This document shows positions 1-64,000 of a stretch of DNA of 64,000 nucleotides, piece by piece. The DNA comes from Pseudomonadota bacterium (lineage in GTDB: Bacteria; Pseudomonadota; Gammaproteobacteria; Steroidobacterales; Woeseiaceae): contig JAQCGO010000004.1 of the NCBI GenBank assembly GCA_027618995.1, positions 1 to 64,000 of the forward strand, written 5' to 3'. Both the position numbers and the translations under genes were made by a program. Positions within the stretch are counted from its first letter, which is position 1; every line of letters begins with the position of its first letter. The notes beneath the pieces were generated by a model that saw only the letters and a list, made by a program, of their open reading frames with translations, was not told the origin of the DNA and searched no databases.

Positions 1-272
1 TAGGATGAACAAAAACACTCTCTTAAACCAGAACTAATTCTGTCCCATAGGCGCTGACGTCATACACAATGCCGGTTCGCGAAATTGGGCGTCGTTCAAC
101 GTGCCGTCGGCGACGAACAGGCGGGAGCGCCACTTTTAGTGGATCGGGATTACCATGCTGTTGCAAAAAAAACGGCAGATTGCGATGCAATGCGGGGTTG
201 ATGGCGATGTGTCCCCAGAAAAGGTTGGGCTCGGTCAGCGCCGTTTACAGGACAAACTGACCGCCGAAAGGG
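1..272 (-). pseudogene. Putative esterase (alpha/beta hydrolase), 3' remnant
   Basis: Reading the minus strand downward from about 272, a hydrolase-like segment appears: a nucleophile-elbow-like SPFGGQFVL, a TAA codon at 245-247 where a Tyr is expected, then TALTEPNLFWGHIAINPALH. This is the region that follows the GxSxGG serine in IroE/putative-esterase proteins. The frame then shifts near 125-145 (into SRLFVADGTLNDAQFREPAL) and again near 62-72 (into YDVSAYGTELV). Only the C-terminal third of the family is present, and it begins directly after the stop of the next gene at 291, so a deletion removed the 5' part. The esterase call rests on motif resemblance; the loss of the reading frame is directly visible. 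Confidence 0.6.
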
Positions 273-290
273 CTCGGACCCCGGCTCGTT

Positions 291-818
291 TTAGTCTTCC
301 GTAAGGCGCGTTCTCACGACTGGCTCAAGTCCGGTCATTCCGGCGGATTTTCCATACGCCAGGGCATCCTCGTCGCTGGCACCGCGCAAACTTTCGCGGA
401 GAGCCAGCAATGCACCAACGCGATTGCCGCTGCCGCAGTGGACCAGGACGGGCCCCTCGTAGTCCGACAATATCTCGTCGAGATAGCGGGCGTTTTCCAT
501 GCTGATTGTGTCAGGGCTACTCAAGGGCAACACGATGTAATCGAGGCCGAGTTTTTCGAGTACGGCCGCTTCATCAAGCCCGCGGTCCTCGCTCTCACCA
601 CGCAAGTCAACGACAGCCTGGTAGCCCGCCTCTGCAAGCAGCTCAAACTGTTGTTCGTTGGGTTGCCCGGCGGAAGTCAGTCCGTCAACCGGCCGCAAAT
701 CGTCACTTCTCGTGACTGCGTTGATATCGACATGAATTCTCATGCTTTCCTCAGCCGTCGCTACGGACGTCAAATACAATGCGAGCAACGCGCTCAGAAT
801 AATTCCACGGTGCAGCAT
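291..818 (-). CDS. Exported CX4R phosphatase-like protein (DUF442/TIGR01244 type)
   Basis: This 175-residue protein starts with a signal peptide (about residues 1-22, ending ...TSVATA). The body resembles dual-specificity-phosphatase-like DUF442 proteins: an early LTSAGQP motif, an AVVDLRGESED segment, and a catalytic-loop motif HCGSGNR at about residues 127-133. The Cys-x4-Arg spacing is that of the DUF442/rhodanese-like group rather than the CX5R of classical tyrosine phosphatases, so the substrate is unknown. The export signal places it in the periplasm. It follows the lipoprotein gene by 8 bases and is probably in one transcription unit with it. The ATG at 818 is the natural start. Confidence 0.72.
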   Translation of the reverse strand: MLHRGIILSALLALYLTSVATAEESMRIHVDINAVTRSDDLRPVDGLTSAGQPNEQQFELLAEAGYQAVVDLRGESEDRGLDEAAVLEKLGLDYIVLPLSSPDTISMENARYLDEILSDYEGPVLVHCGSGNRVGALLALRESLRGASDEDALAYGKSAGMTGLEPVVRTRLTED

Positions 819-826
819 ATCGCCTC

Positions 827-2584
827 CTAGTCGCCAAGCGTTACGACGCTGTCAATGACCACGCCTTTGTCCGTGAATCGTACCTGGGCAGACATGTGCT
901 CATAGATATCCGCATAACCCAGCATGATTTCCTGCATCGCCTTCTGGAACTCGGGAGACATCGGCGCCTCATCGTTCGGCTCCTGCATCTGTATCGCTTC
1001 TGCGACAAAGGCATAGTAGCGACTGGAATCCATGCCGAACGAGAAGAACGTGCCGTTGTCCTCCACTTTGGCAGCCAACATGTCGCCGAGCTCCGCTTCA
1101 GCGCCGTCGCCAATGGAGAGCGCCAAGGCATCGTTGCTCAATGCAACGTACAGGTCTTGTCCCAACATTTGCGCTTGTGGCAGATCCAGCAGCACCGGCT
1201 TGCTATCCGGTTGCAAACCCAGACCGGCCAGATCCGGGCTTAGCATCGTGCCTAACGCAACCAGCGCCGGGGCATTGTTCATGGCCAGCAGGAATCGCCC
1301 GTCCACGGATGTTGGCGGTGTCTGGGTTGCCATGTTCAGGCCTTCGATATTCTCGATGACCGCGAGAAAACCGCGGAAGTCGTTAACCATTGGCGGTGGC
1401 GGCTCCTGCAGTCCGGCACGTACCTGCGCGACACCCGCTTGCAGATCAGCAAAGTGTTCACACATGAACGGGTCTTTTTCCATGGCATCCACTCGTGCCT
1501 CGACAAACTGACGCACCGCCACGACGTTCAGGCTCATGCCAAACGACAACAATCCGCCGGCATCAGCACCCAGCCCTGGAATCGCAGCCGGCAAGGTCTT
1601 CAATTCCGCCGCGATATCGTCGCGTAACTCGATGACTGCCTGGGACTCAAACTGCTCTGTAGAGACGTCCGAATAGCCCATGACCATGCGCGGCGCAACG
1701 CCTGCCATTTCGCGAATTTCCGCATGGCATACATCTGACAGGACAACCTCATCAATGGTCGATGCGACCAGGTCCGCATCCAGGCCTTTGGCATACCCGG
1801 TCAACGTACCGACAATTCGCGCAAAATCCAGATAGCCGATCAGGAAATCGTTGTAGCCATAATCACCGGAAATCTTTTGCAGGACGCCTGCCGCCGCAAT
1901 GGTCGATGCGGGCGCTGCAAAGCCGAGCAGACTGCTTAATTGCGGTTCGGCGAAATCGACAGGCGCAACCGACAAGACAACCTGTTTATAAAGTACCGCC
2001 ACCAGAATCCTGGCTTGGTCGACATCCACATAGCGAACCGGATTGCCCGCAATGCTCATCTGTTCCATTTTCTCGCCCGCAGATTCCTCGATGCGCGCCA
2101 GCGCTGCCTCGAACAATGCGCCATTGGAAACTTCAAGGCGGATTACCGGCAATAATCCATTGCCGTACAGGATCGACCTCGATTTGCGCTCGAAGCCTGC
2201 TCCACGCAAGCCTTCGATGGAGAACAGCGATGACATCTCACTCAATATCGCTACGGCTTTCTGCTGGTCCAATTGGTCTTCTTCGCTGGCGCTCTCGGTA
2301 TCGGCCGGTTGCGCGGCCATTACGACCATCTCCTGGAGCAGGATCTGGTAGGAGCTTAGGATGCGATTAATTTTCGGTTCGAGCTTGTCGAGGACATCAT
2401 CTGGCAACGGTGCCAGGCTCGCAAACACGTACGGTGAGTCGGCCGGCACATAGTTGAGTAATGAGCCCGCTGCCGCGATCTCGCCAGCCTGTTTCGATTC
2501 TTCGTCTGAATCGCCGCACGCGATCAACGTCGCGACAGAAAAACCCGCAATCAGTATTAGCTTGCTGCTAAATGCCTTAACCAT
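827..2584 (-). CDS. Large predicted lipoprotein of unknown function
   Basis: A 585-residue lipoprotein. The ATG at 2584 is chosen because it is preceded by an AAAGGAT ribosome-binding site and opens a lipoprotein signal (MVKAFSSKLILIAGF, lipobox ending LIAC at about residue 22). The reading frame continues upstream to 2743, but that extension has no signal peptide. After the lipid-anchor Cys comes an acidic linker (GDSDEESKQ), then a globular region beginning NYVPADSPYVFASLAPLP. That opening resembles DUF3352-like exported proteins, but I do not recognise a characterised family. No catalytic motif is visible. It probably shares a transcript with the CX4R protein downstream. Confidence 0.7.
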   Translation of the reverse strand: MVKAFSSKLILIAGFSVATLIACGDSDEESKQAGEIAAAGSLLNYVPADSPYVFASLAPLPDDVLDKLEPKINRILSSYQILLQEMVVMAAQPADTESASEEDQLDQQKAVAILSEMSSLFSIEGLRGAGFERKSRSILYGNGLLPVIRLEVSNGALFEAALARIEESAGEKMEQMSIAGNPVRYVDVDQARILVAVLYKQVVLSVAPVDFAEPQLSSLLGFAAPASTIAAAGVLQKISGDYGYNDFLIGYLDFARIVGTLTGYAKGLDADLVASTIDEVVLSDVCHAEIREMAGVAPRMVMGYSDVSTEQFESQAVIELRDDIAAELKTLPAAIPGLGADAGGLLSFGMSLNVVAVRQFVEARVDAMEKDPFMCEHFADLQAGVAQVRAGLQEPPPPMVNDFRGFLAVIENIEGLNMATQTPPTSVDGRFLLAMNNAPALVALGTMLSPDLAGLGLQPDSKPVLLDLPQAQMLGQDLYVALSNDALALSIGDGAEAELGDMLAAKVEDNGTFFSFGMDSSRYYAFVAEAIQMQEPNDEAPMSPEFQKAMQEIMLGYADIYEHMSAQVRFTDKGVVIDSVVTLGD

Positions 2585-2828
2585 GTGGAAATCATCCTTT
2601 CTAACAGTTACGAAACATGACAACGCCGCGCTCCATGAACAATCGGGAACGCCGTATACCAGGGTGAGAAGAGTAGCGGTGCCAACGGTGGTTAGTTGCT
2701 GTTCGATCTGCGTCGAGTTCCGTCGTTGGCGCATTATACGCAAAAATTTGGAAATGTAAGCCTGTGAAAGGCTTTTTTGTGGCCATCGCGAAATTGCCCG
2801 CAGCGATTCCGCCTACTAGACTGCCGCG

Positions 2829-3317
2829 ATGCCCTTTCAGATTCACAACGTCACGCCGCATGACCTGCCTGCGATACTCGCCACGAACGCATCCGAAGTA
2901 CCGCATGTTGGCGAGATTGATATTGACCGATTGCGTTGGTTTGCGGCGCATGCCAGTTATTTCAGGGTGGCGCGGGATGGCGATCAACTGGCCGGGTTTC
3001 TTGTCGGACTACGGCCGGGTAGCAGCTATGGCAGCATGAACTATCGCTGGTTCTGCGATCGATATGCCGAATTCGCCTACGTGGACCGCATCGTTGTTGC
3101 CGCGCATGCGCGGCGTCGCGGTCTCGCAGCTCTTCTGTATGACGATTTCGCCGCAGCGATGCCTGCGTCCGTCAGGCTGATGACCTGTGAAGTCAACATT
3201 CGCCCACCCAATGAGCAGTCGATGCGGTTCCACACGAATCTTGGATTCTGCGAAGTCGGAACTCTGACCAGCGATGCAGGCCGCAAGGAGGTCGCCCTGC
3301 TACTGAAACAACTATGA
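2829..3317 (+). CDS. GNAT family N-acetyltransferase
   Basis: A 162-residue single-domain GNAT protein, which would transfer an acetyl group from acetyl-CoA to an amine. The acetyl-CoA-binding motif A is clear at about residues 88-107: a hydrophobic beta strand (YVDRIVV) followed by ARRRGLAALLY, matching the Q/RxxGxG/A loop. The C-terminal strand-helix NEQSMRFHTNLGF fits motif B. No ribosomal-protein or antibiotic signature is present, so the substrate is unknown. It lies between two minus-strand lipoprotein genes and is transcribed alone. Confidence 0.85.
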   Translation: MPFQIHNVTPHDLPAILATNASEVPHVGEIDIDRLRWFAAHASYFRVARDGDQLAGFLVGLRPGSSYGSMNYRWFCDRYAEFAYVDRIVVAAHARRRGLAALLYDDFAAAMPASVRLMTCEVNIRPPNEQSMRFHTNLGFCEVGTLTSDAGRKEVALLLKQL

Positions 3318-3339
3318 CGAGCGGGCGACCCGGTTTCTA

Positions 3340-4266
3340 TCAGTGCGAACTGTTCGGCGTTGCATGTACCAGCGGATCATATTTCTCGCCCGCTTCGATG
3401 CGGACGGCCAAACGGTTTTGCGGTGAGGCCACCGGACAGGTGGCGAAATCATTGAACGCACAGGGCGGATTGTAGGCGCGATTGAAATCGAGGATGGTCT
3501 CCTCCCCGTCGGCCGGCCGGTCAGAATACAGAAAGCGCCCTGCAGGATAAGTCTCTCGGCCGGTCGTGCTGTCAGCGAATACGAAGAATAGCTCATCGCC
3601 GGAATCATAGGCCTCGAGTTGCAATGTTTGCCCGTCGATTTCGAATTCCACTACGCCCGGTGATTCGGGATGCCATCCAAGTCCTTCGATAACCGTATCC
3701 ACGTCGAGAATTTTCGGCGCCGCAAAAAGGTGCAATTTTGCCGCAACGCGCAAGTCGGGATTGATCGGGGAGTACTCGATCGGCGGAAATGCGGCGATCG
3801 CGGGATGTTCGAAATCTCTTAGCCGCAGCGCAAATCGTTCATCACGCCGGATGATCGTCCATGCGATCGAGCCGTGGGAGATCGTTACCGGATCATCTGT
3901 TGTATCGTCTGCAACCAGAATTGTGCTGACAGGCTGATCGTCTGAGTACGCTGCAACACCGTCAACGACCCGCAGTACCACGCCGTCTGCCGAAACCTGC
4001 AATTCACCGACGATTGGCGGTGCCGAGGCAGGAAATATGATGTCGCTGCCCGCCGCCGATCCAATGGTCGCGGTTCCGTCGTCCAACCAGAAAAGGCCGG
4101 CAAGATTCAGGTACCCGTCCGGCCCTTTCAAACGCTCAACGCGTGCCGTACGCCATTCAAGGTTTTCTGCTTCAAACTTTGCCATATCAAGTACATTGTC
4201 ACTGCTATCACACGCTGCAGCCATGGTCAGGACAGCCAGAGGAAATAATGCGGAAAAGCGATTCAT
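3340..4266 (-). CDS. DUF1684 lipoprotein
   Basis: A 308-residue protein of the DUF1684 family. The hallmark C-terminal stretch is present: TYPAGRFLYSDRP, then GEETILDFNRAYNPPCAFNDFATCP and the PQNRL segment near residues 230-290. The start at 4266 is preferred because it opens a lipoprotein signal (MNRFSALFPLAVLTMAAAC, Cys at about residue 19). Upstream in-frame codons to 4365 lack signal character. The family's biochemical function is not known; the Asn/Cys-rich motif is conserved in it. The gene is divergent from srkA with about 110 bases between the chosen starts. Confidence 0.8.
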   Translation of the reverse strand: MNRFSALFPLAVLTMAAACDSSDNVLDMAKFEAENLEWRTARVERLKGPDGYLNLAGLFWLDDGTATIGSAAGSDIIFPASAPPIVGELQVSADGVVLRVVDGVAAYSDDQPVSTILVADDTTDDPVTISHGSIAWTIIRRDERFALRLRDFEHPAIAAFPPIEYSPINPDLRVAAKLHLFAAPKILDVDTVIEGLGWHPESPGVVEFEIDGQTLQLEAYDSGDELFFVFADSTTGRETYPAGRFLYSDRPADGEETILDFNRAYNPPCAFNDFATCPVASPQNRLAVRIEAGEKYDPLVHATPNSSH

Positions 4267-4376
4267 GAGCAATTGTAACCCTATAACCCTTCGAGCAAAT
4301 AGATTCTTGCCTAGACCTCGGCCGAGCCGCAATATGCGCGCTCTGACCGAGCCTGATGGCACCACCGGAAATTAAC

Positions 4377-5381
4377 ATGCACGAGCAGGACGATTCTTCG
4401 TCAATTGCCTACGCCAATCTTCAACCTGAGCAGATTATCGCGACGCTGGAGGGCATAGGTTACCGCTGTGATGGTCGATTTCTCGCGCTCAACAGCTATG
4501 AAAACCGGGTGTATCAGATCGGCATCGAAGACAATGTTCCCGTCGTTGCCAAGTTTTACCGGCCCGCTCGGTGGAGCAACGCAGAAATCATCGAGGAACA
4601 CGTTTTCGCAACGCAGTTGGCGGATGCCGAAATTCCGGTGGTGGCACCAGTCCCGCACCAGGGCTCAAGCCTGCTCACGGCCGGGCCCTTTCGCTTGGCC
4701 GTATATCCCTATCGTGGCGGCCGGGCACCTGATCTTGACGACTACGACCTGCTGCGTCAGCTCGGCAGGCTCGTCGCACGGATACACAACGTTGGCGAGC
4801 TGGAGACCTTTGCGCACCGCCCCACTATCGACATAGACAGTTACGGGACCGAGTCCCGCGATTTTCTGCTCGACAATGAATTCATTCCCTACGACCTGGA
4901 GGCCGCCTATGTAACTATCGTGGAGCAGGTTCTCGATGGCGTGGAGGCCTGTCTGTTCCGGGCCGGCGCGGTACGCCAATTTCGCATCCATGCCGATTTT
5001 CATCCAGGCAATGTGCTAGTCGCCAGGGAGCAGATTCACATTGTAGATCTGGACGATGCGCGAAGCGGCCCTGCCGTACAGGACTTGTGGATGTTCCTTT
5101 CCGGCAACCAGGACGAGCAGTCCCCGCAATTGTCGGCTCTGCTTGAGGGTTACCAGGAGTTTCGACGATTTGACGCGCGCGAGTTGCACCTCGTTGAGGC
5201 GCTACGCAGCCTGCGCATCATGCATTATGCCGCCTGGCTGGCACGGCGATGGAATGACCCGGCCTTCAAAACCGCTTTCCCGTGGTTTGCAGGGCAACGT
5301 TATTGGGACGAGCACATCCTGTCCCTGCGCGAACAGGTCGCGCTGATGCAGGAACCGCCCCTCGAATGGCGGCCGCGATAA
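4377..5381 (+). CDS. srkA: Stress response kinase A (YihE/SrkA family)
   Basis: A Ser/Thr protein kinase of the aminoglycoside-phosphotransferase fold that in E. coli counteracts stress-triggered death. The match to E. coli SrkA is strong along the whole length: LNSYENRVYQ, VAKFYRPARW and EEHVFATQLADAEIPVVAPV in the N lobe. The catalytic HADFHPGNVL corresponds to the family H-x-D-x5-N loop, with IVDLDDARSGPAVQDLWMFLSGN as the metal-binding segment. The start at 4377 has a nearby GGA; an ATG at 4356 is in frame and adds seven residues. In E. coli srkA is followed by dsbA, but here the next gene is an unrelated lipoprotein. Confidence 0.92.
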   Translation: MHEQDDSSSIAYANLQPEQIIATLEGIGYRCDGRFLALNSYENRVYQIGIEDNVPVVAKFYRPARWSNAEIIEEHVFATQLADAEIPVVAPVPHQGSSLLTAGPFRLAVYPYRGGRAPDLDDYDLLRQLGRLVARIHNVGELETFAHRPTIDIDSYGTESRDFLLDNEFIPYDLEAAYVTIVEQVLDGVEACLFRAGAVRQFRIHADFHPGNVLVAREQIHIVDLDDARSGPAVQDLWMFLSGNQDEQSPQLSALLEGYQEFRRFDARELHLVEALRSLRIMHYAAWLARRWNDPAFKTAFPWFAGQRYWDEHILSLREQVALMQEPPLEWRPR

Positions 5382-5520
5382 GATTGCCGCTTATTGATCT
5401 GTGGTCCGCGCCGCACTACAGTGAGCCTCTTGTGGATTTACCTCCTGTAGCGGAACTCTGTTGCCCCAATGTGCTCTGAATACGGGGATCGATCGTCGAG
5501 AATTTGCCGGATAATCCGAA

Positions 5521-6177
5521 TTGAATAACGCCATTCGAATAATGCTGTCAGGGATGCTGATTTTCGGCCTGCTGGCTGGCTGCGGTTCGAACGTCAGGCT
5601 GGATCCGCCGACGATCCCCACGCCGCTCATCGTCAAAGTTCCCGCGTCGATTGGCCTGCGGATGCCGGCCGAGTTTCAGCATTTCGTTCACGACGAGGAA
5701 ATCATCGGCCGTGAACAATGGTCAATCGATTTCGGGAGTTCGAACGCCGCCCTGTTCACACAACTCTTCGGTTTCATGTTTGAGCGCGTCACGCTGGTGT
5801 CCGCCACGGACGATCCAAAGGATCTGGCGATCGATGCATTGATTGAGCCCAGTATCGAGGCATTTGAGTTTTCGGTGCCGAACCAAAGTAAGACGGAATC
5901 ATTCGCAGTGTGGATCCGCTACCGAATCAAGGTCTATGACCAGCATGGCGATGAAGTAGCCAATTGGCCGGTCAGTGCCTACGGCAAGAGCCAGACATCC
6001 TCGCTGAGCGGAACCCAGGCGCTGCAACGCGCTGCGATTCTCGCAATACGCGATGCCGCCGCCCTGATGATTATGAAACTTGATGAAGCAACCGGTATCG
6101 GCCAGCTGGCAGCCGCCCGCGCCCGCGCCAATACGGCCGTCGTATCCGAAGAGGAGCCACCCAGTGACAGTGAATAG
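5521..6177 (+). CDS. Predicted lipoprotein, first of a pair
   Basis: A 218-residue protein with a TTG start and a short lipoprotein signal (MNNAIRIMLSGMLIFGLLAGC, anchor Cys at about residue 21). The mature part has a mixed alpha/beta composition with segments such as VWIRYRIKVYDQHGDEVANWPVSAYG, then a long helix rich in Ala. That layout is seen in envelope-assembly helper lipoproteins (LptE/YajG-like), but the resemblance is too weak to assign. An ATG at 5542 is a possible later start but would leave almost no positive n-region. Its 3' end overlaps the next lipoprotein gene by 14 bases, which implies co-translation. The 139 bases upstream of it show no other gene. Confidence 0.65.
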   Translation: MNNAIRIMLSGMLIFGLLAGCGSNVRLDPPTIPTPLIVKVPASIGLRMPAEFQHFVHDEEIIGREQWSIDFGSSNAALFTQLFGFMFERVTLVSATDDPKDLAIDALIEPSIEAFEFSVPNQSKTESFAVWIRYRIKVYDQHGDEVANWPVSAYGKSQTSSLSGTQALQRAAILAIRDAAALMIMKLDEATGIGQLAAARARANTAVVSEEEPPSDSE

Positions 6178-6850
6178 CCGCATTCTCAGAAACCCGATCA
6201 TGGTGGTTGGCGCTCTGGCGCTTGCCGGATGCATCACGTCGCGCGTGGAAGACGCCCGTATCAACAGCACTGGCATTGAGGCTGGAGAGGGTGTTGTCGT
6301 CATGGCCAAGAGTTATCACCTTGGCAATGAAACGGAAGAAAAGTATATCCAGTGTATTGAACGAGGACTTGCGCGCGGGGCTTCCAGTTTGCGCGTCATC
6401 CCACACCGCGAATTTGTCGATTCGCTGTTCCCCTGGTTCGAACCGCGCACGGCGCCATCTGAAACCAAGCATTTGCCGAAGCTCATGGAGTATCCCGGCG
6501 TCGTCGATCGCATCGCACAACAAAAGGTCCGTTACATCATCTGGCTCGATGGCGACACCGAGCGCGTTGCAGGCGGCGGCAGCCTTTCCTGCGCTGTAGG
6601 CCCCGGCGGCGGCGGTTGCTTCGGCTTTGCATGGTGGCAAAACCAGGCCGATTACGAAGCGGCCGTTTGGGATATCAACGAGCTCGAGGCCGCGGGTACG
6701 GTAACGACCGACGTCAGTGGCACTTCATTCATGCCAGCAATCGTCATACCCATCCCGCTCATTGCCAGGCCTCAGGCAAAGGCGTGCAAGACGCTGGCGG
6801 ACCAGCTGCAGCGATTCATCGTCAATGATGGCGGTGGCGACAGCGCCTGA
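6164..6850 (+). CDS. Predicted lipoprotein, second of a pair
   Basis: A 228-residue lipoprotein that I do not recognise. The GTG at 6164 is chosen because an AGGAG lies seven bases upstream inside the preceding gene; the lipobox follows (MVVGALALAGC). The mature protein holds KSYHLGNETEEKYIQCIERGL, a helix-strand segment near residues 75-95, and a glycine-rich cysteine-containing stretch (GGGSLSCAVGPGGGGC). It then ends in a helix, QAKACKTLADQLQRFIV. Conserved Cys residues may form disulfides in the periplasm. The tight overlap with the gene before it suggests that the two lipoproteins act together. Confidence 0.65.
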   Translation: MTVNSRILRNPIMVVGALALAGCITSRVEDARINSTGIEAGEGVVVMAKSYHLGNETEEKYIQCIERGLARGASSLRVIPHREFVDSLFPWFEPRTAPSETKHLPKLMEYPGVVDRIAQQKVRYIIWLDGDTERVAGGGSLSCAVGPGGGGCFGFAWWQNQADYEAAVWDINELEAAGTVTTDVSGTSFMPAIVIPIPLIARPQAKACKTLADQLQRFIVNDGGGDSA

Positions 6851-6854
6851 AATG

Positions 6855-7331
6855 TCAATCAGGGCGCCCTGCCCTGATAAATGCGTCTTGGTAGAAGTCA
6901 GACCGTAGTGAAGCAACCGACACGACATTCCCGGTCGACGGCGCATGCACGAATTCGCCGCCTCCAACATACATTCCAACGTGGGACATTTTGCCAGCGA
7001 TCCTGAAAAACAGAACATCGCCGACTCGCAGATCATTGTTTGCCACTGGCCGCATCGCGTTCCACTGCGCCGCCGTCGTTCGCGGAATGTGTTTGCCAGT
7101 GTTGGCATATGCGTACTGCATCAGTCCACTGCAATCGAAGCCATTCGGAGAGGCGCCGCCATATCGATACCGTACGCCTACCTGTTGAATTGCGATGGCC
7201 GCTGCTTTTTGCGCCGAGCTACCAGCACTCGCCGGCTCCAGCGTCGGTTGAGAACCACAGCCGACCACCATGGACGCAATCGCCGCAATGCAGACCACCC
7301 TTCGAATTAACTGCGCTGACTGGGATATCAT
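6855..7331 (-). CDS. NlpC/P60 family cell-wall peptidase, lipoprotein
   Basis: A 158-residue peptidoglycan endopeptidase with a lipoprotein signal (VVCIAAIASMVVGC). The catalytic Cys is in NGFDCSGLMQYAY (about residue 65), the His in MSHVGMYVG and the third residue in EFVHAPS, the complete Cys-His-His triad of NlpC/P60 enzymes that cleave D-Glu-mDAP bonds. The ATG at 7331 follows an AAGGGAAG sequence; a GTG at 7352 is in frame but has no better ribosome-binding site. It is divergent from the metallopeptidase lipoprotein gene, with starts 58 bases apart, so one promoter region serves both. Confidence 0.9.
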   Translation of the reverse strand: MISQSAQLIRRVVCIAAIASMVVGCGSQPTLEPASAGSSAQKAAAIAIQQVGVRYRYGGASPNGFDCSGLMQYAYANTGKHIPRTTAAQWNAMRPVANNDLRVGDVLFFRIAGKMSHVGMYVGGGEFVHAPSTGNVVSVASLRSDFYQDAFIRAGRPD

Positions 7332-7389
7332 CAGGCTACACTTCCCTTGCACCGGACAACCAGGCTAATAATTGCCGCCGAATCTTCCT

Positions 7390-8676
7390 ATGAACTGGAT
7401 CGCAAAAGCAAGCTGCTTGCCGGCCACCATTCTTGTTATTTGCACCGGCTGCAACGTGCCGGTGACGGAATCCGTCGCGGGCAACCAGCCGCTCACTTAC
7501 CAGGTCAGCTATACGGTTGTACCGCAGCCGCTCGAAGGCACGCTCGAGGTGCAAATGCGCGTGATTCAGCCCCGCCGACTGCTCAGGGAGGTGCGTTTTC
7601 CAACCGATCCACGAATCTCCGAGAGCATGGCGGACGGCGAGCTGCTTACGGCGGACAACGAAATAGTCTGGCATCCGCCCAAGACGGGAGGCACGTTGCG
7701 CTGGACCGTGAGCGTCGCAAGCCGTCGCAACGGCAACGGCTACGATGCCTGGCTTGCAGACGATTGGGGGCTGATGCGCGCGGAGGATCTCATACCCCGC
7801 GCGACAACTCGCGCCGTACGTGGCGCAGTCGGCAAGACGACATTGAAATTCAAACTGCCGGGCGGCTGGTCCGTTGTCACAGCATATTTCAACAGGAGCG
7901 GCACATTTTCGATCAACAAAGTCGAGCGACGATTCGATCAGCCGGATGGATGGATCGTGATGGGCCGACTCGGTATTCGCCACGAGACCATCGCCGGACT
8001 CCGCGTTTCCATCGCCGCACCGGTCGGTCACGCTGTACGTCGAATGGACATTCTCGCGTTACTGCGCTGGGCCCTGCCCGAGCTTGTTCGCGTAATACCG
8101 GATCTGCCGCGCAGGCTGACGATCGTCAGCGCAGGTGATCCGATGTGGCGTGGCGGACTTTCGGCACCACAGTCACTTTACATACATGCCGAAAGGCCGT
8201 TAATCAGCGAGAACGCGACCAGTACGCTGCTACACGAGGTTATGCACAGCACTCTGCGCCTTACCAGCAAGGCCGGTTACGACTGGATCGTAGAAGGACT
8301 TGCCGAATACTATTCGCTTGAATTGCTGCGACGCAGTGGCAGCATTTCGCAGGCACGGTTTAACATCGCGCGGAAGAATCAATTGCGTTGGTCAGAGTCT
8401 GCCGACAATCTGTGCCAACGCACGTCTAATGGTGCCGCAACGGCGCTGGCCGTCGTGGTCTTTTCAGAGCTCGACGCGGAAATTCGAGGCGCCACTGACG
8501 GGGCATTCTCGCTTGACGATCTGTTGCGACAATTGCACCGCAACCAGAAGCCGGTCGATCTTGCTTCGCTACTACAGATTTCGAAACAGCTGACGAACAC
8601 GAAATCGGACGTCTTGGAGATCGATAAGCTGGCGGGTTGCCGGAGTATCGTGTCGGGCGATCAGGAAAGCCACTAG
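7390..8676 (+). CDS. Predicted zinc metallopeptidase lipoprotein (gluzincin type)
   Basis: A 428-residue protein starting at ATG 7390 with a lipoprotein signal (LPATILVICTGC, Cys near residue 21). A peptidase-like site is seen in the C-terminal half: LLHEVMHSTLRLT carries HExxH at about residues 281-285, and VEGLAEYYSLELL about 20 residues later supplies the third zinc ligand Glu of an M1/gluzincin-like fold. The N-terminal half (TYQVSYTVVPQPLEGTLEVQMRV) looks like a beta-rich domain as in M1/M61 proteins. The substrate is unknown. It ends 4 bases before the broken AAA ATPase gene, so the two probably formed one operon. Confidence 0.75.
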   Translation: MNWIAKASCLPATILVICTGCNVPVTESVAGNQPLTYQVSYTVVPQPLEGTLEVQMRVIQPRRLLREVRFPTDPRISESMADGELLTADNEIVWHPPKTGGTLRWTVSVASRRNGNGYDAWLADDWGLMRAEDLIPRATTRAVRGAVGKTTLKFKLPGGWSVVTAYFNRSGTFSINKVERRFDQPDGWIVMGRLGIRHETIAGLRVSIAAPVGHAVRRMDILALLRWALPELVRVIPDLPRRLTIVSAGDPMWRGGLSAPQSLYIHAERPLISENATSTLLHEVMHSTLRLTSKAGYDWIVEGLAEYYSLELLRRSGSISQARFNIARKNQLRWSESADNLCQRTSNGAATALAVVVFSELDAEIRGATDGAFSLDDLLRQLHRNQKPVDLASLLQISKQLTNTKSDVLEIDKLAGCRSIVSGDQESH

Positions 8677-8680
8677 AGCG

Positions 8681-10171
8681 ATGGACAGCCAGCACGATCT
8701 TGCAGTTATCTTGCGTTCGCGTACTCCGATCACCGTAATCGAGACTCGCGACGAATCTCGCATCCTGGAAATGCTGTAAACCATTTCCCTGGCCGGTATC
8801 GGCCCGTCCTACATGCCATTGTTTCGATGGACTGTGACCGATGGCCTGCAACGGCTCGATATTGACCTCGAGCCGCAGACCATCAACTCTGCGCCGACTG
8901 ACGTGTTGAAACATATCAGGGCCGTCCAGAAACCGGGAATCTACGTCATGCTCGATTTCCATCCGTTTCTGGAAGACCCGGTTCACGTTCGAATGATCAA
9001 GGATATTTGCATTCGCTACCGGGAAATCCCGCGACAAATCGTGCTGATCAGTCATACCGTACAATTGCCTGGCGAACTGGACTCGTTCAGCGCTCGTTTA
9101 AATATGTCGTTACCTTCAGATGCGGAGCGTCGCAACATCGTCAAGAAAGTTGCGGATCAATGGGTAACCGAAAATCCGGGATCACGAGTGAAAGCCGATG
9201 CCAAGGCGCACGAGATGCTGATTCGCAACCTCGCTGGCCTGACCTACTCCGATACGGAACAGCTTGCGCGCAATGCGATCTTTGTCGACGGGGCCATTTC
9301 CAGCAGCGATCTGCCCGACGTAATGCAAGCCAAATACGAGTTACTGAACCGCGGTGGCGCTTTGCAATTCGAATACGACACAGCTCGCTTTAGCGACCTC
9401 GGTGGCATGGCGCGCCTCAAGGACTGGCTGAGTAAATGAAAATCCGTATTTGTCGGTGGTAGCAAAGTTGCCCACCTCGATGCACCCAAGGGAATCGTAC
9501 TGCTTGGTGTACAGGGCTGCGGCAAGAGTCTCGCCGCCAAAGCCACCGCCGGCATTTTTGGCGTGCCATTGTTGCGGCTCGACTTCGGAGCAATTTACGA
9601 CAAGTATCATGGTGAGACAGAGCGCAAACTTCGCGAATCACTGCCCACTGCCGATGTCATGGCTCCATGCGTCCTGTGGATCGATGAGATCGAAAAAGGC
9701 CTCGCCGGTCGTGGCGGAGAGACCGGCACAACGCAACGCGTCCTCCGAACCTTTCTCACTTGGATGGCCGAAAAGCAGAGTCAGGTTTTTGTTGTTGCTA
9801 CGGCCAACAATATTGACGCGTTGCTGCCGGAACTCGTCCGCAAAGGTCGATTTGACGAGATATTCTTCGTCGACCTGCCGGACGCCGCAAATCGCACTGA
9901 AATTCTGCGCATTCACCTGCGCCGACGTAACCATGACCCGGCCAATTTCGATATCGCCGAGATTGCGGTCGCGACCGACGGGTTCTCCGGCTCAGAGATC
10001 GAGCAAGCCGTAGTGTCGGCGCTGTACGCGGCACATGCGCTCGGCAAATCCCTCACCACCGAGCTCATACTTGCCGAGCTGTTGCTGACGCACCCCCTGT
10101 CCGTAGTGATGCGCGAACAAATCGAGGGATTGCGCCAGTGGGCAACCGGCCGGACCGTACCGTGCGACTGA
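8681..10171 (+). pseudogene. Ycf46-like AAA ATPase interrupted by two in-frame stops
   Basis: One continuous frame of 496 codons encodes a Ycf46-type AAA protein, but it holds TAA at 8777-8779 (codon 33) and TGA at 9437-9439 (codon 253). No shift of frame is needed to rejoin the parts. The N-terminal domain begins DLAVILRSRTPITVIET and later has PLFRWTVTDGLQR. Walker A is GVQGCGKS (about codons 276-283), Walker B is VLWIDEIE, and [15 protein letters not shown] follows as sensor/arginine-finger region. TAA and TGA are each one C-to-T change away from CAA and CGA; Arg or Gln would suit both sites. An internal product starting at 8813 or 9563 could be made but would lack a complete enzyme. Confidence 0.85.
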
Positions 10172-10255
10172 ATCGCGCCGCTGCGACTTGACGTAATGCC
10201 GGGTGTCGCCCCTGGCCGCAATTGCCTGACCCTGCCTTCATGGTGGTATGTGCAA

Positions 10256-11745
10256 ATGGCTAATGATAAGAAAAACATCAATGAATTAGTCACCGACGAT
10301 GATGACTCGACCGCCGAGATGGAGGCGATTGTATTGCAAGCGTCCGAATCGGACGTTGAGCTCGAATCCGCCTCCCACACAGTCGGATTCCATCACGGGG
10401 AAAACATTGATCCTGACGGTTATTCGGACATCTCAGCTTTGCGATTCGATCTGCGTGAGCGAGCCGAGACGATCAACCGACTCGAATTCGAAGTGGCAAA
10501 GCTGGACGCAAGGCGGCTTGGTCTCGAAGCCGAAACCGGGTCACGCGATGAGGCCAATAGTCAGCTGCGTACGGAGCTGGAGACTGCAACAACTTCGCTA
10601 ACGCGCAAGCAAGAACTAATAAAGAATCGCGACCAGCAGATCAAGTCGCTGCGACTCGAGATTCGCGAACGCAACGAGCAATTCCTCTCGTTGCAGCAGC
10701 ACTTGAAAGACATGGGGGAATCACTCACAGCCCAGGACAGCGATCCGGCAGCGGCCGGTGACCCACCGATGGCCTTGCAGAGTGGTCCAGCGTCGAGCAA
10801 CGGGGCTGACGTTCGCGAATTTCAGCAACGCTATATTCGTACCGAAAGTTACGCAGACCAGTTGCGACAGCAATTGCAGGATCGCGACGCCGACGCCAGA
10901 AGTAACAATAACTCGCGCGACCTGCTACAGCATGATTTGTTGCAGGCAAACGATAGGATTGCCGCCCAGACTCTGATTATTTCCGATCTCAATGCGCAGA
11001 ATGCGACGCTCAGCGCCACTCTTGCGGCACTGCATACCGCGCACGCCGAGGAGATTCGAATGGTCCGATTCGAACTGGGCGAAGCGCAGTCAACACTTTC
11101 GCAGCATGAGTTACTCACCGAGCAATTGGCCTCGGATCTGGTTGAGACTCGCACCTATCGTATCGAGCTTGAAAACATGCTCAATTCGAATGAGGAGAGC
11201 AACAAGTCACGGATCGAGAAGCTCGAGCAGGAGAACCGAAAACTGCGCCGTGAGGCGTCCGAATCGCGGCAGAAACTGGAGACCAAGAAAGTGGCTATCA
11301 ATTGCCTGATTTCCGAGCTCGCCAAGAAGTCGAATCGGCTCGATGTAACAGAGGACATGCAAGGGATGGTCGTTGAAAGCGACAACCGAAATTCCGATCG
11401 GGGTGACCACCACGGCCGGGCCGACCGCGACAAAATTACGCGGGTTTTGATTGGATCAATTGACGACCAGGAGGTGCGCTTTCCGTTGTTCAAGGACCGA
11501 TTGACAATCGGCCGACGGAACAGAACGACATTCAACTGAATGCAGCACACATCAGTCGCCGACACGCCGTGATCGTGTGCGAGGGTGGCGCCACACGCGT
11601 TATCGACTGGGGCAGCAAAAACGGCGTATTCGTCAATGCCAAGCGGATCACCGAGCACTTTCTCAAACATGGCGATGTTATATCGGTTGGCACCGCCGAG
11701 TTTCGTTACGAAGAACGAGCCAAACGCGACACGCGGGAAAATTAA
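10256..11745 (+). pseudogene. Coiled-coil FHA-domain protein, frameshifted in the FHA domain
   Basis: The ATG at 10256 opens a protein with a short acidic N-terminus, then about 330 residues of predicted coiled coil (repeated RELEV/KLDAR-type heptads, e.g. KQELIKNRDQQIKSLRLEI), and a C-terminal FHA domain for phosphothreonine binding. The frame breaks at 11514/11515: LTIGR is followed by RNRTTFN and a stop at 11537-11539. Restoring one base gives NDIQLNAAHISRRHAVIV, the FHA core with its SxxH-like motif, then DWGSKNGVFVNAKRI, and a natural stop at 11743-11745. A single-base deletion therefore removes the phosphopeptide-binding half. It sits just downstream of the broken AAA ATPase. Confidence 0.85.
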
Positions 11746-11836
11746 GCAACTGATTGGTATTTTGTGAGGCCAATCACGGACACCACGCTGACCGCCCCCT
11801 AGACTTGCTCGCTGATATGCATGGAGCGCAGGTCAA

Positions 11837-12124
11837 TTGAGCATCCGCTACGCAGCGAATCACAGCGGCGTCCTAAGTGACACACAGCAACTAGCACGCG
11901 ATACCGGCTCGTTGCTATCCCGAAAAGTCTGGTTGCCAAAACTGCTCTATGTCGCGTTGCCCTGGTTCTATCTGGCGGCCGGCATTGGCGCACTCGCAGC
12001 GACGATTTACATCGGCCACTGGGTCTGGGTGTTGCCCCACTATGCCCTCTTCTCTGTCGCATGCCTGCATATGGGCATACTGATTTATCGTCGCCGGCGA
12101 GCCGCAAGCCAACAAACTGAATAG
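11837..12124 (+). CDS. Small inner-membrane protein, unknown
   Basis: A 95-residue protein from a TTG start. Residues about 35-58 (LLYVALPWFYLAAGIGALAATIYIG) and 62-83 (WVLPHYALFSVACLHMGILIYRR) form two membrane segments with a positively charged C-terminal tail, so both ends are predicted in the cytoplasm. No family is recognised. It follows the FHA pseudogene by about 90 bases and may have belonged to the same operon as the AAA and FHA genes. Confidence 0.55.
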   Translation: MSIRYAANHSGVLSDTQQLARDTGSLLSRKVWLPKLLYVALPWFYLAAGIGALAATIYIGHWVWVLPHYALFSVACLHMGILIYRRRRAASQQTE

Positions 12125-12218
12125 GTTCTGCAGCCGGCAACTGTCGCGCCGAACCCGCACTTGATCTTTACGATTCTGTACGCAAGGATGCAGTCAATCC
12201 TGCCACCGGAATCTCTCT

Positions 12219-12542
12219 GTGAGCCTAATCAAACAATCCCCGAAACAGCGCTATCTCCGCGAGGTCGCTCTGTTCCTCAGCCTGCTACTCGTCGGCCTGG
12301 TCCTGTTGCCAATTACCATCTATGTGGTCGGTGGGGCAGTTTTTGGCGCCTATGGCGGGCAAGGATTCGGCGATTTCTTCGGTATCGTGAGCGGCCGGTT
12401 TCGCAATGGCGATGCAATCGCCTGGTTTCTCGTACTTTCACCCTACCTCGTTTGGCAGATTCTGCGCCTGACTGCGCTTGCCTGGCGACTCGTCGGGCCA
12501 GCCGTGGGCGAAAATAAGACCAAGCCACCCGGCCTTGCGTAA
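12219..12542 (+). CDS. Small membrane protein, unknown
   Basis: A 107-residue protein from a GTG start. A strong membrane segment lies at about residues 17-45 (VALFLSLLLVGLVLLPITIYVVGGAVFG) and a second at about 68-90 (AIAWFLVLSPYLVWQILRLTALAW). A Gly-rich loop (GAYGGQGFGDFFG) separates them. It resembles no characterised family that I know. It lies 94 bases after the previous small membrane protein on the same strand. Confidence 0.55.
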   Translation: MSLIKQSPKQRYLREVALFLSLLLVGLVLLPITIYVVGGAVFGAYGGQGFGDFFGIVSGRFRNGDAIAWFLVLSPYLVWQILRLTALAWRLVGPAVGENKTKPPGLA

Positions 12543-12561
12543 ATGTGACGTGGATCACATT
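12542..12561. promoter_or_regulatory. CRP-type operator palindrome
   Basis: A TGTGA (12544-12548) and TCACA (12555-12559) pair separated by six bases exactly matches the CRP/Vfr half-site consensus. The symmetry extends by AA on the left and TT on the right. It lies in the non-coding gap about 130 bases before the start of the 12694 gene and overlaps the last base of the gene before it, so it could act in activation of the downstream gene. No CRP-family gene is inside the window; binding is inferred from the motif only. Confidence 0.6.
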
Positions 12562-12693
12562 ATTTTGTTTGCAAGCAACACATTAGCGTGTATTGCGTAG
12601 AAATTATGTTAACAATGCTGCATGCTTCGGTGCAGCAGGACTTATAGTGGATCCCGGTATTTATCCGTCTATTTGAGTGCGGGAACCCCAAGA

Positions 12694-13080
12694 ATGACCC
12701 GTTTTTTCCGCTGGCTGGCCAATAAGTTGTCACCACAGAAAGCGCCGCCGCGCCCGGACCTCACGCAATCCGGCAGCTACCTGCGACAAACGGGCCGGCA
12801 CGCCGCAACACCTCGGGCGGACCAGGTAGCGGCAGTTCCGGAGCGGCAACCCGCAGTCATCAATTTTGATTCCGGTTCGGAGGACCACATCGAGGATCGC
12901 GGGTCAGGCAAGAATGTCCTGATTCGCAGGTACGTGCGGGAAGATACCGGCACGCACGAGACATTGACCATTCTTGATGAAAACGCCATCGATACCGAAG
13001 AAGAATTCGGCATCGACCCCTACAACACCGGTAGATTCGATCGCTCGAAGCATTGGGACAAACGATTCCGCAAGGATTAG
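12694..13080 (+). CDS. Conserved hypothetical protein with basic N-terminus
   Basis: A 128-residue protein; the start at 12694 gives MTRFFRWLANKLSPQ, an amphipathic basic helix that may touch the membrane. The middle is low complexity, and the C-terminal part has a distinctive FGIDPYNTGRFDRSKHWDKRFRKD-like ending (residues about 105-128) of a type I associate with small uncharacterised proteobacterial proteins. No function is known. Ten bases separate it from the DUF1232 gene, so they likely form one operon, downstream of the CRP-type site. Confidence 0.65.
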   Translation: MTRFFRWLANKLSPQKAPPRPDLTQSGSYLRQTGRHAATPRADQVAAVPERQPAVINFDSGSEDHIEDRGSGKNVLIRRYVREDTGTHETLTILDENAIDTEEEFGIDPYNTGRFDRSKHWDKRFRKD

Positions 13081-13090
13081 GTCAACTGCG

Positions 13091-13639
13091 ATGAGTCTGC
13101 GGATATCGTTGGTGCTGGATGACGATGATCTGCGGCACTTTCGATTGATCATGCGCGCTGCGTGTGATGCGGCCACACACCGATCTCCGGAGGACATCGT
13201 CGCGGCCGCTGCCGAACTGATGCGGAAGACCGGCGGCAGCAATCAATCTGGATTCATTGCCGAACGCCTGCAAAAACTCGAATTGATGATGCGCATGATC
13301 TCGGATCTGGACTGGCGCCTGCCGCATGCTGATTCGAAGCGGGTATTACATGCCCTTGCCTATTTCGCCGAGCCGGACGACCTGATTCCGGACGATATTC
13401 CCGGACTGGGATTTCTCGACGATGCCATCATGGTGGAACTCGTGGTTCGCGAATTGCGCCACGAAATCGAGGCATATCAGGACTTTTGCGTGTTTCGCGA
13501 TAGTGAGCAGGCCAATGCCGTCGCCGGCAGCCAAAAAGAGCGCCGTGAACGGCTCAATTCACGCCGAACCAGCCTGCAATCGAGGATGCATCGTCGATTG
13601 CAGCGTGATGTTGCGGACAAACCGCGGTTTCTCGATTAG
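13091..13639 (+). CDS. DUF1232/YkvA-like protein
   Basis: A 182-residue protein. The DUF1232 core lies at about residues 95-140: LHALAYFAEPDDLIPDDIPGLGFLDDA followed by a long helix VVRELRHEIEAYQDF. The PDDLIPD motif is the family signature. The domain normally contains a membrane-dipping helix; here it is rather polar, so membrane association is uncertain. The N-terminal segment (RISLVLDDDDLRHFRLIM) precedes a helical region. The function of the family is not established. Confidence 0.75.
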   Translation: MSLRISLVLDDDDLRHFRLIMRAACDAATHRSPEDIVAAAAELMRKTGGSNQSGFIAERLQKLELMMRMISDLDWRLPHADSKRVLHALAYFAEPDDLIPDDIPGLGFLDDAIMVELVVRELRHEIEAYQDFCVFRDSEQANAVAGSQKERRERLNSRRTSLQSRMHRRLQRDVADKPRFLD

Positions 13640-13663
13640 AAACAGGATTGCCCGCGAATTCTT

Positions 13664-13948
13664 CTACGAAACGTAAAACCAGGTGGTGGCCAACAGTCCC
13701 GCCCACATCGCGAGTTGCAAGCTCATGCTCGATCTTCGTTTAGTAAGCAGCGAATAGAAACTCGCCCCTGAAATTGCTGTCATACCAAAGAAGATGAACA
13801 TACTCGAAAGTAGCGGCCGAAATTCGGCCTGCAAACGAGGATGATCAGCGCCCAGCAGTAGAAAGACGAACATTACGGCCGCGAGACTGACGGCGATCGA
13901 CAGGCAGGAACCGAGTACGACACCATTGATTACCGCAAGCGGGCGCAT
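13664..13948 (-). CDS. Small membrane protein, three predicted helices
   Basis: A 94-residue protein on the minus strand. Membrane segments lie at about residues 7-31 (INGVVLGSCLSIAVSLAAVMFVFLL), 46-66 (LSSMFIFFGMTAISGASFYSL) and 75-92 (LQLAMWAGLLATTWFYVS). A short basic loop (TKRRSS) precedes the third. No family is recognised. It converges with the DUF1232 gene and is divergent from prc. The gap to prc (13949-14091) holds nothing recognisable beyond a probable promoter region. Confidence 0.55.
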   Translation of the reverse strand: MRPLAVINGVVLGSCLSIAVSLAAVMFVFLLLGADHPRLQAEFRPLLSSMFIFFGMTAISGASFYSLLTKRRSSMSLQLAMWAGLLATTWFYVS

Positions 13949-14091
13949 TTATTAGTTTCCGAGTCGGACCATTTAATTACGAAACTGTAGCCAGTTATGC
14001 AAAGTATGCCCTTGATCAATCCCGGCTGGACCACTAGCCTAGCCGACTTAAGCCGTCGAAAAAACCCGCTTGACCAACAGTGGAGAGAAAA

Positions 14092-16203
14092 TTGAACGTA
14101 TTTCAGACCCGAGGTTTCTACGCACGCGTAGCCATGTTGGCCGGCATGTTGGCATTATCCGTGACTGCCGCTATGGCGAGCGGTTCAACTGGCGACTCAT
14201 TGCGACCGGAACCGCGCCACGAAGACATTGGCGAGCTGGTTACGACGTTTGTTCAAAAATCCCATTACAGCCATATCGCCGTGAATGACGACCTATCGTC
14301 GAAAGTCATGGACAACTTCCTGGATGAGCTCGATCACAATCGAATGTACCTGCTGGCGAGCGACATCGAATTTTTCGAGCAATACCGATATTTGTTGGAC
14401 GATTTTGTTCGCAGCGAGCCGCTGGATCCCGTCTTTGATATGTTTTCGGCTTACCGCACGCGAGTGCGCGAGCGATTCGAATTTGCCCTTGATTTGCTCG
14501 CGGCAGAACCCGACCTGACAGTCGACGAGGAATATCAGTTTGACCGAGAGGATGTCGCATGGGCCAAAACAACGGGCGAACTTGATGAGCTATGGCGCAA
14601 GCGTGTAAAGAACGATGTCCTTAATCTGGCGTTAACGGACAAGCCCTGGGAAGAATCGCGGGAGGTCCTGCAAAAACGCTACAACCAATACCTGAAGCGC
14701 ATGGAGCAAATCAAGAACGACGATGTGTTCGAGACCTTCATGAACGCTTTTGCACACACACTCGACCCGCATTCCAGCTACCTGTCACCTCGCAACTCCG
14801 CGGAATATCAAATCCAGATGAGCCTGTCTTATTTCGGTATCGGCGCGTCGCTGCAAACCGAGGACGACTACGTCCAGATCGTCAACATTATCCCGGGTGG
14901 ACCCGCGGCAATCGACGGGACCCTGGCACCCAAGGACAGGATTACAGGTGTTGCCCAGGGAACTGACGGCGTCATGACCGATGTTATTGGCTGGCGTCTC
15001 GATGATGTCGTAGACCTGATTCGCGGCGAGGCAGATACCGTCGTGCGCCTGCAGATCATTCCTGCCGGCGCGCTTCCCGGCCACAGCGACAAGGAAATCA
15101 ATCTGACTCGCGGCCAGGTAAAACTTGAAGAACAGGCCGCCAAGAGTCAGATACTGACAGTTCCACGCGACGGCCGTGACTGGACGATTGGTGTGATTGA
15201 GGTACCCAGCTTTTACCGCGATTATCGCGCCCTCAGTAACGGCGACGAGGACTACACCAGCACGACCAAGGACGTTAAGCGGCTAATCAGCGAGCTGGAA
15301 GAAAGCGGCATCGACGGACTGGTAATTGATTTACGCAATAATGGCGGCGGTCACCTTACAGAGGCAACCGCATTATCAGGCCTCTTTATTGACAATGGTC
15401 CGGTTGTGCAATTGAAGAATTCAAATGGCCGAATCAATCGACTGGATGATCCGGATCCGGTCGCTCGCGTTGCGTATAACGGACCACTGGCAGTACTGAT
15501 CAACCGCTTCAGTGCTTCAGCCTCGGAAATTTTCGCCGCCGCAATTCAGGATTACGAGCGCGGCGTCATTATCGGGCAGGAAACTTTCGGCAAGGGCACC
15601 GTACAAAACCTGTACTCGCTGGATCAGTATCTGCAGCCAGAGGGAGACGATGGCTACGGGCAATTGACATTGACCATTGGCAAGTACTATCGAGTCACCG
15701 GCGAGAGTACACAACACAGAGGCGTCAGCCCGGATATCTATCTGCCATCACCCATCGATGCAGCACTGATTGGTGAGAGCGTTCGAGACAGTGCCCTGCC
15801 CTGGGACACGATTCCAACCGCCCGCTTTCGCGCCGGCGACCCACTCGATGGAACGATTGATTCCTTGACCGCAAGTCATACGGAACGTGCCAAGGATGAT
15901 CCGAACTATCAATACCTGACCGGATTCGTCGAAGACGGTCGTGAATCCCGGGCACAAAAAGCGGTTTCTTTGAAAATCGACGCCCGACGCGAGCAGCGTG
16001 AAACGAGCATCGCCAAGACCCTGAAACTTGAGAACGAGCGGCGCACTGCACTGGGCCTGGATACGATCGCAAGTCTTGAGGATCTCGACGAGGATGAGCG
16101 ACCCGATGTGCAGCTTGACCAGGCTGCCGGCATTGTTACAGACTTGGCTTTAATGCGGGAGGTACAACGCATTCCGGCGCAAACGGCACAAGTAACTCCT
16201 TGA
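14092..16203 (+). CDS. prc: Carboxy-terminal processing protease (tail-specific protease)
   Basis: A 703-residue periplasmic Ser/Lys protease that degrades misfolded or tagged proteins and trims envelope proteins. Start: TTG at 14092 has a GGAGAG a few bases upstream; a GTG at 14080 is in frame but without one. A signal peptide (MLAGMLALSVTAAMA) leads into the helical TSP N-terminal domain, and the PDZ domain is at about 245-330 (FGIGASLQTEDDYVQIVNIIPGGPA). The protease core has the nucleophile in NRFSASASEIFAAA and the general-base Lys in ETFGKGTVQ. The C-terminal DUF3340 region ends the protein. All parts are present, close to the 682 residues of E. coli Prc. Confidence 0.94.
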   Translation: MNVFQTRGFYARVAMLAGMLALSVTAAMASGSTGDSLRPEPRHEDIGELVTTFVQKSHYSHIAVNDDLSSKVMDNFLDELDHNRMYLLASDIEFFEQYRYLLDDFVRSEPLDPVFDMFSAYRTRVRERFEFALDLLAAEPDLTVDEEYQFDREDVAWAKTTGELDELWRKRVKNDVLNLALTDKPWEESREVLQKRYNQYLKRMEQIKNDDVFETFMNAFAHTLDPHSSYLSPRNSAEYQIQMSLSYFGIGASLQTEDDYVQIVNIIPGGPAAIDGTLAPKDRITGVAQGTDGVMTDVIGWRLDDVVDLIRGEADTVVRLQIIPAGALPGHSDKEINLTRGQVKLEEQAAKSQILTVPRDGRDWTIGVIEVPSFYRDYRALSNGDEDYTSTTKDVKRLISELEESGIDGLVIDLRNNGGGHLTEATALSGLFIDNGPVVQLKNSNGRINRLDDPDPVARVAYNGPLAVLINRFSASASEIFAAAIQDYERGVIIGQETFGKGTVQNLYSLDQYLQPEGDDGYGQLTLTIGKYYRVTGESTQHRGVSPDIYLPSPIDAALIGESVRDSALPWDTIPTARFRAGDPLDGTIDSLTASHTERAKDDPNYQYLTGFVEDGRESRAQKAVSLKIDARREQRETSIAKTLKLENERRTALGLDTIASLEDLDEDERPDVQLDQAAGIVTDLALMREVQRIPAQTAQVTP

Positions 16204-16232
16204 TTTTATAGTAGCTTGTGCTAAGGCATATT

Positions 16233-16256
16233 GGTGTTATGCTCCACCATAACACC
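16233..16256. terminator. Perfect 9-bp inverted repeat downstream of prc
   Basis: GGTGTTATG at 16233-16241 pairs with CATAACACC at 16248-16256 around a six-base loop. It lies between the prc stop and the next start at 16280. No U-run follows on either strand, so it is either a weak or Rho-assisted terminator, or an operator for the following gene. Confidence 0.4.
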
Positions 16257-16279
16257 TGACACAGATTACGGGAGAGCCC

Positions 16280-16705
16280 GTGACGAGACAGCTAGGACGA
16301 TCGCAGTTCACCATGGCCCGAGCCACCGGCTTGTTGTTCGGCTTTTACTGTTCATCCGCATTCGCATCGAGCGACATCAACGCTGACTGTAAAGAAGGAA
16401 TCGAAAGATTTCCGAATCCGGAGCTGCCGTCACCATCGCTGAACATTACCGTGGTTGACCACGGGCTCGCCGACGCCGCAGCCGGGATACAGACGATTCC
16501 CTCCGAAATTGCAGCTGAAAAAATTGTCTCACCCGCGCTGTCGGAGGATGTTGAGTTCGCTGAGGGGACCGAACCGAGCGATGCAGACGACGACAGCGTC
16601 GGAGTGCCGGTAAGTTCACCGCCGGAAACGGTGTTGCGTTTGCCAGGGGTGAGAGAGGAAGATCAGCCGCACTTCCGGCGTCAGATGTATCGCATGGACA
16701 TATAG
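16280..16705 (+). CDS. Secreted hypothetical protein
   Basis: A 141-residue protein from a GTG start, with a signal peptide (ATGLLFGFYCSSAFAS, cleavage near residue 29). The mature part is acidic and Ser/Pro-rich (EGTEPSDADDDSVGVPVSSPPE) and probably disordered. It contains no known domain. It follows prc and the inverted repeat. Confidence 0.5.
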   Translation: MTRQLGRSQFTMARATGLLFGFYCSSAFASSDINADCKEGIERFPNPELPSPSLNITVVDHGLADAAAGIQTIPSEIAAEKIVSPALSEDVEFAEGTEPSDADDDSVGVPVSSPPETVLRLPGVREEDQPHFRRQMYRMDI

Positions 16706-16720
16706 CCGACCCCTGCTGGC

Positions 16721-17767
16721 TCAGCGGCTTAACGCAGCGCTCAAATTCCAGTAGTTTTCCCCGAGCAGGTTTTGCTCGAACGTCCTGACCTGCCCGTCCT
16801 TATCGATAGCGTAAACGGTCGACACTGATGCCGACGTCGGTACCGCATCCTCGCCGTTTCGAAATTTGGCCCTTTCCCCAATCAGTTTTGCACGGCGCTG
16901 TAATGCATCCGCGAATTCGGTAGCTTTCTCGAGAGAATCCAATCGCTTCTGGATCCGCACCAATATTTCTTCACATGCGGCTTTGTGGCCGAAATTCACA
17001 GCACCGATACTTTTCTCCACCGATTCCTTGGCCATTTCCGCCAGACCATCCTCCCGAAAATGGAGGTAAAGTTGCTGGGCAAAAGAAATGATCATGAAAT
17101 TGATCAGGCGTTTCGTCGGGACATCGAGGCCCTGCGTTGCCGGCGGTTGACGATTCTCTATCTCGTCGAGCCTGAGTAGCAAGCGGTGCTCTTCTTCCTG
17201 TGCTTTGTCGATACCTGCCGCAAGCTCATCGAGTACCGCCTGTACGGATCGGCCCCGAAACAATCTTGCAAGTGGCCCTATGCTCGACTGCCGGGAGCGC
17301 TCCGCCTGCAATCGATCCTCCATCATTTGTAGTCGAAGGCGATTCTCGCCTATTTGCCGCTCAAACTGGGTTGCTTCTGCCGCGCGCAGCTCGTCCCACG
17401 TATCGATTAGCTGATTCTGTAATTTGCGCTCACGTTGTTGTTTCAACTGCTCGGCAAACTTGGCCAATTTGGATTGACCACTTAGCGCCAATCTGCGCAA
17501 TTGGAAAAAGGTGACAATGCTGTAGACCCACTCCGGGTCAAGCGAAAGGTTTTCCAGGTGTTGTAATTTCTGTTCAAATCTTGCGGTCGCGCCCTCTTCC
17601 TCTTTCAGGCGTTCTTGCAGGCGAAACTTTTCGCTCCGCAATTCAGCGAATTCCTTCTTCAGCTCGGCGCGATTCCAGTACAGATTCAGGAGCTTTTCGC
17701 TGTCCGGCTCCTTACCGTCCTGACTTTCATCAACGCCGCGAAATATTGCCGTCAAGCCCGTCAACAC
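16721..17767 (-). CDS. Conserved coiled-coil protein, unknown function
   Basis: A 348-residue cytoplasmic protein. The start at GTG 17767 is chosen because AAGGA lies just upstream and gives an N-terminus MLTGLTAIFRGVDES. The open frame continues to 17932, but that part runs into the preceding gene and looks non-coding. Residues about 25-75 (KLLNLYWNRAELKKEFAELRSEKFRLQERLKEEE) and 110-215 are coiled coil; a second helical region lies at about 235-320. No enzyme motif is visible. The DUF1249 gene starts 117 bases upstream on the same strand. Confidence 0.65.
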   Translation of the reverse strand: MLTGLTAIFRGVDESQDGKEPDSEKLLNLYWNRAELKKEFAELRSEKFRLQERLKEEEGATARFEQKLQHLENLSLDPEWVYSIVTFFQLRRLALSGQSKLAKFAEQLKQQRERKLQNQLIDTWDELRAAEATQFERQIGENRLRLQMMEDRLQAERSRQSSIGPLARLFRGRSVQAVLDELAAGIDKAQEEEHRLLLRLDEIENRQPPATQGLDVPTKRLINFMIISFAQQLYLHFREDGLAEMAKESVEKSIGAVNFGHKAACEEILVRIQKRLDSLEKATEFADALQRRAKLIGERAKFRNGEDAVPTSASVSTVYAIDKDGQVRTFEQNLLGENYWNLSAALSR

Positions 17768-17883
17768 GACATCCTTTTTTACATAATCGGAAACCGCCGA
17801 ATGCGGCCCCGGATACTGGAAATCGGGTCGATAATGACAATTGGGCGGCTGCGATTCCCTGACAGAATCGACAGTTTTGCACT

Positions 17884-18309
17884 CTATCGTTCGAGGATTA
17901 GATGTCCTTGATCGCCCAGATACTCGAGCCACTTGTTGAGAATGATATTGCGCTTCCAGCGCGCGTCGAGTTCAAGCTTGTGATGCCGATAGCTCGAGTG
18001 CTCGCCCATCGCTTCTGCAAGGGCGCCATCAAAGTAGATTCTAACCACCATGTTCGGATTCGCCTCGGCACCGTGTTCAGTGTCAAACCGATAGGTCAGC
18101 GATAGAGTCACCGTGTAGCGGCAACGCTCAAGAATCTCGACATACAGATCGCACTCACCGGCGACCCGCGATCGAAAGCAACCATCGAGACGTTCAATCT
18201 CCGGAATCAGTTGTAGCAGTCGCAGGTAGTTACTTTCATACAGCGACATCAGACCGACGAAGCTATTCGGTCTGACAATGGTCTGCGGTACGAGTAGGCA
18301 ATCAATCAT
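17884..18309 (-). CDS. DUF1249 (YqiB-like) protein
   Basis: A 141-residue protein aligning with E. coli YqiB: SLYESNYLRLLQLIP at the N-terminus, the central ERCRYTVTLSLTYRF strand, PNMVVRIYFDGALAEAM, and the C-terminal basic helix KRNIILNKWLEYLGDQGHLI. The family has no known biochemical activity. In E. coli yqiB lies in the tolC-nudF-cpdA region; that context is absent here. Confidence 0.8.
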   Translation of the reverse strand: MIDCLLVPQTIVRPNSFVGLMSLYESNYLRLLQLIPEIERLDGCFRSRVAGECDLYVEILERCRYTVTLSLTYRFDTEHGAEANPNMVVRIYFDGALAEAMGEHSSYRHHKLELDARWKRNIILNKWLEYLGDQGHLILER

Positions 18310-18310
18310 G

Positions 18311-18335
18311 ATGCCGCCAATATAGCATGCGGCAT
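18311..18335. terminator. Inverted repeat between DUF1249 gene and ppsR
   Basis: ATGCCGC at 18311-18317 pairs with GCGGCAT at 18329-18335 around an 11-base AT-rich loop. It sits immediately downstream of ppsR, 9 bases past its stop, and just upstream of the DUF1249 start. It may end or attenuate transcription of ppsR, though there is no clear U-run. Confidence 0.35.
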
Positions 18336-18344
18336 TGGCAAAAA

Positions 18345-19169
18345 TCAGGGTCGTACTCGACGCTCAACACCGGTACTATCGAGTATTCTGCTTGCGATTT
18401 CTTCGATCGAAAATTCCGTCGTATCCACGCTTGGAATTCCGTAGCGCTTGAAAAGTTTGTCGGTTTCGCGCAGTTCATAACGCACCTGTTGCGCTGACGA
18501 ATAGTTACCCAGTGGCCGTCGTTCTTTTCGAATTTGTTGCAGGCGCACTGGAGCGATGGTCAGGCCGAACAGTTTGTGTTTCTGCTGCACAAGAACATCC
18601 GGCAGCGTGCCCGACTCGAGCTCCTCCTCGGTCAGCGGATAATTAGCGGCATAAACTCCGTACTGCAGCGCCAAGTACAGGCAGGTTGGTGTCTTACCCG
18701 ATCGCGAAACGCCAACCAGAATGACGTCTGCCATGTCATAGTTGCGGCTTACACCACCGTCATCGTTCGCCAGTGCAAAATTGGTTGCTTCGATACGTTT
18801 CATGTACGCGTTGATGTCGCTCATGCCGTGGGCTCGCCCCGGCTCATGTGATGGCTGGGCCTGCAACTCCTTTTCCAGGGGCTCCAGAAACACGTCGAAT
18901 ATATCGAGATGCAAGCCGTTGGCTTCACGTACGATGGCGCGAATCTGATCCTGCACCAATGTTGAGAAAACGATGGGGCGGTTGGCCTCCACGGCCGCCG
19001 CGGCATTGATTTTCTGCACTGCCGCCTTCACCTTGTCTTCGGTATCTATAAATGGCAAAGTCACTTGCCTAAATTGCTCGGTGTTAAATTGCGTCAACAA
19101 ACTGTGTCCCAGCGTCTCCGCAGTCACTCCAGTCTGATCCGAGAGAAAGTAAACCGTACGTTCATTTAT
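18345..19169 (-). CDS. ppsR: PEP synthetase regulatory protein (bifunctional kinase/phosphorylase)
   Basis: PpsR phosphorylates (ADP-dependent) and dephosphorylates (Pi-dependent) a Thr of PEP synthase. The body is intact: VTAETLGHSLLTQF, the P-loop-like GVSRSGKTPTCLYLALQYG at about residues 153-171, ANYPLTEEEL, and RYGIPSVDTTEFSIEEIAS near the end. The first canonical start is GTG 19127, but this would omit the conserved strand NERTVYFLSDQTG encoded just upstream in the same frame. Full length (274 residues, as in E. coli PpsR) requires initiation at ATA 19167-19169, a very rare start. So the start may be mutated and the gene impaired. Its target gene ppsA, divergently adjacent, is broken. 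Confidence 0.82.
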   Translation of the reverse strand: MNERTVYFLSDQTGVTAETLGHSLLTQFNTEQFRQVTLPFIDTEDKVKAAVQKINAAAAVEANRPIVFSTLVQDQIRAIVREANGLHLDIFDVFLEPLEKELQAQPSHEPGRAHGMSDINAYMKRIEATNFALANDDGGVSRNYDMADVILVGVSRSGKTPTCLYLALQYGVYAANYPLTEEELESGTLPDVLVQQKHKLFGLTIAPVRLQQIRKERRPLGNYSSAQQVRYELRETDKLFKRYGIPSVDTTEFSIEEIASRILDSTGVERRVRP

Positions 19170-19267
19170 GAGTAAGAATTCCAGATGCTGGTCGAAACAG
19201 GCATTTTGCTAATGTAAGTTCGGTCTCGATTGTCCATGTCCAGCGAGGGAACACAAGGGAGCTAAGA

Positions 19268-21426
19268 TTCGAATTATACGTTATCAAGCTGGCAGAACTT
19301 GGCATGCAGGACGTAGAGGTTGTAGGCGGCAAGAACGCCTCTCTGGGTGAGATGATCGGAAACCTGACCAGCCTGGGCTGAAATGTCCGGCGGGCGCGAC
19401 ATTGCCGTAGCCGTACGCTCCTCCGCGACTGCCGAAGACCTTCCTGACGCGTCATTCGCCGGGCAACAGGAGACCTTCCTCAATGTTCGCGGCCTGGACA
19501 ATCTGATTCTGGCAGCGCACCAGGTATTTGCATCGCTGTTCAACGACCGTGCCATTGCCTATCGGGTGCATCAGGGTTTCGATCACAGCCAGGTCACACT
19601 GTCCGTTGGCGTACAAACCATGGTGCGAAGTGACGTCGGTGCCGCTGGCGTCATGTTTACGCTGGACACCGAGTCCGGTTTTCGCGACGCCGTGTTTATT
19701 ACGAGCTCCTACGGGCTTGGCGAAACCGTTGTACAGGGCGCGGTCAATCCGGATGAGTTTTACGTCTACAAGCCTGCTTTGGTAAGCGGCAAATTCCCGA
19801 TTCTGCGCAAGAATCTTGGCAGCAAAGCCATCAAGATGGTGTATAGCAGCGATCCGACACCCGGTCGGACCGTCGATACCGTCGACGTGGAGCCCAGTGA
19901 AAGTCAGGTATTTTCGTTGAGCGACGACGACATAGTCGAGCTGGCAAAAATGGCGATGACCATCGAGGCGCGCTACCAGCGCCCGATGGATATCGAATGG
20001 GGCAAGGATGGCACAGATGGGCGACTGTATATTTTGCAGGCCCGACCGGAAACGGTGCAGTCACGCAGTGGCCGAACGATTCAGCGATTCACGTTGCAGA
20101 CACGCTCCAAGGTCATCAGCACGGGCCGAAGTATTGGCCGGAAGATTGGTGCTTGGCACGGCCAGGATAATGCGAGACGTCAGCGAGATGGATCGTATAC
20201 AGCCAGGCGACGTGCTCGTCTCGGACATGACCGATCCGGACTGGGAACCGGTAATGAAGCGTGCCGCCGCTATTGTCACAAATCGTGGTGGTCGGACCTG
20301 TCATGCGGCGATTATCGCGCGTGAGCTGGGGATTCCTGCTGTGGTCGGTTGCGGCAACGCGACCGAGCTCATCAAAGACGGCCAGGACGTCACGGTGAGC
20401 TGCGCGGAGGGCGATGAGGGGATCATGTACGAGGGTTGGTTGAATTTCGAACAAACGCAGATCGAGCTGGACTCGCTGCCCGACATTCCGGTCAAAATCA
20501 TGATGAATGTCGGCAACCCGGATCGCGCATTCGATTTCGCCAGCATTCCGAATCGTGGCGTGGGCCTGGCGCGACTCGAGTTCATCATCAATCGCATGAT
20601 CGGCGTCCACCCCCAGGCGCTGCTGAATTACGACAGCCTCGATGAGGCGACACGTGAGGCAATTAACGAGCAAATGGCCGGGTATGACGACCCGGTGACT
20701 TTTTTCGTGAACAAACTGGCCGAGGGTGTGAGTACCATCGCGGCCGCGTTTGCCCCTTATCCCGTCATCGTTCGCATGTCCGACTTCAAATCGAATGAGT
20801 ACGCCAACCTGATCGGCGGTGAGCGATACGAGCTGGACGAAGAAAACCCAATGCTGGGTTTTCGTGGCGCCGCACGATATGTAGCCGAAAGTTTTCGCCC
20901 TTGCTTCGAACTGGAGTGTGCGGCGATTCGACGGGTACGCAATGATATGGGATTGCGCAATGTGGAGTTGATGATTCCTTTCGTCCGCACGGTACGCCAG
21001 GCACGCGACGTGATCGCGGCGCTCGCGGCCAACGGCCTGGAACGTGGCAAGGACGGCCTCAGGATAATCATGATGTCGGAATTACTCAGTAATGCATTGC
21101 TGGCGGACCAGTTTCTCGAGCACTTTGATGGCATGTCGATTGGCTCGAATGACATGACACAATTGACACTCGGCGTGGATCGAGACTCCGCGCTCATCGC
21201 GGATTCATTTGATGAGCGCGATGACGCCGTCAAGGCGTTGTTGTCCATGACGATTGCTGCCTGCAAGAAGCACGGCAAGTACGTCGGCATTTGCGGCCAG
21301 GGGCCTTCCGATCACCCCGGCCTGGCGCTCTGGTTACTCGAGCAAGGCATCGAAAGCATATCGCTCAATCCGGATACCGTCGTAGAAACCTGGATGTTCC
21401 TCGCCGGCGAGAAGGCTGGCGACTAA
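19268..21426 (+). pseudogene. ppsA: Phosphoenolpyruvate synthase, degraded
   Basis: PEP synthase converts pyruvate and ATP to PEP, AMP and Pi. Three lesions are visible. First, after an AAGGGAG ribosome-binding site (19255-19261) the expected start codon position (19268) is TTC, followed by ELYVIKLAELG. Second, after [13 protein letters not shown] the frame stops at 19379-19381; the next matched segment, [23 protein letters not shown], is in another frame, and compared with E. coli PpsA about 70 residues are missing. Third, an extra T at 20153-20154 shifts the frame after [12 protein letters not shown] into [15 protein letters not shown]. The catalytic His segment [15 protein letters not shown] and the C-terminal [11 protein letters not shown] are preserved. 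No complete enzyme can be made. Confidence 0.93.
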
Positions 21427-22104
21427 CTAGAAACGGTCGTAGCGCGAACGTCGTTGCCACTTGATACGGGGCAACCATAGCCCGAGGAGCATACCGACGA
21501 GGATGACCCCTGCCCCGGTTACAAACCAGTAGCGAGTGGTCCGCTCGGACAATTCCCGATTCTGCTGCTCCAATATCGCAATCTCAATTTCCGCGGTCGC
21601 CACCTGTTCCTGCAGGCCCTTGTTCTGGCCGTCGATAGCCAGGACATTCGCCGCGGTTCGCTTGATTTCAGCCAGATCCTGCTCCAGAGCCCGTTTCTCC
21701 AGCTCCAGTGACGCAATGCGACTCGTGGCCGCATCGTATTCACTTTTTATGCTGTTGAGCTGTGACGACAGGCTGCTGCCCGTGGCATTAGCATTGCTTA
21801 GCCGGCTCGACAGGCGCTCAAGCTGCTCTCGCGCGCTTGGCTCGTCCATCAGGTAGCGGCTCAGCACCCAACCCTCAGTGCCACCCGTTGTACGTACCTT
21901 CGAATAGCCGGACTCAGCATCGCTCTCAAGAAGCTCAATTGCCGTTCCGCTTGGCAACATTCGCTCAATCGCATTGCTGCTGCTCGGCCCCGAGCGCAAC
22001 ATTACCTCGAACTGATCACTGACCCACGCCTCCTCGGCCATCGCAACCAGCCCAACGAACAGTATGGGAATCCCACAGAGAAAAAACCGGTTGCTCAAAG
22101 CCAT
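21427..22104 (-). CDS. SH3-domain membrane protein (TIGR04211/YgiM type)
   Basis: A 225-residue protein with a signal peptide (about 1-23). A bacterial SH3 domain occupies about residues 27-88 (VMLRSGPSSSNAIERMLPSGTAIELL and GTEGWVLSRYLM). A periplasmic coiled coil follows at about 90-185, and a C-terminal membrane helix (WFVTGAGVILVGMLLGLWLP) is followed by a basic tail RIKWQRRSRYDRF. This is the YgiM arrangement, thought to be envelope-associated. It converges with ppsA with no gap. Confidence 0.85.
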   Translation of the reverse strand: MALSNRFFLCGIPILFVGLVAMAEEAWVSDQFEVMLRSGPSSSNAIERMLPSGTAIELLESDAESGYSKVRTTGGTEGWVLSRYLMDEPSAREQLERLSSRLSNANATGSSLSSQLNSIKSEYDAATSRIASLELEKRALEQDLAEIKRTAANVLAIDGQNKGLQEQVATAEIEIAILEQQNRELSERTTRYWFVTGAGVILVGMLLGLWLPRIKWQRRSRYDRF

Positions 22105-22179
22105 CGTTATCTACGCTATGCTGAATTGCCGTAACTATATGCCATGGCTACCATGCATTCCAGCCAAACGTTATTTAAA

Positions 22180-22563
22180 TCAGTCGTTTATCGGCGACAG
22201 TTTGTAAATATTCTGTTCCCAGTTTTCGCCATCAAACGGGACCACCCGCAACGACCTGACGCCCTCACGGTCAAGACAGTTGACGTTGACGCTGATGCCA
22301 TCGGGATGGGATCGAGGCACATAGAACGACTTGATACCGCAGTCGCGACAAAAGTAGTGTCGCGCGACGCGGCTGCCGAACTGATAGGTCTGCAGCTGCT
22401 CCTCGCCGCTCCGCAGGCGAAAATCGCGTTTTGCCACGATCAGGTGCGGGTAGCCACTCATGCGACAAATGCTGCAGTTGCATTGATCCGCTTCAATGTC
22501 AGCGGCCGCCTCAACCTCAAACCGAACCTTGCCGCAGTGGCAGCCGCCATGCAGGGTTGTCAT
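22180..22563 (-). CDS. GFA-family zinc protein (Mss4-like fold)
   Basis: A 127-residue protein of the GFA/CENP-V family. Zinc ligands are visible as [10 protein letters not shown] (residues about 6-10), [11 protein letters not shown], and [11 protein letters not shown]. The family was named for glutathione-dependent formaldehyde activation, but most members have no proven activity. The ATG at 22563 overlaps the orn stop as ATGA and is preferred over a longer in-frame start at 22605 that would lie inside orn. It is probably translated by coupling with orn. Confidence 0.85.
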
Positions 22564-23144
22564 TCGGCGAGTACCGCCGGATTCAGGAGCCGCTCGCGAT
22601 ACCACTTGAGTTCCGCGATTGAATCGCGAATATCAGATAAGGCGCGATGACTCGCTTCCTTGTTGAAACCGTTGGCTACCTCGGGCGCCCACTGTTGCGC
22701 GAGAATCTTCAGCGTACTGACATCCAGATTACGATAGTGAAAAAAACTCTCGAGTTGTGGCATTTCGCGAGCGAGGAATCGCCGATCCTGGCAAATACTA
22801 TTGCCGCACATTGGCGATTTGCCAATGTCGATCCACGCGCGAAGAAATTCGAGCATCTCGCTTTCCGCCTCGGCCGCCACGACAGTACTCATGAGTACGC
22901 GCTCAGTCAGGCCGGATTGCCCGTGCTGGCGAGTATTCCAGTCATCCATTGCATCCATCGTCAACTTCGACTGCCGGATTGCAACGACCGGGCCTTCGGC
23001 GAGTTCATTCAGGTTCTTGTCGGTGACGATAGTTGCGATCTCGATTATCGAGTCGCTGTTGGTATTCAATCCGGTCATTTCAAGGTCGATCCAGATCAGA
23101 TTTCCGGAGCGATCAATCGTTGTCTCGCCGTTGCTCATACTCAT
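22560..23144 (-). CDS. orn: Oligoribonuclease
   Basis: A 3'-5' exoribonuclease that finishes RNA decay by cutting dinucleotides, including pGpG from c-di-GMP. The DEDDh motifs are present: [19 protein letters not shown] and [12 protein letters not shown]. At 194 residues it is slightly longer than the E. coli enzyme (181) because of a leading [13 protein letters not shown]. It ends in an ATGA overlap with the GFA protein gene. The orn-rsgA divergent pair is common in gammaproteobacteria. Confidence 0.96.
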
Positions 23145-23230
23145 CCCTGGTCAGGTCGCTGCCGCAATCTGACTAGTTTACATGGCTCGCGGGTGCAAGG
23201 CTGCATGCATACCGGCATACTCCGCAACTG

Positions 23231-24136
23231 ATGAGCCAAGACCTCCCTTCGCAAATGACCCAGGCCACCGTTATCGCAACGTTCAGTCGCCGCATGCGAA
23301 TTCGCCTGCCGGATGGCAAGCCGGTCAACTCGCGCATCAAGGGCAAGCAACTGAAGGTAGTCTGCGGCGATCGGGTTCTCGCCGAACCCATGGAGAACGA
23401 AAGCGACTGGATGATCACCGAAATTTGTCCGCGCAAAAATGAACTGCGCCGTCCCAATATGCGTGGCGCTGTGAAGGTTCTAGCCGCCAATATTGACCTG
23501 CTGCTCGTGGTCGCCGCGGCAACGCCGAAAGCAGACTGGTACATTGTCGATCGCTACCTGTGCGCTGCGGAAAATATGGGCGCGCGCGCCGCCGTCATTT
23601 TCAACAAGATCGATCTTGCTGACGCTGATGATGAATTCGCCGACTATGCGGCGATTGGCTATGACACGTTGCGATGTAGTGCGACGACGGCGGAAAACGT
23701 GGCCCGGATCGGCGCGTTGATTCAGCAGCAGACCGCGATTATTGTCGGCCAGTCCGGCGTTGGAAAATCGAGCATCATCAACACATTGCTTGGTGCATCA
23801 ACGCTTCGCACCGCGGAAATTTCCGACAAAACCAGCGAGGGCCGGCACACAACGGTAAATTCCGAGATGCTGGAATTGTCGGGCGGCGGCGTTGTCATAG
23901 ACTCCCCTGGCGTTCGCGACTACGCGCCGGCACTGAATGACGTCAGCGATGTGTTGCACGGCTTTCGCGAGATAGCAGCCACCGGGCAAAGCTGCCGATT
24001 CGCCAACTGTCGACATTTACGTGAGCCCGGATGTGCCGTGCAGGACGGCGTCTCATCTTCCGCAATAAATCCGCGGCGCTACGAGTCCTATCGCCGACTG
24101 TTGGCGCTGACCGAAAAGCTCGATCGTCAACTCTAG
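23231..24136 (+). CDS. rsgA: Ribosome small subunit-dependent GTPase A
   Basis: A circularly permuted GTPase that checks late 30S subunit maturation. The order is an N-terminal OB fold, then G4 (FNKIDLAD), G1/P-loop (IVGQSGVGKSSIIN), G2 region (SEGRHTTVNSEM) and G3 (VIDSPGVRDYA). A C-terminal zinc-binding segment CRFANCRHLREPGC follows. Length is 301 residues. It is divergent from orn. Confidence 0.96.
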   Translation: MSQDLPSQMTQATVIATFSRRMRIRLPDGKPVNSRIKGKQLKVVCGDRVLAEPMENESDWMITEICPRKNELRRPNMRGAVKVLAANIDLLLVVAAATPKADWYIVDRYLCAAENMGARAAVIFNKIDLADADDEFADYAAIGYDTLRCSATTAENVARIGALIQQQTAIIVGQSGVGKSSIINTLLGASTLRTAEISDKTSEGRHTTVNSEMLELSGGGVVIDSPGVRDYAPALNDVSDVLHGFREIAATGQSCRFANCRHLREPGCAVQDGVSSSAINPRRYESYRRLLALTEKLDRQL

Positions 24137-24145
24137 ATCTCGAGC

Positions 24146-24496
24146 CTAGCCTGGTGGCCAGCTCAAATCCCGGCCACCGAGCAGGTGCAGATGCAGATGA
24201 AATACCGTTTGCCCCGCGGCGGCATTGCAGTTCATGGCGACCCGGTAGCCGCGCTCGGCAACGCCCTCCTCGCGCGCAATGTGTTTTGCGGCCAGAAACA
24301 GGTCGCCTACAAGGTGTGCGTCGTCCGCATCGAGCGCATTGATCGTGGCGATGTGCCGGCGGGGAATAATGAGCACATGCGTCGGCGCTTGCGGATTGAT
24401 GTCGCGAAAGGCGATTGCAGTCTCGGACTCATAAACGATGTCGGCCGGAATGTCGCCGGCCAGAATTTTGCAAAACAGGCAATCTGCAGATCCCAT
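24146..24496 (-). CDS. hinT: Histidine triad (HIT) protein, HinT type
   Basis: A 116-residue nucleotide phosphoramidase. The HIT motif is HLHLHLLGGR at about residues 99-108 (H-x-H-x-H), and the N-terminal CLFCKILAGDIPADIVYE is typical of HinT with its zinc-type CxxC. It hydrolyses AMP-lysine or AMP-NH2 type substrates. It lies 8 bases after recR on the same strand. Confidence 0.92.
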   Translation of the reverse strand: MGSADCLFCKILAGDIPADIVYESETAIAFRDINPQAPTHVLIIPRRHIATINALDADDAHLVGDLFLAAKHIAREEGVAERGYRVAMNCNAAAGQTVFHLHLHLLGGRDLSWPPG

Positions 24497-24504
24497 CGAC
24501 GCCC

Positions 24505-25104
24505 CTAGTCGACCGGCCTGCGGCCGTAAAATGCGTGTGACAACGTTCCACCATCCACGTACTCGAGCTCACCACCCAAGGGCACGCCGTGCGCGATGCG
24601 CGATGCCGGAACCTTGTTTCTCGCAGCCATGTCCGCAAGGTAGTGCGCGGTAGCATCACCCTCGACCGTCGGATTCGTTGCGATGATCAGCTCCGTGATC
24701 GTTTCGTCGCGAATCCTCTGTTCAAGCATGGCCAGCCCCAGCTCCTCCGGCCCTACCCCATCGAGTGGCGACAGATGGCCCATGAGGACGAAGTACATCC
24801 CACGAAAGCCGGTCGCGTCCTCGACCGCCATAACGTCTGCCGGTGATTCGACAATGCATAATTGACCCGCATCGCGACCGCTCGCCGCACAGATTGAACA
24901 CAACTCGTGTTCCGAAAACATGCGGCAGCGAGAACAGTGACCGATGCCTGCCATGGCATCAGCAATTGCGCCAGACATGGCGGCAGCTCCTTCACGATCC
25001 CGCTCCAACAGGTGAAACGCAATTCGTTGCGCCGACTTGCGACCAATACCCGGCATGCAACGCAGCGCATCGATCAAACGAACCAGAAGTGGCGAATAGG
25101 ACAC
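24505..25104 (-). CDS. recR: Recombination mediator RecR
   Basis: RecR works with RecF and RecO to load RecA at gaps. A helix-hairpin-helix lies at the N-terminus ([20 protein letters not shown]). The four-Cys zinc finger is [16 protein letters not shown] at about residues 57-72, and the Toprim domain starts at [13 protein letters not shown] and includes the [13 protein letters not shown]-like stretch and [16 protein letters not shown]. Length is 199 residues. The recR-ybaB-dnaX order is conserved across bacteria. Confidence 0.97.
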
Positions 25105-25114
25105 GATGCGAACT

Positions 25115-25438
25115 CTAGAAGGGCAATTTGAGGCCGGGCGGCAATCCCATCCCCGCCGTCATGCCGGAGTACTTCTCTTGTACCGTGGTTTCAACCTTGC
25201 GAATTGCATCATTGAACGCCGCGATAATCAGATCCTCCAACATCTCCTTATCTTCACCGAGCAGCGCATCGTCGATGGCAAGACCTTGCAGCTGGTGTTT
25301 GCAGGTCATGATGATCGTGACCATGCCACCGCCGGCCTCCCCGCACACAGTCATCGCGGCCATCTCCTCGTGCGCCCTTTGCATTTCAGCCTGCATTTGC
25401 TGCGCCTGCCTCATGAGTTGGCCAATACCACCTTTCAT
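25115..25438 (-). CDS. ybaB: YbaB/EbfC nucleoid-associated protein
   Basis: A 107-residue DNA-binding dimer of the YbaB/EbfC family. [28 protein letters not shown] is the N-terminal helix, [26 protein letters not shown] the beta region, and [17 protein letters not shown] the C-terminal helix. Its ATG overlaps the dnaX stop (ATGA), so translation is coupled. Confidence 0.95.
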
Positions 25439-27069
25439 TGTTTACTCCGCTCTTCATTGGCTTGCGGGCTGATCAGCTCGATCGTTTCCAGCCTCAGCTC
25501 CGCACCGAACAGGTCTTTCAGCGCCTGTACATTGGGATCCGACTCCAATGCGACACGGGCTGCGGCCAATTTCTCCTGCTCACGCCGTACGCCTATCTGG
25601 ACCGGGGTCTCCGCTGACGCCACACCCATCGCGATATCAATTGCCAGTGTCTCGCCGAAGCGCTCCGACAACGCCGCAGCCATGGCCGCCTTGCGCGGCT
25701 TGGTTAGCAGTGACTCAGAGCGCGGATCAAGACTGAGGAAAATCGTACTTCCGTCACGCCGCAGATAGGCACAGTTTGCCGCGAGCAAACGTGCGGCGCC
25801 CGGCAGCGCAAGCTCCGCCATCAGCGCACCCCAATCCGGGTCCCGCCATGCCACGGCCGTGGGCTGTGACGGCCTCGGCGCTTGTGCCCGAACGACCTTG
25901 GGCGTGGGAGCCGTGACCGGGACCTCAGCAGCTACCGCACGCGACGACTTCGTCGTGCCGCTCGAACCACTCGCGGCTGATGGACTCGCCGGCCGAAATG
26001 CAAGCATTCGCAGCAAGGTCATTTCGGCACCGCTGCGCGGATCGGGCGCGAGATGCAAATCGCGTCGCCCGAGTAACGCGATCTGATAGAATAGTTGCAC
26101 ATCTTCAGCCGACAACAAGTTCACCAGTTCTGCAAGCGCAGCATCCGCCACTTCGTCCTCGGTCGCAATACTGCCAACGATCTGCGCCACGGCGATTTGC
26201 TGCAACACCCGCGCCAGGTCTTCCAATAATCGCGAGTAGTCCGGATACTGCTCATCAATATCAGTAAGCGCAGCAATAATGCCCGGCGGATCATCGGCCG
26301 CGAGCAGACTGATCAGTTTCGAAACATGGTTGCGGTCGATCGTGCCAAGCATCTTCGACACCGGGATTTCCTCGACCTTGCCGCCGCAATAGGCAATCGC
26401 CTGATCCAACAGGCTGAGCGCATCACGCAAACTGCCATCCGCCGCGCGTGCCACCAATGCCAACGCACCAGCCTCGAACTCGATGTTCTCGGCGTTACAG
26501 ATTTTCGCCAGCCGATCCTGTATCAGCCGCGGCGTCAACCGCGTCAGATTGAATTGCAGGCAACGCGATAGCACGGTAACTGGCAGCTTCTGTGGGTCCG
26601 TGGTCGCGAGCAGGAATTTCACATGTGGCGGCGGCTCTTCCAGCGTCTTCAGCAGCGCATTGAACGAACTCTTTGAGAGCATGTGCACTTCGTCAATCAG
26701 GTAGACCTTGAAGCGCCCGCGAGCCGGCGCGTACTGCACGTTATCCAGCAGGTCACGGGTATCATCGACTTTGGTGCGCGATGCGGCATCCACTTCGATC
26801 AGGTCCACAAATCGACCTTCGTCAATTTCGCGGCAGGCGCTGCACTCGCCACATGGCGCAGCCGTGATACCGGTTTCGCAGTTCAGTGCCTTAGCCAGAA
26901 CACGGGCAATCGTCGTTTTGCCAACGCCGCGCGTGCCGGAAAACAAGTACGCATGGTGCAGTCGGCCCGACTCCAATGCATTCATCAACGCACGCAAAAC
27001 GTGCTCCTGACCAACCGTGTCGGAAAAATCTTTCGGCCGCCATTTGCGTGCCAGGACGAGATAGCTCAT
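25435..27069 (-). CDS. dnaX: DNA polymerase III subunit tau/gamma
   Basis: The clamp-loader ATPase. Start at ATG 27069 gives the canonical MSYLVLARKWRPKDFSDTVGQEHV. Walker A is FSGTRGVGKTTIARV; the zinc cluster is CGECSACREI; Walker B is VYLIDEVHMLS; then LLKTLEEPPPHVKFLLATTDPQKLPVTVLSRC. The C-terminal tau region begins after an Ala/Ser/Thr-rich linker at about 375-410. Length is 544 residues. I see no A-rich slippery heptamer of the E. coli type, so there is no visible sign of a frameshifted gamma form. Confidence 0.96.
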   Translation of the reverse strand: MSYLVLARKWRPKDFSDTVGQEHVLRALMNALESGRLHHAYLFSGTRGVGKTTIARVLAKALNCETGITAAPCGECSACREIDEGRFVDLIEVDAASRTKVDDTRDLLDNVQYAPARGRFKVYLIDEVHMLSKSSFNALLKTLEEPPPHVKFLLATTDPQKLPVTVLSRCLQFNLTRLTPRLIQDRLAKICNAENIEFEAGALALVARAADGSLRDALSLLDQAIAYCGGKVEEIPVSKMLGTIDRNHVSKLISLLAADDPPGIIAALTDIDEQYPDYSRLLEDLARVLQQIAVAQIVGSIATEDEVADAALAELVNLLSAEDVQLFYQIALLGRRDLHLAPDPRSGAEMTLLRMLAFRPASPSAASGSSGTTKSSRAVAAEVPVTAPTPKVVRAQAPRPSQPTAVAWRDPDWGALMAELALPGAARLLAANCAYLRRDGSTIFLSLDPRSESLLTKPRKAAMAAALSERFGETLAIDIAMGVASAETPVQIGVRREQEKLAAARVALESDPNVQALKDLFGAELRLETIELISPQANEERSKQ

Positions 27070-27083
27070 AGATTTTGTCAATT

Positions 27084-27099
27084 GGGCCTGTGCAGGCCC
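27084..27099. terminator. GC-rich hairpin between ffs and dnaX
   Basis: GGGCCTG at 27084-27090 pairs with CAGGCCC at 27093-27099. On the minus strand it lies after the SRP RNA and 15 bases before the dnaX start, followed by AATTGACAAAATC. It may terminate part of the ffs transcription or attenuate dnaX. Confidence 0.45.
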
Positions 27100-27153
27100 T
27101 CTTTCGAGAGGATCAGTGTATCGCACGAGCGGCGCGGAGCAAGCCCGAAGAGT

Positions 27154-27259
27154 GGCCCGCGCCAGCCACTCCCCGGCACCCGGCTTCGCCGCTGCCGCTG
27201 CTCCCTTCCGGGCCTGACGGGGTTCACGGTTGACCGTCGCGAGGAAGCCGACGCGGACC
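27154..27259 (-). ncRNA. ffs: Small signal recognition particle RNA (4.5S type)
   Basis: On the minus strand, the universal domain IV sequence is present: GTCAGGCCCGGAAGGGAGCA at about 27196-27215, including the GGAA tetraloop flanks and the asymmetric internal loop that binds Ffh. Ends were set by an 8-base-pair terminal helix: GGTCCGCG (27252-27259) against CGCGGGCC (27154-27161). The resulting 106-nucleotide RNA matches the 4.5S size. It sits directly upstream of dnaX, as in many gammaproteobacteria. The partner protein gene ffh is at 50-51 kb. Confidence 0.92.
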
Positions 27260-27306
27260 GGCGGCGATTATCGCTGCTACGTGATGGCAAAACAATGCGC
27301 GTGGCC

Positions 27307-27669
27307 TCATTCGATCTGCAATGACGGTACGAACACTTCCCTGCGGATCTGCAATTCACGCGAATACACGAGTTCGCCAGCAATATCGGTTGCGCAGGAA
27401 GTTCGGTCATCACCCAGGGTCATGAGTACGAACAGCATTTCCTCAAGGTTATTGGTGTGCTGCATTCGATAGCTGAGAACGGGCGTAGCTGCGAGATCGA
27501 GCACCGTAATATCCGCTTCCATACCGACCGCAATGCTGCCAATCCTGTCCTCGAGATACAGGGCTCGCGCTGCGCCGCGTGTGGCCAGGTAGTACGCGTG
27601 ATGTGCGCTGAGCGCATAGCCACGCAGCTGCGCTACTTTTCGAAATATTCGCCCGACCTTGTCGTATGA
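27307..27669 (-). pseudogene. guaD: Guanine deaminase, C-terminal remnant
   Basis: A single frame with no start encodes about 120 residues matching the end of GuaD: FRKVAQLRGYALSAHHAYYLATRGAARAL, then GMEADITVLDLAATPVLSYR, LFVLMTLGDDRT and AGELVYSRE before a natural stop. The amidohydrolase active-site half (zinc-binding HxH and Asp) is absent. The fragment joins the truncated DUF3313 gene near 27660-27675, so one deletion removed the 3' half of one gene and the 5' two thirds of the other. The remnant is not expressible as an enzyme. Confidence 0.85.
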
Positions 27670-27929
27670 AAACTGCGGCCACTTTCACCGCCCGGGCGAT
27701 ACTCTATTCCCACACCCTCCAGCATGACTTTCGAATAGGGCTCGATGTTAAAGCCAGGCCTGGCCCACGCTGCATCCATGCGTCCGCCCTTCACCGGATA
27801 CAATCCGTCAAAAGTTGCTTCCGCTCCCGTATCGATTGTCGGTGTTGACGTTGCGCATCCGGACAATGCGACTGCAGTCAGTCCAAGCGCAGTCAGGTGC
27901 AAAATAGATGGTTGAATTTTCGCTAGCAT
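27633..27929 (-). pseudogene. DUF3313-like lipoprotein, truncated
   Basis: The ATG at 27929 has an AGGAA nine bases upstream and encodes a lipoprotein signal (LTALGLTAVALSGC). The mature part begins FDGLYPVKGGRMDAAWARPGFNIEPYSKVMLEGVGIEYRPGGESG, the start of DUF3313-type proteins, which normally run to more than 200 residues. After about residue 87 the sequence turns into out-of-frame guaD sequence and stops at residue 98. The promoter and start look functional, so a short lipidated peptide may still be made. Confidence 0.75.
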
Positions 27930-28021
27930 GATTGTGTTTCCTGTTGTTATTTCTGACGATGTGGTATTCGATCGGGGCGATTCTAGTACGCAAATTCCTC
28001 TGGAATTACATCGGCACTGTG

Positions 28022-29250
28022 ATGAAAAATCAATCGGCGACGCGAGCAGGGCTGCTAGCCGCAATTATTCTGCTGGCCGCATGTGGCAAGGATCCGGCGC
28101 AACTGAAACTGGTCGGCCGTCGTCGGCCATGGACCTGGAGATCTCACAGAGCCTGTCGGATTTGCTCGAGCAAAGCGGCGAGTTTCGGCTGACCACGACG
28201 AGTGCTCAGCAGTCGGGTGAGGATGCCCTCGATATGCTGCTGGCCGGCGAGGCCGACCTCGCGCTGGTCTCCAATTACCTGCCCTATCGCGCCGGCATTG
28301 CAACGGTAATGCCGCTGTATCCCAGTGTTTTGCATATCGGCTATCGCGAGGGACGAGATGCAAGCAGCGGGTACACGCTATTGAATCAGGCGCGCGTCTT
28401 CGCCGGACCCGAGGGCTCAGCGTCGCGACTGATGCTGGAACGTATCGTCGAGCGCATGCACCTGCCGCGCGACGCGTTTACCTATGTGGAGCGAACCGCC
28501 GATACCCGACCGGACGACATCGACGTCGTCGTTGTAATCGGACCGATCTCGTTGCATCACAGGACGGAATTGGATGGCTTCAAGCTGTTCTCTTTCGGCA
28601 CGCCAGCAGACATCGGCAGCGGCACGATCGTGGACGCTGCCACCCTGTTGAATCCGAATTTACTGTCGTTTGTCATCCCGGCCGGCACATACGGCGATGC
28701 CAACGTTGCACCCGTCGTAACCGTCGCCGTCGACAAGATCCTGGTCGCACGCCGCGATTTGGACCCTTCGGTCGTTTACGACCTCGTCAACGCTATTCGA
28801 CGCCTGCGGCCCGCGCTGGCCGCGAGCCGTGCCGGCCTGTTTGGTCAGTTTGACGATACCTTCGATGTCAGCAAGTCGACCATTGTCGTGCATGCCGGCA
28901 CACAGGATTTCTTGCAACGGGCCGAGCCCACGATGTATGAACGCTATTCCGGGGTCGCCGAAGTTGCCGTTACGCTTTTGATCGCACTGATATCGGCCAC
29001 ACTCGCCGTTATTCGAATCCTGAAGCGGAGGCGCAAGAACCGCATTGATCGCTTTTATTTGGCAATCATTGAAATCCGGGATTCCGTCAATCGCGAGTCC
29101 AGCTCCGCCGATCGCGAGAGGGCCAGACAGCAAATACGCGCATTGCAGAGTACCGCCTTCGATCAACTGGTCGCCGAACAACTGTCGGCTGATGAAAGTT
29201 TTCAGATTTTCATCACGTTGTCGAACGACGTCTTACAGCAGCTGGAATAG
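28022..29250 (+). pseudogene. TAXI-family TRAP solute-binding protein, frameshifted
   Basis: ATG 28022 opens a lipoprotein signal (GLLAAIILLAACGKDPAQLKLVG). One base, most simply a C, is missing at 28117-28119, and the correct frame resumes as PSSAMDLEISQSLSDLLEQ. The rest is a full TAXI receptor (QSGEDALDMLLAGEADLALVSNYLPY; TVMPLYPSVLHIG; LNPNLLSFVIPAGTYG) with a C-terminal membrane helix at about 350-370 and a cytoplasmic helical tail. Uninterrupted translation of the receptor would have no signal peptide. The TRAP permease gene expected beside it is not in the neighbourhood. Confidence 0.82.
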
Positions 29251-29271
29251 ACGCGCCGCACCTGCTGCTAC

Positions 29272-29362
29272 TGGCGGAGAAGGGGGGATTCGAACCCCCG
29301 GTACGGTATAAGCGTACACTCGCTTTCCAAGCGAGCGCCTTAAGCCACTCAGCCACCTCTCC
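29272..29362 (-). tRNA. tRNA-Ser (GGA anticodon)
   Basis: The minus strand folds into a serine tRNA. The acceptor stem is GGAGAGG (from 29362) with CTTCTCC plus a G and an encoded CCA (29272-29274). The anticodon arm reads CGCTTGGAAAGCG with GGA. A long variable arm and the T arm GGGGGTTCGAATCCCC follow. The long variable arm is diagnostic for Ser. It is convergent with the TAXI gene. Confidence 0.97.
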
Positions 29363-29398
29363 GGATGTATGTCAGCAGAACAGTAATCGGCCCTGGCG

Positions 29399-29659
29399 TC
29401 AGCCACCTAAACTCACTTTGGGCGGACGATCGATACAGGGCGAACCTGCCGGTCTTTCAGCGCGCGGTGACGCCGCAGGCAGCGGCACTTCTTTGAGCGG
29501 GTCCAGCGGATCCAGTTCTGCGGGAACTTCAACTCGCTTGCCAGCAACGGCCAGTTGGTAGGTCTGTACATCGTCACACGTTATTTCCGCGTCTTTGCCA
29601 CAGGCCGCCAGGCTTGCGAGGAGTAATAATCCCGCCGCACATCGGAAAAGTGTCGTCAT
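29399..29659 (-). CDS. Small lipoprotein downstream of dapA
   Basis: An 86-residue protein with a lipoprotein signal (RCAAGLLLLASLAAC, anchor Cys at about residue 20). The short Pro-rich mature part (ELDPLDPLKEVPLPAASP) ends in PCIDRPPKVSLGG. Its ATG overlaps the dapA stop. In many gammaproteobacteria this position holds bamC; here the protein is far too short to be BamC, though it could fill or be derived from that position. Confidence 0.65.
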   Translation of the reverse strand: MTTLFRCAAGLLLLASLAACGKDAEITCDDVQTYQLAVAGKRVEVPAELDPLDPLKEVPLPAASPRAERPAGSPCIDRPPKVSLGG

Positions 29660-30546
29660 GCCGCATCCTCCAGCGATACACCGGCATTCGCCAGCGCTGC
29701 CCGCATCTGGGCATGATATTGCCCGGGAAATTCAGTCAATGGCAAGCGCAGAATCGGTGCAATCAGTCCCATCTCGCTTACCGCCCATTTCACAGGAATC
29801 GGATTGGACTCGATAAACAATGCCGTGTTCAGCGGTTGCAACGAATCGTCGATAACTTTCGCCGCGCTGAACTCACCCTTTCTGGCCAGCGCACAAAGCC
29901 GGGCCATGGCCGCCGGCACCACGTTGCCACTGACCGTTACTACGCCGTGGCCGCCCTGCTCAAGAAACTGCAACACCGTAAAGTCATCACCGCTGTACAA
30001 CCTGAAGCCAGTGTCGACGCAGCCCTGAATGTCCTTGAGCCGCTGGATGTTGCCGGTCGCTTCCTTGATGCCAAAAATGTTGCCATGTATCGCCGCTTTG
30101 CCAACCGTCGCGGGGAGCATGTCGCAGCCTGTGCGCCCGGGCACGTTATACAACATGACCGGTTTGCTGACCGCATCGGCAACGGTCTGGAAATGTCGCA
30201 ACATTCCTTCCTGGGTCGGCTTGTTGTAGTACGGCACGACCAGCAAATAGGCGTCGATGCCCGCCTCCCCGACCGCGAGAGACAGGTCGATAGTCTGCGC
30301 GGTTGAATTGGACCCGGTACCCGCCACCACCGGGATGCGCCCGGCGGCCAGTTCGACAGCTCGGAATATCAGTTCAACGTGCTCGTTTCGGCTCAGGGTC
30401 GCGGCCTCACCTGTGGTTCCTGCGATGACCAGTCCATCGCTGCCCTCGGCCACATGAAATTCAATCAGACGCTTAAGAGCGGCATAATCAACCCGATCAT
30501 GTTCGTCAAACGGCGTCACCAAGGCGACCAGAGAGCCAGTAAACAC
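29656..30546 (-). CDS. dapA: 4-hydroxy-tetrahydrodipicolinate synthase
   Basis: Condenses pyruvate with aspartate semialdehyde, the first step specific to lysine and diaminopimelate. It has the GTTGEAATLSRNEH substrate loop at about residues 43-56, the catalytic Tyr in MLYNVPGRTGCD, and the Schiff-base Lys in FGIKEATGN. Length is 296 residues, close to the E. coli enzyme. It is divergent from gcvR, as in the dapA-gcvR region of E. coli. Confidence 0.97.
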   Translation of the reverse strand: MFTGSLVALVTPFDEHDRVDYAALKRLIEFHVAEGSDGLVIAGTTGEAATLSRNEHVELIFRAVELAAGRIPVVAGTGSNSTAQTIDLSLAVGEAGIDAYLLVVPYYNKPTQEGMLRHFQTVADAVSKPVMLYNVPGRTGCDMLPATVGKAAIHGNIFGIKEATGNIQRLKDIQGCVDTGFRLYSGDDFTVLQFLEQGGHGVVTVSGNVVPAAMARLCALARKGEFSAAKVIDDSLQPLNTALFIESNPIPVKWAVSEMGLIAPILRLPLTEFPGQYHAQMRAALANAGVSLEDAA

Positions 30547-30651
30547 GAGTTGTCCTCGCCAAGAATAAGGCCGCGATGTTACTGTTCATGCAGCGTGCTG
30601 GCAAGGCAGCTTGGATTGGCAAATTCCTCTAGTAAGGTAAAGTCTCAATAA

Positions 30652-31182
30652 ATGTCTCAACTTATTGTTTTATCAGTAATTGATACGGATCGAACCGGTG
30701 TCGTGCAGGATATCACCAAGGTCATTCTTTCAGTCGGCGGAAATATCGAAGAAAGCCGCATGACAACACTGGGTTCAGAGTTCGCCGTGCTGATGCTGGT
30801 CTCAGGCAGCTGGCACACCTTGAGCCGGCTCGAGACCGCTCTCGACAAGCTCAGCGCGGATCAGAATCTGACGGTTTCGATTCGCAAGACAGGCGCACGT
30901 CCGATTCGCAATGACCGCATGCCCTATGCGGTCGACGTCGTGAGCCTCGATCAGCAAGGCATCGTTTTCAACCTGGCGGAGTTTTTTGCCGCCCGCGATA
31001 TTGAAATCGCGGACGTCGCCACTCGACGTTACTCCGCGGCCCACACCGGGGCTCAGATGTTTGCCATCCAGATGGCTGTCAACATTCCATCGAGCGTTTC
31101 AATTTCCCACCTGCGCGATGATTTTCTCGAATTGTGTGACCGCCTGAATCTTGACGCGATAATCGAGCCCGTGAAGTCCTGA
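30652..31182 (+). CDS. gcvR: Glycine cleavage system transcriptional repressor-like ACT protein
   Basis: A 176-residue protein with two ACT domains. The first starts LIVLSVIDTDRTGVVQDITKVILSVGGNIEESRMTTLGSEFAVLMLVSG, the second PYAVDVVSLDQQGIVFNLAEFFAARDIEI. This matches GcvR, which senses glycine and interferes with GcvA in E. coli. Location beside dapA and the bcp remnant fits the E. coli order dapA-gcvR-bcp. Confidence 0.88.
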   Translation: MSQLIVLSVIDTDRTGVVQDITKVILSVGGNIEESRMTTLGSEFAVLMLVSGSWHTLSRLETALDKLSADQNLTVSIRKTGARPIRNDRMPYAVDVVSLDQQGIVFNLAEFFAARDIEIADVATRRYSAAHTGAQMFAIQMAVNIPSSVSISHLRDDFLELCDRLNLDAIIEPVKS

Positions 31183-31203
31183 ACAGGGCGCAACGGAGCA
31201 TGA

Positions 31204-31308
31204 CATGAGCGGGCCAGCAATGAATCGCGTTGTTGCGAATGGCGTAATGTGAAGGTCAAGGGGCACGCCGATGAGGTCTACGACGCGGTCCGGGCGCTTG
31301 ATCAATAA
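31204..31308 (+). pseudogene. bcp: Bcp/PrxQ peroxiredoxin, 3' remnant
   Basis: The frame ending at 31306-31308 encodes CEWRNVKVKGHADEVYDAVRALDQ, the last helix and strand of the Bcp thiol peroxidase. The Cys-containing catalytic N-terminal part (about 125 residues) is absent. A GGAGC followed by ATG near 31200-31207 may be the original start region, so the deletion looks internal to the gene. Position directly after gcvR is that of bcp in E. coli. The 145 bases to the next start hold no other gene. Confidence 0.8.
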
Positions 31309-31453
31309 CTCTTTTTAATTCAATTATTTATGTAATATCGGCGCACAAGCCAGCACGCGGCAGGCAGCTTTTGTGCGGCGATAACCGGTATGATGTGGAA
31401 CCAATCGCCAACCAGCGGTCGGACTTACTGTTCGAGCTTTCGAGACCCAATCC

Positions 31454-32956
31454 TTGATCAACAGAATTCTAAAACGCGCCTGTACCGGCCTTGTTGTCGC
31501 GGTCGCAATACTCGCCGCAGCCGCAAGCGCGGACGACATCCAGCTTCCCGATATGGGCAGCCCGGCAGACGCAATCCTGTCAAAGTCGACCGAAGCCCAG
31601 ATCGGTCGTGCCATCATGCGTGATATTCGCAACAGCGGCATGATTGTCGAAGACCCGCAGGTTGCTGAATACATCAACGAAATCGGCCACCGGATCGCGG
31701 TTCAGGCGAATGATGGCGACTACAGCTTTTCATTTTTCGTCGTCAACGACTCACGTATCAACGCATTCGCCCTGCCGGGTGGCTTTATTGGCGTGCACAC
31801 GGGCTTGATAGAGGCCTCGAGAAATGAAGATGAACTGGCCGGCGTGTTGGCGCACGAAGTTGCCCACGTCACGCAGCGCCATATAGCACGCGCGGTGCAT
31901 GCCAGTTCGCGCCAAAGCATGCTGTCAACCGCACTGATGCTCGGCGCGATGATTCTCGGTGCTGCCGGTGGCGACGGCGACGTAGTACAAGCCGGCGTCG
32001 CCGTTGCACAAGGTACTGCGGCGCAACAGCAGATCAATTTCACGCGCAGTAACGAGTACGAGGCGGACCGTATCGGCATTCGCGCGCTGGCAGAGGCTGG
32101 TTTCGATCCACATGGGATGGACTCATTTTTCGAGGTCATGTCCCGCCAGGAAACGTCTTCGCCGGATCGGCGTCTCCCCGACTTTTTGCGTACGCACCCG
32201 GTAACGACGGCGCGTATCTCGGAGGCGAAAAGTCGTGCCGCTGATTACCCGCGCGCGGTCACGGACGACTCGGCCAGCTACGGCATTGCACGTGCGCGCA
32301 TTCTGGTCGACCGCTACGACACACCGGAATTGGCCGTCGAATACTTCGAACGCCGCGACTACGCCGAGCAAACTGAATTTGAGCGCTACGGGCGAGCCGT
32401 CGCTTACCAGCGCAATGGCCAGCATCGCGAAGCGAATACGATTTTCGAAGAACTGAGCCGCAACGACATGAAGGTGATCGCCTACCACGTCGGTCTCGCG
32501 CAGACTCAGCTGGCACTGGAAAGCTATGCGGCCAGCCGCGATACTTTTACCCGCGCAATCGAGTTGTTCCCTCGCAATGTCCCGCTGGTGATCCATTATG
32601 CCGAGGCACTCTTGCAGCTCGGCGAAGCAGAAGAGGCGCACGCGATTCTATTGGACCTGCTGAACAACGTCCCACCGACACCGCAACAGGTACGGCTGAT
32701 AGCTCGCGCCGCGAACGAGGCTGGCGATGTCGCAGAGTCCTTGTATTACATGTCCGAATTTCGCCTGATGTCCGGCGATCTGATCGGCGGCATCAGCTTC
32801 CTGCGTCAGGCGCTCGCGTTGCCGGAGCTGCAGGAAATACAGCGTATTCGCTTCGAGGCACGCATCGACTTTATCCGCGAGTACATGTCCGAAGAGCAAT
32901 TGAAACAGTTGCAGCGTGCGCAACCAGCATCCACTTCTGCGCGCAATAATACTTGA
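31454..32956 (+). CDS. BepA-like M48 metalloprotease/chaperone with TPRs
   Basis: A 500-residue periplasmic protein, TTG start. A signal peptide (about 1-27) is followed by an M48 peptidase domain with the zinc motif LAHEVAHVTQRH (about residues 135-146) and the third ligand in NEYEADRIGIRAL. The C-terminal half has TPR-like helices from about residue 280 (ERYGRAVAYQRNGQHREANTIFEEL; LAQTQLALESYAASRDTF). This is the BepA/YfgC layout, which controls outer-membrane LptD and BAM assembly. mlaA follows after 7 bases. Confidence 0.87.
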   Translation: MINRILKRACTGLVVAVAILAAAASADDIQLPDMGSPADAILSKSTEAQIGRAIMRDIRNSGMIVEDPQVAEYINEIGHRIAVQANDGDYSFSFFVVNDSRINAFALPGGFIGVHTGLIEASRNEDELAGVLAHEVAHVTQRHIARAVHASSRQSMLSTALMLGAMILGAAGGDGDVVQAGVAVAQGTAAQQQINFTRSNEYEADRIGIRALAEAGFDPHGMDSFFEVMSRQETSSPDRRLPDFLRTHPVTTARISEAKSRAADYPRAVTDDSASYGIARARILVDRYDTPELAVEYFERRDYAEQTEFERYGRAVAYQRNGQHREANTIFEELSRNDMKVIAYHVGLAQTQLALESYAASRDTFTRAIELFPRNVPLVIHYAEALLQLGEAEEAHAILLDLLNNVPPTPQQVRLIARAANEAGDVAESLYYMSEFRLMSGDLIGGISFLRQALALPELQEIQRIRFEARIDFIREYMSEEQLKQLQRAQPASTSARNNT

Positions 32957-32963
32957 GATACCG

Positions 32964-33710
32964 ATGAGCAAGCGCCCGCAGAGGAACCGATTGCAGCGAT
33001 TCCTGCAATGCACCGCGCTGCTGGCGCTGTGCGTTCAGTTTGCGGCGTGCGCGACAACCGATGCAGCCAGCAACGATTCACTCGAGAAATATAACCGTTC
33101 AATGTTTGCCGTGAATCACTTCGGTGACAAGATCATCTACAAGCCTTTCGGCAAAGCCTATAAGACGGTCATTCCGAGTTTTGCGCGTAAAGGCATTTAC
33201 AATTTTTTTGAAAATCTGACGGCGCCACGATCGTCCGTCAACAATTTCCTGCAAGGCAAGCCGGCACGTGGATTCAGTGAACTTGCCCGATTCCTGTTCA
33301 ATAGCTCACTGGGCGTCGGCGGCCTGTTTGATGTTGCCTCGGCCGGCGGCCTGGAACGCTTCGACGAGGACTTTTCGCAAACGCTTGCCGTGTGGGGACT
33401 CCCCGAGGGTCCCTACCTTGTCATTCCAATATGGGGTCCGCGGTCAATGTTGGCTACCGCTGCACTGCCGGTAGACTTCTTTTCCGACCTGCAGCGGCAG
33501 ATCGACGATACCGGAACGCGCGACAAGCTCTACGTACTGCGTCTGATTGACGCCCGGTCGCGCCTGCTCACGACTGAAGAACTATTGAATAAGTCGCAGG
33601 ACCCGTATATCGCGTTTCGTGAGGCCTATCTGCAGAACCGGCAGTTCAATATCCATGACGGCGAACCGCCTGACGAAGAAGAGATCTATTTCTCCGACGA
33701 CGAGGAATAA
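32964..33710 (+). CDS. mlaA: MlaA outer-membrane lipid asymmetry lipoprotein
   Basis: A 248-residue lipoprotein (signal to FAAC) of the VacJ/MlaA family, which removes surface-exposed phospholipids from the outer membrane and hands them to MlaC. Characteristic segments are DSLEKYNRSMFAVNHFGDKIIYKPFGKAYKTVIP and NFFENLTAPRSSVNNFLQGK, then RFDEDFSQTLAVWGLPEGPYLVIPIWGPRS. ATG 32964 is preferred over a longer in-frame start. Its end overlaps the convergent mlaB by 25 bases, so the whole Mla set is clustered. Confidence 0.94.
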   Translation: MSKRPQRNRLQRFLQCTALLALCVQFAACATTDAASNDSLEKYNRSMFAVNHFGDKIIYKPFGKAYKTVIPSFARKGIYNFFENLTAPRSSVNNFLQGKPARGFSELARFLFNSSLGVGGLFDVASAGGLERFDEDFSQTLAVWGLPEGPYLVIPIWGPRSMLATAALPVDFFSDLQRQIDDTGTRDKLYVLRLIDARSRLLTTEELLNKSQDPYIAFREAYLQNRQFNIHDGEPPDEEEIYFSDDEE

Positions 33711-34006
33711 CCGCGTTCGAGCAAGTGCTGAACTTCAGCGGTCTCGGCTATGGCGCGAACCTTGTCCGGGATGGCGACAAAACTTATCGCAGATCCTGAC
33801 CGATTCGCCCTGCCGGTCCATTCCAGCAACAATGCCAGGCCCGCCGAGTCGGTTCGTTGCACGGCGCCAAGATCGATCTCGATGTTTGCCTGCCGCCGAA
33901 ACAGCTTCTCGCTGGCCTGCAGGATTTGTTCTGCCGTATCGAACGACATATCGCCACTGAGTTCGAAACGGCCTGCACCGCGATCTACGAGGTCGAAGTT
34001 ACTCAC
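33686..34006 (-). CDS. mlaB: MlaB STAS-domain protein
   Basis: A 106-residue cytoplasmic STAS protein of the MlaFEDB phospholipid transporter. The start is GTG 34006, overlapping the mlaC stop by 8 bases; the frame extends upstream into mlaC, which is not coding. NIEIDLGAVQRTDSAGLALLLEWTGRA is the STAS strand-loop-helix with the conserved DSAG (anti-sigma-antagonist-like Ser). It is the last gene of mlaFEDCB. Confidence 0.9.
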   Translation of the reverse strand: MSNFDLVDRGAGRFELSGDMSFDTAEQILQASEKLFRRQANIEIDLGAVQRTDSAGLALLLEWTGRANRSGSAISFVAIPDKVRAIAETAEVQHLLERGYSSSSEK

Positions 34007-34610
34007 CGCTGCCACTCTTTGCCTCGGATTTAAGACGGACAATGACCTGCTCCAGGCCGGTAGCACGAATCTCCGCATCGAACTCCGCGCGAAAGTTCCG
34101 TACATAGGAAACGCCCTCGATCATGACATCGAACATCATCCATCCATCGTCGTGACCGACCAGGGTGTAATTGACACTGACGTTACTGCCATCTTCCAGG
34201 TCGACCCGGGTCTTGACGACAACCGTTCTTTTCGTCACGTCGCCTCGAAACGGCAATACCTGAATTCGATCATGTTCGAAGTCGAGAATACCGTCGGCAT
34301 AGCGCTGCAGCAGGGTTGTGTAGAAGGCGTCGACGAAACGATCCTGTTGCTCGGCACTGGCCGTCTTCCAGTGTTTGGCGAGCACTTGCTGCGCGGCCAG
34401 CCGACGATCAAATCGGGGCAGCAGGACCCCCTCAATCAGGGCATACAATGACTCCGGATCACTTGCCAGATCGTCCTGTCGGCCATCCAGCTTCGCGGAC
34501 AACTCGCGAATCGCGTCTGTGACGAATTCGTCCGGTGGCGTCGCGGCCTGTGCCAGCGCTGCCGACAACAGCAACACCGCTGACACCACAGTTTTGGGGA
34601 TCCCGTTCAA
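33999..34610 (-). CDS. mlaC: MlaC periplasmic phospholipid carrier
   Basis: A 203-residue periplasmic shuttle between MlaA and MlaFEDB. Signal peptide at residues 1-22 (VVSAVLLLSAALAQA). The fold signature includes ALIEGVLLPRFDRRLAAQQVLAKHWKTASAEQQDRFVDAFYTTLLQRYADGIL, VNYTLVGHDDGWMMFDVMIEGVSYVRNFRAEF and the C-terminal GLEQVI helix. It lies in the mlaFEDCB operon. Confidence 0.94.
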   Translation of the reverse strand: MNGIPKTVVSAVLLLSAALAQAATPPDEFVTDAIRELSAKLDGRQDDLASDPESLYALIEGVLLPRFDRRLAAQQVLAKHWKTASAEQQDRFVDAFYTTLLQRYADGILDFEHDRIQVLPFRGDVTKRTVVVKTRVDLEDGSNVSVNYTLVGHDDGWMMFDVMIEGVSYVRNFRAEFDAEIRATGLEQVIVRLKSEAKSGSGE

Positions 34611-34634
34611 GCCATCAACTCCTGTTCGCCAGAA

Positions 34635-35099
34635 TTATTCATCCGCACGACCTTTGACCAGAAATCTGCCGATAAGGTTTTCCAGCACGATCGCTGATTG
34701 TGTAAACGAAATCTCACCGCCATTTTCGAGATAAAACTCCGAGCCGCCCGCTTGCAGGCCGACGTACTGACTACCGAGCAAACCAGCCGTCAGGATACTC
34801 GCGTCGGAGTCATCGGGAATATGATTAAAACGGCTGTCGATGACCATCGTAACCACCGCCTCAAGCGCTTCACCATCAAATTCAATCCCAGTTACACGAC
34901 CAATGGTGACGCCGGACATCGCAACCGGTGCGCGCTTCTTGAGGCTGCCGACATTCTCAAAGCGAGCCTGCACCGAATAGACGTCGGTGTTCGTGAAGTC
35001 ATTTCGGCCCGTCGTTTGAGTCGTGAGAAAAAATAATGCACCGATCCCCAGCAAGATGAACAAGCCGGTTCCGAGCTCCACCGCGCGATTCTGTCGCAT
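34635..35099 (-). CDS. mlaD: MlaD MCE-domain membrane protein
   Basis: A 154-residue protein. One N-terminal membrane helix (ELGTGLFILLGIGALFFLTTQ) is followed by the MCE domain: YSVQARFENVGSLKKRAPVAMSGVTIGRVTGIEF and ILTAGLLGSQYVGLQAGGS. MlaD forms the hexameric lipid-binding ring of the MlaFEDB complex in the inner membrane. 24 bases separate it from mlaC. Confidence 0.95.
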   Translation of the reverse strand: MRQNRAVELGTGLFILLGIGALFFLTTQTTGRNDFTNTDVYSVQARFENVGSLKKRAPVAMSGVTIGRVTGIEFDGEALEAVVTMVIDSRFNHIPDDSDASILTAGLLGSQYVGLQAGGSEFYLENGGEISFTQSAIVLENLIGRFLVKGRADE

Positions 35100-35108
35100 A
35101 GTCCTACC

Positions 35109-35879
35109 TCAGAGTAAATAAGCAGTAATCATGAAATCGAGGATGAGCACCGCAATCGCCGTCGACACTACGGTCCGCGTTGTCGCGCGCCCAACCCCTT
35201 CTGGCGTTGGAACTGAATTATAACCTTCCCATACTGCAATCAAACTCGCCACGAAGCCGAATACAATGCTCTTGGTGATGCCTTCGTAAACATCGTCCAG
35301 CTCCATGGCCTGCTGTAACTGTTGCCAGTATGCGCCAACATCGACATCGAGCAATTCCACAGCAACCAGGTGCGCGCCAAGCAGACCAACCATCGTGAAC
35401 ACGGCCGTCAATAACGGCATGGCGATGATGCCGCCCAAAAATCGGGGCACGAATACCCGTTGCATCGGATTGACAGCCATCATCTCCATGGCCGACAGCT
35501 GATCAGTCGCTTTCATGAGACCAATTTCCGATGTCAGTGCCGTTCCGGCGCGGCCGGCAAACAACAATGCCGTAATCACCGGCCCAATCTCTTTCACCAG
35601 GGCGAATCCGGCGAGAATTCCGGTAGCTTCCTCGGCATTGAATCGCTCGAGGTTCGCGAACGCCTGTAATCCAAGCACACCACCCACGAACAGGCCGCTG
35701 ACCATGATAATGACAATCGACAAGGCACCTGCATTAAAAATCTGGGCAACAACAAGACTGAATCGCCGCACCAACGTCGAAGGCGAATACCGTAACAGCT
35801 GAAAAAAGAACAAGGTCATCGCACCGAAAGTGCGGACAAATTCGCTCTGCGAGCGCCACAAATCGTGCAGGAATTTCAC
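35109..35879 (-). CDS. mlaE: MlaE ABC permease
   Basis: A 256-residue permease with five or six membrane helices. Segments typical of MlaE/YrbE proteins are VMVSGLFVGGVLGLQAFANLERF, EIGPVITALLFAGRAGTALTSEIGLMKATDQLSAMEMMAVNPMQ, and the C-terminal RTVVSTAIAVLILDFMITAYLL. It forms the membrane core of the MlaFEDB transporter and overlaps mlaF by 4 bases. Confidence 0.96.
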   Translation of the reverse strand: MKFLHDLWRSQSEFVRTFGAMTLFFFQLLRYSPSTLVRRFSLVVAQIFNAGALSIVIIMVSGLFVGGVLGLQAFANLERFNAEEATGILAGFALVKEIGPVITALLFAGRAGTALTSEIGLMKATDQLSAMEMMAVNPMQRVFVPRFLGGIIAMPLLTAVFTMVGLLGAHLVAVELLDVDVGAYWQQLQQAMELDDVYEGITKSIVFGFVASLIAVWEGYNSVPTPEGVGRATTRTVVSTAIAVLILDFMITAYLL

Positions 35880-36682
35880 GGGGTGCCCTGGTCCAGCAGC
35901 TGCTGCGAATAATCAGGCGCCTCATAATGGAATGCGACCGGCCCGTCCGGCAAACCGTGCATGAATTGCCGGACCATTTCTGTGTCGTTCTGCTTCAATT
36001 CTTCAGGACTCCCGGAGGCGACAGCCGCGCCATCCGAAAGCAGAAAACTCTGATCAGAAACTGCAGCGATCTCCTTGAGATCATGGCTGACCACAATGCT
36101 CGATATGCCGAGCGTGTCATTCAGGCGGCGTATCAGCCGCACGATCACTCCCATTGAAATCGGGTCAAGGCCGACAAAGGGTTCGTCGTAGATCAGGATA
36201 TCGGGGTCCATGACGATGGCACGCGCAAGGGCGACGCGGCGTGCCATGCCGCCCGACAGCTCTGATGGCATCAGGTCGGCGGCACCGCGCAGGCCGACCG
36301 CGTGCAATTTCGTGAGCACGACCAGTCGAATGAGACGTTCGCCAAGGCGGGTGTGTGCGCGCAAGGGAAAAGCCACGTTCTCAAATACGCTCAGGTCCGT
36401 CAAAAGCGCGCCGTTCTGAAACAACATGCCAATGCGCTTACGCAATGCATACAGGCCGGACTGACTCAGGCCGGCGACGTCGACACCGTCAATCAGAATA
36501 TGGCCGCGATCCGGGTGTAACTGGCGAGCAATCAATCGCAGCAAGGTTGTCTTGCCGGTGCCGCTCGGTCCCATGATCGACGTGATTGCACCACGGTGGA
36601 ACGTCATATTCAGGTTCCTGAATATGCGCCGGGAACCCCGCGAAAAGTCGAGATCGCGAACTTCTATCAGTAAGTCAGACAG
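35876..36682 (-). CDS. mlaF: MlaF ABC ATPase, apparently with a CTG start
   Basis: A 268-residue ATPase: Walker A IMGPSGTGKTTLLRL, Q-loop MLFQNGALLTDLSV, signature ELSGGMARRVALARA, Walker B DILIYDEPFVGLDP and the H-loop SHDLKEI. The family starts MSDLLIEVRDL; here the matching codon is CTG at 36680-36682, with GGAG seven bases upstream. No ATG, GTG or TTG is found in frame until a TTG at 36802, and that lies inside sufR's coding sequence. CTG therefore seems to be the real start. The gene leads mlaFEDCB and is divergent from sufR. Confidence 0.9.
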   Translation of the reverse strand: MSDLLIEVRDLDFSRGSRRIFRNLNMTFHRGAITSIMGPSGTGKTTLLRLIARQLHPDRGHILIDGVDVAGLSQSGLYALRKRIGMLFQNGALLTDLSVFENVAFPLRAHTRLGERLIRLVVLTKLHAVGLRGAADLMPSELSGGMARRVALARAIVMDPDILIYDEPFVGLDPISMGVIVRLIRRLNDTLGISSIVVSHDLKEIAAVSDQSFLLSDGAAVASGSPEELKQNDTEMVRQFMHGLPDGPVAFHYEAPDYSQQLLDQGTP

Positions 36683-36742
36683 GGCACCGCTCCGTTGCTC
36701 AATCGTGGGAGGAGTGTACAGGTCTAGCGTATGTGAACAAAT

Positions 36743-36759
36743 AGGACTAAAATAGTCCT
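36743..36759. promoter_or_regulatory. IscR/SufR-like operator in the mlaF-sufR intergenic region
   Basis: A perfect 7-base inverted repeat, AGGACTA (36743-36749) and TAGTCCT (36753-36759), with AAA between. Its centre, GACTAAAATAGTC (36745-36757), matches the core of the IscR type-1 site (GACTrwwwyAGTC), and TAT follows three bases after on the right side. It lies 27 bases before the sufR start, as expected for Rrf2-family autoregulation. It could also affect the divergent mlaF promoter. Confidence 0.7.
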
Positions 36760-36785
36760 TTATTCTTGTGGCGCGGAGATTCGCG

Positions 36786-37247
36786 ATGCTCAGAATCAGC
36801 AAATTGACCGACTATGGGACCGTGGTGCTCGCACATCTCGCGAGCAAATCCGATGCTGTCGTGAGCGCCGCCGATGTGGCCACCGCTACCGGCATCGCCC
36901 TGCCTACCGTCAGCAAGCTGCTCAAGTCGCTGGCACGGGCCAAACTGGTGGTTTCAACCCGCGGTGCCAGTGGCGGCTACCGCCTCAGCCGCGCTCCTTC
37001 TACCATCAGTGCGGCCGACGTCATTGACGCGCTCGAGGGCCCCGTGTCGATCACGGAATGCAGCGGCGAGCACAGCAACTGCGATTACGAAACGGTTTGC
37101 AGCGTCGGCAGTTCCTGGCGGCGTATCAACAACGCGATTCGCCACGCACTCGATGATGTCAGCTTGCTTGATCTGTTGCGCGCGAACCGCCCCCTGCCAC
37201 GCTTTGAGTTTGCCGGACTGCCGATCTCCGTCGAGGGAAAATCCTGA
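36786..37247 (+). CDS. sufR: SUF system Rrf2-family iron-sulfur regulator
   Basis: A 153-residue Rrf2 protein, start ATG 36786 with GGAG seven bases upstream. The N-terminal winged helix has [18 protein letters not shown] and [33 protein letters not shown]. The iron-sulfur ligand region is [14 protein letters not shown] (about residues 94-107), with three Cys. It matches the SUF system regulator group (TIGR02944). It should repress the following suf genes when its cluster is intact, through the operator just upstream. Confidence 0.88.
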
Positions 37248-37248
37248 A

Positions 37249-38697
37249 GTGGCTACCGATCCGGACAACATAGAGAACCTGGTCAACCGGCGCTACCGGC
37301 ACGGCTTTGTCACCGACATAGAAAGTGACAGTCTGCCGCCGGGGCTCGACGAAGGCGTCGTGCGCGCGATATCGGCGCGCAAGAACGAACCGGAGTTCAT
37401 GCTCGAATGGCGGCTGCGCGCCTACCGCCATTGGCGAAAACTGAAGGAGCCAACCTGGGCGCATGTGCACTACCCGGCCATTGACTATGACGCCATTTCC
37501 TACTTTTCCGCACCTAAGTCAGATGCCGACCGGCCCAAAAGCCTGGACGAAGTCGATCCGAAGCTGCTGGAAACCTACGACAAACTCGGTATCCCGCTGC
37601 ACGAACGCGCCCGGCTCGCCGGCGTTGCAGTCGATGCGGTATTTGACAGCGTTTCGGTAGCCACGACCTTCAAGGCAAAGCTGGCCGAAGCCGGCGTGAT
37701 TTTCTGCCCGTTTTCCGAGGCCGTGCAAAAGCACCCGGAGTTGGTGCAAAAGTATCTGGGAAGTGTTGTTCCGCAGCGCGATAATTTCTTTGCGACCCTG
37801 AATTCAGCCGTATTCAGTGACGGTTCCTTTGTCTACATCCCGAAAGGCGTGCGTTGCCCGATGGAACTGTCGACGTATTTCCGGATTAATGCCGCGAATA
37901 CAGGGCAGTTCGAACGCACCCTGATCATCGCGGATGAAGACAGTCATGTCAGTTACCTCGAGGGCTGCACGGCTCCCATGCGCGACGAAAATCAGCTGCA
38001 CGCTGCCGTCGTGGAACTCGTCGCACTGAAGAATGCCCGGATCAAGTACTCCACCGTGCAGAACTGGTACCCGGGCGATGAGAATGGCGTTGGCGGAATC
38101 TACAATTTCGTCACCAAGCGCGGTGACTGCCGCGGTGCGAATTCGAAAATTTCCTGGACGCAGGTAGAAACCGGCTCGGCAATAACCTGGAAATACCCGA
38201 GTTGCATTTTGCGCGGCGACAACTCCGTGGGCGAATTCTATTCCGTGGCGGTAGCGAACAATTACCAACAAGCCGACACCGGCACGAAGATGATTCACAT
38301 CGGCCGCAATACGAGCAGCACGATCGTGTCCAAAGGCATTTCGGCCGGGCATGCACAAAATGCCTATCGCGGCCTGGTACGGGTCATGCCCCAGGCAGCC
38401 GGCGCGCGCAACCATACCCAATGTGATTCCTTGCTGATCGGCAAGGATTGTGGTGCGCATACGTTTCCGTACATGGAGATCAAAAACCCCAGCGCGAGAA
38501 TCGAGCATGAAGCAACGACTTCGAAAATATCGGCCGACCAGTTGTTCTATTGCCGGCAACGCGGCATTGCGGAGGAAGATGCGGTCAACATGATCGTGAA
38601 TGGATTTTGCAAGGAAGTCTTCAAGGAGTTGCCGATGGAATTCGCCGTCGAGGCACAAAACCTGTTGAATGTCAGCCTTGAAGGCGCCGTGGGATAA
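37249..38697 (+). CDS. sufB: Fe-S cluster assembly protein SufB
   Basis: A 482-residue scaffold subunit of the SufBC2D complex. The GTG start at 37249 is two bases after the sufR stop. Seen are NKR-like [13 protein letters not shown], a long central beta-helix ([32 protein letters not shown]) and the conserved Cys and His region [20 protein letters not shown]. The C-terminus is [17 protein letters not shown]. Codons farther upstream are open but overlap sufR in another frame and are non-coding. Confidence 0.96.
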
Positions 38698-38707
38698 GGG
38701 ACGAAAA

Positions 38708-39460
38708 ATGCTTGAAATCAAAAATCTGAATGCATCCATTGGCGGCAGCGAGATTCTGCGCGGCCTGTCACTCTGCGTCCGGGCGGGCGAAGTACACGCA
38801 ATCATGGGACCGAACGGTTCTGGCAAGAGCACCTTGGCGCAGGTGGTCGCCGGCAATGACGCGTATGTGGTCAACAGCGGATCGCTACTTTTCGACGGCC
38901 AGGACCTGTTGGCGCTCGAACCCGAAGAGCGAGCGCGACGCGGCATTTTTCTCGGCTTCCAGTACCCGGTCGAAATTCCCGGCGTCAACAATGCCTACCT
39001 GCTCAAGGCGGCGTTCAACGCCCGCCGCAAGCATGCGGGGCTGAGCGAAATCGACGCGTTTGAATTTCTGAAGCTGGCGAAGGAAAAAATGGCCATGCTC
39101 GACATGGACCCGAAGTTTCTCAATCGCGGTGTCAACGAAGGGTTTTCCGGTGGCGAAAAGAAGCGCAACGAGATCCTGCAAATGGCAATACTCGAGCCGC
39201 GCCTTGCGGTGCTTGATGAGACCGATTCGGGCCTCGATATCGACGCCTTGCGGGCCGTTGCAAACGGCGTCAATGCCTTACGCGGACCGGATCGCGCCAT
39301 CATTCTCGTGACCCATTACCAGCGCTTGCTGGACTACATCGAGCCGGATTTTGTGCACGTGCTGTCAGACGGGCGGATTGTGCGTTCCGGCGACAAATCG
39401 CTGGCGCCGGAATTGGAGGAAAAGGGTTACGACTGGCTGCGCGAGGCTGCGAACGCATGA
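38708..39460 (+). CDS. sufC: Fe-S cluster assembly ATPase SufC
   Basis: A 250-residue ABC-type ATPase: Walker [16 protein letters not shown], the SufC-specific Q-loop region [13 protein letters not shown], signature [13 protein letters not shown], Walker [15 protein letters not shown] and H-loop [11 protein letters not shown]. It powers conformational change in SufBCD. It overlaps sufD by 4 bases. Confidence 0.97.
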
Positions 39461-40734
39461 AGCCCCTGCTTTCAATTGACGCCGTGCGTACTGCGGTACA
39501 GCAACTGCCGGACAATGGCCTCGCGGCCGCACGCCTGGCAGCCCTGACGCGACTCGATGCGGATGGCTTGCCGACCGCGACTCACGAGGATTGGAAGTAC
39601 ACCGATCTCACGCGAATTGTGGATGTCAGTAATCGATGGCTGGCCGCTGGCGCTACGACGATGCCTGTCGCTGATGCGGCCGTTGCGGCAATCACCGACC
39701 AGTTTGCGGCCAGCTGGCTGGTAATCCGCAACGGCATGGTCGACGCCCGGTCGATCGCGAAATTCGCACAAAGCGACGTGCGTATCGATTTGCTGTCGGC
39801 GAGCGACAAGGCGCTCGAATGTGACGCCCCGCTGTCCGGACTCAACGTCGCACTCCTGCAGGATGGCCTTGCCATTCGTATCCCCGCCAATATCGAGCAT
39901 GCGGGCACGGTGGGACTGTTATTTATTGATCATGCGGCTGCCGATGTTGGCGTCAGCCAGGCTCGAATCGTGATCGAGCTCGAGGGTGGCAGCGCTGCAG
40001 ACTTTATTGAATACCATTCTTCAACCGGTGATGCCGCGCACTATGCCAACACCGTCATCGAGCTTCGGTTGGCCGACGGCGCGCGCTGCAACTACGTGCG
40101 GGTTCAGGATCGACAGGCAGGCCACGACCAGACGGGTCGACTGACCGCGACACTGGGCGCGGACAGCCGCCTGCAACACGCGGCGTTCGATCTCGGTGGC
40201 AACCTGGTTCGCAACGACCTCGACATCAAGCTGGTGGGTCGAGGATCCGCGACGTCATTCTCCGGTTTGTATCTAGCGGGTCGCGAGCAGCATGTCGATA
40301 ACCACACCCGGGTCGACCACCTGGTTGGACCGACACATTCAGAGCAGGAATATCGCGGCATCGCTGCCGATGCGGCACGTTGCGTCTGGAACGGCAAAGC
40401 CGTTGTGCATCGCGGCGCCGACGGCACGAATGCCAGGCAGGCGAATCACAACCTGTTGTTGTCCGCCGCAGCGGAAATTGACGCCAAGCCGGAACTCGAA
40501 ATCTATGCCGATGACGTCAAAGCCAGCCACGGCACCACCATTGGTGAACTCGATCAGGGTGCTTTGTTCTACCTCAGAACGCGCGGGCTCGACGAGGCAG
40601 CGGCGCGGTGCCTGCTGATGCGTGCTTTTGCAGAGAAAATCGTTGTGCGCTCCCCGTTGCCGGCAATCCGCCAGACCATCAGCGAAAAAGTTGCAGAACG
40701 GGTCGCCGCCCTGATCGTTGGAGATGCAAAGTGA
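39457..40734 (+). CDS. sufD: Fe-S cluster assembly protein SufD
   Basis: A 425-residue SufB paralogue. The N-terminal helical segment has [11 protein letters not shown]; the beta-helix core includes [51 protein letters not shown] and [29 protein letters not shown]. The C-terminal [27 protein letters not shown]-like region holds the conserved His that works with SufB in cluster formation. It overlaps sufC and sufS. Confidence 0.96.
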
Positions 40735-41978
40735 TGCAAGCGCAACCCGGCAGGCGACCCAGTAGCACGATCGAAAACCGTCGCGCCGACTTCCCAGCTT
40801 TGCAACAGATGGTCAATGGCCATCCGCTCGTCTACCTCGACAGCGCCGCATCATCGCAAATGCCAGCCGCAGTGATCGACACAATAGCCAACTACCAGCG
40901 ACAGGATCATGCCAACGTACATCGTGGCGTCCATACGCTGAGTCATCGGGCAACGGACGCCTATGAGGGAGCGCGCGACAAGATTCGGGCCTTCGTCAAC
41001 GCGGCCAGCCGCAGTGAAATTGTATTGACGAGCGGTACCACCGAGTCAATAAACCTGGTCGCACAGAGTTACTGCCGCCCGTTACTGCGCGCAGGCGACA
41101 GCGTGCTGATATCGCACCTCGAGCACCACTCCAATATCGTGCCGTGGCAATTGCTGTGCGAACAGACCGGTGCTGTGCTCTGCGTCGTGCCGATCGATAA
41201 TGCAGGCCAGCTCGACATGCAGGCGTTGACCACGATGCTCGATGACAGCGTACGATTCATTGCGCTCGCGCACGTCTCGAATGCGCTGGGCAGCATTAAT
41301 CCGGTCAAGGACATTATTTCGCTCGCGCGGCAAAAAGACGTCCCGGTGCTGCTGGACGGGGCACAGGGTGTGCCGCATATGGCCATCGACGTACAGGATC
41401 TCGACTGCGACTTCTACGCGTTCTCCGGCCACAAGATGCTGGGACCGACCGGCGTCGGCGTTCTCTACGGCCGCGAATTCCTGCTCGATGCCATGCCGCC
41501 CTATCAGGGTGGTGGCGACATGATTCTTGAAGTCTCTTTCAGCGGTACGACCTACAATGAATTGCCGTACAAGTTTGAAGCCGGCACACCCAATATTTCC
41601 GGGGTCGTCGGTCTCGGTGCGGCGGTTGATTACCTGCAATCGATTGGCATGCACGAGGTGCAGCGACACGAGCAGGAGCTGCTTGCTTACCTGATGGACG
41701 AGCTGCAAAAGATCCCCGGCATTCGCCTCATAGGCACGGCAGCACAAAAGGCCAGCGTCCAGTCGTTCATGCTCGACGATATCCACCCGCATGACCTCGG
41801 CACGATTCTCGATCATCAGGGCATCGCGATCCGCACCGGCCATCACTGCGCCATGCCGGTCATGCAGCGTTTTGGATTGCCCGGGACTGCACGCGCATCG
41901 CTTAGCCTGTATAACAACCGCGATGATATTGATCGCCTGGTGGCTGCGTTGCTACAGGCGAAGCAGATATTTTCATGA
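40734..41978 (+). CDS. sufS: Cysteine desulfurase SufS
   Basis: A 414-residue PLP enzyme that takes sulfur from cysteine. The start ATG 40734 forms a TGATG overlap with the sufD stop. The PLP Lys is in FYAFSGHKMLGPTGVGVLYG; NVHRGVHTLSHRATDAYEGAR and LDGAQGVPHMAIDVQ are typical. The persulfide Cys is in IRTGHHCAMPVMQRFGLPGTARASL near residue 363. Sulfur is passed to SufU, encoded next. Confidence 0.96.
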   Translation: MQAQPGRRPSSTIENRRADFPALQQMVNGHPLVYLDSAASSQMPAAVIDTIANYQRQDHANVHRGVHTLSHRATDAYEGARDKIRAFVNAASRSEIVLTSGTTESINLVAQSYCRPLLRAGDSVLISHLEHHSNIVPWQLLCEQTGAVLCVVPIDNAGQLDMQALTTMLDDSVRFIALAHVSNALGSINPVKDIISLARQKDVPVLLDGAQGVPHMAIDVQDLDCDFYAFSGHKMLGPTGVGVLYGREFLLDAMPPYQGGGDMILEVSFSGTTYNELPYKFEAGTPNISGVVGLGAAVDYLQSIGMHEVQRHEQELLAYLMDELQKIPGIRLIGTAAQKASVQSFMLDDIHPHDLGTILDHQGIAIRTGHHCAMPVMQRFGLPGTARASLSLYNNRDDIDRLVAALLQAKQIFS

Positions 41979-42454
41979 CTACGACCATCAATCGCGACAA
42001 CGACGAATTGCGCGATCTGTATCGCGAATTAATTCTCGATCACGCGCGCAGCCCGCGCCACTTTGGCAAGCTGCACGCTGCAACACACATGGCGCGAGGC
42101 ATCAACCCGCTCTGCGGCGACCGGCTCCAGCTGTTTTTGCAACTGGATGGTGATCAGCGCATAACCGAGGCCTCGTTTGAAGGCTCCGGTTGCGCCATTT
42201 CGGTGGCGTCGGCATCGCTATTGACCGATACCATTATTGGCATGCAGGTGCCGGCGGCTCTCGAGGTTTCGTCCACCCTGACCGAGCAGCTGAGGACCGG
42301 CGACAGCGGCGACGCCGAATCCGCACAGCTCGGCAAACTCAAGGCACTCTTCGGCGTGCATGAATTCCCGGCGCGCGTGAAGTGCGCGACGCTGGCCTGG
42401 CATGCTATGAATTCCGCTATTCGCAACAGCGCAACACCCGCCACAACGGAGTAA
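41975..42454 (+). CDS. sufU: SufU zinc-dependent sulfurtransferase
   Basis: A 159-residue NifU-N-like protein that accepts sulfur from SufS. Three Cys and an Asp zinc ligand are visible: NPLCGDRLQLFL, EGSGCAISVASASLLTD and ARVKCATLAWHAM. The insertion between the second and third Cys is the SufU type rather than IscU. The 4-base overlap with sufS supports coupled expression. Confidence 0.94.
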   Translation: MTTTINRDNDELRDLYRELILDHARSPRHFGKLHAATHMARGINPLCGDRLQLFLQLDGDQRITEASFEGSGCAISVASASLLTDTIIGMQVPAALEVSSTLTEQLRTGDSGDAESAQLGKLKALFGVHEFPARVKCATLAWHAMNSAIRNSATPATTE

Positions 42455-42461
42455 ATCGAGG

Positions 42462-43013
42462 ATGTTTGGTCACACCAACGAAGCTTTTGCGCTAGAACGC
42501 GATGTCAAAGCGGTCATTATCCCTGCGGGTGAAGAGTTGTTGCTGCGTGCCAGCACTGCGGGATTCATCACGCAGTCACTAGGCGGCAGCTTCACCGTTT
42601 ACGTGGAAGGCAACCTGTTTCGCATTGCCGGCGCCGACGCCGACGCGCTGGGCAAGGAACCGGTGCCGCCGCCGGCCGTGCCGGAGAACCCTTCCGATGC
42701 CGATATTGAGGCGGTAATCTGGCAACAACTGAAAACCTGTTATGACCCGGAGATACCGGTCAACATTGTCGACCTGGGGTTGGTTTATCGTTGTGAGGTC
42801 AAGCCACTGGGCAACGGTCAACGCTCCATCAGCGTCGCGATGACACTGACGGCACCGGGTTGCGGCATGGGTGAAGTACTGGTGCAGGATGCACAGGAAA
42901 AGATCGCCGTAATTCCTACAGTTGCCGATGTCGCTGTAGAACTGGTTTTTGATCCGCCGTGGAATCAGTCCATGATGTCCGATGAGGCACGGCTACAAAC
43001 CGGATTAATGTAG
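42462..43013 (+). CDS. sufT: SufT, Fe-S protein maturation factor (DUF59/MIP18 family)
   Basis: A 183-residue protein. The C-terminal DUF59 domain has CYDPEIPVNIVDLGLVYRCEV, MTLTAPGCGMGEVLVQDAQEKI and VELVFDPPWNQSMMSDEARLQ, with the conserved Cys in APGC. The N-terminal SufT-specific extension is included. It assists in transferring clusters to target proteins. It ends the suf operon, with sixA 11 bases on. Confidence 0.93.
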   Translation: MFGHTNEAFALERDVKAVIIPAGEELLLRASTAGFITQSLGGSFTVYVEGNLFRIAGADADALGKEPVPPPAVPENPSDADIEAVIWQQLKTCYDPEIPVNIVDLGLVYRCEVKPLGNGQRSISVAMTLTAPGCGMGEVLVQDAQEKIAVIPTVADVAVELVFDPPWNQSMMSDEARLQTGLM

Positions 43014-43024
43014 GCGAGCCCCGT

Positions 43025-43516
43025 ATGAAGATCCTGACCCTGGTCCGACACGCGAAATCAAGCTGGGAGAACAGCACGCTCGGCGACAGAGAACGGCCAC
43101 TGAACGAGCGCGGCGAACAGGACGCACCGCAAATGGGCAAACGGCTCGTAGCAGCGGGTATTCGACCATTGCTGATTATCAGCAGCCCCGCGGTTCGAGC
43201 ATGGTCAACGGCGCGGATCCTGGCCCAGGAAATCGGCTACCCGATCGAGTTTCTGCAGCGCGAAGACGGCCTCTACATGGCTTCGCTCGACGAAATTCTC
43301 GATGTGCTGGTCGCCCAGGATGCCGAATTCAATAACCTGCTCCTGGTCGGTCACAATCCGGGACTCACCACATTTGCCAACTATCTGGTGCCGGGCCTGA
43401 CCAGCAACCTGCCCACGGCCGGCGTTGTCGCCGTGCAGTTCGATCACCCCGACTGGAATCTGCACACGCGCCCGGCGATGGAGCTCCTCACTTACGATTT
43501 TCCCAAGCACAAGTAA
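43025..43516 (+). CDS. sixA: SixA-like phosphohistidine phosphatase
   Basis: A 163-residue histidine-phosphatase-superfamily protein. The phosphate-accepting His is in LTLVRHAKSSWEN (RHG-like motif), and the second His is in LLLVGHNPGLT. SixA dephosphorylates phospho-His on ArcB HPt or NPr in E. coli; the target here is unknown. It is close behind sufT and may be cotranscribed. Confidence 0.87.
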   Translation: MKILTLVRHAKSSWENSTLGDRERPLNERGEQDAPQMGKRLVAAGIRPLLIISSPAVRAWSTARILAQEIGYPIEFLQREDGLYMASLDEILDVLVAQDAEFNNLLLVGHNPGLTTFANYLVPGLTSNLPTAGVVAVQFDHPDWNLHTRPAMELLTYDFPKHK

Positions 43517-43535
43517 TCCGGTGGGAAGGGGCAAC

Positions 43536-44894
43536 TTAGCACTCCGGGACGTTGACGGCTAAACCGCCCTTCGAGGTTTCCTTGTAAATCGACATCATGT
43601 CCAGACCCGTCTGGCGCATGGTGGCAATGACATGGTCCAGCGTCACCTTGTGCGTACCATCGCCGAACATTGCAAGTCGCGCCGCATTGATCGCCTTAAC
43701 AGCACCCATGGCGTTTCGTTCGATACAGGGAATCTGCACCATACCGCCTACCGGATCACAGGTCAGGCCCAGATTGTGTTCCATGCCGATTTCGGCGGCC
43801 TCCTCGACGTGATCGTTGGACCCACCAAGGGCGGCAACCAAACCCGCTGCGGCCATCGAACAGGCCACACCGACTTCGCCCTGGCAACCCATTTCGGCGC
43901 CCGAAATTGAGGCATTTATCTTGTACAGAATGCCGATCGCTCCCGCGGTCAGCAGGAAACGGTGCACGCCGGCCTGTGAAGCGTCCGGCACGAAGCGCTG
44001 GTAATACATCATGACGGCAGGAATGATCCCTGCAGCGCCATTGGTCGGCGACGTAACAACGCGCCCACCGGCCGCATTTTCCTCGTTGACGGCGATGGCA
44101 AAGGCATTGACCCAGTCCAGAGCATCGAGCGGCATGGGCACGGTACGTGCCTCCAGCGTTCGGCGTAATTTTGCCGCGCGTCGCAACACGGCCATCTTGC
44201 CCGGCAAGACGCCGTCGGTTTTTAAACCACGTTCAATGCAGAACTGCATCGCAGACCAGATCGCATCCATCCGCCGTGTCACGTCTGCTGCACTTCGCCA
44301 CTGTTGCTCGTTTTGCAGTACCAACTCGGCGATGCTGAGACCAGCACTTTCCGCCGCGGCCAGCAATGTCTCGGCATTGTTGAACGCAAATTTGGCCGAA
44401 CCGGCCTGCGATGACGGCTCCGGATCCTCGCCGTGGGCAATGAAGCCGCCGCCAAGCGAATAATATTCTTCGTTCAGGAGCTCCACCCCGGCGGCATCGC
44501 TGGCAACAAAGCGCATGCCATTGGTGTGTCGCGGCAACTCAACGTCATAGTTAAACAGCAGGTCTGACTGGGGATCAAAATCGATCACCCCGACAGCCGG
44601 CATGCTCAGCTGCTTGTCCGCGTGGACTTTGCGCAGCAGGGTTTCTACCGCATCAGGGTCAATCGTCGCTGGCAGGTAGCCCATCAGTCCGAGGACGATC
44701 GCCGTATCGGTGCCGTGACCCTTACCCGTAAAGGCCAGGGAACCGAACAACGTGACCTGCACATGAGCGACGCGCCGCGCGACCGGCTTCACCTGTTCTG
44801 AAAACGCGTAGGCCGCTGCCATGGGACCACCCGTATGCGAGCTCGACGGCCCGATACCAACCTTGAAAATGTCAAAAATGCTGAGGGACGACAT
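43536..44894 (-). CDS. sdaA: L-serine ammonia-lyase, iron-sulfur dependent
   Basis: Deaminates L-serine to pyruvate. The single-chain enzyme (452 residues) starts [21 protein letters not shown]. Cys ligands of the [4Fe-4S] cluster are expected in [17 protein letters not shown] and [18 protein letters not shown] near the C-terminus. The SSSHTGGP and [13 protein letters not shown] motifs are clear. The cluster links it to the neighbouring SUF operon functionally, though it is transcribed convergently. Confidence 0.95.
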
Positions 44895-44895
44895 G

Positions 44896-45242
44896 TCAGT
44901 TTGACTCCAGCGACAACAGCGTCGCGTTGCCGCCGACCGCCAAAATGTTGTTACTCACGGTGTACTCCGTACCAAACCTGGGCAGGTAATACGGCCCGCC
45001 TGCCTTGGGCCCGGTACCGGAGAGCCGCGCCCACCGAATGGCTGGACCCCGACGACGGCACCAATCATGTTGCGATTGATGTAGATATTGCCGGCCCCGG
45101 ATAGCACCGCGACCTTGCGTGCGCGCGAATCAATACGCGTGTGCAGACCCATGGTCAATCCGTAACCGGTCGCATTGATTTCAGCAATGGTTTTCATCAG
45201 CTTCTTGCCGCGATACCGCACGTGCAGAACCGGCCCGAACGC
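44896..45242 (-). pseudogene. putA: PutA (proline utilisation) C-terminal remnant
   Basis: Immediately after the sppA stop the minus strand reads FGPVLHVRYRGKKLMKTIAEINATGYGLTMGLHTRID, then GNIYINRNMIGAVVGVQPFGG. This is the end of the glutamate-semialdehyde dehydrogenase domain of PutA. A missing C near 45024 shifts the frame; in the new frame LSGTGPKAGGPYYLPRFGTEYTVSNNIL runs to a natural stop. About 110 of roughly 1,000 or more residues remain, without a start, so proline oxidation from this gene is lost. Confidence 0.9.
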
Positions 45243-47096
45243 TTAATGCAGATCACACAAACAGTGCCTGTAGATACCGTTCGGGTCATTGAAACGCAAC
45301 AAGCCGCCGGCTGTTTCGTCGATACGTTGTGCGATGCGGTTGATGAAGTCCGGCGTCCGGACCCAGCGCGACAGATCGAAACCCGCGCTCGCAGCAACGC
45401 CCAGAAAATCCACGATCATCTGTTCCGATGGCGATAGTTCCGGCTCGATCACGACCGTTCCGTACTCTCCTTCATCGAGCCCGGCCAATGCGGCCGCCGC
45501 GCTGATGGCGTCGTCGATGCCGCCCAGCTCATCCACCAAACCATTCTCAAGCGCTTCGACGCCTGTCCAGACCTGGCCTTGCCCAATGGCGTCGACGGCA
45601 CTTTTCTCAAGCCCGCGGCCCGCAGCGACGTCGCTGATGAAGTCGTCGTAGGTATCTTCAATAAACAGTTGAAACAACTGCTTGGTCTGTTCGCTCATTT
45701 CGCGATCCGGACGAAACTGTCCGGACCACGGCGTCGTACCGACACCGTCCGTCGTGATGCCGATCGTTTCGATGCTGCGCTGATACGTCGGGAACATGCC
45801 GAATACACCGATCGATCCCGTGATGGTCGACGAACTCGCATAAACCCTGTCCGCATGCATTGAGATTGCATAGCCTCCTGAGGCCGCAACACTGCTCATG
45901 GAAGCCACCACCGGTTTCCCGGCCTGGCGCAATGCCAGCACCTCATCGGCAATCACCTCGGCCGCGAAGGAACTGCCGCCGGGGCTATCGACGCGCAGGA
46001 CCACGGCGCTGACCGAATCATCTCCGCGTGCCTGCTGCAGCAAAGCTGCAGTGGAATCCGCCCCGATGACGCCTGGTGCTTGCTCGCCAAACAGGATGTC
46101 ACCAGAGGCAACGATGATGGCAACGTTCTGTTCCTGCGCGTCACCAACATCCAGAAAACGCATCTGCTGCAGGTAGTCGTACATGTTCGTCGCATTGAAC
46201 AGACCGGGGTAATTTTCGTCTTCGCCGACGTAATCGATCATGCGCTGCTGCATTTCGGTCCTGGTCAACAGATCATCAACCAATCCAAAATCACGCGCAG
46301 CGATTGCGACGTCACCACCCGCACGACTGACGTAGTCGATAAGATTCACGGCAAAATGATCAATCGAACCTTCTTCCAGACCGCGTGCCGCCACGACATC
46401 GTCGCGATACATTTGCCACATGCCATTGACCAGTCGCTCTGTGGCTGCCCGATCCTCCTTCGACATGTCGGTTCGTGTGTAGGGTTCGACGAATGACTTG
46501 TGGGTGCCCACCCGGAACACGTTCCAATCGATGCGCAACAGATCGATGGCATCTTTGTAATAGCTGCCGAATCGTCCATAGCCAAGAAACATTACACCGC
46601 CATTCGGATGCAGGTAGATCTCGTCGGCATGAGCAGCGAGAAAATAGCCTTGCTGGCCCATGAAATCCGCACTGGCCACAATCATCTTGCCGGAGGCTCT
46701 GAATGCAACCATGGCGTCCGCTATTTGCTGCAGCTTGCTCAGGCCCGCACCCACCAGGCCATTCAGATCAAGGAATACGACTTCGATGCGATCATCGTTG
46801 CTGGCATAGGCGAAGGCGTCGACAATATCCTGCACCGTCGTTTGCGGTTTGCCGTCACCCAGCAGAGCCGCGATCGCGCGGTCGTACGGATCGCCTTCGA
46901 GTTGCTCTACCAGTACTCCGTACGGTTCGATGATCAGCGCGGCGCCGGTTGGCATTACGACGGGTTCATCCGCGGCCAAACCAAAAAACAACAAAAAAAT
47001 AACCAGCAGCAACAGCAAATGCAAAATTTTGCGGATGCCGTCCAGGCCTGACCAGATCGCCGCCAGCAGACGCATGAACGGATTCCTCGTGCTCAT
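45243..47096 (-). CDS. sppA: Signal peptide peptidase SppA, 67K type
   Basis: A 617-residue inner-membrane Ser/Lys protease that degrades cleaved signal peptides. ATG 47096 follows a GGTGAGG. The N-terminal membrane helix is ILHLLLLLVIFLLFFGLAADE. The catalytic Lys is in the first repeat (RVGTHKSFVEPYTR) and the nucleophile Ser in the second (SMSSVAASGGYAISMHADRVYAS), as in E. coli SppA. The extreme C-terminus (IYRHCLCDLH) ends right at the putA scar, but the preceding NDPNGIY segment suggests the native end is kept. Confidence 0.93.
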   Translation of the reverse strand: MSTRNPFMRLLAAIWSGLDGIRKILHLLLLLVIFLLFFGLAADEPVVMPTGAALIIEPYGVLVEQLEGDPYDRAIAALLGDGKPQTTVQDIVDAFAYASNDDRIEVVFLDLNGLVGAGLSKLQQIADAMVAFRASGKMIVASADFMGQQGYFLAAHADEIYLHPNGGVMFLGYGRFGSYYKDAIDLLRIDWNVFRVGTHKSFVEPYTRTDMSKEDRAATERLVNGMWQMYRDDVVAARGLEEGSIDHFAVNLIDYVSRAGGDVAIAARDFGLVDDLLTRTEMQQRMIDYVGEDENYPGLFNATNMYDYLQQMRFLDVGDAQEQNVAIIVASGDILFGEQAPGVIGADSTAALLQQARGDDSVSAVVLRVDSPGGSSFAAEVIADEVLALRQAGKPVVASMSSVAASGGYAISMHADRVYASSSTITGSIGVFGMFPTYQRSIETIGITTDGVGTTPWSGQFRPDREMSEQTKQLFQLFIEDTYDDFISDVAAGRGLEKSAVDAIGQGQVWTGVEALENGLVDELGGIDDAISAAAALAGLDEGEYGTVVIEPELSPSEQMIVDFLGVAASAGFDLSRWVRTPDFINRIAQRIDETAGGLLRFNDPNGIYRHCLCDLH

Positions 47097-47208
47097 TTCC
47101 TCACCCTTGTTAGTAGATACAGTAAATTCTGCAAAGACCTCATATCCCATGCCAACGCGGTCCTGCAAGCGAACCAGGCTCACGCGATATCCGATCTTCC
47201 TTAAGGTC

Positions 47209-47853
47209 TCAGGAAGCGGGAACCAAGCACAGCGACAAACTCGGCCAGAAAGTGATGAGAATAACAGATATCAGCAGAATCATGAGGAACGAAAACGTCG
47301 CGGAATACACGTGCATAATCGGTTTCTCGAATCGGTAGCTCGAAATAAACAGATTCAGGCCTACGGGTGGTGTCAGGTATCCAAGTTCCATCGCCGCGAG
47401 AAAGGCGAAGCCGTAAGCATACAACTGATCCGCCTGTTTTGAATTGACCTGTTGCAAGCTGGCCACGAACGCATCGTAAGGGAGGCCGCGCCAGTTACAG
47501 GATGCGGCGAGGGTCATGCACATCGCCTGACCCGGGTATTCCCGGGCGCGCCGGGTAAGCCGTTTCGCGCGTGCCGGGTCATCCGCAAAAACGCTGCCGT
47601 AAGACGCATACATCGTCGCAGCCGCAGAAAGGATAGCTGGATTGTCCTCCTCACCCTGCAGGAAGCTGTCGAGCAATAGTATGTATGACGGCATGCCGGC
47701 GCGGACCAACGCCGGATCATCCTGGTTGAGAATTGCGCCGGTCTGGTTGTTGCCGAAGGAATCGGCTGCTTTTGAGACGAAATGCGAGCAGCCAACCAGC
47801 AAGGGGTTCGCAACAATCAGCACCACTACGACGATCGCCTTTTTCATGCCCAT
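47209..47853 (-). pseudogene. In-frame chimera of TatT lipoprotein and DctM permease end
   Basis: The first about 155 residues are a TRAP-transporter-associated TatT lipoprotein (signal VVVVLIVANPLLVGC; ATMYASYGSVFADDPARAKRLTRRARE; ADQLYAYGFAFLA). They continue without a stop into the C-terminal 60 residues of a DctM large permease (ELGYLTPPVGLNLFISSYRFEKP plus a final membrane helix). The rest of tatT, probably dctP and dctQ, and most of dctM are missing. A large deletion kept the frame by chance, so a 214-residue membrane-anchored chimera may be made. TRAP transport is lost. Confidence 0.85.
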
Positions 47854-47938
47854 CTCCTGCGCGATGAGTAGAAATCCTAACGCCGGGCGCCGTCGCCGCC
47901 GTGATTACCTGCTGATTGTTACCTGATGCTTGTGCGCC

Positions 47939-47975
47939 GGAAGCGCCACCGCAGGTCCGCAGGCGGCGCGCTTCC
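47939..47975. repeat. Strong imperfect hairpin between rplS and the tatT/dctM chimera
   Basis: GGAAGCGCC at 47939 onward pairs with GCGCGCTTCC ending at 47975, with further GC pairs inside (CACCGC with GCGGCG). On the minus strand it follows rplS by about 25 bases after a T6 run. It may act as the operon terminator or mRNA 3' stabiliser for rpsP-rimM-trmD-rplS. Confidence 0.45.
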
Positions 47976-47999
47976 ATGAAACAAAAAACGGCTAGGGAT

Positions 48000-48344
48000 C
48001 TAGATTTTTTCCTTAATTCTCGAGGCCTTACCAGTAAGGCCTCGAAGATAGTAGAGCTTGGCCCGACGTACATTGCCGCGCCGCTTGACCTCTACCGAGG
48101 CAACGACCGGGCTATAAGTCTGGAATACGCGTTCGACACCTTCGCCGTGCGAAATCTTGCGGACCGTGAAGGAGGAATTGAGGCCACGATTGCGCTTCGC
48201 AATGACGACACCCTCGAACGCCTGCAGGCGCTCGCGTGTACCTTCTGTAACCTTGACCTGGACAACGACAGTGTCTCCCGCAGAAAACTCCGGAATCTGT
48301 TTGCCCATCTGTTCGCTTTCGATCGCTTCGATAATTTTGCTCAT
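48000..48344 (-). CDS. rplS: 50S ribosomal protein L19
   Basis: A 114-residue L19: [60 protein letters not shown], then [29 protein letters not shown]. It lies at the 30S-50S interface. It ends the rpsP-rimM-trmD-rplS operon, an order shared with E. coli. A perfect inverted repeat lies in its final codons. Confidence 0.97.
48021..48044. repeat. Perfect 11-bp inverted repeat within the end of rplS
   Basis: CGAGGCCTTAC at 48021-48031 and GTAAGGCCTCG at 48034-48044 are perfect complements with only CA between. On mRNA this gives a long stem that includes codons for RGLTGKAS near the C-terminus of L19. The protein sequence there is conserved, but the perfect symmetry is not required by the code. 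Confidence 0.6.
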
Positions 48345-48395
48345 GACTCTCTACCCATCGGCTCCCGGCCGGTACCTGTGGCGCGGCCCGGCATT

Positions 48396-49139
48396 CTACA
48401 CCTGACCCTGCTCTTTCAAAAACTCATCGAGCAACGCGCGCTGCTCTTTGCTCAATTTCAACTTCTGAACCAAATCCGGACGCCGCATATAGCTGCGTCC
48501 CAATGCCTGTTTCTGGCGCCATCGCGCAATACGCGCATGGTCGCCGGAGAGCAGTACAGCCGGGACGTTCAGCCCCGCAATACCCTCTGGACGCGTGTAA
48601 TGCGGGTGATCCAGCAAACCCTGCATGAACGAGTCCTGTGCGGCTGACTCCTCGTCACCCAACACACCCGGCAACAGCCGGGCTACTGCGTCGATCACGG
48701 CCATTGCCGCGATCTCTCCGCCCGACAGCACAAAGTCACCGAGCGACAATTCTTCATCGACTTCGCTTTCAATCAAACGCTCATCGATGCCTTCATACCT
48801 GCCTGCCAGCAACACCAACCCCGGCAATGCAGCAAAACGCCGTGCGGCCGCCTGGTCGAAAGCCGCGCCTTGAGGCGACAGACAAACCACCGGACTGCCC
48901 TCGGGCAATGCCCGCCTCGCTGCCTGAATCGCCCTTGCGGCCGGTTCATATTTCAGGACCATGCCCGGTCCGCCACCGTACGGTCGGTCGTCCACGGTCC
49001 GATGTGCGTCCACCGCATAATCTCGCGGATTCTCACAGTGCAGAGCGAGTAACCCCCGCTCTTTCGCACGCCCGACAACCCCGTACTCAGCGACTTGTCC
49101 GATCATCTCCGGGAACAGACTTACGACAGCAATCTGCAT
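48396..49139 (-). CDS. trmD: tRNA (guanine-N1)-methyltransferase TrmD
   Basis: Methylates G37 of tRNAs with G36G37. The SPOUT knot motifs are seen: [54 protein letters not shown] and [15 protein letters not shown] 49139 lies 5 bases after the rimM stop; the in-frame extension to 49163 would overlap rimM. Length is 247 residues. Confidence 0.96.
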
Positions 49140-49143
49140 CCCG

Positions 49144-49653
49144 TCAGTCCAATTCCCACTCAACGCGGATCACCCCGTTGGCGAGATCCACATCAAGTAC
49201 TACTTCGCCCAAAATGAACGGTATCAGCCGCTCTGGCTTACCGCTCGTAACCAGCACATCGTTGGAGCCGGTTTCCAGCAAATACGCAACCCGACCCAGG
49301 TCGGTCCCGTCCCGATGAACAACCCTTAAACCCTCAAGGTCTGCCCAGTAGTAAACTCCGTTTCCGGCGGCTGGCAAAACATCTCTCGCAACCGCAATCT
49401 CGCAATCGATCAGTGCCGCTGCCTGATCACGATCCGCGACCCCGTCGAATCGAAGGATGACCCCTTTACCGTGTTTCTGGCCCTCCGCTACCTCGATTCG
49501 TCGCCAGCCATCGCCCCGGTTTAGGAAGTGGCCGTTGTAATCAAGGATCGCTTCTCGTGGTTCTGTGTACGAATACACTTTGACCCAGCCTTTGACTCCG
49601 AACAGACCGGTAATCCGGCCCAACCGTACCGGCTGTTGCAGCTCTTCGATCAG
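49144..49653 (-). CDS. rimM: Ribosome maturation factor RimM, apparently with a CTG start
   Basis: Assists 30S subunit head maturation by binding S19. The RimM N domain is [28 protein letters not shown] and the PRC domain [38 protein letters not shown]. The first canonical start is TTG 49623, which would cut into the first strand and lacks a good ribosome-binding site. Ten codons upstream, CTG 49651-49653 overlaps the rpsP stop (CTGA) with AAGG seven bases before it and restores [14 protein letters not shown]. Translational coupling to rpsP is likely. Length is 169 residues with the CTG start. Confidence 0.9.
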
Positions 49654-49907
49654 CTGGCGGCCTTAGCCTTGCGGTGCACCTTCAGCAGCGATGCGACACG
49701 CTCGGACGGCTGGGCACCCTGCCCAATCCAGTGATCAACACGATCGATATCGATGAGCAGGTTCACTTCATGGTCTTTTCCGACCGGATTGAAGTAGCCT
49801 ATTCGCTCGATATACCGGCCATCCCGACGATTGCGGCTGTCGGTGATAACGACGTGATAAAAGGGTTGTTTTTTCGCACCAGCGCGCGACAGTCGAATAC
49901 TAACCAT
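49650..49907 (-). CDS. rpsP: 30S ribosomal protein S16
   Basis: An 85-residue S16: [44 protein letters not shown], then [23 protein letters not shown] 49907 is the conventional start; an ATG eight codons farther up is not expected for the family. It is the first gene of the rpsP-rimM-trmD-rplS operon. The 145 bases between it and ffh contain no gene, and its promoter is probably there. Confidence 0.97.
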
Positions 49908-50052
49908 TACATTTCCGTTTATTGAATCCATTGCAGGCAGACATGCCCGACCCCGGGGCCAGCCCGAGTAGCGCGCATTGTACCGACTTCAATTTAAATG
50001 TGAAGCGTTTTTAGGCCCAGAAACCTTAAGTTTTTCGGTACCTTAGCCACGT

Positions 50053-51414
50053 CTAACGCAGCCCTGGCGGGATTTTGCCTGTGGGCATGCCACGCAGCAT
50101 GCTTTTCAGTCCGCCGCGAGCCACTTTTTTCATCATTTTTTCCATCTGCGTGAACTGTTTCAAGAGTCGGTTCACGTCCTGCACCTGCAGCCCGGAACCA
50201 GCAGCTATGCGTTTTCGCCGTGACCCGTTGATCACCTTTGGAAAGCGCCTTTCAGCCGGCGTCATGGCGTTGATCAGCGCTATTTGCCGCTTCAGAGCTC
50301 GTTCATCGACCCCCTGACGCAGCGCCGCAGGGTCGATCCTGCCAGCCATGGGTAGTTTTTCCAGCATCGCTCCGATGCCACCCATTTGCGACATCTGTTG
50401 CAACTGGTCACGCAGATCGCTCATATCGAAACCGTGACCCTTCCGGACCTTGCGTGCAAGTTTTTCGGCCTTGTCTTTATCAACCTTGCTTTCAATTTCC
50501 TCGACCAGCGAAAGCACGTCGCCCATACCAAGGATTCGCGAGGCCATACGCTCCGGATGAAACACCTCCAAGGCCGCGATTTTTTCCCCGACGCCGAGGA
50601 ATCGAATCTGCTTACCCGTGACCTCCCGTACCGATAACGCCACACCACCCTTCGCGTCGCCATCAACCTTGGTCAGGATAATGCCCGTCAGCGGCAGGCT
50701 GTTATCGAAGGCGGTTGCGGCATTGACCGCATCCTGACCCGCCATGCTGTCGACAACGAACAATGTTTCACGGGCACCAGAACGTGCGTGCACCGCTGTC
50801 ACCTCCTGCATCATTTCCTCGTCAAGGTGCAGTCGCCCTGCCGTATCGATAATCAGCACATCGGCATACGAGCGCCGCGCCGCATCAAGGGCACGGTCGA
50901 CGATTGCAACCGGATCGTCGTCGGTACTGCTGGCGCAATGCAGCGCGCCGACCTCGTTGGCCAGCGTTTCCAGCTGCAGAATTGCGGCGGGCCGATAGAC
51001 GTCCACGCTCACCAGCATGACGCGTTTTTTGTCCTGCTCGATAAGGCGTTTTGCGAGCTTCGCCGCTGTCGTCGTTTTACCCGCACCTTGCAAGCCAGCC
51101 AGCAGCAGCACAACGGGAGGTTGGGCACGCAGATCGATTGGCGTATGCGCTGCGCCAAGCAGGGCAACGAGTTCACCGTGAATTATTTTGACCAGTGCCT
51201 GCCCGGGCGTAAGGCTTTTGCCGACTTCCTCGCCGATGGCACGTTCGCGAATGCGCTCGAGAAACGTCTTGACGACCGGCAGCGCAACGTCCGCCTCAAG
51301 CAAGGCCAGACGCACCTGACGCAGGGTGTCCTTGATATTGCTTTCGGTTATTCGGCCCTGGCCGGAAAGATTGCGCGCGGCGTCGCTCAGGCGCCGACTG
51401 AGATTGTCAAACAT
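50053..51414 (-). CDS. ffh: Signal recognition particle protein Ffh
   Basis: The SRP GTPase that pairs with the ffs RNA at 27 kb. NG domain: P-loop LLAGLQGAGKTTTAAKLAKRL, VSVDVYRPAAILQL, DTAGRLHLDEEMM, TKVDGDAKGGVALS. The Met-rich M domain follows (MGGIGAMLEKLPM; INAMTPAERRFPKVINGSRRKRIAAGSG; QFTQMEKMMKKVARGGLKSMLRGM). Length is 453 residues, identical to E. coli Ffh. Confidence 0.97.
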   Translation of the reverse strand: MFDNLSRRLSDAARNLSGQGRITESNIKDTLRQVRLALLEADVALPVVKTFLERIRERAIGEEVGKSLTPGQALVKIIHGELVALLGAAHTPIDLRAQPPVVLLLAGLQGAGKTTTAAKLAKRLIEQDKKRVMLVSVDVYRPAAILQLETLANEVGALHCASSTDDDPVAIVDRALDAARRSYADVLIIDTAGRLHLDEEMMQEVTAVHARSGARETLFVVDSMAGQDAVNAATAFDNSLPLTGIILTKVDGDAKGGVALSVREVTGKQIRFLGVGEKIAALEVFHPERMASRILGMGDVLSLVEEIESKVDKDKAEKLARKVRKGHGFDMSDLRDQLQQMSQMGGIGAMLEKLPMAGRIDPAALRQGVDERALKRQIALINAMTPAERRFPKVINGSRRKRIAAGSGLQVQDVNRLLKQFTQMEKMMKKVARGGLKSMLRGMPTGKIPPGLR

Positions 51415-51423
51415 GCACCGATT

Positions 51424-52191
51424 CTAAACTGTAAGGACCTTGCCTCGCGACAGCATTTGTATGTTTCGATCGGGTGCGGCCTCGGTCACCTGCCGAAGAA
51501 TCTCCGCCTCTTCCCCCGGTTTCATGCCGGTCAGCCAGATTTCCGGGTTGTGCCGCAGTCGTTTAAGGTCACGCGTCAAAGTGCGGGGACAGTAATGACC
51601 GGACTCGCTTGCCAGTCGCTCCATTTCATCCGGGAACGAAACTTCAATGACGAGTACCCGCAGGTCATCGCAGGCATTCAATACCGGCTACAGGGTTTCA
51701 TTACTCTTCGTGTCTCCGCTGACCGCGAAAGCACCGCCGGAATTTCGCACGGTGTAGCCGAGCGACGGCACACTGTGCATTACATCAACGGCGTAGAAAT
51801 CGCGATGATCGATCCGAATCGTGTCCCCGGGGCTGCAGACCCGGTAGCGCAGCATCGGCCTTTCCGGTGTCGGCAATTTCGCGAAGTCCGGCCAGATGAC
51901 ACCGTTGAACAGATGTTCCTGAATCGCGCGCAGGGTCTCTTCGAGCGCGTACACTGTGAGCGGAACGGTGAAGTTCTCGTCGAAAACTCGATCGACGAGC
52001 ATGGGCAATCCCGCGATATGGTCCAGGTGTGCATGCGTCAGGAAAACATGCCGGATTGAGTCCAGATCGGCTAATTCGAGGTCACCAATCCCGGTTCCCG
52101 CGTCGATCAGAACATCGTTGTCGATGAGCATGGCTGATGTGCGTGATCCCGCGCCGATGCCCCCGCTGCAACCTAAAATTCGTATACGCAT
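51424..52191 (-). pseudogene. Class II cyclic-nucleotide phosphodiesterase (metallo-beta-lactamase fold), nonsense codon
   Basis: A 255-codon frame for an MBL-fold 3',5'-cyclic-nucleotide phosphodiesterase (PF02112 type). The zinc motif is FLTHAHLDHIAGLP (about residues 50-63), followed by FYAVDVMHSVPSLGYTV and FAVSGDTKSNETL. A TAG at 51688-51690 (codon 168) then replaces a codon, most simply TGG, before PVLNACDDLRVLVIEVSFPDEM, and the frame continues to a natural stop at 51424. The truncated product keeps the first His cluster but loses the later ligands. One G-to-A change explains it. Confidence 0.85.
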
Positions 52192-52254
52192 TGGGTTGGG
52201 GTACTATTGAGGCTCGCCAATTAGGGGATAATTCCCTCTTCCAAACGGTAGGTT

Positions 52255-53079
52255 ATGCACCAGCTGGTTTCCGTGTCTCAGATCACAATTCTTTTGCTGT
52301 ACCTGTTGGCGGTCGTGGCTTTCACCTTGCACCGGCTACCAGCATATGCTGCACGATCGCGGCCATTGCTAAGTGCGGCTACGATTCTCGCCGCCGTTGC
52401 ACTGTTGTTGCACGGACAACTGCTCGCGCAGGAAATTTTTGCTGACGATGGTTTGCGCCTGACGATGGCCGGCGCCATTTCATTAATTGGATGGCAACTG
52501 GCATTGATCGGCCTGCTTGGCACCATTGAATCCTCGTTACGCGGCATGTCGGCCGGATTACTGGCACTGGCCGCTCTCGCCTCACTTGCGACTACGTTTC
52601 CATCAGCTACGGCAGCGACGGTGGAATCAAGCTGGCAGATTCAGGCCCACATTCTCATTTCCATGTTTGCCTATGGGCTGCTCACGGTCGGCGCCATTGT
52701 CGCAATGTATGCGTTGATCCAGGATAGTCGCTTGCGCAGCGGACAACTCTCAGCCGCCAATCACCTGTTTGCTCCGCTCGAGACCACCGAAAAGATGTTG
52801 TTTGGCGTTACGACCAGCGGGTTTGTCGTATTGTTGTTATCGGTCGTTTCGGGTTTCGCTTTCGTCGATAACCTGTTCGCGCAGCATCTCGTACACAAAA
52901 CGGCGTTGTCACTTTTGGCGCTCGCACTGTTCGGCATTCTCGTCGCCGGCCGGCAATTCGCCGGGTGGCGCGGTAAACGTGCCGTTTACCTGTACCTGTG
53001 GGGCTTTGTATTTCTGTTCCTCGCTTATTTCGGCAGCCGCTTCGTTCTCGAACAGATCCTGGGACGCAGTTGGGGCTAG
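52255..53079 (+). CDS. YpjD/CcsA-like cytochrome c assembly family membrane protein
   Basis: A 274-residue protein with about eight membrane helices. LAYFGSRFVLEQILGRSWG near the C-terminus and the HLVHKTALSLLALALFGIL helix are typical of the YpjD group next to ffh in gammaproteobacteria. The WWD motif of true CcsA/CcmF haem lyases is not seen, so haem handling is uncertain. The gene is divergent from the phosphodiesterase pseudogene. Confidence 0.85.
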   Translation: MHQLVSVSQITILLLYLLAVVAFTLHRLPAYAARSRPLLSAATILAAVALLLHGQLLAQEIFADDGLRLTMAGAISLIGWQLALIGLLGTIESSLRGMSAGLLALAALASLATTFPSATAATVESSWQIQAHILISMFAYGLLTVGAIVAMYALIQDSRLRSGQLSAANHLFAPLETTEKMLFGVTTSGFVVLLLSVVSGFAFVDNLFAQHLVHKTALSLLALALFGILVAGRQFAGWRGKRAVYLYLWGFVFLFLAYFGSRFVLEQILGRSWG

Positions 53080-53173
53080 GTTCGAAGTCAGTTCTCGCGG
53101 CAGGCTTTCTTGACAGCCCCCTGACGTCCTGCTCAACTGGGCCGGTTAATATTGCATTGGGGGTGCCCTGCTA

Positions 53174-54451
53174 TTGGGCGATGACATATCGCTGGCAAGC
53201 CTGATCGGGCTGATTGTCGCACTGCTGCTGCTTTCCGCATTTTTTTCCGGCTCGGAAACGGCGCTCATGAGCCTCAACCGCTATCAGTTGCGCCACAAGG
53301 CTCGCCAGGGCCATCGTGGCGCTATTCTGGCCGAACGCCTGTTGAAACGCCCGGAACGAGTGATCGGGCTGATCCTGCTCGGCAACAATCTGGTCAACAC
53401 AGTCACTGCATCCATTGTCGCCCTCGTGGCCATGGACGTAGCCGGACAGGCGGGCGTTGCGATCGGGACCTTCATTGTCACGATGTTCATTCTGATTTTT
53501 GCCGAGGCGGCGCCGAAAACATTGGCCGCATTGCACCCGGAACGAATTGCGTACCCGGCTGCATTGATTTACTACCCGTTACTCAAAATTGTTTACCCCA
53601 TCGTCTGGTTGACGAACGTGGCCGCCAGCGCCGTTTTGTTTTTATTCGGCGTGCGTACTCGCGAGACCGAATTGCAGGCGCTCACTCGTGAAGAACTACG
53701 CACACTGGTCCACGAGGCCGGCGGCAGAATTGCCGGGCGCTACCAGAAAATGTTGCTTAGCATTCTCGACCTTGAACACGTCACTGTCGACGACGTCATG
53801 GTGCCGCACAACGAAATCGTCGGCATCGATCTCGACGACGATGAGGCGGAGATCGCCAAAATCGTCGCCAGCAGCCAGCACACTCGATTGCTGGTTTACC
53901 AGGACGATATCGATCACGTCATCGGCATACTGCATATGCGCCGACTCGCCAGCCTCACGCAAAGCAAGCTCGACAAGGACACTCTGCGCGAGTTGCTTGA
54001 TGAACCATACTTCGTACCCGAAGGAACTCCATTAAGCGTGCAGCTGATCCAGTTTCAGCGTCGCCGGCAACGCATCGCACTGGTAGTTGACGAGTACGGT
54101 GACATCCAGGGCATCATCACGCTTGAAGACATCCTCGAGGAAATCGTCGGCGAATTCGCTACGGACCCAGACGGTGCTGGCGACGATATTATTGACGAGG
54201 GCAACGGAACATTCCTGGTTGATGGCACTGCCAATATTCGCGAAATCAATCGGGAACAGCACTGGCATTTGCCCACGGACGGGCCGAAGACAATGAACGG
54301 CCTGATTCTCGAAATGTTGGAAACCATTCCGGAACCCGACACCAGCCTCAAGATCGCGGGCTACCCGATTAATATTGTGGAAGCCGATGGCAATCGGATC
54401 CGCAGAGTTCGCATCGGGCCACGCGAAACGGACACCGCTAAAGGCGACTAG
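53174..54451 (+). CDS. CNNM/CorC-type transporter (DUF21-CBS-CorC domains)
   Basis: A 425-residue protein related to E. coli YfjD. The N-terminal DUF21 domain has LLLSAFFSGSETALMSLNRYQLRHKARQG and IFAEAAPKTLAALHPERIAYP. Two CBS domains follow (VDDVMVPHNEIVGIDL; FQRRRQRIALVVDEYGDIQGIITLEDILEEIVGE), then a CorC_HlyC C-terminal domain. It likely exports Mg or Co or senses divalent cations. TTG 53174 has GGGGGT upstream. Its end overlaps radA's convergent end by 4 bases. Confidence 0.92.
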   Translation: MGDDISLASLIGLIVALLLLSAFFSGSETALMSLNRYQLRHKARQGHRGAILAERLLKRPERVIGLILLGNNLVNTVTASIVALVAMDVAGQAGVAIGTFIVTMFILIFAEAAPKTLAALHPERIAYPAALIYYPLLKIVYPIVWLTNVAASAVLFLFGVRTRETELQALTREELRTLVHEAGGRIAGRYQKMLLSILDLEHVTVDDVMVPHNEIVGIDLDDDEAEIAKIVASSQHTRLLVYQDDIDHVIGILHMRRLASLTQSKLDKDTLRELLDEPYFVPEGTPLSVQLIQFQRRRQRIALVVDEYGDIQGIITLEDILEEIVGEFATDPDGAGDDIIDEGNGTFLVDGTANIREINREQHWHLPTDGPKTMNGLILEMLETIPEPDTSLKIAGYPINIVEADGNRIRRVRIGPRETDTAKGD

Positions 54452-55788
54452 AACGCTGCGTCCAGTGCCTCACTGACTCGACGCACACCACTCACCTTGA
54501 TGCCGTCAGGAATTTTACGCGGCACATTTCCCTCGGCAACAATGGCATGGGTAAATCCCTGTTTTGCAGCGGCCAGAATTCTTTCGCTGCCAAAGCGCAC
54601 GGGTCGAATCTCGCCGGCAAGGCCAATCTCACCAAAACTCACGAGACGATCGCGACATGGACGATTGCGAAAACTGGAAACGATCGCAAGCAGTGCGGGC
54701 AGGTCGACGGCGGTTTCCGAAATCCGCAGGCCGCCAACTACATTGACGAATACATCTTCCGCGGTCAGCTCCAGATCTCCGTGGCGCTGCAGCACTGCGA
54801 GAAGTAGCGCCAGTCGATTCTGATCCACGCCTGTCGCAAGACGTTTTGGATAGGATCCATTGCCATCGGCAACGAGCGCCTGAATCTCGACCAGCAACGC
54901 CCGGCTACCTTCCCAGGCGACGGACACAATGCTGCCTGGCTCTGAAATACTCTCCCGTGACAGGAATATTGCTGACGGATTGCTGACTTGTTTAAAGCCG
55001 TTCTCCGTCATTGCAAACACACCCATCTCACCGCTGGCGCCGAACCGGTTCTTCACCGATCGAATCAACGTGAATCGACTCGATAAATCGTTCTCCACGT
55101 ACAGCACGGTATCAACCATGTGCTCCACAACACGCGGACCCGCGATTGTGCCTTCCTTGGTCACGTGACCTATCACGAAAACGGAAACCTCCGTCTGTTT
55201 CGCAAACTGTACAAGGCGCCCGACACATTGGCGCAACTGCGCGACAGAACCTGGCGCGGATGGCAAATCCGTGGTTACCATCGTTTGTACCGAATCAATC
55301 ACCAGCACTTTCGCCGCACACGCGCTCGCCTGCTGCAAAATATTTTCAATCGAGGTATCGGCGAGCAGTTGTATGTCGGCACTGGCGAGGCCGAGTCGAT
55401 GTGAGCGTTGCCCGACCTGGCGCAGGGATTCTTCGCCGGTCGCATACAAGACCGGCAATTCCGCGGCAAGGTGGGACGAAACCTGCTGCAACAGTGTCGA
55501 CTTGCCGACGCCCGGATCACCGCCAAGCAGCACCACGGCCCCCGGAACCAAACCACCGCCAAGCACCCGATCGAACTCGTCAAAGCCGGTGCTGTTGCGA
55601 TGCTCCAGGTCACCCGGCAGAGACTCGATGGTCACCGGCGCGGCCCCGCTCACCGCCTTACTGGTCGGCGATGAAATCGTGGTGCGGGACAGGGTGTTCC
55701 AGGATGCGCAGTCCGGGCATTGGCCCGCCCATTTGACGCTATGCGCGCCGCACTCGGTGCAAACATAGGCCGTTCGTGCCTTCGCCAT
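54448..55788 (-). CDS. radA: DNA repair protein RadA (Sms)
   Basis: A 446-residue DnaB-like branch-migration helicase. The N-terminal C4 zinc finger is CTECGAHSVKWAGQCPDC, Walker A is LLGGDPGVGKSTLLQQ, the RadA-specific KNRFG motif is in RSVKNRFGASGEMGVFAM. The C-terminal Lon-like domain includes DLPALLAIVSSFRNRPC and LVSFGEIGLAGEIRPV. Start ATG 55788; the in-frame extension to 55830 is not conserved. The 210 bases upstream, to the CHASE2/FHA remnant, contain promoters and no gene. Confidence 0.95.
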   Translation of the reverse strand: MAKARTAYVCTECGAHSVKWAGQCPDCASWNTLSRTTISSPTSKAVSGAAPVTIESLPGDLEHRNSTGFDEFDRVLGGGLVPGAVVLLGGDPGVGKSTLLQQVSSHLAAELPVLYATGEESLRQVGQRSHRLGLASADIQLLADTSIENILQQASACAAKVLVIDSVQTMVTTDLPSAPGSVAQLRQCVGRLVQFAKQTEVSVFVIGHVTKEGTIAGPRVVEHMVDTVLYVENDLSSRFTLIRSVKNRFGASGEMGVFAMTENGFKQVSNPSAIFLSRESISEPGSIVSVAWEGSRALLVEIQALVADGNGSYPKRLATGVDQNRLALLLAVLQRHGDLELTAEDVFVNVVGGLRISETAVDLPALLAIVSSFRNRPCRDRLVSFGEIGLAGEIRPVRFGSERILAAAKQGFTHAIVAEGNVPRKIPDGIKVSGVRRVSEALDAAF

Positions 55789-55998
55789 ACGTAATGCTCT
55801 GTTTTGCAAGGGTTTAATGAAAATGACCACTAGCGGCGCGCTGCAATACGTTGCTCTGCGTCACATTGCGCGAAGTGGCTGAAGCCAATGATAGCAAAGC
55901 TTCCAGCGTCCCTTATTACATAAAAATGCCAACCCTATCTCATAAAGAAATCAAACCCTTTCCTATACTTTCGGCGTCATAAAGGGAAACTGATCGCG

Positions 55999-56486
55999 TT
56001 GACTCCAGATAAAAGGCAAAAGCATAACCGGCTGATTGCGCTGAGTTTTGCCAGCGTACTTCTGCTACTCGTCTACGGTCCACTGGCACAGTGGTTCGTG
56101 GCTGCCGATCGCCTGTTATATGACAACCTCGCATCGCACCTGCCCCGCCAGCCGCTCGGCAACGCCTTCATAGTCAGCATCGATCCTGCCAAAGCCGACC
56201 CAGAGTCGTTGATCAACACTTATGGCAACGTCGTCAACGTGCTGCAAAACGGCAAGGTGAGACGCATCATCATGACAGAGCCGCCGAAACTCGCGGGCGA
56301 CCGGGCGTTCAGGTTGCGGCCATTACGCGACGTGCCGAGGGTTATTACATTGTGCATGTTGAATCCGCGAAGGAAGGCGACTACCCGCTTGTAAACGGTC
56401 AGGCGATCGGCCCGCAGGCGCGAAAGCTGAGCGATAACGATGTGGTGCAACTGGCCGGCGTCAAGATGGGGTTCTTCAAGTCCTAA
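55999..56486 (+). pseudogene. CHASE2/FHA-type membrane protein, internally deleted
   Basis: A TTG start after AAAGGGA encodes RLIALSFASVLLLLVYGPLAQWFVAADRLLYDNLASHLPRQ and then AFIVSIDPAKADPESLINTYGNVVNVL, the N-terminal membrane helix and first part of a CHASE2-like sensor domain. After PPKLAGD the matching sequence stops; in another frame RPGVQVAAITRRAEGYYIVHVE leads to YPLVNGQAIGPQARKLSDNDVVQLAG, an FHA-type C-terminus ending at 56484-56486. The middle of the protein is gone and the frame is shifted. Its last 4 bases overlap alr, convergent. Confidence 0.75.
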
Positions 56487-57559
56487 TCGACGATTTCTGG
56501 GGCCTCGCGATTCATGACGCCGCAGATCAGTTCGTAGGGTATGGCGCCCGCCCAGGGCGCAACTTCTTCGACCGGCAGATGCGGCCCCCACAGCGTCGCC
56601 ACGTCACCGACCCGATCGCTGCCACCCTGACCCAGGTCAACAGCGATCATGTCCATCGAAACATGGCCAATTAACCCGACCCGACGACCATTGATGAGCA
56701 CCGGCGTACCATTCCGGAACTGCCGCATATAGCCATCGCCGTAACCCGCGGAGATAATGCCAAGCGTGCTGTCTGCCGCTGCGGTGTAACGGCCTTTATA
56801 GCCAACTCTTGCGCCCTTCCGCAGCGGCTTGACCGCGATCAGTCGGGCTTCGAACTGCATCACCGGCTTCAGCCCGAGTTGCGACCCGGTTTGGCCTTCG
56901 AATGGCGAGACGCCATACAAGGCAATCCCCGTCCTGACCCAGTTCCTGCCGGCCAGGCCCGGCCAGCCCAGCGCGGCCGGTGAGTTCGCGATACTGATCT
57001 CACCGTCAAAACCGGCAGCAAGCCTGCGGAACCGGTCCAGCTGCACCTGCGTTCCAGGATTCGCTCGCTCGTCCGCACTGGCCAGATGACTCATCAGGCG
57101 CAACTCGGCAACGGCTGGACATTTCTTCAGGCGTGGAATCAGCGTTGCCGACTCATCGGGATCAAAACCCAGCCGGTTCATGCCGCTATCAAACTTGAGC
57201 CACACGACGGCCTTCCCGGTTTTGCACGCCTCAAGCAACGCGATCTGCTCGTGACAATGCGCGACAATCTCAAAACCGTGTTCGATAGCCGCAGCCAGCT
57301 CATCTTCTGCCAGCACTCCGGCCAGCAGCACAATCGGTTTGCTGATGCCGGCGTCGCGTAGCAGCAACGCCTCAGGCAGGCGCGCTACCGCAAATGCATC
57401 AACATCGGGCAGGCTCTGGGCAACCGCGAGCAAACCATGACCGTAGGCATTGGCTTTGACGACGGCCATGAGCCTGGCATCAGGACAAGTACTGCGAATG
57501 ACACCGAGGTTATGTTTCAGAGCACCGAGCCGGATAAGTGCTCGTGCGCCAAAACTCAC
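56483..57559 (-). CDS. alr: Alanine racemase
   Basis: Makes D-alanine for peptidoglycan. The PLP Lys is in LMAVVKANAYGHGLLAV, the catalytic Tyr is in GARVGYKGRYTAAADSTLGIISAGYGDGYMR, and VLINGRRVGLIGHVSMDMIAVDLG forms the C-terminal barrel. Length is 358 residues. The GTG start overlaps the dnaB stop (GTGA). dnaB-alr is a standard pair. Confidence 0.96.
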   Translation of the reverse strand: MSFGARALIRLGALKHNLGVIRSTCPDARLMAVVKANAYGHGLLAVAQSLPDVDAFAVARLPEALLLRDAGISKPIVLLAGVLAEDELAAAIEHGFEIVAHCHEQIALLEACKTGKAVVWLKFDSGMNRLGFDPDESATLIPRLKKCPAVAELRLMSHLASADERANPGTQVQLDRFRRLAAGFDGEISIANSPAALGWPGLAGRNWVRTGIALYGVSPFEGQTGSQLGLKPVMQFEARLIAVKPLRKGARVGYKGRYTAAADSTLGIISAGYGDGYMRQFRNGTPVLINGRRVGLIGHVSMDMIAVDLGQGGSDRVGDVATLWGPHLPVEEVAPWAGAIPYELICGVMNREAPEIVD

Positions 57560-58953
57560 GGATAGGCCTCGTCCGCATAGCTGTTCGGCACCCAGTTCTC
57601 GAACTTGGTGTAGCGGCCGACAAAGGTCAACGGGAAACTACCAATCGGGCCATTACGTTGCTTGGCAATTGCGATGTCAGCAATCCCCTTGCGTGGCGTG
57701 TCCTGGTTGTAGACTTCCTCGCGATAGATAAAAACGATCAGGTCGGCATCCTGTTCGATGGCACCCGATTCGCGCAAATCCGACATGACCGGCCGCTTGT
57801 CGGTACGCTGCTCGACGCTTCGATTCAGCTGCGACAATGCGATCACAGGTACTGACAGTTCCCTCGCCAGTGACTTCAACGAGCGCGAAATTTCCGAAAT
57901 CTCGGTGGCGCGATTTTCCTTATTGCCCGGCACAGTCATCAGCTGCAGATAGTCGATAACGATCAGCCCCAGACCGTGTTCACGTTGCAGGCGTCGCGCA
58001 CGCGCACGGATTTCCGTTGGTGACAAGCCGGCCGAATCGTCGATGAAAATGGGCGCATCGGACATCAACTGCACGGCCGTGTTGATTCGCGACCAGTCTT
58101 CGTCCGGGAACCGGCCGGTTCGCAAATGCGACTGGTCCACGCGGCCAAGCGAAGAAATCATGCGGAACGCCAGCTGCTGCGACGGCATTTCCATCGAGTA
58201 GATAGCTGTTGGAATCTTCGAGCCAATCGCCGCGTTCTCGGCAATATTGATCGCCAACGTTGTTTTGCCCATCGATGGCCGGCCAGCGATGATGATTAAA
58301 TCGCCAGGTTGCAGACCCGCGGTTAATTTATCGAACTCGGTGAATCCGGTCGAAATGCCGGTGATGTCGCCATCCGACTGATGCAGCAAATCGATGCGAT
58401 CGACGGCGGCGGGAAGAATCTCCTTGAGCGCCTTGAAGCCGGACTTGCCGCGCGCGCCCGACTCAGCGATCTCAAATACGAGCCGTTCCGCTTCATCAAC
58501 AATATCGGCTGCGCTGCGCCCATCGGTAGAAAATGCAGCGCCGCTGATTTCGTTACCGGCCGAAATCAAAGAGCGCAACATCGATCGCTCACGCAGGATT
58601 CTTGCGTACGAGCGAGCATTGGCTGCACCGGGTGTTTCATTGGCTAGCGTCGCCAGATACTCAAGGCCACCGGCCGCTTCGAGCTCACCGCGGTTGTCCA
58701 GGTGCTCCGAAACAGTGACTACGTCGCTGGGATTGGCACTTTCGGCCAGACTCGCGATCGCCGCGAATATCAGACGGTGGTCCTTGCGATAAAAGTCGCT
58801 TGCCGTCACGACGTCAGCGACCTTGTCCCAGGATTTGTGATCGAGCATGAGGCCGCCGATCAGTGATTGCTCGGCTTCGATGGAGTGAGGCGGTACCCTA
58901 AGGCGCTGTTCGGCGCCTCCGGCGGGTACCCCATCATCGAACGCACGTACCAT
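57556..58953 (-). CDS. dnaB: Replicative DNA helicase DnaB
   Basis: A 465-residue helicase. N-terminal domain: RVPPHSIEAEQSLIGGLMLD. The RecA-like core has Walker A IIAGRPSMGKTTLAINIAEN, LSPTEIRARARRLQREHGLGLIVIDYLQLM, ISRSLKSLARELSVPVIALSQLNRSVEQRTDKRPVMSDLRESGAIEQDADLI, and IAKQRNGPIG near the end. ATG 58953 is about 55 bases downstream of the rplI stop. Confidence 0.97.
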   Translation of the reverse strand: MVRAFDDGVPAGGAEQRLRVPPHSIEAEQSLIGGLMLDHKSWDKVADVVTASDFYRKDHRLIFAAIASLAESANPSDVVTVSEHLDNRGELEAAGGLEYLATLANETPGAANARSYARILRERSMLRSLISAGNEISGAAFSTDGRSAADIVDEAERLVFEIAESGARGKSGFKALKEILPAAVDRIDLLHQSDGDITGISTGFTEFDKLTAGLQPGDLIIIAGRPSMGKTTLAINIAENAAIGSKIPTAIYSMEMPSQQLAFRMISSLGRVDQSHLRTGRFPDEDWSRINTAVQLMSDAPIFIDDSAGLSPTEIRARARRLQREHGLGLIVIDYLQLMTVPGNKENRATEISEISRSLKSLARELSVPVIALSQLNRSVEQRTDKRPVMSDLRESGAIEQDADLIVFIYREEVYNQDTPRKGIADIAIAKQRNGPIGSFPLTFVGRYTKFENWVPNSYADEAYP

Positions 58954-59007
58954 TCAGGCCAGCTCCAACCAGATTCGACTGGTCACATTTATAGCACGTT
59001 CCCGACG

Positions 59008-59457
59008 TTATTCGGCAGCGACGATTCGTACCTTGATGGTCGCGTTGACATCGGAGTGCAAATGCACGCCAATTTCATACTCGCCCAGGTCATGGATCGG
59101 ACCGTCGGCCATGCGAATCTCGCCGCGTTCGACCTCAACTTGCACAGCCTTTAACGCGTCAACGATATCGATCGGACCAACGGAACCAAACAGCTTTTCT
59201 TCGGTGCCGGCATTTGCCGTAATGACGATTTCCAGATCTTTCATTGTCGCGGCGCGTGCCTGGGCTGCTTTGAGCTCCGCCGCAGCAGCTTTCTCAAGCT
59301 CCGCACGACGTGCGTCGATTTCGCGCATGTTCTTTGGCGTTGCCAGGGCCGCTTTACCCTGAGGAATCAGGAAGTTACGCCCATAACCGGGCTTTACCTT
59401 AACGAGATCGCCGATGTTGCCGAGATTCGCGACTTTGTCCAAGAGGATGACGTTCAT
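59008..59457 (-). CDS. rplI: 50S ribosomal protein L9
   Basis: A 149-residue L9: MNVILLDKVANLGNIGDLVKVKPGYGRNFLIPQGKAALATPKN. The connecting helix and C-terminal domain end IHDLGEYEIGVHLHSDVNATIKVRIVAAE. ATG 59457 matches the family start. It follows the DUF2232 gene by 14 bases in the rpsF operon. Confidence 0.97.
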   Translation of the reverse strand: MNVILLDKVANLGNIGDLVKVKPGYGRNFLIPQGKAALATPKNMREIDARRAELEKAAAAELKAAQARAATMKDLEIVITANAGTEEKLFGSVGPIDIVDALKAVQVEVERGEIRMADGPIHDLGEYEIGVHLHSDVNATIKVRIVAAE

Positions 59458-59471
59458 TTCTAATCCTTCAC

Positions 59472-60356
59472 TTAGTGTTGTTTCGTCACGCGGTTTCGAT
59501 AGCGAAACCACGCATCCGTGTAACCCAAAACTGCCAGCGCCGGAAACAGGTACTCAAACAGCACCAGTGTCAGCACATACGCGGCGATCACAACCGCGAA
59601 CGGCACGAACCCGCTCGCATGCAACCAGTGCACCATGGCCGCGCCCTGTAACCAGAACACCGCGAAAATCACCACTGCGATGCTCTGTATCCATATAACG
59701 TCAAACGCAAAACCGGCGGCCGATGTCACCGCCAGCAGCGATGCGATAACGTAACCAAAATTCAATTCACAAAAACGGCCAAACTCAGCGCTGTTCCCCG
59801 GCACCTGCCGAATCAGCCAGTAGCCGAGCAAGATCACACAAGCGAGGCCAAACCAAAACCCGATTGCAAACAACGTTGTCATCACGCCCGCGAACTGAAT
59901 GGGGCTCATATCAAGCGTTGTTTGCCAATCTGGCAAAGGCAGGCTTTGCAAGACCGGATTTGACCCAATTACTCCCTGCCAAAATGCGACAGGATCACTA
60001 CTTAGTACATAAAACGCACAAGTCCCAACGATGGCGACAATCACAGACGTTTGTAACGCCAGTGTCAGTGACCGCGTGCCTCGCAATACCCTGGCCAACA
60101 GCAAAATCGGTAACCAGAAGGTCGCGATCCCGACCAGCGCCAGAACCGGGGGTGCCCCCGATGCCGCGCTGACGACCAGCAAAACAATCCCGGCCAATGC
60201 TGTCGTGAGCAACACTCTCCGAAAATCCTGTTGCACCACGAGCAACACAAGGATTGCTCCGCTGATCGTTGCCAGCCCAGGCATCAGCATGGTCATTGCC
60301 AAAGCAAGACCTGCGTTTAGTGGCCGGGCGAGCAGCCATGCTGCCACCGACGGCAT
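59472..60356 (-). CDS. DUF2232 membrane protein
   Basis: A 294-residue protein with about eight hydrophobic helices, located between rpsR and rplI as DUF2232 genes often are in gammaproteobacteria. Helices include GLALAMTMLMPGLATISGAILVLLVV, VLLTTALAGIVLLVVSAASG and FVPFAVVIAAYVLTLVLFEYLFPAL. The start ATG 60356 has GAGG close by. The function is unknown. Confidence 0.82.
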   Translation of the reverse strand: MPSVAAWLLARPLNAGLALAMTMLMPGLATISGAILVLLVVQQDFRRVLLTTALAGIVLLVVSAASGAPPVLALVGIATFWLPILLLARVLRGTRSLTLALQTSVIVAIVGTCAFYVLSSDPVAFWQGVIGSNPVLQSLPLPDWQTTLDMSPIQFAGVMTTLFAIGFWFGLACVILLGYWLIRQVPGNSAEFGRFCELNFGYVIASLLAVTSAAGFAFDVIWIQSIAVVIFAVFWLQGAAMVHWLHASGFVPFAVVIAAYVLTLVLFEYLFPALAVLGYTDAWFRYRNRVTKQH

Positions 60357-60375
60357 TAACCTCAGCCTTTGCGGG

Positions 60376-60600
60376 CTAGTGCCGATCGGTATATGGCAAT
60401 AATGCCAGGAACCGCGCACGTTTCACGGCGGATTGCAGCTGCCTCTGGTAAATCGCCTTGGTGCCCGTAATGCGACTCGGAACAATCTTGCCGGTCTCAG
60501 TGATGTAGGCCTTGAGCAGGTTGAGATCCTTGTAATCAATCTCTGTAATGTTTTCGGCTGTAAAACGGCAATACTTACGCCGGCGTGAATATCGACTCAT
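60376..60600 (-). CDS. rpsR: 30S ribosomal protein S18
   Basis: A 74-residue S18: [70 protein letters not shown]. It sits in the 30S platform with S6. It is 11 bases downstream of rpsF. The Cys near the N-terminus is of the type seen in the C+ form of S18. Confidence 0.97.
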
Positions 60601-60611
60601 GATTCTGCTCC

Positions 60612-61124
60612 TCAGGCGCTCTTTTCAACGGCAATCTCGGCCGTATCGTCGTCGGACTCGTCGTTGTCAGCGTCATCCGCTGCATCGCCCGGATAATCGT
60701 CTTCGTCGACATTGTTGTTATTGTCGTCGGAACGCATCGTGGCTTCGGCGGCCGCCTTGGCGTCACGCCGATCCTGCGCATCGCGCTCTTTAGCCTTTTC
60801 TTCAGCTACGGCGACAGCCATCAGCGACGCTTCAGTATCGGCCCGATCGCGCACAATAATGAGGTTACGCAGCACGGCGTCATTGAACTTGAACGCAGCC
60901 TTGATTTCGTCCAGAGCATCACGACCGCACTCCACATTCATCAGAACATAGTGGGCTTTGTGAACCTTGTGGATCGGATGGGCCAGCTGACGGCGACCCC
61001 AGTCTTCCGTACGGTGAATGGCACCGCCGGTCCCGGTCACCATGCCCTGGTATTTTGCTACCATGGCTGGAACCTGTTCGCTCTGGTCAGGATGGACCAG
61101 AAACACGATTTCGTAGTGTCTCAT
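60612..61124 (-). CDS. rpsF: 30S ribosomal protein S6 with long acidic tail
   Basis: A 170-residue S6: [22 protein letters not shown] and [40 protein letters not shown] 61124 has AGGGAG upstream. The C-terminal about 45 residues are Asp/Asn-rich ([28 protein letters not shown]). The tail is longer than that of E. coli S6, which bears added Glu residues through RimK. It leads the rpsF-rpsR-DUF2232-rplI operon. Confidence 0.95.
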
Positions 61125-61266
61125 TGTGCTCCCTTTCGGTTGAAATCCGGCCGGCTGCTTCGCCATTCCGACAAAGCACCCCTTCAGATTACAGCCACCC
61201 GGCTATCCGGTGTGGCAAGAGGTTACGGTCCGAAGACCGCCCCGGTATAGGACGGGGACGCGCATC

Positions 61267-62049
61267 CTACCCGTTACTACCCGGGGACGCAAGCCGGGGG
61301 CGCCGTTGGCGGACGATCTCGTAGAGGCAAATTCCGGCTGCGACAGAGACATTCAGGCTCGATACGGCGCCCGCCATCGGCAGGCTGACCAGCGTATCGC
61401 AACGGGCCATGATTCCCTTGCCAAGACCACTGCCCTCCTGGCCCATGACCAGAACCAGGGGTCGGTCCAGATCCGTGTCGTAGAGCGACTGTGTGGCCTT
61501 GTCGGTGGTGCCGACGATGGCGACTCCGTAATCCGCGAGCCAGGCTAGTACACGCCCCAAATTGCCAACCTGGGCGAATGACATGTGTTCGGCAGCGCCC
61601 GCCGCAACCTTGCTGACTGTCGGGCCTAGCGATGCCGCCCCGTGGCGCGGCACGATCACCGCATCGACCCCTGCCGCGTCAGCCGTTCTCAGGCAGGCGC
61701 CGAGATTGTGCGGGTCCTGCACACCGTCGAGCATCAAGAGCAACAACGGTGCCGCCGAATCGCCGAGCCGTTCCTCGACCAGGGTGCGGAGGCTGGCCTC
61801 ATCGAGCAATGTGCTACGACGCACTTCGGCGACGATGCCCTGGTGGCGCGATTCGCGACTAATTTGCTGCAGGCGCGCCCGGTTTGCCGGTTGAATCTCG
61901 ATCCCGCGGTTGTTTGCTTCGCTGATGAGCGCTTCGACGCGGGGATTGGTTGACTGATACTCGGCAAAGATGCGCTGTACCGCCGATGACTTGTTCGCCA
62001 GCAACTGTTCCACCGCGCGTAATCCAGTGACGTAGTTTGCCTTGCTCAT
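61267..62049 (-). CDS. rlmB: 23S rRNA (guanosine-2'-O)-methyltransferase RlmB
   Basis: Methylates G2251 of 23S rRNA. SPOUT motifs: LLLLMLDGVQDPHNLGACLRTADAAGVDAVIVP, LVLVMGQEGSGLGKGIMARCD and VSLPMAGAVSSLNVSVAAGICLYE. Length is 260 residues. It overlaps rnr by 4 bases, the rnr-rlmB order known from E. coli. The 142 bases before rpsF hold only a promoter region. Confidence 0.96.
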   Translation of the reverse strand: MSKANYVTGLRAVEQLLANKSSAVQRIFAEYQSTNPRVEALISEANNRGIEIQPANRARLQQISRESRHQGIVAEVRRSTLLDEASLRTLVEERLGDSAAPLLLLMLDGVQDPHNLGACLRTADAAGVDAVIVPRHGAASLGPTVSKVAAGAAEHMSFAQVGNLGRVLAWLADYGVAIVGTTDKATQSLYDTDLDRPLVLVMGQEGSGLGKGIMARCDTLVSLPMAGAVSSLNVSVAAGICLYEIVRQRRPRLASPGSNG

Positions 62050-64000
62050 CGCGAGTTCCGTGCACCTTCCGCAGCCACGGGCCGAAAGTCGATGCGCCGG
62101 GTGTCGAGATCCACGCGATGTACGCGCACTCGCATTGCCTCGCCTAACGAAAAGGCTTTGCGCGTACGTTCGCCAATCAGGCGCTGCGAACCCGACTCGT
62201 AATGGTAGTAGTCGTTTGCAAGACTGGTCACGTGCACCAATCCGTCGATCTGCAATTCCGTGATCTGTACAAACAAGCCGAAATTTGTAACGCCGGTGAT
62301 CACGCCGGCAAATTCTTCGCCAACATGATTCTCCATGTACTCACATTTCAGCCAGGCTTCCACATCGCGCGTTGCCTCCTCGGCACGCCGCTCGTGGGCT
62401 GACGTGATAGTTCCGAGGCGTTCCATTTCACCGGCACCATAGGAATAACGCCCCGGCTTGCCGCCGCGGACTATGTGCCGTATTGCCCGATGCACGAGCA
62501 GGTCGGGGTAACGCCGTATCGGCGAGGTGAAATGCGCATAGGCGTCCAACGCGAGGCCAAAGTGACCAATGTTCTGCGGTGTGTACTCAGCGTGTGTCAG
62601 GGAACGCAACATCGCCATCGATATGGCCGCGCTGTCGGGCCGGCCCTTGACCTGCGCGAGCAAATCATTGAACTGGCGCGGCACGACATGCTTCGGATGC
62701 GGCACCTTCAGTCCCAGCGAGAGCAGATACAGGCGCAACTCGTCGAAGCGATCGACATCGGGCTTCGGATGCACACGGTACAAGCCAGGTATCTTGTTCT
62801 TGCTCAGAAATTTCGCGGCCTGCACGTTGGCCGCAATCATGCACTCCTCGATCAGTCGATGCGCATCGTTACGGGCTTCGACCTTGATTCCGACGATGGA
62901 GCCATCCTCGCCGAGTTCGAACTTGGTCTGCGGCAGATCAAGTTCAATGGCACCGCGACGTTGCCGCACAGTCGCAAACACCTTATACAGCGCATGCAAC
63001 TCGTTAATCACGGGCTGCAGGGCCCGCGGCACGGATGAGTCCGATTTGCCTTCGAGAAAATCACCGACCTGGGTATAGGTCAGCCGCGCCGACGAGCGCA
63101 TCACGGCCTCGGCAAACTTTGCGCGCGTCACCTGGCCGTCACGGCCGACGCGCATATCGCACACCATGCATAGCCGGTCGACTTTCGGATTCAGCGAACA
63201 CAGGCCGTTGGACAAAACCTCGGGCAGCATCGGTACCACACGGTCCGGAAAATACACCGAGGTACCGCGAAGGATCGCCTGCTTGTCCACGGCCGATCCG
63301 ACCTGCACGTAGTGCGCCACATCGGCGATAGCAACCAGCAAGCGCCAACCGTCGCCGCTGCGTTCGCAAAAAACTGCATCGTCAAAATCCCGCGCATCTT
63401 CGCCGTCAATCGTGAGCAGATCGACGCCGCGCAGGTCCAGGCGATCCTTTTTCGCGGCCGACGGCACGTCCACACCAAAGCTCTTGATCTCGTCGCGCAC
63501 GGCTTTCGGCCACTCTGTCGGGATTGAGTGCGACTGGATGGCGATATCGGTCGCAATACCTTTTTGCTTGGGATCGCCGATGATGCGGACGATGCGCCCG
63601 GTTGCCTGCTCAACCTGAGATGGGTAAACGAGGATCTCGGCAACGACGATCTGTCCGGGGCGAGCTTTATTCGATTCGCCGGACGCGATCAGGATGCGAT
63701 GCGCGATCCTGGCGTTGTCAGGAATCACGAGTCCGATGCCGCGTTCACGAATAAACTGGCCGGCAATCTCGCGGACACCGCGCTTGAGAACCTCGACTAG
63801 CTTGCCCTCGGGCTTGCCGCGCCGGTCCTCGCCAATGATTTTGATCGCGACACGGTCACCGTCGAAGACCGAACGCATTTCGCGCGCCGACAGGTAAACA
63901 TCGTCGCCACCATCGTCTCTAACCACGAAGCCGAAGCCATCGCGATGGCCGCTGACTACACCGGCCAGCAGATCCAGCTTGGCCATCAGGCAGAATTCAC
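62046..64000 (-). CDS. rnr: Ribonuclease R, 5' end outside the window
   Basis: A 3'-5' exoribonuclease that degrades structured RNA. The visible 651 codons run from the cold-shock domains (LLAGVVSGHRDGFGFVVRDDGGDDVYLS) through the RNB catalytic domain with its acidic motif TIDGEDARDFDDAVFCE, to ALDAYAHFTSPIRRYPDLLVHR and the S1 domain (FAGVITGVTNFGLFVQITELQIDGLVHV). The frame stays open past the ATG at 63986 to the window end, and the N-terminal helix-turn-helix of RNase R is missing, so the true start lies beyond 64000. The Lys-rich C-terminal tail of E. coli RNase R is also short here. Confidence 0.93.
   Translation of the reverse strand, partial: EFCLMAKLDLLAGVVSGHRDGFGFVVRDDGGDDVYLSAREMRSVFDGDRVAIKIIGEDRRGKPEGKLVEVLKRGVREIAGQFIRERGIGLVIPDNARIAHRILIASGESNKARPGQIVVAEILVYPSQVEQATGRIVRIIGDPKQKGIATDIAIQSHSIPTEWPKAVRDEIKSFGVDVPSAAKKDRLDLRGVDLLTIDGEDARDFDDAVFCERSGDGWRLLVAIADVAHYVQVGSAVDKQAILRGTSVYFPDRVVPMLPEVLSNGLCSLNPKVDRLCMVCDMRVGRDGQVTRAKFAEAVMRSSARLTYTQVGDFLEGKSDSSVPRALQPVINELHALYKVFATVRQRRGAIELDLPQTKFELGEDGSIVGIKVEARNDAHRLIEECMIAANVQAAKFLSKNKIPGLYRVHPKPDVDRFDELRLYLLSLGLKVPHPKHVVPRQFNDLLAQVKGRPDSAAISMAMLRSLTHAEYTPQNIGHFGLALDAYAHFTSPIRRYPDLLVHRAIRHIVRGGKPGRYSYGAGEMERLGTITSAHERRAEEATRDVEAWLKCEYMENHVGEEFAGVITGVTNFGLFVQITELQIDGLVHVTSLANDYYHYESGSQRLIGERTRKAFSLGEAMRVRVHRVDLDTRRIDFRPVAAEGARNSR

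Follow-up and report, generated by a model that had tools for sequence, protein, structure and literature searches.

The genome designated G000, a Woeseiaceae-like gammaproteobacterium of 2.54 Mb (97% complete; a draft assembly of 76 contigs), is very probably undergoing reductive evolution on its species' own branch. The window, a stretch of 64,000 nucleotides from one contig of G000, keeps the gene order of five congeners, so that intact copies are at hand for judging its lesions. Genomes of the genus are collinear and range from 1.5 to 5.1 Mb; G000 is the smallest among the listed congeners with completeness of at least 97%, G018 is its sister species, and two 1.5-Mb genus-mates, G003 and G010, form part of a separate clade and apparently shrank separately. 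In G000, a familiar form of genome shrinkage is seen in mid-course.

Gene loss in G000 and its relatives

To place the lesions in context, we scored flanked genes automatically across the compared genomes. This revealed 52 of 146 genes to be non-intact in G000, as compared to 8/123 in G014, 6/105 in G022, 3/45 in G018 and 2/45 in G020. By rule, the 52 divide into 38 absent and 14 broken genes; broken genes are in excess over the relatives (14/146 against 2/123 in G014 and 2/105 in G022), with four of the 14 judged artefacts and a further three genuine cases that the rule classed differently. In a matched control of 88 genes assessable in both genomes, no intact copy was found for 28 in G000 and 2 in G022 (discordant 27 to 1); this control and the 146-gene counts are automated and include rows of the artefact type. 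Three further G000 contig stretches gave 7/25, 17/29 and 6/18 non-intact genes, and the genome-wide claim thus covers four G000 contigs, namely the window and three of 20 other stretches. The Pfam search in regions B–D covered 20 of 38 non-intact rows, and the single 'broken' gene of region D sits at the edge of the compared stretch.

Within the window, we curated the 22 automated non-intact calls by dropping five artefact or weak rows (a shadow ORF over dctM; GFA and rpsF, flagged by coverage thresholds; one ORF of 105 aa; and a gene of 173 aa matched over its full length in G014 only) and adding one frameshift missed by the rule, in the FHA gene. The result was 18 losses among 73 flanked genes. 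All 18 lost genes have a counterpart in the sister G018, which places their loss on G000's own branch. A guaD fragment and a TAXI-type receptor lie outside the 18 because they are absent from G009 at the same place. Losses not listed in the original prediction are kbl, tdh, dctP, dctQ and the genes for PP2C, PPK2, DUF938 and a glutamine amidotransferase.

Genes labelled as core were spared (0/22 lost, as compared to 18/51 other genes, with labels assigned after seeing the data). Across positions 1–64000, dnaX, recR, the suf genes, rplS-trmD-rimM-rpsP-ffh, radA, alr, dnaB, rplI, rpsR, rpsF and others are open and collinear; rpsF, which tripped the coverage threshold in G018 and G020 likewise, was judged to be without a lesion and is one of the 22. 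Purifying selection would hold these genes intact. The matched control, the four contigs and the core comparison together support the earlier claim that loss is non-random and spares core genes. Its companion claim, that all affected genes serve metabolism, transport or signalling, was too narrow: bcp, an AhpC/TSA peroxiredoxin, and the DUF938 gene are gone too.

Block deletions and their remnants

The main process is deletion of blocks of 0.4–5 kb, with breakpoints often inside genes and gene order kept; such deletions may arise via short-homology or illegitimate recombination. Collinear DNA in G000 is 27–29% shorter than in G009, G014 and the right half of the G018 region, 20% shorter than in G022 and 6% shorter than in the left half of the G018 region. 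Over the right half, intervals between G000 and G018 include four shortenings of more than 300 bp (12.1 kb in sum) and no gains above that size, while G018 and G009 differ by a net 0.2 kb; in the left half, one interval is 1.0 kb longer in G000.

Several genes are missing at deletion points. A class-I glutamine amidotransferase (~264 aa; present in G018, G011, G009 and G022) is gone at 5379–5520, where G000 is 805 bp shorter than G018 and no remnant was noticed in the three minus frames. The DUF938 gene (221 aa in G009; also in G018, G014, G022 and G011) is missing at 22564–22584, 622 bp shorter than in G018, and the polyphosphate kinase 2 gene (PPK2; 317 aa in G009; also in G018, G019, G013 and G022) at 27151–27310.

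Other block deletions left remnants: firstly, the C-terminal ~115 residues of putA (~956–1070 of 1070) survive with a frameshift on the minus strand at 44899–45242, next to a deletion point at 45243–45380 that took the bulk of putA together with kbl and tdh and leaves the interval 5.1 kb short of the sister's, and none of 11 Aldedh matches in G000 is a frame of PutA length; secondly, tatT-dctP-dctQ-dctM has collapsed on the minus strand at 47209–47853 to a 214-aa in-frame chimera of TatT to about residue 186 and DctM from 361, without dctP and dctQ and 3.1 kb shorter than in G018; thirdly, a Ser/Thr kinase (697 aa)–PP2C (285 aa)–FHA (307 aa) cluster is reduced on the plus strand at 56011–56483 to the kinase N-terminus fused to the FHA C-terminus, 3.5 kb shorter than in G018; fourthly, only short N- and C-terminal pieces of bcp persist on the plus strand at 31183–31308, with longer copies in relatives including G003 and G010. 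Microhomology at the tatT/dctM junction is only suggestive. The dctP alignment in G018 itself contains one stop, yet was scored intact by the rule.

A further deletion scar, on the minus strand at 27310–28064, places a C-terminal piece of guaD (27310–27684; matching residues 344–438 of a 439-aa guanine deaminase) beside the N-terminus of a lipoprotein-like ORF (27636–28064). No relative of either was found in the compared congener regions.

That the relatives instead gained these genes, with G000 keeping the ancestral state, is extremely improbable: G000 carries remnants at the junctions, and most blocks are present across the tree (G018, G009, G014, G020 and G022).

Genes interrupted by stops, frameshifts and small deletions

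On the plus strand, an AAA ATPase pseudogene (8633–10168) has in-frame stops TAA at 8777–8779 and TGA at 9437–9439 where G018 has a 514-aa open frame, and the adjacent gene for an FHA-domain protein (10178–11742) is frameshifted at ~11515–11518, where the FHA domain begins, as compared to one 559-aa open frame in G018. The ppsA pseudogene (19226–21414, plus strand) lacks 68 codons (residues 61–128, G018 numbering) and has a second frame change at 20153–20155. Among 15 congeners searched, ppsA is open in 13, and no match was found in G003 and G010; a search for a second ppsA-class match in G000 returned none, though two lower-scoring family members are present. The adjoining PF03618 kinase/pyrophosphorylase gene (18348–19208, minus strand), which we take to be ppsR, is intact. 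In the TAXI-type solute receptor (27990–29250, plus strand; an open 419-aa frame in G018), a change near 28.1 kb puts the lipoprotein-like signal peptide out of frame with the mature domain. A metallo-beta-lactamase/PDEase_II-like gene (51427–52191, minus strand) is interrupted by TAG at 51688–51690, and G003 and G010 keep only a 33-residue remnant of it.

Ten of the eleven lesions originally predicted are therefore real in the sequence, including those at the AAA ATPase, FHA, ppsA, TAXI, bcp, putA, tatT/dctM and phosphodiesterase genes. The exception, an 'esterase', could not be located, as the compared ORFs before 8.7 kb are open over their conserved part and collinear with the relatives. 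Two others needed new labels: at guaD/DUF3313 the guaD fragment stands but DUF3313 has no Pfam match at E≤0.001, and the CHASE2/FHA scar is the kinase–PP2C–FHA collapse, with no CHASE2 match at E≤1e-6.

Could errors of sequencing, assembly or binning have produced these lesions? The genome is a draft in 76 contigs, some lesions are single-base, and each of these, read from the draft assembly, is individually unproven. Against this, the multi-kb deletions bring together flanks collinear with five congeners, the stops are not of one codon, the deleted genes ppsA and putA bear further indels, and congeners processed alike have 0–7% non-intact genes with regions pooled (at most 2/15 in one region). 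Error is thus a very improbable source, as the original prediction had argued for random sequencing error. Recoding or readthrough of the stops is scarcely credible: the AAA and metallo-beta-lactamase frames are well conserved around them, but three different codons are involved (replacing Arg twice and Trp once), which led us to reject recoding, and other genes carry frameshifts and deletions.

In the broken AAA, FHA, ppsA and metallo-beta-lactamase genes, the branch leading to the window is about as long as the sister's. This lack of excess divergence indicates that their inactivation is recent. Among intact genes, the window's branch is mildly longer, in 37 of 52 (mean 0.204, sister 0.165). 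The term 'early' that had been applied to the reduction therefore fits several point lesions, but not the collinear DNA, which has already shrunk by 27–29% relative to G009, G014 and the right half of the G018 region.

Lifestyle and known reduced genomes

Ongoing reduction on this branch may reflect a narrowed niche, under which selection would relax and deletions be tolerated. The functions concerned would be proline and threonine catabolism, TRAP-type uptake, gluconeogenesis, polyphosphate and perhaps cyanophycin storage, and Ser/Thr-kinase/FHA signalling.

Free-living streamlining of the SAR11 kind removes regulation and catabolism by deletion, with few insertion sequences (IS), and leaves few pseudogenes. 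G000 shares the deletion of such functions and, by rve counts, the paucity of IS, but has frequent remnants and unchanged GC, and its pseudogenes are not few (14/146 broken by rule, as compared to 2/123 and 2/105).

Host restriction, whereby a recent symbiont decays by drift after a bottleneck, is a doubtful cause. It would account for the pseudogenes, the smallest genome among the listed congeners at or above 97% completeness, the slightly faster protein evolution (0.204 against 0.165) and the loss of catabolism and signalling. However, rve matches number 4 in G000, 0–7 in nine congeners and 0 in G018, in a test that covers the rve family in draft genomes, which undercount repeats; GC has not dropped (0.569 in the window, 0.575 in the G018 region, 0.548–0.645 in the relatives' regions); and dapA and the suf genes are kept in the window. 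We rejected IS-driven decay, as rve counts are not above those of the congeners as a group, though G018 has none. Also rejected were an autotrophic symbiont, the RuBisCO large chain having no match in G000, and an ankyrin-rich symbiont signature, ankyrin repeats having no matches in G000 and 22 in G018. Of the predicted 'host restriction or narrow niche', the narrow niche fits; the host part finds no support in rve counts, GC of the compared regions or ankyrin repeats, all of which are compatible with a host nonetheless.

Niche narrowing in a free-living or particle-attached lineage, like that between benthic and pelagic Woeseiaceae, stands at about even chances. In one study, Woeseiaceae MAGs average 3.1 Mb in sediment and 1.7 Mb in the water column (PMC12175321); given this difference, a free-living niche shift is no less likely than a host. 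The genus-mates G003 and G010 are only 1.5 Mb, and FlhA is absent from G000; the same study places flagellar genes in most sediment MAGs (PMC12175321). On the other hand, a search of 15 congeners found FlhA lacking in 9 as well, large genomes among them, and G000 retains mla genes, described in that study as mainly a sediment-genome trait (PMC12175321); G003 and G010 lack them within the collinear span. G000 probably shares its family with these MAGs, in which one niche has smaller genomes (PMC12175321); it differs in being intermediate in size with losses in progress. The terms 'pseudogene' and 'streamlin' have no matches in that main text, and among the matches listed, no paper on Woeseiaceae pseudogenes or genome reduction appeared by title and abstract opening.

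Early- to mid-stage reduced symbionts such as Sodalis and Serratia symbiotica, as portrayed in PMC5091035, resemble G000 in having many broken genes and genomes smaller than their congeners'; one Serratia symbiont has 2.8 Mb, 60% of its congeners, and 550 pseudogenes (PMC5091035). By contrast, missing genes outnumber broken ones in G000 (38 and 14, by rule), which has no rve-type IS burst, no GC shift in the window and no known host.

We tentatively suggest that reduction here may be deletion-first, in a heterotrophic and possibly never host-bound lineage: multi-gene excision of whole functions would precede point decay, with neither IS spread nor AT drift, and two or more independent reductions would have occurred in the genus (G000; G003/G010), in which case its genomes form a natural series of replicates between 5.1 and 1.5 Mb. 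Most cases of genome reduction are observed once it is over, or come from insect symbionts. In this genus, collinear genomes of 1.5–5.1 Mb stand beside a sister with intact copies and, in G000, legible scars, which makes the order of loss, deletion size and the role of IS directly testable outside the insect-symbiont setting.

We also rejected convergence with the 1.5-Mb pair in the order of loss: over 34 hand-counted genes of the shared span, leaving out the shadow ORF and the weak 105-aa ORF, 4 are shared between 9 and 12 losses, a chance-like overlap (P=0.39). ppsA, broken in G000, is without a match in the pair, and neither G000 nor the pair has an intact putA, kbl, tdh or metallo-beta-lactamase gene in this span.

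Gene loss in G000 exceeds that of its relatives

The window spans positions 1–64,000 of the 128,038 of contig C21 in G000, a 2.54-Mb draft genome in 76 contigs that is 97.4% complete. Among the best 80 matches listed in a SufB scan of named genomes, gammaproteobacterial MAGs were closest and two were labelled Woeseiaceae; we therefore term G000 Woeseiaceae-like. Its 24 congeners (G001–G024) range from 1.5 to 5.1 Mb and from 64 to 100% completeness. In a tree built from SufB, SufC, SufD, SufS and an FeS_assembly_P protein, G000 groups with its sister G018 (94% support), and both 1.5-Mb genomes, G003 and G010, fall in another clade. Gene order in the window is that of G018 and the collinear relatives G009, G014, G020 and G022, where their contigs reach.

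We counted those G009 genes that are also conserved in one or more further relatives and that sit between two intact, collinear neighbours. By this rule, 14 of 146 genes are broken in G000 and 38 are absent, as compared to non-intact counts of 8/123 in G014, 6/105 in G022, 3/45 in G018 and 2/45 in G020. With G014 as the reference, the counts were 45/133 in G000, 2/123 in G009, 6/97 in G022, 2/45 in G018 and 0/44 in G020. In a matched set of 88 genes no intact copy was found of 28 in G000 versus 2 in G022. Curation, which removed artefacts and added one missed frameshift, left 18 of 73 window genes lost or broken; all 18 have a counterpart in the sister, whose dctP shows one stop in the alignment yet passes the intact rule.

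Three of 20 further G000 stretches fetched were compared, on contigs C5, C30 and C1; 7/25, 17/29 and 6/18 genes were non-intact (the single broken gene on C1 is an edge effect). Pfam was run on 20 of the 38 non-intact rows. Pfam and the rule mark methylmalonyl-CoA mutase, a carboxyl transferase and a TonB receptor as absent or remnant, as are two-component proteins, regulators, a peptidase S51 and a Mur-ligase-like protein; the last two we read as putative cyanophycin enzymes.

Lesions in the window

Ten of the eleven lesions in the original prediction are present when read against the relatives' genes; the esterase lesion was not located, and up to 8.7 kb the compared ORFs are open across their conserved part and collinear with relatives. 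The scar named CHASE2/FHA holds what remains of three genes, for a Ser/Thr kinase, a PP2C phosphatase and an FHA protein. Two scars are wider than proposed: that at putA also took the threonine-catabolic pair kbl and tdh (best PDB matches, 2-amino-3-ketobutyrate CoA ligase and L-threonine 3-dehydrogenase), and that at tatT/dctM also took dctP and a putative dctQ, labelled from gene position. DUF938, PPK2 and GATase genes are absent from the G000 window, with no remnant noticed. The guaD scar and the TAXI gene, which is frameshifted here and has an open frame in G018, are additional to the 18 curated losses.

The usual class of ppsA is broken in G000; of the 15 congeners searched, 13 have an open copy and two, G003 and G010, have no match. 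G000 itself has no second usual-class match, and two lower-scoring family members remain in it. The PF03618 kinase/pyrophosphorylase adjoining ppsA (both within 18348–21414), which we take to fill the ppsR role, is intact: an orphan regulator whose likely target is the broken ppsA.

Mode and timing of loss

Relative to G018, the right half of the window contains four shortenings above 300 bp (12.1 kb in sum) and no such gain; the left half has two shortenings (1.4 kb) and one gain of 1.0 kb. Net lengths of G018, G014 and G020 each lie within 0.8 kb of G009, and G022 is 4.6 kb shorter. Several deletion breakpoints sit within genes. Because short similar sequence lies on either side of the tatT/dctM junction in relatives, recombination at short homology is suggested for that deletion. 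Its product (47209–47853) is a single in-frame TatT-DctM chimera of 214 aa; it has a lipoprotein-like N-terminus and could still be translated.

Judged by divergence, the lesions in AAA, FHA, ppsA and the MBL gene are young: the G000 branch is close in length to the sister's (0.152/0.162, 0.453/0.434, 0.103/0.108 and 0.084/0.084, respectively). Short remnants evolved faster in G000 for putA (0.266/0.114), FHA2 (0.141/0.023), tatT (0.295/0.203) and dctM (0.083/0.062), and slower for the kinase (0.298 versus 0.449). Across intact genes the G000 branch is mildly longer (0.204 versus 0.165; longer in 37/52).

Core genes and the cause of reduction

As proposed, core genes are spared: 0/22 were lost versus 18/51 others (P=0.0007, with core labels assigned after the results were seen), as purifying selection predicts. 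G000 is a real, clean example of reductive evolution still in progress, a process of a known kind, in an unusually good comparative setting. The reduction that had been proposed holds; host restriction, one of the two causes put forward for it, found no support, as none of the marks tested in G000 (an IS burst by rve counts, a GC shift in the compared regions, ankyrin repeats) was seen, an absence that is no disproof. A free-living niche shift is at least as likely a cause, because published Woeseiaceae MAGs from sediment have a mean size of 3.1 Mb and those from the water column one of 1.7 Mb (PMC12175321). The same paper ties mla genes to sediment genomes; G000 retains them. FlhA is absent from G000 and likewise from 9 of 15 congeners searched.

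Several side observations concern the relatives. Ankyrin (Ank_2) matches number 22 in G018 and 0 in G000. Across the collinear span, G003 (C12) and G010 (C46) are without mla, sdaA, putA, kbl and tdh, retain bcp and TRAP genes, and each contain a 33-residue vestige of the MBL gene, whose copy in the window is broken. Finally, 27310–29402 adjoins tRNA-Ser (29272–29362) and may be an exchange spot; in G022 the matching interval is ~4 kb, in G009 ~9 kb and in G014 ~10 kb, and its content apparently differs among the three.
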